A stretch of DNA of 64,000 bases from contig CM037870.1 in assembly GCA_021292105.1 (NCBI GenBank), forward strand, positions 22,770,424 through 22,834,423. The letters are read 5' to 3'. Shown here piece by piece: positions 1-64,000 of the stretch. The notes beneath the pieces are model-generated. The model searched no databases and was not told the DNA's origin. It was given only the letters and a program-made list of their open reading frames with translations. The stretch comes from Anadara kagoshimensis. Taxonomy: Eukaryota > Mollusca > Bivalvia > Arcoida > Arcidae. Made by a program: the position numbers and the translations under genes. Within the stretch, counting starts at the first letter, position 1; the number at the start of each line of letters is the position of its first letter.

Positions 1-1143
1 CAGCTACTTGACGGTAACCAGAAGCACCTAACTCAGGCTACAATCAAGTACACCTACTTGACGGTAACCAGAACCACCTAACCCAGGCTACAATCAAGTA
101 CCGCTACTTGACGATAGACAGAACCACCTTACACTAGCTACAATCAAGTATAGCTACTTGACGGTAGACAGAACCACCTAACACGGGCTACAATCAAGTA
201 CAACTACCTTACGGTAGATTAACCAACTTACACGGGCTACAATCAATTACAGCTAATTGACGGTACACAGAACCACCTTACACAGGGTACAATCAAGTAT
301 AGCTACTTGACGGTAACCAGAACCACCTTACACAGGCTACAATCAAGTACAGCTAATTGACAGTAGACAGAACTACCCTACACTGGCTACAATCAAGTAC
401 CGCTACTTGACTGTAACCAGGACCGCCTAATACTGACTTCAATCAAGTACAGCTACTTGACGGTAACCAGAACCACCTTACATAGGCTACAATGAAGTAG
501 AGCTACTTTAATGGTGAACCACCTAACATAGGCTTGAATCAAATACAATTACATGACGGTAACCAGACACACCTTACATAGGCTACAATCAATCAGCTAC
601 ATGATGGTAACCAGAACCAAATAACTTTGGCTACAATTAAGTACAGCTACTTGACGGTAACCAGAACTACCTAACTTTGGCTACAATTCAGTACACCTAC
701 TTAACGGTAGACAGAACCACCTTACACAGGCTACAATCAAGTACAGCTACTTAACGGTAACCAGAACCACCTTACACAGACTACAATCAAGTACAGCTAC
801 TTAACGGTAACCAGAACCACCTTACACAGGCTACAATCAAGTACAGCTACTTTACGGTAACCAGAACCACCTAACTTTGGCTACAATTAAGTACACCTAC
901 TTGACGGTAGACAGAACCACCTTACACAGGCTACAATCAAGTACAGCTACTTGACGGTAGACAGAATCACCTTACACGGGCTACAATCAAGTACCGCTAC
1001 TTGACGGTAGAAAGAACCACGTTACACGGGCTACAATCAAGTATAGCTACTTGACGGTAGACAGAACCACCTTACACGGGCTACAATCAAGTACACCTAC
1101 TTTACGGTAACCAGAACCAACTAACTTTTTCTACAATTAAGTA
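1..1143 (+). repeat. 50-bp minisatellite block 1 (left-truncated, T1 end)
   Basis: About 23 monomers, entering mid-monomer at the window edge. The first complete ones match the alpha middle series (agaagc, acccag, gatagac). A run of shortened monomers lies at 510-593. The block closes with the T1 series, and its last monomer ends in ctttttctac. No continuous reading frame exists: a 50-bp period shifts frame every monomer. Confidence 0.95.
510..643 (+). repeat. Shortened-monomer run inside block 1
   Basis: Distances between successive loop starts (510, 546, 594, 644) are 36, 48 and 50 bp, against the usual 50. The stem is altered (gaagtagagctacttt, then aaatacaattacatga, then caatcagctacatga). 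The same run recurs in blocks 6, 7, 8, 9, 11, 15, 16, 17, 19, 21, 23, 24 and 25, so it marks one ancestral module and was not formed separately in each block. Confidence 0.9.
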
Positions 1144-1290
1144 CAGTTATTTGACAGAGAACAGACACTTTAATTAGCTACATCTACTTGATAATAGCCG
1201 GATCCTAAGATGGACAGATTACATTGAAATACAGTTATTTTATCCTCGGGTGAACTGTAGAAAATATCGAGGTTACAGTTATAGCAATGT
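1144..1290 (+). repeat. Decayed monomers at the 5' edge of the spacer
   Basis: The stretch retains three recognisable loop-and-arm remnants: cagttatttgac at 1144, catctacttgat at 1181 and cagttatttta at 1232. A weaker acagttata lies near 1275. Their spacing of 37, 51 and about 44 bp shows that the spacer's left edge is former minisatellite that has drifted. All spacer copies share it. Confidence 0.75.
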
Positions 1291-2155
1291 TAATCCAAAT
1301 CAGAATAGGAAAACTGCTCAGTTTATTAATTTATACAATAAATAGGAACGCGTGATGAATAAGTGTCCTGTTGTCAACAATTAAATTTTCAGTATTTTAG
1401 TCGTATTTTATTGGAAATAAATTAATAAACCAAAATATTAAATCTAGATATTTATATCAAAAAATTAAATTTTAAATACTAAATATAAAATCATTCAAAA
1501 TAGAAATGCTATAATCGTGAAAAGTAACAAAAAAGGTAATGTATCATTTCAAAACACCACAACTAAGTTGGTTTAGGGTCTTATTTAAACACAAGACATT
1601 TCTGACTTTGTCAGTAATTCCTTCTCGTTATCATATAGACGATAGTATCACTCGGGTACAGCAAACACTGTCGCAGTAATCTCCGATGTGAACTGAGAAG
1701 GTGGCTTGATTAGTCAAGTAACGATCTTACGATCTACAATGTCCTTCCGGGGACACCCCTCTCCTAATTCTAGACCCCTGATCAACTTTACTAGCTGTTG
1801 CAGCACCAGTCTTCAATTAACAGGTGACTCTAGCAACAGGCATAGCTAACCTGAAGTCATCTCATATTGATGTTGCCAGAAAGTTTAATAGACCATTAAA
1901 CTAAATTCCAGAGATACTAAGTGTACATATTGTTGATAACAGTAAGCCTAGTACTATCCAAAGGAATAATTCATATATTGGTGTATTGTAAGAACATCGA
2001 CTTACAAAGCACTTCACATCAAGATCATTTATCTTATTTATGCTTCATTTTAAATCATAATATTTTAGTAGATTTTTTTAAAAATCACACTTTTGAAAAC
2101 ATTAACACATAAGAGTTTACAAATAAAATTGTTCTCAAATAACCAAAGAAACTTG
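1144..2155 (+). repeat. 1-kb spacer copy 1
   Basis: 1,012 bp. Carries gattac in its 5' part, as do the other spacers that follow T1 blocks. It lacks about 12 bp (gttgttctgggt) after ccttctcg, present in most copies. The second hairpin has one arm change (TCGCAG instead of TCGGAG). It has the A form of the atttAtct marker and is followed by an alpha block. Confidence 0.95.
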
Positions 2156-2894
2156 CCGGTAACCGGATCCACCTAACACAGGCTACAATCAAGTACACCT
2201 ACTTGACGGTAACCGGAACCACCTAACTCAGGCTACAATCAAGTACAGCTACTTGACGGTAACCAGAAGCACCTAACTCAGGCTACAATCAAGTACACCT
2301 ACTTGACGGTAACCAGAACCACCTAACCCAGGCTACAATCAAGTACCGCTACTTGACGATAGACAGAACCACCTTACACTAGCTACAATCAAGTATAGCT
2401 ACTTGACGGTAGACAGAACCACCTAACACGGGCTACAATCAAGTACAACTACCTTACGGTAGATTAACCAACTTACACGGGCTACAATCAATTACAGCTA
2501 ATTGACGGTACACAGAACCACCTTACACAGGCTACAATCAAGTACAGCTACTTTACGGTAACCAGAACCACCTAACTTTGGCTACAATTAAGTACAGCTA
2601 CTTGACGGTAGACAGAACCACCTAACTTTGGCTACAATTAAGTACACCTACTTGACGGTAGACAGAACCACCTTACACAGGCTACAATCAAGTACAGCTA
2701 CTTGACGGTAGACAGAATCACCTTACACGGGCTACAATCAAGTACCGCTACTTGACGGTAGAAAGAACCACGTTACACGGGCTACAATGAAGTATAGCTA
2801 CTTGACGGTACACAGAACCACCTTACACGGGCTACAATCAAGTACACCTACTTTACGGTAACCAGAACCAACTAACATTGGCTACAATTAAGTA
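2156..2894 (+). repeat. 50-bp minisatellite block 2 (shortest)
   Basis: About 15 monomers, the shortest block. The start is alpha, with one base change making an extra BamHI site (GGATCC, 2165-2170). It jumps from the caattacagctaattg monomer straight to the ctttacgg/ctttgg tail, so the shortened-monomer run and several others are missing relative to block 1. Its final monomer reads aacattggctac, not ctttttctac. Confidence 0.95.
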
Positions 2895-3914
2895 CAGTTA
2901 TTTGACAGAGAACAGACACTTTAATTAGCTACATCTACTTGATAATAGCCGGATCCTAAGATGGACAGATCACATTGAAATACAGTTATTTTATCCTCGG
3001 GTGAACTGTAGAAAATATCGAGGTTACAGTTATAGCAATGTTAATCCAAATCAGAATAGGAAAACTGCTCAGTTTATTAATTTATACAATAAATAGGAAT
3101 GCGTGATGAATAAGTGTCCTGTTGTCAACAATTAAATTTTCAGTATTTTAGTCGTATTTTATTGGAAATAAATTAATAAACCAAAATATTAAATCTAGAT
3201 ATTTATATCAAAAAATTAAATTTTAAATACTAAATATAAAATCATTCAAAATAGAAATGCTATAATCGTGAAAAGTAACAAAAAAGGTAATGTATCATTT
3301 CAAAACACCACAACTAAGTTGGTTTAGGGTCTTATTTAAACACAAGACATTTCTGATTTTGTCAGTAATTCCTTCTCGTGTTGTTCTGGGTGTTATCGTA
3401 GTAGTATCACTCGGGTACAGCAAACACTGTCGGAGTAATCTCCGATGTGAACTGAGAAGGTGGCTTGATTAGTCAAGTAACGATCTTACGATCTACAATG
3501 TCCTTCCGGGGACACCCTCTCCTAATTCTAGACCCTGATCAACTTTACTAGTTAGCTGTTGCAGCACCAGTCTTCAATTAACAGGTGACTCTAGCAACAG
3601 GCATAGCTAACCTGAAGTCATCTCATATTGATGTTGCCAGAAAGTTTAATAGACCATTAAACTAAATTCCAGAGATACTAAGTGTACATATTGTTGATAA
3701 CAGTAAGCCTAGTACTATCCAAAGGAATAATTCATATATTGGTGTATTGTAAGAACCTCGACTTACAAAGCACTTCACATCAAGATCATTTGTCTTATTA
3801 TGCTTCATTTTAAATCATAATATTTTAGTAGATTTTTTAAAAATCACACTTTTGAAAACATTAACACATAAGAGTTTACAAATAAAATTGTTCTCAAATA
3901 AACAAAGAAACTTG
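2895..3914 (+). repeat. 1-kb spacer copy 2 (divergent)
   Basis: 1,020 bp. The MluI site is lost (aatgcgtg). The stretch after gttatc reads gtagtagtatcac, lacking the usual tagacgat, and this opens a 60-codon frame from 3290. It has gttagctg where later copies have only gctg, a trait shared with copy 3. Carries atttGtct and precedes a beta block. Confidence 0.95.
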
Positions 3915-5005
3915 CCGGTAACCGGAACCACCTAACACAGGCTACAATCAAGTACAGCTACTTGACGGTACACAGAACCACCTTACACAGGCTACAATCA
4001 AGTACAGCTACTTGACGGTAACCAGAACCACCTAACACGAGCTACAATCAAGTACAGCTACTTGACGGTAACCAGAACCACCTAACTCAGGCTACAATCA
4101 AGTACAGCTACTTGACGGTAACCAGAACAACCTAACTCAGGCTACAATCAAGTACACCTACTTGACGGTAACCAGAACCACATAACTCAGGCTACAATCA
4201 AGTACACCTACTTGACGGTAACCACAACCACCTAACTCAGGCTACAATCAAGTATAGCTACTTGACGGTAACCAGAACCACCTTACACTGGCTACAATCA
4301 AGTACCGCTACTTGAAGGTAGACAGAACCGCCTTACACGGGCTACAACCAAGTATAGCTACTTGACGGTAACCAGAACCACCTTACACAGGCTACAATCA
4401 ATTACAGCTAATTGACGGTAGACAGAACCACCTTACACAGAGTACAATCAAGTATAGCTACTTGACGGTAACCAGAACCACCTTACACAGGCTACAATCA
4501 AGTACAGCTAATTGACTGTAACCAGGACCACCTAATACTGACTTCAAATAAGTACAGCTACTTGACGGTAACCAGAACCACCTTACACAGACTACAATCA
4601 AGTACAGAAACTTAACGGTAACCAGAACCACCTTACACAGGCTACAATCAAGTACAGCTACTTTACGGTAACCAGAACCACCTAACTTTGGCTACAATTA
4701 AGTACAGCTACTTGACGGTAGACAGAACCACCTAACTTTGGCTACAATTAAGTACACCTACTTGACGGTAGACAGAACCACCTTACACAGGCTACAATCA
4801 AGTACAGCTACTTGACGGTAGACAGAATCACCTTACACGGGCTACAATCAAGTACCGCTACTTGACGGTAGAAAGAACCACGTTACACGGGCTACAATCA
4901 AGTACCGCTACTTGACGGTAGAAAGAACCACCTTACACGGGCTACAATCAAGTACACCTACTTTACGGTAACCAGAAACCAACTAACTTTGGCTACAATT
5001 AAGTA
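3915..5005 (+). repeat. 50-bp minisatellite block 3 (beta start)
   Basis: About 22 monomers. The start is beta. It contains an unusual cagaaacttaacgg monomer near 4597 where the stem is interrupted. The last monomer ends in ctttggctac with a doubled a (agaaacc), unlike blocks 5 onward. Confidence 0.95.
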
Positions 5006-6038
5006 CAGTTATTTGACAGAGAACAGACACTTTAATTAGCTACATCTACTTGATAATAGCCGGATCCTAAGATGGACAGATCACATTGAAATACAGTTAT
5101 TTTATCCTCGGGTGAACTGTAGAAAATATCGAGGTTACAGTTATAGCAATGTTAATCCAAATCAGAATAGGAAAACTGCTCAGTTTATTAATTTATACAA
5201 TAAATAGGAACGCGTGATGAATAAGTGTCCTGTTGTCAACAATTAAATTTTCAGTATTTTAGTCGTATTTTATTGGAAATAAATTAATAAACCAAAATAT
5301 TAAATCTAGATATTTATATCAAAAAATATAATTTTAAATACTAAATATAAAATCATTCAAAATAGAAATGCTATAATCGTGAAAAAGAAACAAAAAAGGT
5401 AATGTATCATTTCAAAACACCACAACTAAGTTGGTTTAGGGTCTTATTTAAACACAAGACATTTCTGACTTTGTCAGTAATTCCTTCTCGTGTTGTTCTG
5501 GGTGTTATCGTATAGAAGATAGTATCACTAGGGTACAGCAAACACTGTCGGAGTAATCTCCGATGTGAACTGAGAAGGTGGCTTGATTAGTCAAGTAACG
5601 ATCTTACGATCTACAATGTCCTTCCGGGGACACCCCTCTCCTAATTCTAGACCCCTGATCAACTTTACTAGTTAGCTGTTGCAGCACCAGTCTTCAATTA
5701 ACAGGTGACTCTAGCAACAGGCATAGCTAACCTGAAGTCATCTCATATTGATGTTGCCAGAAAGTTTAATAGACCATTAAACTAAATTCCAGAGATACTA
5801 AGTGTACATATTGTTGATCTAACAGTAAGCCTAGTACTATCCAAAGGAATAATTCATATATTGGTGTATTGTAAGAACATCGACTTACAAAGCACTTCAC
5901 ATCAAGATCATTTGTCTTATTTATGCTTCATTTTAAATCATAATATTTTAGTAGATTTTTTTAAAAATCACACTTTTGAAAACATTAACACATAAGAGTT
6001 TACAAATAAAATTGTTCTCAAATAACCAAAGAAACTTG
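5006..6038 (+). repeat. 1-kb spacer copy 3 (divergent, longest)
   Basis: 1,033 bp. Private changes include ttgatctaaca (inserted bases), gaaaaagaaacaa, aaatataatttt and cactagggtac. It shares gttagctg with copy 2. Carries atttGtct and precedes a beta block. Confidence 0.95.
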
Positions 6039-7228
6039 CCGGTAACCGGAACCACCTAACACAGGCTACAATTAAGTACAGCTACTTGACGGTACACAGA
6101 ACCATCTTACACAGGCTACAATCAAGTACAGCTACTTGACGGTAACCAGAACCACCTAACACGAGCTACAATCAAGTACAGCTACTTGACGGTAACCAGA
6201 ACCACCTAACTCAGGCTACAATCAAGTACAGCTACTTGACGGTAACCAGAACCACCTAACTCAGGCTACAATCAAGTACACCTACTTGACGGTAACCAGA
6301 ACCACATAACTCAGGCTACAATCAAGTACACCTACTTGACGGTAACCGGAACCACCTAACTCAGGCTACAATCAAGTACAGCTACTTGACGGTAACCAGA
6401 AGCACCTAACTCAGGCTACAATCAAGTACAGCTACTTGACGGTAACCAGAAGCACCTAACTCAGGCTACAATCAAGTACACCTACTTGACGGTAACTAGA
6501 ACCACCTAACTCAGGCTACAATCAAGTACCTCTACTTGACGATAGACAGAACCACCTTACACTAGCTACAATCAAGTATAGCTACTTGACGGTAGACAGA
6601 ACCACCTAACACGGGCTACAATCAAGTACAACTACCTTACGGTAGATAGAACCAACTTACACGGGCTACAATCAAGTACATCTACTTTGCGGTAGACAGA
6701 ACCACCTAACACGGGCTACAACCAAGTATAGCTACTTGACGGTAACCAGAATCACCTTACACAGGCTACAGTCAATTACAGCTAATTGACGGTAGACAGA
6801 ACCACCTAACTTTGGCTACAATTAAGTACAGCTACTTGACGGTAGACAGAACCACCTAACTTTGGCTACAATTAAGTACACCTACTTGACGGTAGACAGA
6901 ACCACCTTACACAGGCTACAATCAAGTACAGCTACTTGACGGTAGACAGAACCACCTAACTTTGGCTACAATTAAGTACACCTACTTGACGGTAGACAGA
7001 ACCACCTTACACAGGCTACAATCAAGTACAGCTACTTGACGGTAGACAGAATCACCTTACACGGGCTACAATCAAGTACCGCTACTTGACGGTAGAAAGA
7101 ACCACGTTACACGGGCTACAATCAAGTATAGCTACTTGACGGTAGACAGAACCACCTTACACGGGCTACAATCAAGTACACCTACTTTACGGTAACCAGA
7201 ACCAACTAACTTTGGCTACAATTAAGTA
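6039..7228 (+). repeat. 50-bp minisatellite block 4 (beta start, T2 end)
   Basis: About 24 monomers. The start is beta with one attaagta stem. The middle contains gatagaaccaac. In the T2 end, a 100-bp pair (ctttgg then cacct/acagg) is repeated around 6860-7020. The last monomer ends ctttggctac, the older form also seen in block 3. Confidence 0.95.
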
Positions 7229-8254
7229 CAGTTATTTGACAGAGAACAGACACTTTAATTAGCTACATCTACTTGATAATAGCCGGATCCTAAGATGGAC
7301 AGATCACATTGAAATACTGTTATTTTATCCTCGGGTGAACTGTAGAAAATATCGAGGTTACAGTTATAGCAATGTTAATCCAAATCAGAATAGGAAAACT
7401 GCTCAGTTTATTAATTTATACAATAAATAGGAACGCGTGATGAATAAGTGTCCTGTTGTCAACAATTAAATTTTCAGTATTTTAGTCGTATTTTATTGGA
7501 AATAAATTAATAAACCAAAATATTAAATCTAGATATTTATATCAAAAAATTAAATTTTAAATACTAAATATAAAATCATTCAAAATAGAAATGCTATAAT
7601 CGTGAAAAGTAACAAAAAAGGTAATGTATCATTTCAAAACACCACAACTAAGTTGGTTTAGGGTCTTATTTAAACACAAGACATTTCTGACTTTGTCAGT
7701 AATTCCTTCTCGTGTTGTTCTGGGTGTTATCATATAGACGATAGTATCACTCGGGTACAGCAAACACTGTCGCAGTAATCTCCGATGTGAACTGAGAAGG
7801 TGGCTTGATTAGTCAAGTAACGATCTTACGATCTACAATGTCCTTCCGGGGACACCCCTCTCCTAATTCTAGACCCCTGATCAACTTTACTAGCTGTTGC
7901 AGCACCAGTCTTCAATTAACAGGTGACTCTAGCAACAGGCATAGCTAACCTGAAGTCATCTCATATTGATGTTGCCAGAAAGTTTAATAGACCATTAAAC
8001 TAAATTCCAGAGATACTAAGTGTACATATTGTTGATAACAGTAAGCCTAGTACTATCCAAAGGAATAATTCATATATTGGTGTATTGTAAGAACATCGAC
8101 TTACAAAGCACTTCACATCAAGATCATTTATCTTATTTATGCTTCATTTTAAATCATAATATTTTAGTAGATTTTTTTAAAAATCACACTTTTGAAAATA
8201 TTAACACATAAGAGTTTACAAATAAAATTGTTCTCAAATAACCAAAGAAACTTG
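7229..8254 (+). repeat. 1-kb spacer copy 4
   Basis: 1,026 bp. Shares TCGCAG with copy 1. It has aaatactgttatt near the 5' end and a private gaaaatatt. Carries atttAtct but precedes a hybrid block start, the only copy where this marker and the block start do not agree cleanly. Confidence 0.95.
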
Positions 8255-9292
8255 CCGGTAACCGGAACCACCTAACACAGGCTACAATCAAGTACACCTA
8301 CTTGACGGTACACAGAACCACCTTACACAGGCTACAATCAAGTACAGCTACTTGACGGTAACCAGAACCACCTAACACGAGCTACCATCAAGTACAGCTA
8401 CCTGACGGTAACCAGAACCACCTAACTCAGGCTACAATCAAGTACAGCTACTTGACGGTAACCAGAACCACCTAACTCAGGCTACAATCAAGTACACCTA
8501 CTTGACGGTAACCAGAACCACATAACTCAGGCTACAATCAAGTACACCTACTTGACGGTAACCGGAACCACCTAACTCAGGCTACAATCAAGTACAGCTA
8601 CTTGACGGTAACCAGAAGCACCTAACTCAGGCTACAATCAAGTACACCTACTTGACGGTAACTAGAACCACCTAACTCAGGCTACAATCAAGTACCTCTA
8701 CTTGACGATAGACAGACCCCTTACACTAGCTACAATCAAGTATAGCTACTTGACGGTAGACAGAACCACCTAACACGGGCTACAATCAAGTACAACTACC
8801 TTACGGTAGATAAAACCAACTTACACGGGCTACAATCAAGTACATCTACTTTACGGTAGACAGAACCACCTAACACGGGCTACAACCAAGTATAGCTACT
8901 TGACGGTAACCAAAATCACCTTACACAGGCTACAGTCAATTACAGCTAATTGACGGTAGACAGAACCACCTAACTTTGGCTACAATTAAGTACAGCTACT
9001 TGACGGTAGACAGAACCACCTAACTTTGGCTACAATTAAGTACACCTACTTGACGGTAGACAGAACCACCTTACACAGGCTACAATCAAGTACAGCTACT
9101 TGACGGTAGACAGAATCACCTTACACGGGCTACAATCAAGTACCGCTACTTGACGGTAGAAAGAACCACGTTACACGGGCTACAATCAAGTATAGCTACT
9201 TGACGGTAGACAGAACCACCTTACACGGGCTACAATCAAGTACACCTACTTTACGATAACCAGAACCAACTAACTTTTTCTACAATTAAGTA
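8255..9292 (+). repeat. 50-bp minisatellite block 5 (hybrid start, T2 end)
   Basis: About 21 monomers. The second monomer is alpha-like (cacct), but the next half is beta-like (gtacacag), marking a crossover in the first 60 bp. Carries gataaaaccaac. One monomer is shortened near 8710 (gacagacccctta). From here on every block ends in ctttttctac. Confidence 0.95.
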
Positions 9293-10317
9293 CAGTTATT
9301 TGACAGAGAACAGACACTTTAATTAGCTACATCTACTTGATAATAGCCGGATCCTAAGATGGACAGATCACATTGAAATACAGTTATTTTATCCTCGGTG
9401 AACTGTAGAAAATATCGAGGTTACAGTTATAGCAATGTTAATCCAAATCAGAATAGGAAAACTGCTCAGTTTATTAATTTATACAATAAATAGGAACGCG
9501 TGATGAATAAGTGTCCTGTTGTCAACAATTAAATTTTCAGTATTTTAGTCGTATTTTATTGGAAATAAATTAATAAACCAAAATATTAAATCTAGATATT
9601 TATATCAAAAAATTAAATTTTAAATACTAAATATAAAATCATTCAAAATAGAAATGCTATAATCGTGAAAAGTAACAACAAAGGTAATGTATCATTTCAA
9701 AACACCACAACTAAGTTGGTTTAGGGTCTTATTTAAACACAAGACATTTCTGACTTTGTCAGTAATTCCTTCTCGTGTTGTTCTGGGTGTTATCATATAG
9801 ACGATAGTATCACTCGGGTACAGCAAACACTGTCGGAGTAATCTCCGATGTGAACTGAGAAGGTGGCTTGATTAGTCAAGTAACGATCTTACGATCTACA
9901 ATGTCCTTCCGGGGACACCCCTCTCCTAATTCTAGACCCCTGATCAACTTTACTAGCTGTTGCAGCACCAGTCTTCAATTAACAGGTGACTCTAGCAACA
10001 GGCATAGCTAACCTGAAGTCATCTCATATTGATGTTGCCAGAAAGTTTAATAGACCATTAAACTAAATTCCAGAGATACTAAGTGTACATATTGTTGATA
10101 ACAGTAAGCCTAGTACTATCCAAAGGAATAATTCATATATTGGTGTATTGTAAGAACATCGACTTACAAAGCACTTCACATCAAGATCATTTGTCTTATT
10201 TATGCTTCATTTTAAATCATAATATTTTAGTAGATTTTTTTAAAAATCACACTTTTGAAAACATTAACACATAAGAGTTTACAAATAAAATTGTTCTCAA
10301 ATAACCAAAGAAACTTG
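9293..10317 (+). repeat. 1-kb spacer copy 5
   Basis: 1,025 bp. First copy with the aacaaCaaagg variant. One g is missing in cctcggtgaac. Hairpin arms are intact. Carries atttGtct and precedes a beta start. Confidence 0.95.
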
Positions 10318-11549
10318 CCGGTAACCGGAACCACCTAACACAGGCTACAATCAAGTACAGCTACTTGACGGTACACAGAACCACCTACACAGGCTACAAT
10401 CAAGTACAGCTACTTGACGGTAACCAGAACCACCTAACACGAGCTACAATCAAGTACAGCTACCTGACGGTAACCAGAACCACCTAACCCAGGCTACAAT
10501 CAAGTACCGCTACTTGACGATAGACAGAACCACCTTACACTAGCTACAATCAAGTATAGCTACTTGACGGTAGACAGAACCACCTAACACGGACTACAAT
10601 CAAGTACAACTACCTTACGGTAGATTAACCAACTTACACGGGCTACAATCAATTACAGCTAATTGACGGTACACAGAACCACCTTACACAGGGTACAATC
10701 AAGTATAGCTACTTGACGGTAACCAGAACCACCTTACACAGGCTACAATCAAGTACAGCTAATTGACAGTAGACAGAACTACCCTACACTGGCTACAATC
10801 AAGTACCGCTACTTGACTGTAACCAGGACCGCCTAATACTGACTTCAATCAAGTACAGCTACTTGACGGTAACCAGAACCACCTTACATAGGCTACAATG
10901 AAGTAGAGCTACTTTAATGGTGAACCACCTAACATAGGCTTGAATCAAATACAATTACATGACGGTAACCAGACACACCTTACATAGGCTACAATCAATC
11001 AGCTACATGATGGTAACCAGAACCAAATAACTTTGGCTACAATTAAGTACAGCTACTTGACGGTAACCAGAACTACCTAACTTTGGCTACAATTCAGTAC
11101 ACCTACTTAACGGTAGACAGAACCACCTTACACAGGCTACAATCAAGTACAGCTACTTAACGGTAACCAGAACCACCTTACACAGACTACAATCAAGTAC
11201 AGCTACTTAACGGTAACCAGAACCACCTTACACAGGCTACAATCAAGTACAGCTACTTTACGGTAACCAGAACCACCTAACTTTGGCTACAATTAAGTAC
11301 ACCTACTTGACGGTAGACAGAACCACCTTACACAGGCTACAATCAAGTACAGCTACTTGACGGTAGACAGAATCACCTTACACGGGCTACAATCAAGTAC
11401 CGCTACTTGACGGTAGAAAGAACCACGTTACACGGGCTACAATCAAGTATAGCTACTTGACGGTAGACAGAACCACCTTACACGGGCTACAATCAAGTAC
11501 ACCTACTTTACGGTAACCAGAACCAACTAACTTTTTCTACAATTAAGTA
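10318..11549 (+). repeat. 50-bp minisatellite block 6 (beta start, T1 end)
   Basis: About 25 monomers. After a beta start and the cctgacgg monomer it switches to the acccag alpha middle at about 10,485. It then follows the block 1 series monomer for monomer, including the shortened run, to a T1 end. Confidence 0.95.
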
Positions 11550-12574
11550 CAGTTATTTGACAGAGAACAGACACTTTAATTAGCTACATCTACTTGATAA
11601 TAGCCGGATCCTAAGATGGACAGATTACATTGAAATACAGTTATTTTATCCTCGGGTGAACTGTAGAAAATATCGAGGTTACAGTTATAGCAATGTTAAT
11701 CCAAATCAGAATAGGAAAACTGCTCAGTTTATTAATTTATACAATAAATAGGAACGCGTGATGAATAAGTGTCCTGTTGTCAACAATTAAATTTTCAGTA
11801 TTTTAGTCGTATTTTATTGGAAATAAATTAATAAACCAAAATATTAAATCTAGATATTTATATCAAAAAATTAAATTTTAAATACTAAATATAAAATCAT
11901 TCAAAATAGAAATGCTATAATCGTGAAAAGTAACAACAAAGGTAATGTATCATTTCAAAACACCACAACTAAGTTGGTTTAGGGTCTTATTTAAACACAA
12001 GACATTTCTGACTTTGTCAGTAATTCCTTCTCGTGTTGTTCTGGGTGTTATCATATAGACGATAGTATCACTCGGGTACAGCAAACACTGTCGGAGTAAT
12101 CTCCGATGTGAACTGAGAAGGTGGCTTGATTAGTCAAGTAACGATCTTACGATCTACAATGTCCTTCCGGGGACACCCCTCTCCTAATTCTAGACCCCTG
12201 ATCAACTTTACTAGCTGTTGCAGCACCAGTCTTCAATTAACAGGTGACTCTAGCAACAGGCATAGCTAACCTGAAGTCATCTCATATTGATGTTGCCAGA
12301 AAGTTTAATAGACCATTAAACTAAATTCCAGAGATACTAAGTGTACATATTGTTGATAACAGTAAGCCTAGTACTATCCAAAGGAATAATTCATATATTG
12401 GTGTATTGTAAGAACATCGACTTACAAAGCACTTCACATCAAGATCATTTATCTTATTTATGCTTCATTTTAAATCATAATATTTAGTAGATTTTTTTAA
12501 AAATCACACTTTTGAAAACATTAACACATAAGAGTTTACAAATAAAATTGTTCTCAAATAACCAAAGAAACTTG
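11550..12574 (+). repeat. 1-kb spacer copy 6 (recombinant haplotype)
   Basis: 1,025 bp. Combines gattac and aacaaCaaagg with atttAtct, a combination found in no other copy, so it is probably a recombinant between spacer types. One t is lost in aatatttagtag. Confidence 0.95.
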
Positions 12575-14407
12575 CCGGTAACCGGAACCACCTAACACAG
12601 GCTACAATCAAGTACACCTACTTGACGGTAACCGGAACCACCTAACTCAGGCTACAATCAAGTACAGCTACTTGACGGTAACCAGAAGCACCTAACTCAG
12701 GCTACAATCAAGTACACCTACTTGACGGTAACCAGAACCACCTAACCCAGGCTACAATCAAGTACCGCTACTTGACGATAGACAGAACCACCTTACACTA
12801 GCTACAATCAAGTATAGCTACTTGACGGTAGACAGAACCACCTAACACGGGCTACAATCAAGTACAACTACCTTACGGTAGATTAACCAACTTACACGGG
12901 CTACAATCAATTACAGCTAATTGACGGTACACAGAACCACCTTACACAGGGTACAATCAAGTATAGCTACTTGACGGTAACCAGAACCACCTTACACAGG
13001 CTACAATCAAGTACAGCTAATTGACAGTAGACAGAACTACCCTACACTGGCTACAATCAAGTACCGCTACTTGACTGTAACCAGGACCGCCTAATACTGA
13101 CTTCAATCAAGTACAGCTACTTGACGGTAACCAGAACCACCTTACATAGGCTACAATGAAGTAGAGCTACTTTAATGGTGAACCACCTAACATAGGCTTC
13201 AATCAAATACAATTACATGACGGTAACCAGACACACCTTACATAGGCTACAATCAATCAGCTACATGATGGTAACCAGAACCAAATAACTTTGGCTACAA
13301 TTAAGTACAGCTACTTGACGGTAACCAGAACTACCTAACTTTGGCTACAATTCAGTACACCTACTTAACGGTAGACAGAACCACCTTACACAGGCTACAA
13401 TCAAGTACAGCTACTTAACGGTAACCAGAACCACCTTACACAGACTACAATCAAGTACAGCTACTTGACGGTAACCAGAACCACCTAACACGAGCTACCA
13501 TCAAGTACAGCTACCTGACGGTAACCAGAACCACCTAACTCAGGCTACAATCAAGTACAGCTACTTGACGGTAACCAGAACCACCTAACTCAGGCTACAA
13601 TCAAGTACACCTACTTGACGGTAACCAGAACCACATAACTCAGGCTACAATCAAGTACACCTACTTGACGGTAACCGGAACCACCTAACTCAGGCTACAA
13701 TCAAGTACAGCTACTTGACGGTAACCAGAAGCACCTAACTCAGGCTACAATCAAGTACACCTACTTGACGGTAACTAGAACCACCTAACTCAGGCTACAA
13801 TCAAGTACCTCTACTTGACGATAGACAGAACCACCTTACACTAGCTACAATCAAGTATAGCTACTTGACGGTAGACAGAACCACCTAACACGGGCTACAA
13901 TCAAGTACAACTACCTTACGGTAGATAAAACCAACTTACACGGGCTACAATCAAGTACATCTACTTTACGGTAGACAGAACCACTTAACACGGGCTACAA
14001 CCAAGTATAGCTACTTGACGGTAACCAGAATCACCTTACACAGGCTACAGTCAATTACAGCTAATTGACGGTAGACAGAACCACCTAACTTTGGCTACAA
14101 TTAAGTACAGCTACTTGACGGTAGACAGAACCACCTAACTTTGGCTACAATTAAGTACACCTACTTGACGGTAGACAGAACCACCTTACACAGGCTACAA
14201 TCAAGTACAGCTACTTGACGGTAGACAGAATCACCTTACACGGGCTACAATCAAGTACCGCTACTTGACGGTAGAAAGAACCACGTTACACGGGCTACAA
14301 TCAAGTATAGCTACTTGACGGTAGACAGAACCACCTTACACGGGCTACAATCAAGTACACCTACTTTACGGTAACCAGAACCAACTAACTTTTTCTACAA
14401 TTAAGTA
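12575..14407 (+). repeat. 50-bp minisatellite block 7 (alpha start, T2 end)
   Basis: About 37 monomers: an alpha half with the shortened run, then a switch at about 13,460 (cagactac to cacgagctaccatc) into a beta-like half with gataaaaccaac and a T2 end. Blocks 16, 17 and 21 have the same grammar and nearly the same length (1,826-1,833 bp). Confidence 0.95.
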
Positions 14408-15432
14408 CAGTTATTTGACAGAGAACAGACACTTTAATTAGCTACATCTACTTGATAATAGCCGGATCCTAAGATGGACAGATCACATTGAAATACAGTT
14501 ATTTTATCCTCGGGTGAACTGTAGAAAATATCGAGGTTACAGTTATAGCAATGTTAATCCAAATCAGAATAGGAAAACTGCTCAGTTTATTAATTTATAC
14601 AATAAATAGGAACGCGTGATGAATAAGTGTCCTGTTGTCAACAATTAAATTTTCAGTATTTTAGTCGTATTTTATTGGAAATAAATTAATAAACCAAAAT
14701 ATTAAATCTAGATATTTATATCAAAAAATTAAATTTTAAATACTAAATATAAAATCATTCAAAATAGAAATGCTATAATCGTGAAAAGTAACAAAAAAGG
14801 TAATGTATCATTTCAAAACACCACAACTAAGTTGGTTTAGGGTCTTATTTAAACACAAGACATTTCTGACTTTGTCAGTAATTCCTTCTCGTGTTGTTCT
14901 GGGTGTTATCATATAGACGATAGTATCACTCGGGTACAGCAAACACTGTCGGAGTAATCTCCGATGTGAACTGAGAAGGTGGCTTGATTAGTCAAGTAAC
15001 GATCTTACGATCTACAATGTCCTTCCGGGGACACCCCTCTCCTAATTCTAGACCCCTGATCAACTTTACTAGCTGTTGCAGCACAGTCTTCAATTAACAG
15101 GTGACTCTAGCAACAGGCATAGCTAACCTGAAGTCATCTCATATTGATGTTGCCAGAAAGTTTAATAGACCATTAAACTAAATTCCAGAGATACTAAGTG
15201 TACATATTGTTGATAACAGTAAGCCTAGTACTATCCAAAGGAATAATTCATATATTGGTGTATTGTAAGAACATCGACTTACAAAGCACTTCACATCAAG
15301 ATCATTTGTCTTATTTATGCTTCATTTTAAATCATAATATTTTAGTAGATTTTTTTAAAAATCACACTTTTGAAAACATTAACACATAAGAGTTTACAAA
15401 TAAAATTGTTCTCAAATAACCAAAGAAACTTG
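14408..15432 (+). repeat. 1-kb spacer copy 7
   Basis: 1,025 bp. Has gatcac and aacaaAaaagg with atttGtct. It is the only spacer after a gataaaa-type block that does not carry the C variant. One c is lost in gcagcacagtc. Confidence 0.95.
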
Positions 15433-17166
15433 CCGGTAACCGGAACCACCTAACACAGGCTACAATCAAGTACAGCTACTTGACGGTACACAGAACCACC
15501 TTACACAGGCTACAATCAAGTACAGCTACTTGACGGTAACCAGAACCACCTAACACGAGCTACAATCAAGTACAGCTACCTGACGGTAACCAGAACCACC
15601 TAACTCAGGCTACAATCAAGTACAGCTACTTGACGGTAACCAGAACCACCTAACTCAGGCTACAATCAAGTACACCTACTTGACGGTAACCGGAACCACA
15701 TAACTCAGGCTACAATCAAGTACACCTACTTGACGGTAACCGGAACCACCTAACTCAGGCTACAATCAAGTACAGCTACTTGACGGTAACCAGAAGCACC
15801 TAACTCAGGCTACAATCAAGTACCGCTGCTTGACGATAGACAGAACCACCTTACACTAGCTACAATCAAGTATAGCTACTTGACGGTAGACAGAACCACC
15901 TAACACGGGCTACAATCAAGTACACCTACTTGACGGTAACCAGAACCACATAACTCAGGCTACAATCAATTACACCTACTTGACGGTAACCGGAACCACC
16001 TAACTCAGGCTACAATCAAGTACAGCTACTTGACGGTAACCAGAAGCACCTAACTCAGGCTACAATCAAGTACACCTACTTGACGGTAACTAGAACCACC
16101 TAACTCAGGCTACAATCAAGTACCTCTACTTGACGATAGACAGAACCACCTTACACTAGCTACAATCAAGTATAGCTACTTGACGGTAGACAGAACCACC
16201 TAACACGGGCTACAATCAAGTACAACTACCTTACGGTAGATAGAACCAACTTACACGGGCTACAATCAAGTACATCTACTTTACGGTAGACAGAACCACC
16301 TAACACGGGCTACAACCAAGTATAGCTACTTGACGGTAACCAGAATCACCTTACACAGGCTACAGTCAAGTACAGCTAATTGACAGTAGACAGAACTACC
16401 CTACACTGGCTACAATCAAGTACCGCTACTTGACTGTAACCAGGACCGCCTAATACTGACTTCAATCAAGTACAGCTACTTGACGGTAACCAGAACCACC
16501 TTACATAGGCTACAATGAAGTAGAGCTACTTTAATGGTGAACCACCTAACATAGGCTTGAATCAAATACAATTACATGACGGTAACCAGACACACCTTAC
16601 ATAGGCTACAATCAATCAGCTACATGATGGTAACCAGAACCAAATAACTTTGGCTACAATTAAGTACAGCTACTTGACGGTAACCAGAACTACCTAACTT
16701 TGGCTACAATTCAGTACACCTACTTAACGGTAGACAAAACCACCTTACACAGGCTACAATCAAGTACAGCTACTTAACGGTAACCAGAACCACCTTACAC
16801 AGACTACAATCAAGTACAGCTACTTAACGGTAACCAGAACCACCTTACACAGGCTACAATCAAGTACAGCTACTTTACGGTAACCAGAACCACCTAACTT
16901 TGGCTACAATTAAGTACACCTACTTGACGGTAGACAGAACCACCTTACACAGGCTACAATCAAGTACAGCTACTTGACGGTAGACAGAATCACCTTACAC
17001 GGGCTACAATCAAGTACCGCTACTTGACGGTAGAAAGAACCACGTTACACGGGCTACAATCAAGTATAGCTACTTGACGGTAGACAGAACCACCTTACAC
17101 GGGCTACAATCAAGTACACCTACTTTACGGTAACCAGAACCAACTAACTTTTTCTACAATTAAGTA
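15433..17166 (+). repeat. 50-bp minisatellite block 8 (beta start, T1 end, visible crossover)
   Basis: About 35 monomers. The beta first half includes two rounds of the agaagc to cacggg series. At 16,362-16,386 a T2-type left half (ctacagtcaa) is joined to a T1-type right half (gtacagctaattgacag), after which the T1 series follows. Confidence 0.95.
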
Positions 17167-18192
17167 CAGTTATTTGACAGAGAACAGACACTTTAATTAG
17201 CTACATCTACTTGATAATAGCCGGATCCTAAGATGGACAGATTACATTGAAATACAGTTATTTTATCCTCGGGTGAACTGTAGAAAATATCGAGGTTACA
17301 GTTATAGCAATGTTAATCCAAATCAGAATAGGAAAACTGCTCAGTTTATTAATTTATACAATAAATAGGAACGCGTGATGAATAAGTGTCCTGTTGTCAA
17401 CAATTAAATTTTCAGTATTTTAGTCGTATTTTATTGGAAATAAATTAATAAACCAAAATATTAAATCTAGATATTTATATCAAAAAATTAAATTTTAAAT
17501 ACTAAATATAAAATCATTCAAAATAGAAATGCTATAATCGTGAAAAGTAACAAAAAAGGTAATGTATCATTTCAAAACACCACAACTAAGTTGGTTTAGG
17601 GTCTTATTTAAACACAAGACATTTCTGACTTTGTCAGTAATTCCTTCTCGTGTTGTTCTGGGTGTTATCATATAGACGATAGTATCACTCGGGTACAGCA
17701 AACACTGTCGGAGTAATCTCCGATGTGAACTGAGAAGGTGGCTTGATTAGTCAAGTAACGATCTTACGATCTACAATGTCCTTCCGGGGACACCCCTCTC
17801 CTAATTCTAGACCCCTGATCAACTTTACTAGCTGTTGCAGCACCAGTCTTCAATTAACAGGTGACTCTAGCAACAGGCATAGCTAACCTGAAGTCATCTC
17901 ATATTGATGTTGCCAGAAAGTTTAATAGACCATTAAACTAAATTCCAGAGATACTAAGTGTACATATTGTTGATAACAGTAAGCCTAGTACTATCCAAAG
18001 GAATAATTCATATATTGGTGTATTGTAAGAACATCGACTTACAAAGCACTTCACATCAAGATCATTTATCTTATTTATGCTTCATTTTAAATCATAATAT
18101 TTTAGTAGATTTTTTTAAAAATCACACTTTTGAAAACATTAACACATAAGAGTTTACAAATAAAATTGTTCTCAAATAACCAAAGAAACTTG
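17167..18192 (+). repeat. 1-kb spacer copy 8
   Basis: 1,026 bp with all hairpins and both AT tracts intact. Has gattac after a T1 block, aacaaAaaagg and atttAtct. Starts the first two-spacer super-repeat, which recurs at copies 10 and 12. Confidence 0.95.
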
Positions 18193-20933
18193 CCGGTAAC
18201 CGGAACCACCTAACACAGGCTACAATCAAGTACACCTACTTGACGGTAACCGGAACCACCTAACTCAGGCTACAATCAAGTACAGCTACTTGACGGTAAC
18301 CAGAAGCACCTAACTCAGGCTACAATCAAGTACACCTACTTGACGGTAACCAGAACCACCTAACCCAGGCTACAATCAAGTACCGCTACTTGACGATAGA
18401 CAGAACCACCTTACACTAGCTACAATCAAGTATAGCTACTTGACGGTAGACAGAACCACCTAACACGGGCTACAATCAAGTACAACTACCTTACGGTAGA
18501 TTAACCAACTTACACGGGCTACAATCAATTACAGCTAATTGACGGTACACAGAACCACCTTACACAGGGTACAATCAAGTATAGCTACTTGACGGTAACC
18601 AGAACCACCTTACACAGGCTACAATCAAGTACAGCTACTTGACGGTAACCAGAAGCACCTAACTCAGGCTACAATCAAGTACCGCTGCTTGACGATAGAC
18701 AGAACCACCTTACACTAGCTACAATCAAGTATAGCTACTTGACGGTAGACAGAACCACCTAACACGGGCTACAATCAAGTACACCTACTTGACGGTAACC
18801 GGTAACCACACTAACTCAGGCTACAATCAATTACACCTACTTGACGGTAACCAGAACCACCTAACTCAGGCTACAATCAAGTACACCTACTTGACGGTAA
18901 CCAGAACCACCTAACTCAGGCTACAATCAAGTACAGCTACTTGACTCTTGACGGTAACTAGAACCACCTAACTCAGGCTACAATCAAGTACCTCTACTTG
19001 ACGATAGACAGAACCACCTTACACTAGCTACAATCAAGTATAGCTACTTGACGGTAGACAGAACCACCTAACACGGGCTACAATCAAGTACAACTACCTT
19101 ACGGTAGATAGAACCAACTTACACGGGCTACAATCAAGTACATCTACTTTACGGTAGACAGAACCACCTAACACGGGCTACAACCAAGTATAGCTACTTG
19201 ACGGTAACCAGAAGCACCTAACTCAGGCTACAATCAAGTACACCTACTTGACGGTAACCAGAACCACCTAACCCAGGCTACAATCAAGTACCGCTACTTG
19301 ACGATAGACAGAACCACCTTACACTTGCTACAATCAAGTATAGCTACTTGACGGTAGACAGAACCACCTAACACGGGCTACAATCAAGTACAACTACCTT
19401 ACGGTAGATTAACCAACTTACACGGGCTACAATCAATTACAGCTAATTGACGGTACACAGAACCACCTTACACAGGGTACAATCAAGTATAGCTACTTGA
19501 CGGTAACCAGAACCACCTTACACAGGCTACAATCAAGTACAGCTAATTGACAGTAGACAGAACTACCCTACACTGGCTACAATCAAGTACCGCTACTTGA
19601 CTGTAACCAGGACCGCCTAATACTGACTTCAATCAAGTACAGCTACTTGACGGTAACCAGAACCACCTTACATAGGCTACAATGAAGTAGAGCTACTTTA
19701 ATGGTGAACCACCTAACATAGGCTTCAATCAAATACAATTACATGACGGTAACCAGACACACCTTACATAGGCTACAATCAATCAGCTACATGATGGTAA
19801 CCAGAACCAAATAACTTTGGCTACAATTAAGTACAGCTACTTGACGGTAACCAGAACTACCTAACTTTGGCTACAATTCAGTACACCTACTTAACGGTAG
19901 ACAGAACCACCTTACACAGGCTACAATCAAGTACAGCTACTTAACGGTAACCAGAACCACCTTACACAGACTACAATCAAGTACAGCTACTTGACGGTAA
20001 CCAGAACCACCTAACACGAGCTACCATCAAGTACAGCTACCTGACGGTAACCAGAACCACCTAACTCAGGCTACAATCAAGTACAGCTACTTGACGGTAA
20101 CCAGAACCACCTAACTCAGGCTACAATCAAGTACACCTACTTGACGGTAACCAGAACCACATAACTCAGGCTACAATCAAGTACACCTACTTGACGGTAA
20201 CCGGAACCACCTAACTCAGGCTACAATCAAGTACAGCTACTTGACGGTAACCAGAAGCACCTAACTCAGGCTACAATCAAGTACACCTACTTGACGGTAA
20301 CTAGAACCACCTAACTCAGGCTACAATCAAGTACCTCTACTTGACGATAGACAGAACCACCTTACACTAGCTACAATCAAGTATAGCTACTTGACGGTAG
20401 ACAGAACCACCTAACACGGGCTACAATCAAGTACAACTACCTTACGGTAGATAAAACCAACTTACACGGGCTACAATCAAGTACATCTACTTTACGGTAG
20501 ACAGAACCACCTAACACGGGCTACAACCAAGTATAGCTACTTGACGGTAACCAAAATCACCTTACACAGGCTACAGTCAATTACAGCTAATTGACGGTAG
20601 ACAGAACCACCTAACTTTGGCTACAATTAAGTACAGCTACTTGACGGTAGACAGAACCACCTAACTTTGGCTACAATTAAGTACACCTACTTGACGGTAG
20701 ACAGAACCACCTTACACAGGCTACAATCAAGTACAGCTACTTGACGGTAGACAGAATCACCTTACACGGGCTACAATCAAGTACCGCTACTTGACGGTAG
20801 AAAGAACCACGTTACACGGGCTACAATCAAGTATAGCTACTTGACGGTAGACAGAACCACCTTACACGGGCTACAATCAAGTACACCTACTTTACGGTAA
20901 CCAGAACCAACTAACTTTTTCTACAATTAAGTA
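18193..20933 (+). repeat. 50-bp minisatellite block 9 (three-module composite)
   Basis: About 55 monomers. The alpha start runs to the caattacagctaattg monomer. A beta-type middle follows from about 18,630, a second alpha-type series with the shortened run from about 19,200, and finally a gataaaa T2 end. Irregular monomers lie at 18,786-18,955. Confidence 0.95.
18786..18955 (+). repeat. Irregular monomers in block 9
   Basis: One monomer reads ggtaaccggtaaccacac (a duplicated ggtaacc), and another carries ttgactcttgacgg (extra bases between stem and ggtaacta). Corresponding monomers in blocks 8, 10, 11 and 12 are regular, so the change is private to this block or an assembly fault. Confidence 0.8.
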
Positions 20934-21959
20934 CAGTTATTTGACAGAGAACAGACACTTTAATTAGCTACATCTACTTGATAATAGCCGGATCCTAAGA
21001 TGGACAGATCACATTGAAATACAGTTATTTTATCCTCGGGTGAACTGTAGAAAATATCGAGGTTACAGTTATAGCAATGTTAATCCAAATCAGAATAGGA
21101 AAACTGCTCAGTTTATTAATTTATACAATAAATAGGAACGCGTGATGAATAAGTGTCCTGTTGTCAACAATTAAATTTTCAGTATTTTAGTCGTATTTTA
21201 TTGGAAATAAATTAATAAACCAAAATATTAAATCTAGATATTTATATCAAAAAATTAAATTTTAAATACTAAATATAAAATCATTCAAAATAGAAATGCT
21301 ATAATCGTGAAAAGTAACAACAAAGGTAATGTATCATTTCAAAACACCACAACTAAGTTGGTTTAGGGTCTTATTTAAACACAAGACATTTCTGACTTTG
21401 TCAGTAATTCCTTCTCGTGTTGTTCTGGGTGTTATCATATAGACGATAGTATCACTCGGGTACAGCAAACACTGTCGGAGTAATCTCCGATGTGAACTGA
21501 GAAGGTGGCTTGATTAGTCAAGTAACGATCTTACGATCTACAATGTCCTTCCGGGGACACCCCTCTCCTAATTCTAGACCCCTGATCAACTTTACTAGCT
21601 GTTGCAGCACCAGTCTTCAATTAACAGGTGACTCTAGCAACAGGCATAGCTAACCTGAAGTCATCTCATATTGATGTTGCCAGAAAGTTTAATAGACCAT
21701 TAAACTAAATTCCAGAGATACTAAGTGTACATATTGTTGATAACAGTAAGCCTAGTACTATCCAAAGGAATAATTCATATATTGGTGTATTGTAAGAACA
21801 TCGACTTACAAAGCACTTCACATCAAGATCATTTGTCTTATTTATGCTTCATTTTAAATCATAATATTTTAGTAGATTTTTTTAAAAATCACACTTTTGA
21901 AAACATTAACACATAAGAGTTTACAAATAAAATTGTTCTCAAATAACCAAAGAAACTTG
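20934..21959 (+). repeat. 1-kb spacer copy 9
   Basis: 1,026 bp. Full-length form with gatcac, the C variant and atttGtct. Middle spacer of the 17,167-23,349 super-repeat. Confidence 0.95.
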
Positions 21960-23349
21960 CCGGTAACCGGAACCACCTAACACAGGCTACAATCAAGTAC
22001 AGCTACTTGACGGTACACAGAACCACCTTACACAGGCTACAATCAAGTACAGCTACTTGACGGTAACCAGAACCACCTAACACGAGCTACAATCAAGTAC
22101 AGCTACCTGACGGTAACCAGAACCACCTAACTCAGGCTACAATCAAGTACAGCTACTTGACGGTAACCAGAACCACCTAACTCAGGCTACAATCAAGTAC
22201 ACCTACTTGACGGTAACCAGAACCACATAACTCAGGCTACAATCAAGTACACCTACTTGACGGTAACCGGAACCACCTAACTCAGGCTACAATCAAGTAC
22301 AGCTACTTGACGGTAACCAGAAGCACCTAACTCAGGCTACAATCAAGTACCGCTGCTTGACGATAGACAGAACCACCTTACACTAGCTACAATCAAGTAT
22401 AGCTACTTGACGGTAGACAGAACCACCTAACACGGGCTACAATCAAGTACACCTACTTGACGGTAACCAGAACCACATAACTCAGGCTACAATCAATTAC
22501 ACCTACTTGACGGTAACCGGAACCACCTAACTCAGGCTACAATCAAGTACAGCTACTTGACGGTAACCAGAAGCACCTAACTCAGGCTACAATCAAGTAC
22601 ACCTACTTGACGGTAACTAGAACCACCTAACTCAGGCTACAATCAAGTACCTCTACTTGACGATAGACAGAACCACCTTACACTAGCTACAATCAAGTAT
22701 AGCTACTTGACGGTAGACAGAACCACCTAACACGGGCTACAATCAAGTACAACTACCTTACGGTAGATAGAACCAACTTACACGGGCTACAATCAAGTAC
22801 ATCTACTTTACGGTAGACAGAACCACCTAACACGGGCTACAACCAAGTATAGCTACTTGACGGTAACCAGAATCACCTTACACAGGCTACAGTCAATTAC
22901 AGCTAATTGACGGTAGACAGAACAACCTAACTTTGGCTACAATTAAGTACAGCTACTTGACGGTAGACAGAACCACCTAACTTTGGCTACAATTAAGTAC
23001 ACCTACTTGACGGTAGACAGAACAACCTAACTTTGGCTACAATTAAGTACAGCTACTTGACGGTAGACAGAACCACCTAACTTTGGCTACAATTAAGTAC
23101 ACCTACTTGACGGTAGACAGAACCACCTTACACAGGCTACAATCAAGTACAGCTACTTGACGGTAGACAGAATCACCTTACACGGGCTACAATCAAGTAC
23201 CGCTACTTGACGGTAGAAAGAACCACGTTACACGGGCTACAATCAAGTATAGCTACTTGACGGTAGACAGAACCACCTTACACGGGCTACAATCAAGTAC
23301 ACCTACTTTACGGTAACCAGAACCAACTAACTTTTTCTACAATTAAGTA
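21960..23349 (+). repeat. 50-bp minisatellite block 10 (beta start, T2 end)
   Basis: About 28 monomers. Beta series with gatagaaccaac and a T2 end in which the ctttgg pair (cagct then cacct) is present twice around 22,915-23,100. Confidence 0.95.
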
Positions 23350-23584
23350 CAGTTATTTGACAGAGAACAGACACTTTAATTAGCTACATCTACTTGATAA
23401 TAGCCGGATCCTAAGATGGACAGATCACATTGAAATACAGTTATTTTATCCTCGGGTGAACTGTAGAAAATATCGAGGTTACAGTTATAGCAATGTTAAT
23501 CCAAATCAGAATAGGAAAACTGCTCAGTTTATTAATTTATACAATAAATAGGAACGCGTGATGAATAAGTGTCCTGTTGTCAAC

Positions 23585-23720
23585 AATTAAATTTTCAGTA
23601 TTTTAGTCGTATTTTATTGGAAATAAATTAATAAACCAAAATATTAAATCTAGATATTTATATCAAAAAATTAAATTTTAAATACTAAATATAAAATCAT
23701 TCAAAATAGAAATGCTATAA
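23585..23720. other. AT-rich tract of the spacer (reference copy)
   Basis: About 135 bp made almost only of A and T, with phased short A/T runs (aattaaatttt, ggaaataaatta, tcaaaaaattaaatttta, aatataaaatc). It sits about 235 bp into every spacer copy. It includes taaatataaaa, whose complement matches the 11-base budding-yeast origin core. Such tracts can be bent DNA, matrix attachment or replication-origin sites, but in an AT-only stretch these matches are weak. Confidence 0.6.
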
Positions 23721-23807
23721 TCGTGAAAAGTAACAAAAAAGGTAATGTATCATTTCAAAACACCACAACTAAGTTGGTTTAGGGTCTTATTTAAACACAA
23801 GACATTT

Positions 23808-23979
23808 CTGACTTTGTCAGTAATTCCTTCTCGTGTTGTTCTGGGTGTTATCATATAGACGATAGTATCACTCGGGTACAGCAAACACTGTCGGAGTAAT
23901 CTCCGATGTGAACTGAGAAGGTGGCTTGATTAGTCAAGTAACGATCTTACGATCTACAATGTCCTTCCGGGGACACCCC
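23808..23979. other. Cluster of four short perfect hairpins in the spacer (reference copy)
   Basis: Four perfect inverted repeats lie within 172 bp: CTGAC-TTT-GTCAG (23,808-23,820), TCGGAG-TAAT-CTCCGA (23,891-23,906), CTTGA-TTAG-TCAAG (23,925-23,938) and GGGG-ACA-CCCC (23,969-23,979). Between the last two is a direct repeat of CGATCT (23,942 and 23,950). The segment is the least AT-rich part of the spacer. It could be a folded RNA or paired protein sites, and no known RNA family is recognised. Confidence 0.6.
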
Positions 23980-24365
23980 TCTCCTAATTCTAGACCCCTG
24001 ATCAACTTTACTAGCTGTTGCAGCACCAGTCTTCAATTAACAGGTGACTCTAGCAACAGGCATAGCTAACCTGAAGTCATCTCATATTGATGTTGCCAGA
24101 AAGTTTAATAGACCATTAAACTAAATTCCAGAGATACTAAGTGTACATATTGTTGATAACAGTAAGCCTAGTACTATCCAAAGGAATAATTCATATATTG
24201 GTGTATTGTAAGAACATCGACTTACAAAGCACTTCACATCAAGATCATTTATCTTATTTATGCTTCATTTTAAATCATAATATTTTAGTAGATTTTTTTA
24301 AAAATCACACTTTTGAAAACATTAACACATAAGAGTTTACAAATAAAATTGTTCTCAAATAACCA

Positions 24366-24383
24366 AAGAAACTTGCCGGTAAC
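24366..24383. other. Boundary palindrome between spacer and block
   Basis: The join of each spacer to the next block reads CCGGTAACCGG, an 11-bp inverted repeat with a single central A, here at 24,376-24,386. It recurs at nearly all 24 joins (copy 19 has lost one base of it). Inside the blocks the same position is usually reduced to GGTAACC or ggtagac. Confidence 0.7.
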
Positions 24384-27206
24384 CGGAACCACCTAACACA
24401 GGCTACAATCAAGTACACCTACTTGACGGTAACCGGAACCACCTAACTCAGGCTACAATCAAGTACAGCTACTTGACGGTAACCAGAAGCACCTAACTCA
24501 GGCTACAATCAAGTACACCTACTTGACGGTAACCAGAACCACCTAACCCAGGCTACAATCAAGTACCGCTACTTGACGATAGACAGAACCACCTTACACT
24601 AGCTACAATCAAGTATAGCTACTTGACGGTAGACAGAACCACCTAACACGGGCTACAATCAAGTACAACTACCTTACGGTAGATTAACCAACTTACACGG
24701 GCTACAATCAATTACAGCTAATTGACGGTACACAGAACCACCTTACACAGGGTACAATCAAGTATAGCTACTTGACGGTAACCAGAACCACCTTACACAG
24801 GCTACAATCAAGTACAGCTACTTGACGGTAACCAGAAGCACCTAACTCAGGCTACAATCAAGTACCGCTGCTTGACGATAGACAGAACCACCTTACACTA
24901 GCTACAATCAAGTATAGCTACTTGACGGTAGACAGAACCACCTAACACGGGCTACAATCAAGTACACCTACTTGACGGTAACCAGAACCACATAACTCAG
25001 GCTACAATCAATTACACCTACTTGACGGTAACCGGAACCACCTAACTCAGGCTACAATCAAGTACAGCTACTTGACGGTAACCAGAAGCACCTAACTCAG
25101 GCTACAATCAAGTACACCTACTTGACGGTAACTAGAACCACCTAACTCAGGCTACAATCAAGTACCTCTACTTGACGATAGACAGAACCACCTTACACTA
25201 GCTACAATCAAGTATAGCTACTTGACGGTAGACAGAACCACCTAACACGGGCTACAATCAAGTACAACTACCTTACGGTAGATAGAACCAACTTACACGG
25301 GCTACAATCAAGTACATCTACTTTACGGTAGACAGAACCACCTAACACGGGCTACAACCAAGTATAGCTACTTGACGGTAACCAGAATCACCTTACACAG
25401 GCTACAGTCAATTACAGCTAATTGACGGTAGACAGAACAACCTAACTTTGGCTACAATTAAGTACAGCTACTTGACGGTAGACAGAACCACCTAACTTTG
25501 GCTACAATTAAGTACACCTACTTGACGGTAGACAGAACCACCTTACACAGGCTACAATCAAGTACAGCTACTTGACGGTAGACAGAACCACCTTACACTA
25601 GCTACAATCAAGTATAGCTACTTGACGGTAGACAGAACCACCTAACACGGGCTACAATCAAGTACAACTACCTTACGGTAGATTAACCAACTTACACGGG
25701 CTACAATCAATTACAGCTAATTGACGGTACACAGAACCACCTTACACAGGGTACAATCAAGTATAGCTACTTGACGGTAACCAGAACCACCTTACACAGG
25801 CTACAATCAAGTACAGCTAATTGACAGTAGACAGAACTACCCTACACTGGCTACAATCAAGTACCGCTACTTGACTGTAACCAGGACCGCCTAATACTGA
25901 CTTCAATCAAGTACAGCTACTTGACGGTAACCAGAACCACCTTACATAGGCTACAATGAAGTAGAGCTACTTTAATGGTGAACCACCTAACATAGGCTTC
26001 AATCAAATACAATTACATGACGGTAACCAGACACACCTTACATAGGCTACAATCAATCAGCTACATGATGGTAACCAGAACCAAATAACTTTGGCTACAA
26101 TTAAGTACAGCTACTTGACGGTAACCAGAACTACCTAACTTTGGCTACAATTCAGTACACCTACTTAACGGTAGACAGAACCACCTTACACAGGCTACAA
26201 TCAAGTACAGCTACTTAACGGTAACCAGAACCACCTTACACAGACTACAATCAAGTACAGCTACTTGACGGTAACCAGAATCACCTAACACGAGCTACCA
26301 TCAAGTACAGCTACCTGACGGTAACCAGAACCACCTAACTCAGGCTACAATCAAGTACAGCTACTTGACGGTAACCAGAACCACCTAACTCAGGCTACAA
26401 TCAAGTACACCTACTTGACGGTAACCAGAACCACATAACTCAGGCTACAATCAAGTACACCTACTTGACGGTAACCGGAACCACCTAACTCAGGCTACAA
26501 TCAAGTACAGCTACTTGACGGTAACCAGAAGCACCTAACTCAGGCTACAATCAAGTACACCTACTTGACGGTAACTAGAACCACCTAACTCAGGCTACAA
26601 TCAAGTACCTCTACTTGACGATAGACAGAACCACCTTACACTAGCTACAATCAAGTATAGCTACTTGACGGTAGACAGAACCACCTAACACGGGCTACAA
26701 TCAAGTACAACTACCTTACGGTAGATAAAACCAACTTACACGGGCTACAATCAAGTACATCTACTTTACGGTAGACAGAACCACCTAACACGGGCTACAA
26801 CCAAGTATAGCTACTTGACGGTAACCAGAATCACCTTACACAGGCTACAGTCAATTACAGCTAATTGACGGTAGACAGAACCACCTAACTTTGGCTACAA
26901 TTAAGTACAGCTACTTGACGGTAGACAGAACCACCTAACTTTGGCTACAATTAAGTACACCTACTTGACGGTAGACAGAACCACCTTACACAGGCTACAA
27001 TCAAGTACAGCTACTTGACGGTAGACAGAATCACCTTACACGGGCTACAATCAAGTACCGCTACTTGACGGTAGAAAGAACCACGTTACACGGGCTACAA
27101 TCAAGTATAGCTACTGACGGTAGACAGAACCACCTTACACGGGCTACAATCAAGTACACCTACTTTACGGTAACCAGAACCAACTAACTTTTTCTACAAT
27201 TAAGTA
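24376..27206 (+). repeat. 50-bp minisatellite block 11 (longest, composite)
   Basis: About 57 monomers. Alpha start, then the block 10 series through its ctttgg pair. At about 25,580-25,600 a T2 monomer passes into the cactag/tatagct series and a second alpha-type series with the shortened run. The end is gataaaa T2. Parallels block 9 in overall order. Confidence 0.95.
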
Positions 27207-28231
27207 CAGTTATTTGACAGAGAACAGACACTTTAATTAGCTACATCTACTTGATAATAGCCGGATCCTAAGATGGACAGATCACATTGAAATACAGATA
27301 TTTTATCCTCGGGTGAACTGTAGAAAATATCGAGGTTACAGTTATAGCAATGTTAATCCAAATCAGAATAGGAAAACTGCTCAGTTTATTAATTTATACA
27401 ATAAATAGGAACGCGTGATGAATAAGTGTCCTGTTGTCAACAATTAAATTTTCAGTATTTTAGTCGTATTTTATTGGAAATAAATTAATAAACCAAAATA
27501 TTAAATCTAGATATTTATATCAAAAAATTAAATTTTAAATACTAAATATAAAATCATTCAAATAGAAATGCTATAATCGTGAAAAGTAACAACAAAGGTA
27601 ATGTATCATTTCAAAACACCACAACTAAGTTGGTTTAGGGTCTTATTTAAACACAAGACATTTCTGACTTTGTCAGTAATTCCTTCTCGTGTTGTTCTGG
27701 GTGTTATCATATAGACGATAGTATCACTCGGGTACAGCAAACACTGTCGGAGTAATCTCCGATGTGAACTGAGAAGGTGGCTTGATTAGTCAAGTAACGA
27801 TCTTACGATCTACAATGTCCTTCCGGGGACACCCCTCTCCTAATTCTAGACCCCTGATCAACTTTACTAGCTGTTGCAGCACCAGTCTTCAATTAACAGG
27901 TGACTCTAGCAACAGGCATAGCTAACCTGAAGTCATCTCATATTGATGTTGCCAGAAAGTTTAATAGACCATTAAACTAAATTCCAGAGATACTAAGTGT
28001 ACATATTGTTGATAACAGTAAGCCTAGTACTATCCAAAGGAATAATTCATATATTGGTGTATTGTAAGAACATCGACTTACAAAGCACTTCACATCAAGA
28101 TCATTTGTCTTATTTATGCTTCATTTTAAATCATAATATTTTAGTAGATTTTTTTAAAAATCACACTTTTGAAAACATTAACACATAAGAGTTTACAAAT
28201 AAAATTGTTCTCAAATAACCAAAGAAACTTG
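27207..28231 (+). repeat. 1-kb spacer copy 11
   Basis: 1,025 bp. Private changes are tacagatatttt in the decayed monomers and one a lost in cattcaaatag. Carries the C variant and atttGtct. Centre of the second super-repeat unit. Confidence 0.95.
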
Positions 28232-29522
28232 CCGGTAACCGGAACCACCTAACACAGGCTACAATCAAGTACAGCTACTTGACGGTACACAGAACCACCT
28301 TACACAGGCTACAATCAAGTACAGCTACTTGACGGTAACCAGAACCACCTAACACGAGCTACAATCAAGTACAGCTACCTGACGGTAACCAGAACCACCT
28401 AACTCAGGCTACAATCAAGTACAGCTACTTGACGGTAACCAGAACCACCTAACTCAGGCTACAATCAAGTACACCTACTTGACGGTAACCAGAACCACAT
28501 AACTCAGGCTACAATCAAGTACACCTACTTGACGGTAACCGGAACCACCTAACTCACAGGCTACAATCAAGTACAGCTACTTGACGGTAACCAGAAGCAC
28601 CTAACTCAGGCTACAATCAAGTACCGCTGCTTGACGATAGACAGAACCACCTTACACTAGCTACAATCAAGTATAGCTACTTGACGGTAGACAGAACCAC
28701 CTAACACGGGCTACAATCAAGTACACCTACTTGACGGTAACCAGAACCACATAACTCAGGCTACAATCAATTACACCTACTTGACGGTAACCGGAACCAC
28801 CTAACTCAGGCTACAATCAAGTACAGCTACTTGACGGTAACCAGAAGCACCTAACTCAGGCTACAATCAAGTACACCTACTTGACGGTAACTAGAACCAC
28901 CTAACTCAGGCTACAATCAAGTACCTCTACTTGACGATAGACAGAACCACCTTACACTAGCTACAATCAAGTATAGCTACTTGACGGTAGACAGAACCAC
29001 CTAACACGGGCTACAATCAAGTACAACTACCTTACGGTAGATAGAACCAACTTACACGGGCTACAATCAAGTACATCTACTTTACGGTAGACAGAACCAC
29101 CTAACACGGGCTACAACCAAGTATAGCTACTTGACGGTAACCAGAATCACCTTACACAGGCTACAGTCAATTACAGCTAATTGACGGTAGACAGAACACC
29201 TAACTTTGGCTACAATTAAGTACAGCTACTTGACGGTAGACAGAACCACCTAACTTTGGCTACAATTAAGTACACCTACTTGACGGTAGACAGAACCACC
29301 TTACACAGGCTACAATCAAGTACAGCTACTTGACGGTAGACAGAATCACCTTACACGGGCTACAATCAAGTACCGCTACTTGACGGTAGAAAGAACCACG
29401 TTACACGGGCTACAATCAAGTATAGCTACTTGACGGTAGACAGAACCACCTTACACGGGCTACAATCAAGTACACCTACTTTACGGTAACCAGAACCAAC
29501 TAACTTTTTCTACAATTAAGTA
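28232..29522 (+). repeat. 50-bp minisatellite block 12 (beta start, T2 end)
   Basis: About 26 monomers. Same series as block 10 but with a single ctttgg pair. One monomer has an inserted ca (actcacaggc, near 28,555) and one lacks a base (agaacacc, near 29,195). Confidence 0.95.
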
Positions 29523-30550
29523 CAGTTATTTGACAGAGAACAGACACTTTAATTAGCTACATCTACTTGATAATAGCCGGATCCTAAGATGGACAGATCA
29601 CATTGAAATACAGTTATTTTATCCTCGGGTGAACTGTAGAAAATATCGAGGTTACAGTTATAGCAATGTTAATCCAAATCAGAATAGGAAAACTGCTCAG
29701 TTTATTAATTTATACAATAAATAGGAACGCGTGATGAATAAGTGTCCTGTTGTCAACAATTAAATTTTCAGTATTTTAGTCGTATTTTATTGGAAATAAA
29801 TTAATAAACCAAAATATTAAATCTAGATATTTATATCAAAAAATTAAATTTTAAATACTAAATATATAAAATCATTCAAAATAGAAATGCTATAATCGTG
29901 AAAAGTAACAAAAAAGGTAATGTATCATTTCAAAACACCACAACTAAGTTGGTTTAGGGTCTTATTTAAACACAAGACATTTCTGACTTTGTCAGTAATT
30001 CCTTCTCGTGTTGTTCTGGGTGTTATCATATAGACGATAGTATCACTCGGGTACAACAAACACTGTCGGAGTAATCTCCGATGTGAACTGAGAAGGTGGC
30101 TTGATTAGTCAAGTAACGATCTTACGATCTACAATGTCCTTCCGGGGACACCCCTCTCCTAATTCTAGACCCCTGATCAACTTTACTAGCTGTTGCAGCA
30201 CCAGTCTTCAATTAACAGGTGACTCTAGCAACAGGCATAGCTAACCTGAAGTCATCTCATATTGATGTTGCCAGAAAGTTTAATAGACCATTAAACTAAA
30301 TTCCAGAGATACTAAGTGTACATATTGTTGATAACAGTAAGCCTAGTACTATCCAAAGGAATAATTCATATATTGGTGTATTGTAAGAACATCGACTTAC
30401 AAAGCACTTCACATCAAGATCATTTATCTTATTTATGCTTCATTTTAAATCATAATATTTTAGTAGATTTTTTTAAAAATCACACTTTTGAAAACATTAA
30501 CACATAAGAGTTTACAAATAAAATTGTTCTCAAATAACCAAAGAAACTTG
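29523..30550 (+). repeat. 1-kb spacer copy 12
   Basis: 1,028 bp. An extra ta in the AT tract (aaatatataaaa) and a gtacaacaaac change are private. Has gatcac, aacaaAaaagg and atttAtct. Ends the super-repeat pair that starts at copy 8. Confidence 0.95.
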
Positions 30551-32089
30551 CCGGTAACCGGAACCACCTAACACAGGCTACAATCAAGTACACCTACTTG
30601 ACGGTAACCGGAACCACCTAACTCAGGCTACAATCAAGTACAGCTACTTGACGGTAACCAGAAGCACCTAACTCAGGCTACAATCAAGTACACCTACTTG
30701 ACGGTAACCAGAACCACCTAACCCAGGCTACAATCAAGTAGCGCTACTTGACGATAGACAGAACCACCTTACACTAGCTACAATCAAGTATAGCTACTTG
30801 ACGGTAGACAGAACCACCTAACACGGGCTACAATCAAGTACAACTACCTTACGGTAGATTAACCAACTTACACGGGCTACAATCAATTACAGCTAATTGA
30901 CGGTACACAGAACCACCTTACACAGGGTACAATCAAGTATAGCTACTTGACGGTAACCAGAACCACCTTACACAGGCTACAATCAAGTACAGCTACTTGA
31001 CGGTAACCAGAAGCACCTAACTCAGGCTACAATCAAGTACCGCTGCTTGACGATAGACAGAACCACCTTACACTAGCTACAATCAAGTATAGCTACTTGA
31101 CGGTAGACAGAACCACCTAACACGGGCTACAATCAAGTACACCTACTTGACGGTAACCAGAACCACATAACTCAGGCTACAATCAATTACACCTACTTGA
31201 CGGTAACCGGAACCACCTAACTCAGGCTACAATCAAGTACAGCTACTTGACGGTAACCAGAAGCACCTAACTCAGGCTACAATCAAGTACACCTACTTGA
31301 CGGTAACTAGAACCACCTAACTCAGGCTACAATCAAGTACCTCTACTTGACGATAGACAGAACCACCTTACACTAGCTACAATCAAGTATAGCTACTTGA
31401 CGGTAGACAGAACCACCTAACACGGGCTACAATCAAGTACAACTACCTTACGGTAGATAGAACCAACTTACACGGGCTACAATCAAGTACATCTACTTTA
31501 CGGTAGACAGAACCACCTAACACGGGCTACAATCAAGTACAACTACCTTACGGTAGATAGAACCAACTTACACGGGCTACAATCAAGTACATCTACTTGA
31601 CGGTAACCAGAATCACCTTACACAGGCTACAGTCAATTACAGCTAATTGACGGTAGACAGAACCACCTAACTTTGGCTACAATTAAGTACAGCTACTTGA
31701 CGGTAGACAGAACCACCTAACTTTGGCTACAATTAAGTACACCTACTTGACGGTAGACAGAACAACCTAACTTTGGCTACAATTAAGTACAGCTACTTGA
31801 CGGTAGACAGAACCACCTAACTTTGGCTACAATTAAGTACACCTACTTGACGGTAGACAGAACCACCTTACACAGGCTACAATCAAGTACAGCTACTTGA
31901 CGGTAGACAGAATCACCTTACACGGGCTACAATCAAGTACCGCTACTTGACGGTAGAAAGAACCACGTTACACGGGCTACAATCAAGTATAGCTACTTGA
32001 CGGTAGACAGAACCACCTTACACGGGCTACAATCAAGTACACCTACTTTACGGTAACCAGAACCAACTAACTTTTTCTACAATTAAGTA
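30551..32089 (+). repeat. 50-bp minisatellite block 13 (alpha start, T2 end)
   Basis: About 31 monomers. An alpha series joins a beta-type middle after the caattacagctaattg region. The caactaccttacggtagatag pair is present twice (about 31,440 and 31,540), replacing the usual caaccaagtatagct monomer. Four ctttgg monomers. Confidence 0.95.
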
Positions 32090-33113
32090 CAGTTATTTGA
32101 CAGAGAACAGACACTTTAATTAGCTACATCTACTTGATAATAGCCGGATCCTAAGATGGACAGATCACATTGAAATACAGTTATTTTATCCTCGGGTGAA
32201 CTGTAGAAAATATCGAGGTTACAGTTATAGCAATGTTAATCCAAATCAGAATAGGAAAACTGCTCAGTTTATTAATTTATACAATAAATAGGAACGCGTG
32301 ATGAATAAGTGTCCTGTTGTCAACAATTAAATTTTCAGTATTTTAGTCGTATTTTATTGGAAATAAATTAATAAACCAAAATATTAAATCTAGATATTTA
32401 TATCAAAAAATTAAATTTTAAATACTAAATATAAAATCATTCAAAATAGAAATGCTATAATCGTGAAAAGTAACAAAAAAGGTAATGTATCATTTCAAAA
32501 CACCACAACTAAGTTGGTTTAGGGTCTTATTTAAACACAAGACATTTCTGACTTTGTCAGTAATTCCTTCTCGTGTTGTTCTGGTGTTATCATATAGACG
32601 ATAGTATCACTCGGGTACAGCAAACACTGTCGGAGTAATCTCCGATGTGAACTGAGAAGGTGGCTTGATTAGTCAAGTAACGATCTTACGATCTACAATG
32701 TCCTTCCGGGGACACCCCTCTCCTAATTCTAGACCCCTGATCAACTTTACTAGCTGTTGCAGCACCAGTCTTCAATTAACAGGTGACTCTAGCAACAGGC
32801 ATAGCTAACCTGAAGTCATCTCATATTGATGTTGCCAGAAAGTTTAATAGACCATTAAACTAAATTCCAGAGATACTAAGTGTACATATTGTTGATAACA
32901 GTAAGCCTAGTACTATCCAAAGGAATAATTCATATATTGGTGTATTGTAAGAACATCGACTTACAAAGCACTTCACATCAAGATCATTTATCTTATTTAT
33001 GCTTCATTTTAAATCATAATATTTTAGTAGATTTTTTAAAAATCACACTTTTGAAAACATTAACACATAAGAGTTTACAAATAAAATTGTTCTCAAATAA
33101 CCAAAGAAACTTG
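32090..33113 (+). repeat. 1-kb spacer copy 13
   Basis: 1,024 bp. Lost bases in gttctggtgtt and in the t-run near the 3' end. The latter extends the recurrent short frame to 84 codons here by reading into the block. Has atttAtct. Confidence 0.95.
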
Positions 33114-34502
33114 CCGGTAACCGGAACCACCTAACACAGGCTACAATCAAGTACACCTACTTGACGGTAACCGGAACCACCTAACTCAGGCTACAATCAA
33201 GTACAGCTACTTGACGGTAACCAGAAGCACCTAACTCAGGCTACAATCAAGTACACCTACTTGACGGTAACCAGAACCACCTAACCCAGGCTACAATCAA
33301 GTACCGCTACTTGACGATAGACAGAACCACCTTACACTAGCTACAATCAAGTATAGCTACTTGACGGTAGACAGAACCACCTAACACGGGCTACAATCAA
33401 GTACAACTACCTTACGGTAGATTAACCAACTTACACGGGCTACAATCAATTACAGCTAATTGACGGTACACAGAACCACCTTACACAGGGTACAATCAAG
33501 TACAGCTACTTGACGGTAACCAGAACCACCTTACACAGGCTACAATCAAGTACAGCTACTTGACGGTAACCAGAAGCACCTAACTCAGGCTACAATCAAG
33601 TACCGCTGCTTGACGATAGACAGAACCACCTTACACTAGCTACAATCAAGTATAGCTACTTGACGGTAGACAGAACCACCTAACACGGGCTACAATCAAG
33701 TACACCTACTTGACGGTAACCAGAACCACATAACTCAGGCTACAATCAATTACACCTACTTGACGGTAACCGGAACCACCTAACTCAGGCTACAATCAAG
33801 TACAGCTACTTGACGGTAACCAGAAGCACCTAACTCAGGCTACAATCAAGTACACCTACTTGACGGTAACTAGAACCACCTAACTCAGGCTACAATCAAG
33901 TACCTCTACTTGACGATAGACAGAACCACCTTACACTAGCTACAATCAAGTATAGCTACTTGACGGTAGACAGAACCACCTAACACGGGCTACAATCAAG
34001 TACAACTACCTTACGGTAGATAGAACCAACTTACACGGGCTACAATCAAGTACATCTACTTTACGGTAGACAGAACCACCTAACACGGGCTACAACCAAG
34101 TATAGCTACTTGACGGTAACCAGAATCACCTTACACAGGCTACAGTCAATTACAGCTAATTGACGGTAGACAGAACAACCTAACTTTGGCTACAATTAAG
34201 TACAGCTACTTGACGGTAGACAGAACCACCTAACTTTGGCTACAATTAAGTACACCTACTTGACGGTAGACAGAACCACCTTACACAGGCTACAATCAAG
34301 TACAGCTACTTGACGGTAGACAGAATCACCTTACACGGGCTACAATCAAGTACCGCTACTTGACGGTAGAAAGAACCACGTTACACGGGCTACAATCAAG
34401 TATAGCTACTTGACGGTAGACAGAACCACCTTACACGGGCTACAATCAAGTACACCTACTTTACGGTAACCAGAACCAACTAACTTTTTCTACAATTAAG
34501 TA
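33114..34502 (+). repeat. 50-bp minisatellite block 14 (alpha start, T2 end)
   Basis: About 28 monomers. Same order as block 13 but without its extra pairs. One stem monomer has gtacagct where sister blocks have gtatagct (about 33,500). Confidence 0.95.
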
Positions 34503-35527
34503 CAGTTATTTGACAGAGAACAGACACTTTAATTAGCTACATCTACTTGATAATAGCCGGATCCTAAGATGGACAGATCACATTGAAATACAGTTATTTT
34601 ATCCTCGGGTGAACTGTAGAAAATATCGAGGTTACAGTTATAGCAATGTTAATCCAAATCAGAATAGGAAAACTGCTCAGTTTATTAATTTATACAATAA
34701 ATAGGAACGCGTGATGAATAAGTGTCCTGTTGTCAACAATTAAATTTTCAGTATTTTAGTCGTATTTTATTGGAAATAAATTAATAAACCAAAATATTAA
34801 ATCTAGATATTTATATCAAAAAATTAAATTTTAAATACTAAATATAAAATCATTCAAAATAGAAATGCTATAATCGTGAAAAGTAACAAAAAAGGTAATG
34901 TATCATTTCAAAACACCACAACTAAGTTGGTTTAGGGTCTTATTTAAACACAAGACATTTCTGACTTTGTCAGTAATTCCTTCTCGTGTTGTTCTGGGTG
35001 TTATCATATAGACGATAGTATCACTCGGGTACAGCAAACACTGTCGGAGTAATCTCCGATGTGAACTGAGAAGGTGGCTTGATTAGTCAAGTAACGATCT
35101 TACGATCTACAATGTCCTTCCGGGACACCCCTCTCCTAATTCTAGACCCCTGATCAACTTTACTAGCTGTTGCAGCACCAGTCTTCAATTAACAGGTGAC
35201 TCTAGCAACAGGCATAGCTAACCTGAAGTCATCTCATATTGATGTTGCCAGAAAGTTTAATAGACCATTAAACTAAATTCCAGAGATACTAAGTGTACAT
35301 ATTGTTGATAACAGTAAGCCTAGTACTATCCAAAGGAATAATTCATATATTGGTGTATTGTAAGAACATCGACTTACAAAGCACTTCACATCAAGATCAT
35401 TTATCTTATTTATGCTTCATTTTAAATCATAATATTTTAGTAGATTTTTTTAAAAATCACACTTTTGAAAACATTAACACATAAGAGTTTACAAATAAAA
35501 TTGTTCTCAAATAACCAAAGAAACTTG
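34503..35527 (+). repeat. 1-kb spacer copy 14
   Basis: 1,025 bp. The fourth hairpin has lost one G (cgggacacccc), shortening an arm. Otherwise reference-like, with gatcac and atttAtct. Confidence 0.95.
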
Positions 35528-36760
35528 CCGGTAACCGGAACCACCTAACACAGGCTACAATCAAGTACACCTACTTGACGGTAACCGGAACCACCTAACT
35601 CAGGCTACAATCAAGTACAGCTACTTGACGGTAACCAGAAGCACCTAACTCAGGCTACAATCAAGTACACCTACTTGACGGTAACCAGAACCACCTAACC
35701 CAGGCTACAATCAAGTACCGCTACTTGACGATAGACAGAACCACCTTACACTAGCTACAATCAAGTATAGCTACTTGACGGTAGACAGAACCACCTAACA
35801 CGGGCTACAATCAAGTACAACTACCTTACGGTAGATTAACCAACTTACACGGGCTACAATCAATTACAGCTAATTGACGGTACACAGAACCACCTTACAC
35901 AGGGTACAATCAAGTATAGCTACTTGACGGTAACCAGAACCACCTTACACAGGCTACAATCAAGTACAGCTAATTGACAGTAGACAGAACTACCCTACAC
36001 TGGCTACAATCAAGTACCGCTACTTGACTGTAACCAGGACCGCCTAATACTGACTTCAATCAAGTACAGCTACTTGACGGTAACCAGAACCACCTTACAT
36101 AGGCTACAATGAAGTAGAGCTACTTTAATGGTGAACCACCTAACATAGGCTTGAATCAAATACAATTACATGACGGTAACCAGACACACCTTACATAGGC
36201 TACAATCAATCAGCTACATGATGGTAACCAGAACCAAATAACTTTGGCTACAATTAAGTACAGCTACTTGACGGTAACCAGAACTACCTAACTTTGGCTA
36301 CAATTCAGTACACCTACTTAACGGTAGACAGAACCACCTTACACAGGCTACAATCAAGTACAGCTACTTAACAGTAACCAGAACCACCTTACACAGACTA
36401 CAATCAAGTACAGCTACTTAACGGTAACCAGAACCACCTTACACAGGCTACAATCAAGTACAGCTACTTTACGGTAACCAGAACCACCTAACTTTGGCTA
36501 CAATTAAGTACACCTACTTGACGGTAGACAGAACCACCTTACACAGGCTACAATCAAGTACAGCTACTTGACGGTAGACAGAATCACCTTACACGGGCTA
36601 CAATCAAGTACCGCTACTTGACGGTAGAAAGAACCACGTTACACGGGCTACAATCAAGTATAGCTACTTGACGGTAGACAGAACCACCTTACACGGGCTA
36701 CAATCAAGTACACCTACTTTACGGTAACCAGAACCAACTAACTTTTTCTACAATTAAGTA
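35528..36760 (+). repeat. 50-bp minisatellite block 15 (alpha start, T1 end)
   Basis: About 25 monomers. The cleanest full example of the alpha-to-T1 grammar, with the shortened run at about 36,110-36,230. One monomer has cttaacagtaacc. Blocks 23 and 24 match it closely in order and length. Confidence 0.95.
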
Positions 36761-37783
36761 CAGTTATTTGACAGAGAACAGACACTTTAATTAGCTACAT
36801 CTACTTGATAATAGCCGGATCCTAAGATGGACAGATTACATTGAAATACAGTTATTTTATCCTCGGGTGAACTGTAGAAAATATCGAGGTTACAGTTATA
36901 GCAATGTTAATCCAAATCAGAATAGGAAAACTGCTCAGTTTATTAATTTATACAATAAATAGGAACGCGTGATGAATAAGTGTCCTGTTGTCAACAATTA
37001 AATTTTCAGTATTTTAGTCGTATTTTATTGGAAATAAATTAATAAACCAAAATATTAAATCTAGATATTTATATCAAAAATTAAATTTTAAATACTAAAT
37101 ATAAAATCATTCAAATAGAAATGCTATAATCGTGAAAAGTAACAAAAAAGGTAATGTATCATTTCAAAACACCACAACTAAGTTGGTTTAGGGTCTTATT
37201 TAAACACAAGACATTTCTGACTTTGTCAGTAATTCCTTCTCGTGTTGTTCTGGGTGTATCATATAGACGATAGTATCACTCGGGTACAGCAAACACTGTC
37301 GGAGTAATCTCCGATGTGAACTGAGAAGGTGGCTTGATTAGTCAAGTAACGATCTTACGATCTACAATGTCCTTCCGGGGACACCCCTCTCCTAATTCTA
37401 GACCCCTGATCAACTTTACTAGCTGTTGCAGCACCAGTCTTCAATTAACAGGTGACTCTAGCAACAGGCATAGCTAACCTGAAGTCATCTCATATTGATG
37501 TTGCCAGAAAGTTTAATAGACCATTAAACTAAATTCCAGAGATACTAAGTGTACATATTGTTGATAACAGTAAGCCTAGTACTATCCAAAGGAATAATTC
37601 ATATATTGGTGTATTGTAAGAACATCGACTTACAAAGCACTTCACATCAAGATCATTTATCTTATTTATGCTTCATTTTAAATCATAATATTTTAGTAGA
37701 TTTTTTTAAAAATCACACTTTTGAAAACATTAACACATAAGAGTTTACAAATAAAATTGTTCTCAAATAACCAAAGAAACTTG
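36761..37783 (+). repeat. 1-kb spacer copy 15
   Basis: 1,023 bp. Has gattac after its T1 block. Single bases are lost in three short runs (caaaaattaaa, cattcaaatag, gggtgtatcat). Has atttAtct. Confidence 0.95.
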
Positions 37784-39614
37784 CCGGTAACCGGAACCAC
37801 CTAACACAGGCTACAATCAAGTACACCTACTTGACGGTAACCGGAACCACCTAACTCAGGCTACAATCAAGTACAGCTACTTGACGGTAACCAGAAGCAC
37901 CTAACTCAGGCTACAATCAAGTACACCTACTTGACGGTAACCAGAACCACCTAACCCAGGCTACAATCAAGTACCGCTACATGACGATAGACAGAACCAC
38001 CTTACACTAGCTACAATCAAGTATAGCTACTTGACGGTAGACAGAACCACCTAACACGGGCTACAATCAAGTACAACTACCTTACGGTAGATTAACCAAC
38101 TTACACGGGCTACAATCAATTACAGCTAATTGACGGTACACAGAACCACCTTACACAGGGTACAATCAAGTATAGCTACTTGACGGTAACCAGAACCACC
38201 TTACACAGGCTACAATCAAGTACAGCTAATTGACAGTAGACAGAACTACCCTACACTGGCTACAATCAAGTACCGCTACTTGACTGTAACCAGGACCGCC
38301 TAATACTGACTTCAATCAAGTACAGCTACTTGACGGTAACCAGAACCACCTTACATAGGCTACAATGAAGTAGAGCTACTTTAATGGTGAACCACCTAAC
38401 ATAGGCTTCAATCAAATACAATTACATGACGGTAACCAGACACACCTTACATAGGCTACAATCAATCAGCTACATGATGGTAACCAGAACCAAATAACTT
38501 TGGCTACAATTAAGTACAGCTACTTGACGGTAACCAGAACTACCTAACTTTGGCTACAATTCAGTACACCTACTTAACGGTAGACAGAACCACCTTACAC
38601 AGGCTACAATCAAGTACAGCTACTTAACGGTAACCAGAACCACCTTACACAGACTACAATCAAGTACAGCTACTTGACGGTAACCAGAACCACCTAACAC
38701 GAGCTACCATCAAGTACAGCTACCTGACGGTAACCAGAACCACCTAACTCAGGCTACAATCAAGTACAGCTACTTGACGGTAACCAGAACCACCTAACTC
38801 AGGCTACAATCAAGTACACCTACTTGACGGTAACCAGAACCACATAACTCAGGCTACAATCAAGTACACCTACTTGACGGTAACCGGAACCACCTAACTC
38901 AGGCTACAATCAAGTACAGCTACTTGACGGTAACCAGAAGCACCTAACTCAGGCTACAATCAAGTACACCTACTTGACGGTAACTAGAACCACCTAACTC
39001 AGGCTACAATCAAGTACCTCTACTTGACGATAGACAGAACCACCTTACACTAGCTACAATCAAGTATAGCTACTTGACGGTAGACAGAACCACCTAACAC
39101 GGGCTACAATCAAGTACAACTACCTTACGGTAGATAAAACCAACTTACACGGGCTACAATCAAGTACATCTACTTTACGGTAGACAGAAACCTAACACGG
39201 GCTACAACCAAGTATAGCTACTTGACGGTAACCAGAATCACCTTACACAGGCTACAGTCAATTACAGCTAATTGACGGTAGACAGAACCACCTAACTTTG
39301 GCTACAATTAAGTACAGCTACTTGACGGTAGACAGAACCACCTAACTTTGGCTACAATTAAGTACACCTACTTGACGGTAGACAGAACCACCTTACACAG
39401 GCTACAATCAAGTACAGCTACTTGACGGTAGACAGAATCACCTTACACGGGCTACAATCAAGTACCGCTACTTGACGGTAGAAAGAACCACGTTACACGG
39501 GCTACAATCAAGTATAGCTACTTGACGGTAGACAGAACCACCTTACACGGGCTACAATCAAGTACACCTACTTTACGGTAACCAGAACCAACTAACTTTT
39601 TCTACAATTAAGTA
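37784..39614 (+). repeat. 50-bp minisatellite block 16 (alpha start, T2 end)
   Basis: About 37 monomers in the block 7 order. Private changes are ctacatgacgatag near 37,980 and a shortened agacagaaacctaac near 39,185. Confidence 0.95.
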
Positions 39615-40636
39615 CAGTTATTTGACAGAGAACAGACACTTTAATTAGCTACATCTACTTGATAATAGCCGGATCCTAAGATGGACAGATCACATTGAAA
39701 TACAGTTATTTTATCCTCGGGTGAACTGTAGAAAATATCGAGGTTACAGTTAGCAATGTTAATCCAAATCAGAATAGGAAAACTGCTCAGTTTATTAATT
39801 TATACAATAAATAGGAACGCGTGATGAATAAGTGTCCTGTTGTCAACAATTAAATTTCAGTATTTTAGTCGTATTTTATTGGAAATAAATTAATAAACCA
39901 AAATATTAAATCTAGATATTATATCAAAAAATTAAATTTTAAATACTAAATATAAAATCATTCAAAATAGAAATGCTATAATCGTGATGAAAAGTAACAA
40001 CAAAGGTAATGTATCATTTCAAAACACCACAACTAGTTGGTTTAGGGTCTTATTTAAACACAAGACATTCTGACTTTGTCAGTAATTCCTTCTCGTGTTG
40101 TTCTGGGTGTTATCATATAGACGATAGTATCACTCGGGTACAGCAAACACTGTCGGAGTAATCTCCGATGTGAACTGAGAAGGTGGCTTGATTAGTCAAG
40201 TAACGATCTTACGATCTACAATGTCCTTCCGGGGACACCCTCTCCTAATTCTAGACCCCTGATCAACTTTACTAGCTGTTGCAGCACCAGTCTTCAATTA
40301 ACAGGTGACTCTAGCAACAGGCATAGCTAACTTGAAGTCATCTCATATTGATGTTGCCAGAAAGTTTAATAGACCATTAAACTAAATTCCAGAGATACTA
40401 AGTGTACATATTGTTGATAACAGTAAGCCTAGTACTATCCAAAGGAATAATTCATATATTGGTGTATTGTAAGAACATCGACTTACAAAGCACTTCACAT
40501 CAAGATCATTTATCTTATTTATGCTTCATTTTAAATCATAATATTTTAGTAGATTTTTTTAAAAATCACACTTTTGAAAACATTAACACATAAGAGTTTA
40601 CAAATAAAATTGTTCTCAAATAACCAAAGAAACTTG
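39615..40636 (+). repeat. 1-kb spacer copy 16 (indel-rich)
   Basis: 1,022 bp with about eight single- or few-base indels absent from other copies, mostly in short runs. Carries the C variant and aacTtgaag but atttAtct. The aacTtgaag variant recurs only in copies 18, 20 and 22. Confidence 0.93.
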
Positions 40637-42462
40637 CCGGTAACCGGAACCACCTAACACAGGCTACAATCAAGTACACCTACTTGACGGTAAACCGAAC
40701 CACCTAACTCAGGCTACAATCAGTACAGACTTGACGGTAACCAGAAGCACCTAACTCAGGCTACAATAAGTACACTACTTGACGGTAACCAGAACCACCT
40801 AACCCAGGCTACAATCAAGTACCGCTACTTGACGATAGACAGAACCACCTTACACTTAGCTACAATCAAGTATAGCTACTTGACGGTAGACAGAACCACC
40901 TAACACGGGCTACAATCAAGTACAACTACCTTACGGTAGATTAACCAACTTACACGGGCTACAATCAATTACAGCTAATTGACGGTACACAGAACCACCT
41001 TACACAGGGTACAATCAAGTATAGCTACTTGACGGTAACCAGAACCACCTTACACAGGCTACAATCAAGTACAGCTAATGACAGTAGACAGAACTACCCT
41101 ACACTGGCTACAATCAAGTACCGCTACTTGACTGTAACCAGGACCGCCTAATACTGACTTCAATCAAGTACAGCTACTTGACGGTAACCAGAACCACCTT
41201 ACATAGGCTACAATGAAGTAGAGCTACTTTAATGGTGAACCACCTAACATAGGCTTCAATCAAATACAATTACATGACGGTAACCAGACACACCTTACAT
41301 AGGCTACAATCAATCAGCTACATGATGGTAACCAGAACCAAATAACTTTGGCTACAATTAAGTACAGCTACTTGACGGTAACCAGAACTACCTAACTTTG
41401 GCTACAATTCAGTACACCTACTTAACGGTAGACAGAACCACCTTACAAGGCTACAATCAAGTACAGCTACTTAACGGTAACCAGAACCACCTTACACAGA
41501 CTACAATCAAGTACAGCTACTTGACGGTAACCAGAACCACCTAACACGAGCTACCATCAAGTACAGCTACCTGACGGTAACCAGAACCACCTAACTCAGG
41601 CTACAATCAAGTACAGCTACTTGACGGTAACCAGAACCACCTAACTCAGGCTACAATCAAGTACACCTACTTGACGGTAACCAGAACCACATAACTCAGG
41701 CTACAATCAAGTACACCTACTTGACGGTAACCGGAACCACCTAACTCAGGCTACAATCAAGTACAGCTACTTGACGGTAACCAGAAGCACCTAACTCAGG
41801 CTACAATCAAGTACACCTACTTGACGGTAACTAGAACCACCTAACTCAGGCTACAATCAAGTACCTCTACTTGACGATAGACAGAACCACCTTACACTAG
41901 CTACAATCAAGTATAGCTACTTGACGGTAGACAGAACCACCTAACACGGGCTACAATCAAGTACAACTACCTTACGGTAGATAAAACCAACTTACACGGG
42001 CTACAATCAAGTACATCTACTTTACGGTAGACAGAACCACCTAACACGGGCTACAACCAAGTATAGCTACTTGACGGTAACCAAATCACCTTACACAGGC
42101 TACAGTCAATTACAGCTAATTGACGGTAGACAGAACCACCTAACTTTGGCTACAATTAAGTACAGCTACTTGACGGTAGACAGAACCACCTAACTTTGGC
42201 TACAATTAAGTACACCTACTTGACGGTAGACAGAACCACCTTACACAGGCTACAATCAAGTACAGCTACTTGACGGTAGACAGAATCACCTTACACGGGC
42301 TACAATCAAGTACCGCTACTTGACGGTAGAAAGAACCACGTTACACGGGCTACAATCAAGTATAGCTACTTGACGGTAGACAGAACCACCTTACACGGGC
42401 TACAATCAAGTACACCTACTTTACGGTAACCAGAACCAACTAACTTTTTCTACAATTAAGTA
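40637..42462 (+). repeat. 50-bp minisatellite block 17 (alpha start, T2 end)
   Basis: About 37 monomers, block 7 order. The first 450 bp contain several single-base losses, many in or beside the monomer stem (cagtacagacttgac, ataagtacactactt, gctaatgacag), continuing the indel cluster of the spacer to its left. Confidence 0.93.
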
Positions 42463-43489
42463 CAGTTATTTGACAGAGAACAGACACTTTAATTAGCTAC
42501 ATCTACTTGATAATAGCCGGATCCTAAGATGGACAGATCACATTGAAATACAGTTATTTTATCCTCGGGTGAACTGTAGAAAATATCGAGGTTACAGTTA
42601 TAGCAATGTTAATCCAAATCAGAATAGGAAAACTGCTCAGTTTATTAATTTATACAATAAATAGGAACGCGTGATGAATAAGTGTCCTGTTGTCAACAAT
42701 TAAATTTTCAGTATTTTAGTCGTATTTTATTGGAAATAAATTAATAAACCAAAATATTAAATCTAGATATTTATATCAAAAAATTAAATTTTAAATACTA
42801 AATATAAAATCATTCAAAATAGAAATGCTATAATCGTGAAAAGTAACAACAAAGGTAATGTATCATTTCAAAACACCACAACTAAGTTGGTTTAGGGTCT
42901 TATTTAAACACAAGACATTTCTGACTTTGTCAGTAATTCCTTCTCGTGTTTGTTCTGGGTGTTATCATATAGACGATAGTATCACTCGGGTACAGCAAAC
43001 ACTGTCGGAGTAATCTCCGATGTGAACTGAGAAGGTGGCTTGATTAGTCAAGTAACGATCTTACGATCTACAATGTCCTTCCGGGGACACCCCTCTCCTA
43101 ATTCTAGACCCCTGATCAACTTTACTAGCTGTTGCAGCACCAGTCTTCAATTAACAGGTGACTCTAGCAACAGGCATAGCTAACCTGAAGTCATCTCATA
43201 TTGATGTTGCCAGAAAGTTTAATAGACCATTAAACTAAATTCCAGAGATACTAAGTGTACATATTGTTGATAACAGTAAGCCTAGTACTATCCAAAGGAA
43301 TAATTCATATATTGGTGTATTGTAAGAACATCGACTTACAAAGCACTTCACATCAAGATCATTTGTCTTATTTATGCTTCATTTTAAATCATAATATTTT
43401 AGTAGATTTTTTTAAAAATCACACTTTTGAAAACATTAACACATAAGAGTTTACAAATAAAATTGTTCTCAAATAACCAAAGAAACTTG
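42463..43489 (+). repeat. 1-kb spacer copy 17
   Basis: 1,027 bp. One extra t in gtgtttgttctgg. Has gatcac, the C variant and atttGtct, followed by a beta block. Confidence 0.95.
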
Positions 43490-44821
43490 CCGGTAACCGG
43501 AACCACCTAACACAGGCTACAATCAAGTACAGCTACTTGACGGTACACAGAACCACCTTACACAGGCTACAATCAAGTACAGCTACTTGACGGTAACCAG
43601 AACCACCTAACACGAGCTACAATCAAGTACAGCTACCTGACGGTAACCAGAACCACCTAACTCAGGCTACAATCAAGTACAGCTACTTGACGGTAACCAG
43701 AACCACCTAACTCAGGCTACAATCAAGTACACCTACTTGACGGTAACCAGAACCACATAACTCAGGCTACAATCAAGTACACCTACTTGACGGTAACCGG
43801 AACCACCTAACTCAGGCTACAATCAAGTACAGCTACTTGACGGTAACCAGAAGCACCTAACTCAGGCTACAATCAAGTACCGCTGCTTGACGTAGACAGA
43901 ACCACCTTACACTAGCTACAATCAAGTATAGCTACTTGACGGTAGACAGAACCAAACACGGGCTACAATCAAGTACACCTACTTGACGGTAACCAGAACC
44001 ACATAACTCAGGCTACAATCAATTACACCTACTTGACGGTAACCGAACCACCTAACTCAGGCTACAATCAAGTACAGCTACTTGACGGTAACCAGAAGCA
44101 CCTAACTCAGGCTACAATCAAGTACACCTACTTGACGGTAACTAGAACCACCTAACTCAGGCTACAATCAAGTACCTCTACTTGACGATAGACAGAACCA
44201 CCTTACACTAGCTACAATCAAGTATAGCTACTTGACGGTAGACAGAACCACCTAACACGGGCTACAATCAAGTACAACTACTTACGGTAGATAGAACCAA
44301 CTTACACGGGCTACAATCAAGTACATCTACTTTACGGTAGACAGAACCACCTAACACGGCTACAACCAAGTATAGCTACTTGACGGTAACCAGAATCACC
44401 TACACAGGCTACAGTCAATTACAGCTAATTGACGGTAGACAGAACCACCTAACTTTGGCTACAATTAAGTACAGCTACTTGACGGTAGACAGAACCACCT
44501 AACTTTGGCTACAATTAAGTACAGCTACTTGACGGTAGACAGAACCACCTAACTTTGGCTACAATTAAGTACACCTACTTGACGGTAGACAGAACCACCT
44601 TACACAGGCTACAATCAAGTACAGCTACTTGACGGTAGACAGAATCACCTTACACGGGCTACAATCAAGTACCGCTACTTGACGGTAGAAAGAACCACGT
44701 TACACGGGCTACAATCAAGTATAGCTACTTGACGGTAGACAGAACCACCTTACACGGGCTACAATCAAGTACACCTACTTTACGGTAACCAGAACCAACT
44801 AACTTTTTCTACAATTAAGTA
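43490..44821 (+). repeat. 50-bp minisatellite block 18 (beta start, T2 end)
   Basis: About 27 monomers, block 10 order, with three ctttgg monomers. At least six small losses lie between 43,890 and 44,410 (tgacgtagac, accaaacacggg, taaccgaacc, acacggctac). Confidence 0.93.
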
Positions 44822-45842
44822 CAGTTATTTGACAGAGAACAGACACTTTAATTAGCTACATCTACTTGATAATAGCCGGATCCTAAGATGGACAGATCAC
44901 ATTGAAATACAGTTATTTTATCCTCGGGTGAACTGTAGAAAATATCGAGGTTACAGTTATAGCAATGTTAATCCAAATCAGAATAGGAAACTGCTCAGTT
45001 TATTAATTTATACAATAAATAGGAACGCGTGATGAATAAGTGTCCTGTTGTCAACAATTAAATTTTCAGTATTTTAGTCGTATTTTATTGGAAATAAATT
45101 AATAAACCAAAATATTAAATCTAGATATTTATATCAAAAAATTAAATTTTAAATACTAAATATAAAATCATTCAAATAGAAATGCTATAATCGTGAAAAG
45201 TAACAAAAAGGTAATGTATCATTTCAAAACACCACAACTAAGTTGGTTTAGGGTCTTATTTAAACACAAGACATTTCTGACTTTGTCAGTAATTCCTTCT
45301 CGTGTTGTTCTGGGTGTTATCATATAGACGATAGTATCACTCGGGTACAGCAAACACTGTCGGAGTAATCTCCGATGTGAACTGAGAAGGTGGCTTGATT
45401 AGTCAAGTAACGATCTTACGATCTACAATGTCCTTCCGGGGACACCCTCTCCTAATTCTAGACCCCTGATCAACTTTACTAGCTGTTGCAGCACCAGTCT
45501 TCAATTAACAGGTGACTCTAGCAACAGGCATAGCTAACTTGAAGTCATCTCATATTGATGTTGCCAGAAAGTTTAATAGACCATTAAACTAAATTCCAGA
45601 GAACTAAGTGTACATATTGTTGATAACAGTAAGCCTAGTACTATCCAAAGGAATAATTCATATATTGGTGTATTGTAAGAACATCGACTTACAAAGCACT
45701 TCACATCAAGATCATTTATCTTATTTATGCTTCATTTTAAATCATAATATTTTAGTAGATTTTTTTAAAAATCACACTTTTGAAAACATTAACACATAAG
45801 AGTTTACAAATAAGATTGTTCTCAAATAACCAAAGAAATTTG
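44822..45842 (+). repeat. 1-kb spacer copy 18
   Basis: 1,021 bp. Shares aacTtgaag with copies 16, 20 and 22, and shares aaataaGattg and aaatTtgccgg with copy 20 alone. Several run-length losses, including two bases in ccagagaactaag. Has atttAtct. Confidence 0.94.
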
Positions 45843-48125
45843 CCGGTAACCGGAACCACCTAACACAGGCTACAATCAAGTACACCTACTTGACGGTAAC
45901 CGGAACCACCTAACTCAGGCTACAATCAAGTACAGCTACTTGACGGTAACCAGAAGCACCTAACTCAGGCTACAATCAAGTACACCTACTTGACGGTAAC
46001 CAGAACCACCTAACCCAGGCTACAATCAAGTACCGCTACTTGACGATAGACAGAACCACCTTACACTAGCTACAATCAAGTATAGCTACTTGACGGTAGA
46101 CAGAACCACCTAACACGGGCTACAATCAAGTACAACTACCTTACGGTAGATTAACCAACTTACACGGGCTACAATCAATTACAGCTAATTGACGGTACAC
46201 AGAACCACCTTACACAGGGTACAATCAAGTATAGCTACTTGACGGTAACCAGAACCACCTTACACAGGCTACAATCAAGTACAGCTAATTGACAGTAGAC
46301 AGAACTACCCTACACTGGCTACAATCAAGTACCGCTACTTGACTGTAACCAGGACCGCCTAATACTGACTTCAATCAAGTACAGCTACTTGACGGTAACC
46401 AGAACCACCTTACATAGGCTACAATGAAGTAGAGCTACTTTAATGGTGAACCACCTAACATAGGCTTCAATCAAATACAATTACATGACGGTAACCAGAC
46501 ACACCTTACATAGGCTACAATCAATCAGCTACATGATGGTAACCAGAACCAAATAACTTTGGCTACAATTAAGTACAGCTACTTGACGGTAACCAGAACT
46601 ACCTAACTTTGGCTACAATTCAGTACACCTACTTAACGGTAGACAGAACCACCTTACACAGGCTACAATCAAGTACAGCTACTTAACGGTAACCAGAACC
46701 ACCTTACACAGACTACAATCAAGTACAGCTACTTGACGGTAACCAGAACCACCTAACACGAGCTACCATCAAGTACAGCTACCTGACGGTAACCAGAACC
46801 ACCTAACTCAGGCTACAATCAAGTACAGCTACTTGACGGTAACCAGAACCACCTAACTCAGGCTACAATCAAGTACACCTACTTGACGGTAACCAGAACC
46901 ACATAACTCAGGCTACAATCAAGTACACCTACTTGACGGTAACCGGAACCACCTAACTCAGGCTACAATCAAGTACAGCTACTTGACGGTAACCAGAAGC
47001 ACCTAACTCAGGCTACAATCAAGTACACCTACTTGACGGTAACTAGAACCACCTAACTCAGGCTACAATCAAGTACCTCTACTTGACGATAGACAGAACC
47101 ACCTTACACTAGCTACAATCAAGTATAGCTACTTGACGGTAGACAGAACCACCTAACACGGGCTACAATCAAGTACAACTACCTTACGGTAGATAAAACC
47201 AACTTACACGGGCTACAATCAAGTACATCTACTTTACGGTAGACAGAACCACCTAACACGGGCTACAACCAAGTATAGCTACTTGACGGTAACCAGAATC
47301 ACCTTACACAGGCTACAGTCAATTACAGCTAATTGACGGTAGACAGAACCACCTAACTTTGGCTACAATTAAGTACAGCTACTTGACGGTAGACAGAACC
47401 ACCTAACTTTGGCTACAATTAAGTACACCTACTTGACGGTAGACAGAACCACCTAACTTTGGCTACAATTAAGTACACCTACTTGACGGTAGACAGAACC
47501 ACCTTACACAGGCTACAATCAAGTACAGCTACTTGACGGTAGACAGAATCACCTTACACTAGCTACAATCAAGTATAGCTACTTGACGGTAGACAGAACC
47601 ACCTAACACGGGCTACAATCAAGTACAACTACCTTACGGTAGATAAAACCAACTTACACGGGCTACAATCAAGTACATCTACTTTACGGTAGACAGAACC
47701 ACCTAACACGGGCTACAACCAAGTATAGCTACTTGACGGTAACCAGAATCACCTTACACAGGCTACAGTCAATTACAGCTAATTGACAGTAGACAGAACA
47801 ACCTAACTTTGGCTACAATTAAGTACAGCTACTTGACGGTAGACAGAACCACCTAACTTTGGCTACAATTAAGTACACCTACTTGACGGTAGACAGAACC
47901 ACCTTACACAGGCTACAATCAAGTACAGCTACTTGACGGTAGACAGAATCACCTTACACGGGCTACAATCAAGTACCGCTACTTGACGGTAGAAAGAACC
48001 ACGTTACACGGGCTACAATCAAGTATAGCTACTTGACGGTAGACAGAACCACCTTACACGGGCTACAATCAAGTACACCTACTTTACGGTAACCAGAACC
48101 AACTAACTTTTTCTACAATTAAGTA
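45843..48125 (+). repeat. 50-bp minisatellite block 19 (alpha start, T2 end, internal duplication)
   Basis: About 46 monomers: the block 7 order plus one extra 450-bp stretch in its second half, described separately. Two successive cacct/ctttgg monomers precede the duplication. Confidence 0.95.
47101..47790 (+). repeat. 450-bp tandem duplication, exactly nine monomers
   Basis: The series cactag, tatagct, caactacc with gataaaacc, catctacttt, caaccaagtatagct, ctacagtcaatta begins at 47,101 and again at 47,551, an offset of 450 bp. The join at about 47,545-47,560 fuses the left part of an agaatcacc/cacggg monomer to the right part of an agaaccacc/cactag monomer in register. Confidence 0.88.
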
Positions 48126-49149
48126 CAGTTATTTGACAGAGAACAGACACTTTAATTAGCTACATCTACTTGATAATAGCCGGATCCTAAGATGGACAGA
48201 TCACATTGAAATACAGTTATTTTATCCTCGGGTGAACTGTAGAAAATATCGAGGTTACAGTTATAGCAATGTTAATCCAAATCAGAATAGGAAACTGCTC
48301 AGTTATTAATTTATACAATAAATAGGAACGCGTGATAAATAAGTGTCCTGTTGTCAACAATTAAATTTTCAGTATTTTAGTCGTATTTTATTGGAAATAA
48401 ATTAATAAACCAAAATATTAAATCTAGATATTTATATCAAAAAATTAAATTTTAAATACTAAATATAAAATCATTCAAAATAGAAATGCTATAATCGTGA
48501 AAAGTAACAACAAAGGTAATGTATCATTTCAAAACACCACAACTAAGTTGGTTTAGGGTCTTATTTAAACACAAGACATTTCTGACTTTGTCAGTAATTC
48601 CTTCTCGTGTTGTTCTGGGTGTTATCATATAGACGATAGTATCACTCGGGTACAGCAAACACTGTCGGAGTAATCTCCGATGTGAACTGAGAAGGTGGCT
48701 TGATTAGTCAAGTAACGATCTTACGATCTACAATGTCCTTCCGGGGACACCCCTCTCCTAATTCTAGACCCCTGATCAACTTTACTAGCTGTTGCAGCAC
48801 CAGTCTTCAATTAACAGGTGACTCTAGCAACAGGCATAGCTAACCTGAAGTCATCTCATATTGATGTTGCCAGAAAGTTTAATAGACCATTAAACTAAAT
48901 TCCAGAGATACTAAGTGTACATATTGTTGATAACAGTAAGCCTAGTACTATCCAAAGGAATAATTCATATATTGGTGTATTGTAAGAACATCGACTTACA
49001 AAGCACTTCACATCAAGATCATTTGTCTTATTTATGCTTCATTTTAAATCATAATATTTTAGTAGATTTTTTTAAAAATCAACTTTTGAAAAACATTAAC
49101 ACATAAGAGTTTACAAATAAAATTGTTCTCAAATAACCAAAGAAACTTG
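48126..49149 (+). repeat. 1-kb spacer copy 19
   Basis: 1,024 bp. Private changes include cgtgataaataag, cagttattaat, and a lost and a gained base near atcaacttttgaaaaac. The boundary palindrome is shortened (cttgcggtaacc). Has the C variant and atttGtct. Confidence 0.94.
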
Positions 49150-50985
49150 CGGTAACCGGAACCACCTAACACAGGCTACAATCAAGTACAGCTACTTGAC
49201 GGTACACAGAACCACCTTACACAGGCTACAATCAAGTACAGCTACTTGACGGTAACCAGAACCATAACACGAGCTACAATCAAGTACAGCTACCTGACGG
49301 TAACCAGAACCACCTAACTCAGGCTACAATCAAGTACAGCTACTTGACGGTAACCAGAACCACCTAACTCAGGCTACAATCAAGTACACCTACTTGACGG
49401 TAACCAGAACCACATAACTCAGGCTACAATCAAGTACACCTACTTGACGGTAACCGGAACCACCTAACTCAGGCTACAATCAAGTACAGCTACTTGACGG
49501 TAACCAGAAGCACTAACTCAGGCTACAATCAAGTACCGCTGCTTGACGATAGACAGAACCACCTTACACTAGCTACAATCAAGTATAGCTACTTGACGGT
49601 AGACAGAACCACCTAACACGGGCTACAATCAAGTACACCTACTTGACGGTAACCAGAACCACATAACTCAGGCTACAATCAATTACACCTACTTGACGGT
49701 AACCGGAACCACCTAACTCAGGCTACAATCAAGTACAGCTACTTGACGGTAACCAGAAGCACCTAACTCAGGCTACAATCAAGTACACCTACTTGACGGT
49801 AACTAGAACCACCTAACTCAGGCTACAATCAAGTACCTCTACTTGACGATAGACAGAACCACCTTACACTAGCTACAATCAAGTATAGCTACTTGACGGT
49901 AGACAGAACCACCTAACACGGGCTACAATCAAGTACAACTACCTTACGGTAGATAGAACCAACTTACACGGGCTACAATCAAGTACATCTACTTTACGGT
50001 AGACAGAACCACCTAACACGGGCTACAACCAAGTATAGCTACTTGACGGTAACCAGAATCACCTTACACAGGCTACAGTCAATTACAGCTAATTGACGGT
50101 AGACAGAACTACCCTACACTGGCTACAATCAAGTACATCTACTTTACGGTAGACAGAACCACCTAACACGGGCTACAATCAAGTACATCTACTTTACGGT
50201 AGACAGAACCACCTAACACGGGCTACAATCAAGTACATCTACTTTACGGTAGATAGAACCAACTTACACGGGCTACAATCAAGTACATCTACTTTACGGT
50301 AGACAGAACCACCTAACACGGGCTACAATCAAGTACATCTACTTTACGGTAGATAGAACCAACTTACACGGGCTACAATCAAGTACATCTACTTTACGGT
50401 AGACAGAACCACCTAACACGGGCTACAATCAAGTACATCTACTTTACGGTAGATAGAACCAACTTACACGGGCTACAATCAAGTACATCTACTTTACGGT
50501 AGACAGAACCACCTAACACGGGCTACAATCAAGTACATCTACTTGACGGTAACCAGAATCACCTTACACAGGCTACAGTCAATTACAGCTAATTGACGGT
50601 AGACAGAACCACCTAACTTTGGCTACAATTAAGTACAGCTAATTGACGGTAGACAGAACAACCTAACTTTGGCTACAATTAAGTACAGCTACTTGACGGT
50701 AGACAGAACCACCTAACTTTGGCTACAATTAAGTACACCTACTTGACGGTAGACAGAACCACCTTACACAGGCTACAATCAAGTACAGCTACTTGACGGT
50801 AGACAGAATCACCTTACACGGGCTACAATCAAGTACCGCTACTTGACGGTAGAAAGAACCACGTTACACGGGCTACAATCAAGTATAGCTACTTGACGGT
50901 AGACAGAACCACCTTACACGGGCTACAATCAAGTACACCTACTTTACGGTAACCAGAACCAACTAACTTTTTCTACAATTAAGTA
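49150..50985 (+). repeat. 50-bp minisatellite block 20 (beta start, T2 end, local expansion)
   Basis: About 37 monomers. Beta series like block 10, then a fragment agaactaccctacactgg otherwise confined to T1-type series. An eight-monomer expansion follows, then a second ctacagtcaatta monomer and the T2 end. Confidence 0.95.
50136..50535 (+). repeat. Local expansion: eight catct monomers, alternating two types
   Basis: Eight consecutive exact 50-bp monomers begin with catctacttta. They alternate between P (agacagaaccacctaacacg) and Q (agatagaaccaacttacacg) as P P Q P Q P Q P, so the unit amplified is a 100-bp dimer. Copies are identical by eye, indicating very recent growth. Other blocks have at most one or two catct monomers. 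Confidence 0.93.
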
Positions 50986-52009
50986 CAGTTATTTGACAGA
51001 GAACAGACACTTTAATTAGCTACATCTACTTGATAATAGCCGGATCCTAAGATGGACAGATCACATTGAAATACAGTTATTTTATCCTCGGGTGAACTGT
51101 AGAAAATATCGAGGTTACAGTTATAGCAATGTTAATCCAAATCAGAATAGGAAAACTGCTCAGTTTATTAATTTATACAATAAATAGGAACGCGTGATGA
51201 ATAAGTGTCCTGTTGTCAACAATTAAATTTTCAGTATTTTAGTCGTATTTTATTGGAAATAAATTAATAAACCAAAATATTAATCTAGATATTTATATCA
51301 AAAAATTAAATTTTAAATACTAAATATAAAATCATTCAAAATAGAAATGCTATAATCGTGAAAAGTAACAAAAAAGGTAATGTATCATTTCAAAACACCA
51401 CAACTAAGTTGGTTTAGGGTCTTATTTAAACACAAGACATTTCTGACTTTGTCAGTAATTCCTTCTCGTGTTGTTCTGGGTGTTATCATATAGACGATAG
51501 TATCACTCGGGTACAGCAAACACTGTCGGAGTAATCTCCGATGTGAACTGAGAAGGTGGCTTGATTAGTCAAGTAACGATCTTACGATCTACAATGTCCT
51601 TCCGGGGACACCCCTCTCCTAATTCTAGACCCCTGATCAACTTTACTAGCTGTTGCAGCACCAGTCTTCAATTAACAGGTGACTCTAGCAACAGGCATAG
51701 CTAACTTGAAGTCATCTCATATTGATGTTGCCAGAAAGTTTAATAGACCATTAAACTAAATTCCAGAGATACTAAGTGTACATATTGTTGATAACAGTAA
51801 GCCTAGTACTATCCAAAGGAATAATTCATATATTGGTGTATTGTAAGAACATCGACTTACAAAGCACTTCACATCAAGATCATTTATCTTATTTATGCTT
51901 CATTTTAAATCATAATATTTAGTAGATTTTTTTAAAAATCACACTTTTGAAAACATTAACACATAAGAGTTTACAAATAAGATTGTTCTCAAATAACCAA
52001 AGAAATTTG
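50986..52009 (+). repeat. 1-kb spacer copy 20
   Basis: 1,024 bp. Carries aacTtgaag, aaataaGattg and aaatTtgccgg, as copy 18 does. Lost bases in attaatctag and atatttagtag. Has atttAtct and precedes an alpha block. Confidence 0.95.
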
Positions 52010-53841
52010 CCGGTAACCGGAACCACCTAACACAGGCTACAATCAAGTACACCTACTTGACGGTAACCGGAACCACCTAACTCAGGCTACAATCAAGTAC
52101 AGCTACTTGACGGTAACCAGAAGCACCTAACTCAGGCTACAATCAAGTACACCTACTTGACGGTAACCAGAACCACCTAACCCAGGCTACAATCAAGTAC
52201 CGCTACTTGACGATAGACAGAACCACCTTACACTAGCTACAATCAAGTATAGCTACTTGACGGTAGACAGAACCACCTAACACGGGCTACAATCAAGTAC
52301 AACTACCTTACGGTAGATTAACCAACTTACACGGGCTACAATCAATACAGCTAATTGACGGTACACAGAACCACCTTACACAGGGTACAATCAAGTATAG
52401 CTACTTGACGGTAACCAGAACCACCTTACACAGGCTACAATCAAGTACAGCTAATTGACAGTAGACAGAACTACCCTACACTGGCTACAATCAAGTACCG
52501 CTACTTGACTGTAACCAGGACCGCCTAATACTGACTTCAATCAAGTACAGCTACTTGACGGTAACCAGAACCACCTTACATAGGCTACAATGAAGTAGAG
52601 CTACTTTAATGGTGAACCACCTAACATAGGCTTCAATCAAATACAATTACATGACGGTAACCAGACACACCTTACATAGGCTACAATCAATCAGCTACAT
52701 GATGGTAACCAGAACCAAATAACTTTGGCTACAATTAAGTACAGCTACTTGACGGTAACCAGAACTACCTAACTTTGGCTACAATTCAGTACACCTACTT
52801 AACGGTAGACAGAACCACCTTACACAGGCTACAATCAAGTACAGCTACTTAACGGTAACCAGAACCACCTTACACAGACTACAATCAAGTACAGCTACTT
52901 GACGGTAACCAGAACCACCTAACACGAGCTACCATCAAGTACAGCTACCTGACGGTAACCAGAACCACCTAACTCAGGCTACAATCAAGTACAGCTACTT
53001 GACGGTAACCAGAACCACCTAACTCAGGCTACAATCAAGTACACCTACTTGACGGTAACCAGAACCACATAACTCAGGCTACAATCAAGTACACCTACTT
53101 GACGGTAACCGGAACCACCTAACTCAGGCTACAATCAAGTACAGCTACTTGACGGTAACCAGAAGCACCTAACTCAGGCTACAATCAAGTACACCTACTT
53201 GACGGTAACTAGAACCACCTAACTCAGGCTACAATCAAGTACCTCTACTTGACGATAGACAGAACCACCTTACACTAGCTACAATCAAGTATAGCTACTT
53301 GACGGTAGACAGAACCACCTAACACGGGCTACAATCAAGTACAACTACCTTACGGTAGATAAAACCAACTTACACGGGCTACAATCAAGTACATCTACTT
53401 TACGGTAGACAGAACCACCTAACACGGGCTACAACCAAGTATAGCTACTTGACGGTAACCAGAATCACCTTACACAGGCTACAGTCAATTACAGCTAATT
53501 GACGGTAGACAGAACCACCTAACTTTGGCTACAATTAAGTACAGCTACTTGACGGTAGACAGAACCACCTAACTTTGGCTACAATTAAGTACACCTACTT
53601 GACGGTAGACAGAACCACCTTACACAGGCTACAATCAAGTACAGCTACTTGACGGTAGACAGAATCACCTTACACGGGCTACAATCAAGTACCGCTACTT
53701 GACGGTAGAAAGAACCACGTTACACGGGCTACAATCAAGTATAGCTACTTGACGGTAGACAGAACCACCTTACACGGGCTACAATCAAGTACACCTACTT
53801 TACGGTAACCAGAACCAACTAACTTTTTCTACAATTAAGTA
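52010..53841 (+). repeat. 50-bp minisatellite block 21 (alpha start, T2 end)
   Basis: About 37 monomers in the block 7 order. One base is lost in the compensated stem monomer (caatacagctaattg, near 52,345). Confidence 0.95.
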
Positions 53842-54865
53842 CAGTTATTTGACAGAGAACAGACACTTTAATTAGCTACATCTACTTGATAATAGCCGGA
53901 TCCTAAGATGGACAGATCACATTGAAATACAGTTATTTTATCCTCGGGTGAACTGTAGAAAATATCGAGGTTACAGTTATAGCAATGTTAATCCAAATCA
54001 GAATAGGAAAACTGCTCAGTTTATTAATTTATACAATAAATAGGAACGCGTGATGAATAAGTGTCCTGTTGTCAACAATTAAATTTTCAGTATTTTAGTC
54101 GTATTTTATTGGAAATAAATTAATAAACCAAAATATTAAATCTAGATATTTATATCAAAAAATTAAATTTTAAATACTAAATATAAAATCATTCAAAATA
54201 GAAATGCTATAATCGTGAAAAGTAACAACAAAGGTAATGTATCATTTCAAAACACCACAACTAAGTTGGTTTAGGGTCTTATTTAAACACAAGACATTTC
54301 TGACTTTGTCAGTAATTCCTTCTCGTGTTGTTCTGGGTGTTATCATATAGACGATAGTATCACTCGGGTACAGCAAACACTGTCGGAGTAATCTCCGATG
54401 TGAACTGAGAAGGTGGCTTGATTAGTCAAGTAACGATCTTACGATCTACAATGTCCTTCCGGGGACACCCCTCTCCTAATTCTAGACCCTGATCAACTTT
54501 ACTAGCTGTTGCAGCACCAGTCTTCAATTAACAGGTGACTCTAGCAACAGGCATAGCTAACCTGAAGTCATCTCATATTGATGTTGCCAGAAAGTTTAAT
54601 AGACCATTAAACTAAATTCCAGAGATACTAAGTGTACATATTGTTGATAACAGTAAGCCTAGTACTATCCAAAGGAATAATTCATATATTGGTGTATTGT
54701 AAGAACATCGACTTACAAAGCACTTCACATCAAGATCATTTGTCTTATTTATGCTTCATTTTAAATCATAATATTTTAGTAGATTTTTTAAAAATCACAC
54801 TTTTGAAAACATTAACACATAAGAGTTTACAAATAAAATTGTTCTCAAATAACCAAAGAAACTTG
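53842..54865 (+). repeat. 1-kb spacer copy 21
   Basis: 1,024 bp. Lost c in tctagaccctgatc and lost t in the 3' t-run, so the recurrent short frame reads 84 codons into the block. Has the C variant and atttGtct. Confidence 0.95.
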
Positions 54866-56348
54866 CCGGTAACCGGAACCACCTAACACAGGCTACAATC
54901 AAGTACAGCTACTTGACGGTACACAGAACCACCTTACACAGGCTACAATCAAGTACAGCTACTTGACGGTAACCAGAACCACCTAACACGAGCTACAATC
55001 AAGTACAGCTACCTGACGGTAACCAGAACCACCTAACTCAGGCTACAATCAAGTACAGCTACTTGACGGTAACCAGAACCACCTAACTCAGGCTACAATC
55101 AAGTACACCTACTTGACGGTAACCAGAACCACATAACTCAGGCTACAATCAAGTACACCTACTTGACGGTAACCGGAACCACCTAACTCAGGCTACAATC
55201 AAGTACAGCTACTTGACGGTAACCAGAAGCACCTAACTCAGGCTACAATCAAGTACCGCTGCTTGACGATAGACAGAACCACCTTACACTAGCTACAATC
55301 AAGTATAGCTACTTGACGGTAGACAGAACCACCTAACACGGGCTACAATCAAGTACACCTACTTGACGGTAACCAGAACCACATAACTCAGGCTACAATC
55401 AATTACACCTACTTGACGGTAACCGGAACCACCTAACTCAGGCTACAATCAAGTACAGCTACTTGACGGTAACCAGAAGCACCTAACTCAGGCTACAATC
55501 AAGTACACCTACTTGACGGTAACTAGAACCACCTAACTCAGGCTACAATCAAGTACCTCTACTTGACGATAGACAGAACCACCTTACACTAGCTACAATC
55601 AAGTATAGCTACTTGACGGTAGACAGAACCACCTAACACGGGCTACAATCAAGTACAACTACCTTACGGTAGATAGAACCAACTTACACGGGCTACAATC
55701 AAGTACATCTACTTTACGGTAGACAGAACCACCTAACACGGGCTACAACCAAGTATAGCTACTTGACGGTAACCAGAATCATTACACAGGCTACAGTCAA
55801 TTACAGCTAATTGACGGTAGACAGAACCACCTAACTTTGGCTACAATTAAGTACAGCTACTTGACGGTAGACAGAACCACCTAACTTTGGCTACAATTAA
55901 GTACACCTACTTGACGGTAGACAGAACCACCTAACTTTGGCTACAATAAGTACAGCTACTTGACGGTAGACAGAACAACCTAACTTTGGCTACAATTAAG
56001 TACCTAATTGACGGTAGACAGAACAACCTAACTTTGGCTACAATTAAGTACAGCTACTTGACGGTAGACAGAACCACCTAACTTTGGCTACAATTAAGTA
56101 CCTACTTGACGGTAGACAGAACCACCTTACACAGGCTACAATCAAGTACAGCTACTTGACGGTAGACAGAATCACCTTACACGGGCTACAATCAAGTACC
56201 GCTACTTGACGGTAGAAAGAACCACGTTACACGGGCTACAATCAAGTATAGCTACTTGACGGTAGACAGAACCACCTTACACGGGCTACAATCAAGTACA
56301 CCTACTTTACGGTAACCAGAACCAACTAACTTTTTCTACAATTAAGTA
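54866..56348 (+). repeat. 50-bp minisatellite block 22 (beta start, T2 end)
   Basis: About 30 monomers. Beta series, then six ctttgg monomers at about 55,820-56,090, more than in most blocks. Three lack bases in or beside the stem loop (caataagtacagct, gtacctaattg, gtacctacttg). Confidence 0.95.
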
Positions 56349-57375
56349 CAGTTATTTGACAGAGAACAGACACTTTAATTAGCTACATCTACTTGATAAT
56401 AGCCGGATCCTAAGATGGACAGATCACATTGAAATACAGTTATTTTATCCTCGGGTGAACTGTAGAAAAATATCGAGGTTACAGTTATAGCAATGTTAAT
56501 CCAAATCAGAATAGGAAAACTGCTCAGTTTATTAATTTATACAATAAATAGGAACGCGTGATGAATAAGTGTCCTGTTGTCAACAATTAAATTTTCAGTA
56601 TTTTAGTCGTATTTTATTGGAAATAAATTAATAAACCAAAATATTAAATCTAGATATTTATATCAAAAAATTAAATTTTAAATACTAAATATAAAATCAT
56701 TCAAAATAGAAATGCTATAATCGTGAAAAGTAACAAAAAAGGTAATGTATCATTTCAAAACACCACAACTAAGTTGGTTTAGGGTCTTATTTAAACACAA
56801 GACATTTCTGACTTTGTCAGTAATTCCTTCTCGTGTTGTTCTGGGTGTTATCATATAGACGATAGTATCACTCGGGTACAGCAAACACTGTCGGAGTAAT
56901 CTCCGATGTGAACTGAGAAGGTGGCTTGATTAGTCAAGTAACGATCTTACGATCTACAATGTCCTTCCGGGGACACCCCTCTCCTAATTCTAGACCCCTG
57001 ATCAACTTTACTAGCTGTTGCAGCACCAGTCTTCAATTAACAGGTGACTCTAGCAACAGGCATAGCTAACTTGAAGTCATCTCATATTGATGTTGCCAGA
57101 AAGTTTAATAGACCATTAAACTAAATTCCAGAGATACTAAGTGTACATATTGTTGATAACAGTAAGCCTAGTACTATCCAAAGGAATAATTCATATATTG
57201 GTGTATTGTAAGAACATCGACTTACAAAGCACTTCACATCAAGATCATTTATCTTATTTATGCTTCATTTTAAATCATAATATTTTAGTAGATTTTTTTA
57301 AAAATCACACTTTTGAAAACATTAACACATAAGAGTTTACAAATAAAATTGTTCTCAAATAACCAAAGAAACTTG
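56349..57375 (+). repeat. 1-kb spacer copy 22
   Basis: 1,027 bp. Carries aacTtgaag and one extra a in gtagaaaaatatc. Has gatcac, aacaaAaaagg and atttAtct. Confidence 0.95.
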
Positions 57376-58603
57376 CCGGTAACCGGAACCACCTAACACA
57401 GGCTACAATCAAGTACACCTACTTGACGGTAACCGGAACCACCTAACTCAGGCTACAATCAAGTACAGCTACTTGACGGTAACCAGAAGCACCTAACTCA
57501 GGCTACAATCAAGTACACCTACTTGACGGTAACCAGAACCACCTAACCCAGGCTACAATCAAGTACCGCTACTTGACGATAGACAGAACCACCTTACACT
57601 AGCTACAATCAAGTATAGCTACTTGACGGTAGACAGAACCACCTAACACGGGCTACAATCAAGTACAACTACCTTACGGTAGATTAACCAACTTACACGG
57701 GCTACAATCAATTACAGCTAATTGACGGTACACAGAACCACCTTACACAGGGTACAATCAAGTATAGCTACTTGGTAACCAGAACCACCTTACACAGGCT
57801 ACAATCAAGTACAGCTAATTGACAGTAGACAGAACTACCCTACACTGGCTACAATCAAGTACCGCTACTTGACTGTAACCAGGACCGCCTAATACTGACT
57901 TCAATCAAGTACAGCTACTTGACGGTAACCAGAACCACCTTACATAGGCTACAATGAAGTAGAGCTACTTTAATGGTGAACCACCTAACATAGGCTTGAA
58001 TCAAATACAATTACATGACGGTAACCAGACACACCTTACATAGGCTACAATCAATCAGCTACATGATGGTAACCAGAACCAAATAACTTTGGCTACAATT
58101 AAGTACAGCTACTTGACGGTAACCAGAACTACCTAACTTTGGCTACAATTCAGTACACCTACTTAACGGTAGACAGAACCACCTACACAGGCTACAATCA
58201 AGTACAGCTACTTAACGGTAACCAGAACCACCTTACACAGACTACAATCAAGTACAGCTACTTAACGGTAACCAGAACCACCTTACACAGGCTACAATCA
58301 AGTACAGCTACTTACGGTAACCAGAACCACCTAACTTTGGCTACAATTAAGTACACCTACTTGACGGTAGACAGAACCACCTTACACAGGCTACAATCAA
58401 GTACAGCTACTTGACGGTAGACAGAATCACCTTACACGGGCTACAATCAAGTACCGCTACTTGACGGTAGAAAGAACCACGTTACACGGGCTACAATCAA
58501 GTATAGCTACTTGACGGTAGACAGAACCACCTTACACGGGCTACAATCAAGTACACCTACTTTACGGTAACCAGAACCAACTAACTTTTTCTACAATTAA
58601 GTA
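57376..58603 (+). repeat. 50-bp minisatellite block 23 (alpha start, T1 end)
   Basis: About 25 monomers in the block 15 order with a few lost bases (ctacttggtaacc, ccacctacacag, ctacttacgg). The losses keep one frame open for 91 codons from 58,139. This is a chance effect, as the corresponding monomers in blocks 15 and 24 contain stops. Confidence 0.95.
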
Positions 58604-59616
58604 CAGTTATTTGACAGAGAACAGACACTTTAATTAGCTACATCTACTTGATAATAGCCGGATCCTAAGATGGACAGATACATTGAAATACAGTTATTTT
58701 ATCCTCGGGTGAACTGTAGAAAATATCGAGGTTACAGTTATAGCAATGTTAATCCAAATAGGCTGCTCAGTTTATTAATTTATACAATAAATAGGAACGC
58801 GTGATGAATAAGTGTCCTGTTGTCAACAATTAAATTTTCAGTATTTTAGTCGTATTTTATTGGAAATAAATTAATAAACCAAAATATTAAATCTAGATAT
58901 TTATATCAAAAATTAAATTTTAAATACTAAATATAAAATCATTCAAAATAGAAATGCTATAATCGTGAAAAGTAACAAAAAGGTAATGTATCATTTCAAA
59001 ACACCACAACTAAGTTGGTTTAGGGTCTTATTTAAACACAAGACATTTCTGACTTTGTCAGTAATTCCTTCTCGTGTTGTTCTGGGTGTTATCATATAGA
59101 CGATAGTATCACTCGGGTACAGCAAACACTGTCGGAGTAATCTCCGATGTGAACTGAGAAGGTGGCTTGATTAGTCAAGTAACGATCTTACGATCTACAA
59201 TGTCCTTCCGGGGACACCCCTCTCCTAATTCTAGACCCCTGATCAACTTTACTAGCTGTTGCAGCACCAGTCTTCAATTAACAGGTGACTCTAGCAACAG
59301 GCATAGCTAACCTGAAGTCATCTCATATTGATGTTGCCAGAAAGTTTAATAGACCATTAAACTAAATTCCAGAGATACTAAGTGTACATATTGTTGATAA
59401 CAGTAAGCCTAGTACTATCCAAAGGAATAATTCATATATTGGTGTATTGTAAGAACATCGACTTACAAAGCACTTCACATCAAGATCATTTATCTTATTT
59501 ATGCTTCATTTTAAATCATAATATTTTAGTAGATTTTTTTAAAAATCACACTTTTGAAAACATTAACACATAAGAGTTTACAAATAAAATTGTTCTCAAA
59601 TAACCAAAGAAACTTG
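58604..59616 (+). repeat. 1-kb spacer copy 23 (small deletion)
   Basis: 1,013 bp. Two nearby losses (6 and 4 bp) turn the stretch after aatccaaat into aggctgctcag at about 58,757-58,770. One base is lost in acagatacattg, where a T1-following spacer would have gattac. Has atttAtct. Confidence 0.95.
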
Positions 59617-60849
59617 CCGGTAACCGGAACCACCTAACACAGGCTACAATCAAGTACACCTACTTGACGGTAACCGGAACCACCTAACTCAGGCTACAAT
59701 CAAGTACAGCTACTTGACGGTAACCAGAAGCACCTAACTCAGGCTACAATCAAGTACACCTACTTGACGGTAACCAGAACCACCTAACCCAGGCTACAAT
59801 CAAGTACCGCTACTTGACGATAGACAGAACCACCTTACACTAGCTACAATCAAGTATAGCTACTTGACGGTAGACAGAACCACCTAACACGGGCTACAAT
59901 CAAGTACAACTACCTTACGGTAGATTAACCAACTTACACGGGCTACAATCAATTACAGCTAATTGACGGTACACAGAACCACCTTACACAGGGTACAATC
60001 AAGTATAGCTACTTGACGGTAACCAGAACCACCTTACACAGGCTACAATCAAGTACAGCTAATTGACAGTAGACAGAACTACCCTACACTGGCTACAATC
60101 AAGTACCGCTACTTGACTGTAACCAGGACCGCCTAATACTGACTTCAATCAAGTACAGCTACTTGACGGTAACCAGAACCACCTTACATAGGCTACAATG
60201 AAGTAGAGCTACTTTAATGGTGAACCACCTAACATAGGCTTCAATCAAATACAATTACATGACGGTAACCAGACACACCTTACATAGGCTACAATCAATC
60301 AGCTACATGATGGTAACCAGAACCAAATAACTTTGGCTACAATTAAGTACAGCTACTTGACGGTAACCAGAACTACCTAACTTTGGCTACAATTCAGTAC
60401 ACCTACTTAACGGTAGACAGAACCACCTTACACAGGCTACAATCAAGTACAGCTACTTAACGGTAACCAGAACCACCTTACACAGACTACAATCAAGTAC
60501 AGCTACTTAACGGTAACCAGAACCACCTTACACAGGCTACAATCAAGTACAGCTACTTTACGGTAACCAGAACCACCTAACTTTGGCTACAATTAAGTAC
60601 ACCTACTTGACGGTAGACAGAACCACCTTACACAGGCTACAATCAAGTACAGCTACTTGACGGTAGACAGAATCACCTTACACGGGCTACAATCAAGTAC
60701 CGCTACTTGACGGTAGAAAGAACCACGTTACACGGGCTACAATCAAGTATAGCTACTTGACGGTAGACAGAACCACCTTACACGGGCTACAATCAAGTAC
60801 ACCTACTTTACGGTAACCAGAACCAACTAACTTTTTCTACAATTAAGTA
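59617..60849 (+). repeat. 50-bp minisatellite block 24 (alpha start, T1 end)
   Basis: About 25 monomers in the block 15 order, but with the ggcttCaatcaaa form of the shortened run that otherwise accompanies T2 blocks. Confidence 0.95.
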
Positions 60850-61861
60850 CAGTTATTTGACAGAGAACAGACACTTTAATTAGCTACATCTACTTGATAA
60901 TAGCCGGATCCTAAGATGGACAGATTACATTGAAATACAGTTATTTTATCCTCGGGTGAACTGTAGAAAATATCGAGGTTACAGTTATAGCAATGTTAAT
61001 CCAAACTGCTCAGTTTATTAATTTATACAATAAATAGGAACGCGTGATGAATAAGTGTCCTGTTGTCAACAATTAAATTTTCAGTATTTTAGTCGTATTT
61101 TATTGGAAATAAATTAATAAACCAAAATATTAAATCTAGATATTTATATCAAAAAATTAAATTTTAAATACTAAATATAAAATCATTCAAAATAGAAATG
61201 CTATAATCGTGAAAAGTAACAAAAAAGGTAATGTATCATTTCAAAACACCACAACTAAGTTGGTTTAGGGTCTTATTTAAACACAAGACATTTCTGACTT
61301 TGTCAGTAATTCCTTCTCGTGTTGTTCTGGGTGTTATCATATAGACGATAGTATCACTCGGGTACAGCAAACACTGTCGGAGTAATCTCCGATGTGAACT
61401 GAGAAGGTGGCTTGATTAGTCAAGTAACGATCTTACGATCTACAATGTCCTTCCGGGGACACCCCTCTCCTAATTCTAGACCCCTGATCAACTTTACTAG
61501 CTGTTGCAGCACCAGTCTTCAATTAACAGGTGACTCTAGCAACAGGCATAGCTAACCTGAAGTCATCTCATATTGATGTTGCCAGAAAGTTTAATAGACC
61601 ATTAAACTAAATTCCAGAGATACTAAGTGTACATATTGTTGATAACAGTAAGCCTAGTACTATCCAAAGGAATAATTCATATATTGGTGTATTGTAAGAA
61701 CATCGACTTACAAAGCACTTCACATCAAGATCATTTATCTTATTTATGCTTCATTTTAAATCATAATATTTTAGTAGATTTTTTTAAAAATCACACTTTT
61801 GAAAACATTAACACATAAGAGTTTACAAATAAAATTGTTCTCAAATAACCAAAGAAACTTG
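60850..61861 (+). repeat. 1-kb spacer copy 24 (small deletion)
   Basis: 1,012 bp. A 14-bp loss joins aatccaaa directly to ctgctcag at about 61,004. The loss overlaps the pair of losses in copy 23 but has different ends. Has gattac and atttAtct. Confidence 0.95.
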
Positions 61862-63840
61862 CCGGTAACCGGAACCACCTAACACAGGCTACAATCAAGT
61901 ACACCTACTTGACGGTAACCGGAACCACCTAACTCAGGCTACAATCAAGTACAGCTACTTGACGGTAACCAGAAGCACCTAACTCAGGCTACAATCAAGT
62001 ACACCTACTTGACGGTAACCAGAACCACCTAACCCAGGCTACAATCAAGTACCGCTACTTGACGATAGACAGAACCACCTTACACTAGCTACAATCAAGT
62101 ATAGCTACTTGACGGTAGACAGAACCACCTAACACGGGCTACAATCAAGTACAACTACCTTACGGTAGATTAACCAACTTACACGGGCTACAATCAATTA
62201 CAGCTAATTGACGGTACACAGAACCACCTTACACAGGGTACAATCAAGTATAGCTACTTGACGGTAACCAGAACCACCTTACACAGGCTACAATCAAGTA
62301 CAGCTAATTGACAGTAGACAGAACTACCCTACACTGGCTACAATCAAGTACCGCTACTTGACTGTAACCAGGACCGCCTAATACTGACTTCAATCAAGTA
62401 CAGCTACTTGACGGTAACCAGAACCACCTTACATAGGCTACAATGAAGTAGAGCTACTTTAATGGTGAACCACCTAACATAGGCTTCAATCAAATACAAT
62501 TACATGACGGTAACCAGACACACCTTACATAGGCTACAATCAATCAGCTACATGATGGTAACCAGAACCAAATAACTTTGGCTACAATTAAGTACAGCTA
62601 CTTGACGGTAACCAGAACTACCTAACTTTGGCTACAATTCAGTACACCTACTTGACGGTAACCGGAACCACCTAACTCAGGCTACAATCAAGTACAGCTA
62701 CTTGACGGTAACCAGAAGCACCTAACTCAGGCTACAATCAAGTACCGCTGCTGACGATAGACAGAACCACCTTACACTAGCTACAATCAAGTATAGCTAC
62801 TTGACGGTAGACAGAACCACCTAACACGGGCTACAATCAAGTACACCTACTTGACGGTAACCAGAACCACATAACTCAGGCTACAATCAATTACACCTAC
62901 TTGACGGTAACCGGAACCACCTAACTCAGGCTACAATCAAGTACAGCTACTTGACGGTAACCAGAAGCACCTAACTCAGGCTACAATCAAGTACACCTAC
63001 TTGACGGTAACTAGAACCACCTAACTCAGGCTACAATCAAGTACCTCTACTTGACGATAGACAGAACCACCTTACACTAGCTACAATCAAGTATAGCTAC
63101 TTGACGGTAGACAGAACCACCTAACACGGGCTACAATCAAGTACAACTACCTTACGGTAGATAGAACCAACTTACACGGGCTACAATCAAGTACATCTAC
63201 TTTACGGTAGACAGAACCACCTAACACGGGCTACAACCAAGTATAGCTACTTGACGGTAACCAGAATCACCTTACACAGGCTACAGTCAATTACAGCTAA
63301 TTGACGGTAGACAGAACCACCTAACTTTGGCTACAATTAAGTACAGCTACTTGACGGTAGACAGAACCACCAACTTTGGCTACAATTAAGTACAGCTACT
63401 TGACGGTAGACAGAACCACCTAACTTGGCTACAATTAAGTACAGCTACTTGACGGTAGACAGAACCACCTAACTTGGCTACAATTAAGTACAGCTAATTG
63501 ACGGTAGACAGAACAACCTAACTTTGGCTACAATTAAGTACAGCTACTTGACGGTAGACAGAACCACCTAACTTTGGCTACAATTAAGTACACCTACTTG
63601 ACGGTAGACAGAACCACCTTACACAGGCTACAATCAAGTACAGCTACTTGACGGTAGACAGAATCACCTTACACGGGCTACAATCAAGTACCGCTACTTG
63701 ACGGTAGAAAGAACCACGTTACACGGGCTACAATCAAGTATAGCTACTTGACGGTAGACAGAACCACCTTACACGGGCTACAATCAAGTACACCTACTTT
63801 ACGGTAACCAGAACCAACTAACTTTTTCTACAATTAAGTA
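61862..63840 (+). repeat. 50-bp minisatellite block 25 (alpha start, T2 end)
   Basis: About 40 monomers. After the shortened run, the aattcagtacacct monomer passes at 62,641-62,660 from the T1-bound series (expected cttaacggtagac) to the beta series (cttgacggtaaccgg). The T2 end holds six ctttgg monomers (63,320-63,580), three with small losses (accaactttgg, taacttggc twice). Confidence 0.95.
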
Positions 63841-64000
63841 CAGTTATTTGACAGAGAACAGACACTTTAATTAGCTACATCTACTTGATAATAGCCGGAT
63901 CCTAAGATGGACAGATCACATTGAAATACAGTTATTTTATCCTCGGGTGAACTGTAGAAAATATCGAGGTTACAGTTATAGCAATGTTAATCCAAATCAG
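63841..64000 (+). repeat. 1-kb spacer copy 25 (cut by window edge)
   Basis: First 160 bp only: decayed monomers and the BamHI site, with gatcac as expected after a T2 block. The satellite clearly continues beyond the window. Confidence 0.95.

Follow-up and report, generated by a model that had tools for sequence, protein, structure and literature searches.

The array is very probably complex (composite) satellite DNA in which the whole repeat unit, a block of 50-bp monomers followed by a spacer of ~1 kb, has been homogenised by unequal exchange and/or gene conversion. The window (1-64000, the entire 64-kb stretch of DNA analysed) is an alternation of 25 such blocks and 25 spacers. Used as a BLAST query, a single spacer (spacer 3, 5008..6034) identified 25 places in the window, all of them on the + strand. 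Twenty-four of these are complete and one, at 63843-64000, is partial; the window ends cut the first block and the last spacer. Complete spacers measure 1,006-1,027 bp (n = 24; mean 1,017, sd 4.9), complete blocks 745-2,837 bp (n = 24; mean 1,595) and the 23 complete units 1,759-3,856 bp. Nothing else was found to lie between blocks and spacers within the window, in agreement with the initial annotation, which had described 25 blocks and 25 spacers in one orientation and nothing else. Its lengths (739-2,831 bp for blocks and 1,012-1,033 bp for spacers) are shifted from ours by a constant 6 bp that reflects boundary placement only. Over its first ~60 bp the spacer resembles a decayed monomer, so that edge of the block is gradual. 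As in composite satellites generally, the array consists of long, head-to-tail kilobase units in one orientation, is homogeneous and is non-coding, with no ORF of at least 100 aa, no tRNA and no Rfam family at gathering score in the 64 kb.

The blocks were parsed into 794 segments, of which 664 measure precisely 50 bp. Among the remaining 130 are first and last monomers trimmed to 47-49 bp by the block boundary, and a fragment of 5 bp where the window begins. The reverse consensus fits better in none of the 793 segments of at least 40 nt, and the worst segment is 74% alike. When grouped within one edit, the segments form 76 variant clusters whose order is conserved: the 769 neighbour pairs comprise only 133 distinct pairs, versus a mean of 548 and a minimum of 521 in 500 within-block shuffles. 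Block lengths step by near-whole monomers, from 15 monomers in the shortest complete block (block 2, 2152..2896) to 37 in block 7 (12571..14409), 55 in block 9 (18189..20935) and 57 in block 11, the longest (24372..27208).

Block ends are near-identical and block interiors are mosaics. The opening monomer is common to all 24 complete blocks, with copies 0-2 edits apart. At the other end, all 25 blocks share the same monomers at positions -5 and -4; agreement is 23/25 at -3, 22/25 at -2 and 21/25 for the last monomer, corresponding to differences of 0.0, 0.0, 0.5, 0.3 and 1.0% from -5 to -1. Blocks differ by 9-12% at positions -7 and -8. Differences amount to 1.7% in the first monomer and 3-9% at positions 2-5, a drop in uniformity that arises because two start classes exist. 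Blocks 9 and 11, the two longest, read for the most part as a block-14-like start (block 14, 33110..34504) joined in register to a block-7-like end, with 1-3 private monomers, and they look like products of unequal exchange. Block 20 (49146..50987) carries a local two-monomer expansion (hKhKhKh), and block 3 (3911..5007) is the most fragmented when compared with the other blocks (17 segments). The remaining blocks, apart from those compared below, are block 1 (1..1145, truncated by the window start) and blocks 4 (6035..7230), 5 (8251..9294), 8 (15429..17168), 10 (21956..23351), 12 (28228..29524), 13 (30547..32091), 18 (43486..44823), 19 (45839..48127), 22 (54862..56350) and 25 (61858..63842), all on the + strand like the rest of the array.

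The spacers, which the initial annotation called invariant, are near-constant but not strictly so: the 24 complete copies depart from their own consensus by 54 substitutions and 47 indel events in total. The mean difference is 0.38% substitutions per site. Larger deletions occur in spacer 1 (1146..2151; 14 bp, as 3+11 bp within the foldback core discussed below), spacer 2 (2897..3910; 6 bp), spacer 23 (58606..59612; 10 bp) and spacer 24 (60852..61857; 14 bp). Spacer 9 (20936..21955; 1,020 bp) has zero indels, and spacer 16 (39617..40632) has seven indel events. The other BLAST-defined copies are spacers 4 (7231..8250), 5 (9295..10313), 6 (11552..12570), 7 (14410..15428), 8 (17169..18188), 10 (23352..24371), 11 (27209..28227), 12 (29525..30546), 13 (32092..33109), 14 (34505..35523), 15 (36763..37779), 17 (42465..43485), 18 (44824..45838), 19 (48128..49145), 20 (50988..52005), 21 (53844..54861) and 22 (56351..57371), together with the initial 158 bp of spacer 25 (63843..64000), which is truncated by the window end.

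Part of this variation could come from the assembly. Single-base events make up 36 of the 47 spacer indels, 30 of those 36 lie within runs of at least three identical bases, which resembles residual long-read error, and several private single-base deletions fall in units between 39.6 and 46 kb. It is nevertheless highly improbable that the regularity of the array is partly an artefact of collapsed or mis-joined copies, as the units vary in their linked variants and have distinct block architectures, and collapse would erase both.

Homogeneity within the array is high in both components, at 0.38% for the spacer and 0-1.7% for the first and last five monomers. We compared blocks of like architecture, in 12 pairs that cover 8 of the 25 blocks: one group comprises block 6 (10314..11551), block 15 (35524..36762), block 23 (57372..58605) and block 24 (59613..60851), and the other block 7, block 16 (37780..39616), block 17 (40633..42464) and block 21 (52006..53843). 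Blocks 15 and 24 share one architecture, as do blocks 7 and 21. In nine of these pairs the two blocks are 1-3 substitutions apart over 1.2-1.8 kb. The other three all involve block 6, which has a recombinant start, and show 12-13 substitutions. Between the downstream spacers of the same 12 pairs there are 0-3 differences per 1.0 kb, and between the upstream ones 1-11 substitutions. The two highest upstream values, 9 and 11, belong to spacers 15 and 20, each compared with spacer 16. All three carry 1-2 substitutions each in the joint alignment, and the excess is probably a pairwise alignment effect around indels. Among the 8 of 25 blocks compared, same-architecture blocks diverge no more than their own spacers.

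These comparisons bear on two suggestions made in the initial annotation. The first was that the spacer is the unit of homogenisation. Homogenisation is borne out, but it extends beyond the spacer: the last five monomers differ by 0.0-1.0%, the spacer by 0.4%, and the unit concerned is block plus spacer. The second was that the spacer is under selection. It might, for instance, be a replication origin, a non-coding RNA promoter or a centromere element that stays constant while the blocks drift. Its length does stay within 21 bp across 24 copies, AT-rich zones flank a foldable core of higher G+C, and short hairpins are enriched in the spacer (23 versus a shuffle mean of 13, P=0.01; in the core alone 8 versus 4.4, P=0.07). 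However, the spacer does not exceed the last five monomers or the same-architecture blocks in conservation, and its untouched stretches are not unusually long (longest variant-free gap 75, versus a random mean of 89, P=0.74). The stems of the core are unprotected, with 25 of 156 paired columns varying versus 6 of 94 unpaired ones. The window also contains no exact match to the CENP-B box on either strand, in addition to the missing Rfam families and ORFs noted above. Homogenisation acting on the unit as a whole accounts for the pattern without selection on the spacer, which we regard as decidedly improbable.

The whole unit is homogenised, and the blocks are in-register mosaics of a few ordered monomer variants. 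Two spacer variants are moreover linked to the type of the adjoining block end. At spacer site 75, T occurs only after 'g' block ends (5/5) and C only after 'F' ends (18/18), with a gap in one copy, after a 'g' end (Fisher P=3e-5 overall). At site 914, G precedes D-start blocks (9/9) and A precedes E-start blocks (14/15; P=8e-6). Both P values serve as guides, the copies being non-independent.

Unequal sister-chromatid exchange, gene conversion or both presumably caused this homogenisation. Where monomers misalign, exchange between them would shift block length by whole 50-bp steps and leave the block ends and the spacer in place, and misregistered exchange between whole units would duplicate, delete and homogenise the spacers. 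The spacer has no internal tandem repeat able to misalign, and the simplest account of its constant length is that it would be kept mechanically for this reason and not necessarily by selection. The array itself is most likely heterochromatic DNA, either structural or neutral. In the array of one individual, unequal crossing-over, gene conversion and rolling-circle reinsertion are indistinguishable. Block-length CVs in a toy neutral simulation (12 runs with arbitrary rates) were 0.39-3.13, all above the observed 0.31; the simulation does not match the extent of length variation and is too crude to count as support.

Within the spacer we identified a foldback core of ~250 bp (spacer positions 421-670; 21356..21605 in spacer 9, with no strand assigned), whose equivalent stretch spans 236-254 nt in the 24 complete spacers. 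Its outer arms are inverted, with 13 of 17 matches between positions 420-436 and 641-657. The core was chosen as the best stretch of a scan (one set of 30 windows, another of 24 windows 250 nt long and 14 windows 400 nt long); as RNA it folds better than 200/200 shuffles on each strand. Fold energies are -61, -77, -75 and -72 kcal/mol in copies 1-4 and -75 to -80 kcal/mol in copies 5-24, with -79 for the consensus. An RNA function was considered and set aside, as both strands fold about equally and variation strikes the stems.

The core is possibly a decayed mobile element. The 3' end of Helitrons consists of a hairpin followed by CTRR, and a scan for this pair of features, limited to Helitron ends of this type, detected none on either strand of the spacer consensus. 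Elements with internal tandem repeats, and satellites derived from them, are described in the available portions of two reviews, PMC10048060 and PMC9659126, and as depicted there such Helitron- and MITE-derived satellites resemble the present array in combining a minisatellite with unique flanks in each unit; the foldback nature of the spacer core is a further likeness. They differ from it in the Helitron end, which our scan of the spacer did not return. The inverted arms and the RNA fold would suit a spacer, or block plus spacer, that is a non-autonomous element with a central minisatellite (Helitron-like, or a repeat-carrying MITE) arranged head to tail in tandem. Against this, all 25 spacers have the same orientation and the same place in the unit, we saw by eye no convincing target-site duplication beside the arms, and the fold is weaker at the DNA level (z -2.3, with 1/200 shuffles equally good). 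Such an origin is unlikely. A more elaborate version, to which we give a rather slim chance, would make the spacer a captured foldback element that has become the constant component of a satellite with three levels (monomer, unit and dimer of units). Its core would then give the array a function, be it as an origin, in supplying structured RNA or in initiating the recombination behind the homogenisation.

Other motifs gave little. The hammerhead ribozyme core CTGANGA was absent from both strands of the spacer consensus, as were Pol III A and B boxes in strict form from that consensus. A yeast-type origin consensus occurred once on the spacer minus strand, which is uninformative in AT-rich DNA. 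We detected no convincing relative in phage, plasmid, viral-contig or prokaryote collections or in paper text: a 1.6-kb unit had no blastn match (E 1e-5) among phages or plasmids, exact patterns were found in no viral contigs or prokaryote genomes, and six short monomer or spacer strings did not occur in PMC full text. The spacer core drew 11 phage records at E up to 10, of which the five listed are 24-30-nt matches (E 2-5) that we take as chance. Rfam searches with one unit (E up to 5) and one spacer (E up to 10) returned only weak matches, far under the family cut-offs.

The layout recalls rDNA intergenic spacers (IGS), in which enhancer repeats are punctuated by spacer promoters. In the IGS of the Daphnia pulex complex, according to the accessible part of PMC3036644, subrepeat number varies by unequal exchange that seldom involves the terminal repeats, and the authors consider some of the neighbouring non-repetitive segment to be homogenised together with the unit. 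The present array shares the variable-copy blocks, rarely exchanging terminal repeats and non-repetitive neighbours. Unlike that system, the window holds no rRNA at gathering score, and the spacer is iterated 25 times without a gene; rRNA is also absent among the weak Rfam matches up to E=5 to one unit. We therefore consider it very unlikely that the array is an rDNA intergenic spacer or a derivative of one.

Bovine 1.711 satellites consist of short-period repeats with inserted non-repetitive segments of ~0.6-1.2 kb. Complex satellites of Bovidae have units of ~2.6 kb (1.711b) and ~3.8 kb (1.709) in the portion of PMC7644632 available, and are like the present array in their tandem units of 2-4 kb, a likeness of description and not of sequence. 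In satellites with subrepeats from molluscs and other organisms, unequal exchange at the subrepeat level is described as giving new unit lengths that later spread (PMC5874043, in part). Unlike the higher-order repeats in that part of the source, the present unit also includes a segment of 1 kb that for the most part bears no relation to the monomer. PMC3152781, as far as its available text goes, treats repeat-size classes of 1-50 bp and has no bearing on the present array. Among the literature matches listed, the titles and abstract openings describe no satellite like this one.

The array thus looks like an ordinary, well-preserved complex satellite of a kind already known, and it reveals no new kind of system. 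Clean, long and contiguous, it records unequal exchange at several nested levels, with recombinant blocks and the linkage between spacer variants and block ends open to reading, and models of satellite evolution could use it as a natural data set. Over the whole array the two block classes do not alternate significantly (14 of 23 changes, P=0.22), and the longest run of alternation is not significant either (P=0.07). Spacers two units apart are more alike than expected by chance (P=0.001 at lag 2, one of 12 lags tested), a weak sign of a third level at which units partly alternate as dimers.

As the initial annotation proposed, blocks of a 50-bp monomer alternate with spacers of about 1 kb, all in one orientation. 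A search of the whole window with the spacer recovered 25 copies on the + strand, of which 24 are complete and the last is truncated where the window ends. The 25 intervals delimited by the spacers, the first of them truncated at the window start, all resolve into copies of the monomer. Complete spacers span 1,006-1,027 bp (n=24) and complete blocks 745-2,837 bp, and a block with its following spacer measures 1,759-3,856 bp (n=23 units). At its left edge the spacer aligns locally to the monomer over 70 bp with a score of 34 (best of 200 shuffles, 31), and thus a decayed monomer probably forms this edge. The remainder of the spacer did not exceed the best shuffle against the monomer on either strand (41 vs 59; 39 vs 44). 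The + strand is C- and A-rich throughout the window (1-64000), with a GC skew of -0.15 to -0.28 and an AT skew of +0.14 to +0.28 in 2-kb steps.

The constancy of the spacer beside variable blocks had raised the possibility of selection. The contrast itself holds: compared in all pairs, the 24 spacers differ on average by 0.38% substitutions per site and the 664 full-length monomers by 13.7%. However, this comparison is of unlike things. Compared counterpart with counterpart, the last five monomers of the blocks vary about as little as the spacer does. We took 12 pairs from 8 of the 25 blocks, selected because their architecture is alike. In nine pairs the two blocks are 1-3 substitutions apart over 1.2-1.8 kb, and in the three that include block 6, which has a recombinant start, they are 12-13 apart. 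Downstream of these 12 pairs the spacers show 0-3 substitutions over 1.0 kb, and upstream of them 1-11; each block pair has 0-9 gaps and each spacer pair 1-9, the spacers being gappier per kb. Since end monomers and like-architecture blocks are about as uniform as the spacers, and the spacers are gappier, we see no sign of a tighter constraint on the spacer than on the blocks. Nor is the longest variant-free spacer stretch unusual (75 vs a random mean of 89, P=0.74).

The 794 monomer segments comprise 128 distinct sequences, or 76 clusters at one edit. When blocks are spelled as cluster letters, runs of clusters recur in identical order across blocks, and the 769 neighbour pairs fall into only 133 types vs a mean of 548 after within-block shuffling. 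All 24 complete blocks share their first monomer within 0-2 edits. Counting back from the block end, the monomers at -5 and -4 show no variation across all 25 blocks, and those at -3, -2 and -1 are identical in 23/25, 22/25 and 21/25. Mean differences were taken only from monomers that have the modal length for their position, of which there are 22 to 25. They are 0.0, 0.0, 0.5, 0.3 and 1.0% at positions -5 to -1, rise to 2.1% at -6 and reach 9-12% for monomers -7 and -8; at the block start the first monomer differs by 1.7% and the four that follow by 3-9%. Blocks 7 and 21 share all letters, as do blocks 15 and 24. In blocks 9 and 11, a start like that of block 14 continues in register into an end like that of block 7, except for one to three monomers private to the block. 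Block 20 shows a local two-monomer expansion. A simple mosaic does not fit every block (block 3 requires 17 segments and block 20 requires 15).

Two spacer variants go with the adjoining block ends. Site 75 tracks the end type of the upstream block (T after 'g' in 5/5, C after 'F' in 18/18, one copy after a 'g' end being gapped; Fisher P=3e-5) and site 914 the start class of the downstream block (G before D in 9/9, A before E in 14/15; Fisher P=8e-6), where the copies behind both P values are non-independent and blocks 6 and 17 are harder to assign to a start class than the others. Of 12 lags tested, spacers resemble each other two units apart (agreement of 0.797 at seven informative sites, P=0.001; at lag 10, P=0.04), and blocks two units apart share their start class in 17/22 comparisons (P=0.005). 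Over the whole array neither the alternation count (P=0.22) nor the longest alternating run (P=0.07) is significant; the two longest runs combined are (P=0.01). Alternation is strict in blocks 6-13 and 17-23, which suggests dimers of units there and not elsewhere.

Exchange between misaligned monomers would change blocks by whole monomers while keeping both block ends and the spacer, and exchange between misregistered units would copy or remove whole units. Acting together, they account for the variable blocks, the constant spacers and ends, the mosaic interiors and the linkage; we infer crossing-over or conversion as the underlying process. Both kinds of exchange are familiar from satellites and rDNA spacers. 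A study of the Daphnia rDNA spacer reports the same behaviour, terminal repeats being rarely involved in exchange (PMC3036644). A crude neutral simulation (12 runs) was set aside as support, as it gave more block-length spread than the real array (coefficient of variation 0.39-3.13 vs 0.31).

A+T makes up 69% of the spacer, in which AT-rich zones (75-83%) flank a core of 53-56% A+T. This core lies at 421-670 of the spacer (21356-21605 of the window, in spacer 9). As RNA it folds well on both strands, with z-scores of -4.06 and -3.79 (0/200 shuffles as good); as DNA the z-score is -2.26 (1/200). These values are somewhat flattered because the core was chosen as the top scorer among 30 windows of 120 nt, 24 of 250 nt and 14 of 400 nt. 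Its outer arms match at 13/17 positions. The stems are not respected by variation: 25/156 paired vs 6/94 unpaired columns vary, 14 of those 25 stemming from one 14-bp loss in spacer 1. Rfam gave only weak matches to the spacer, below cut-off, and a decayed foldback element fits the core as well as anything.

In all blocks the monomer-monomer junction is a near-palindrome (CAAGTACAGCTACTTG), and because of this a block stretch (22350-22840) folds well as RNA (z -4.45) and blocks give weak miRNA-precursor matches in Rfam, far under cut-off. The monomer also looks like part of bacterial 16S rRNA in the region of helix 18, but no rRNA match was returned by Rfam, which makes chance the likely source of the resemblance. 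Prokaryotic, plasmid, phage and viral collections gave no convincing match to the array, which, together with the type of array, points to a eukaryotic source. Six short monomer and spacer strings had no match in the full text of the PMC papers searched.

There are signs of residual sequencing error in the array, without effect on the argument: of 36 single-base indels in the spacers, 30 fall within runs of at least three identical bases. In units at 39617-45838, 49146-50987 and 54862-58605, the spacer or the monomers have several private deletions of a single base, which are likely residual errors of the long-read consensus. The most divergent spacers are 2 and 3 (7 substitutions each; 2897-6034 spans both) and 19 (8 substitutions; 48128-49145), five of the latter clustering at alignment columns 971-978. 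Block 3 is the most fragmented block, and the left part of the window may be closer to an edge of the array or may be older.
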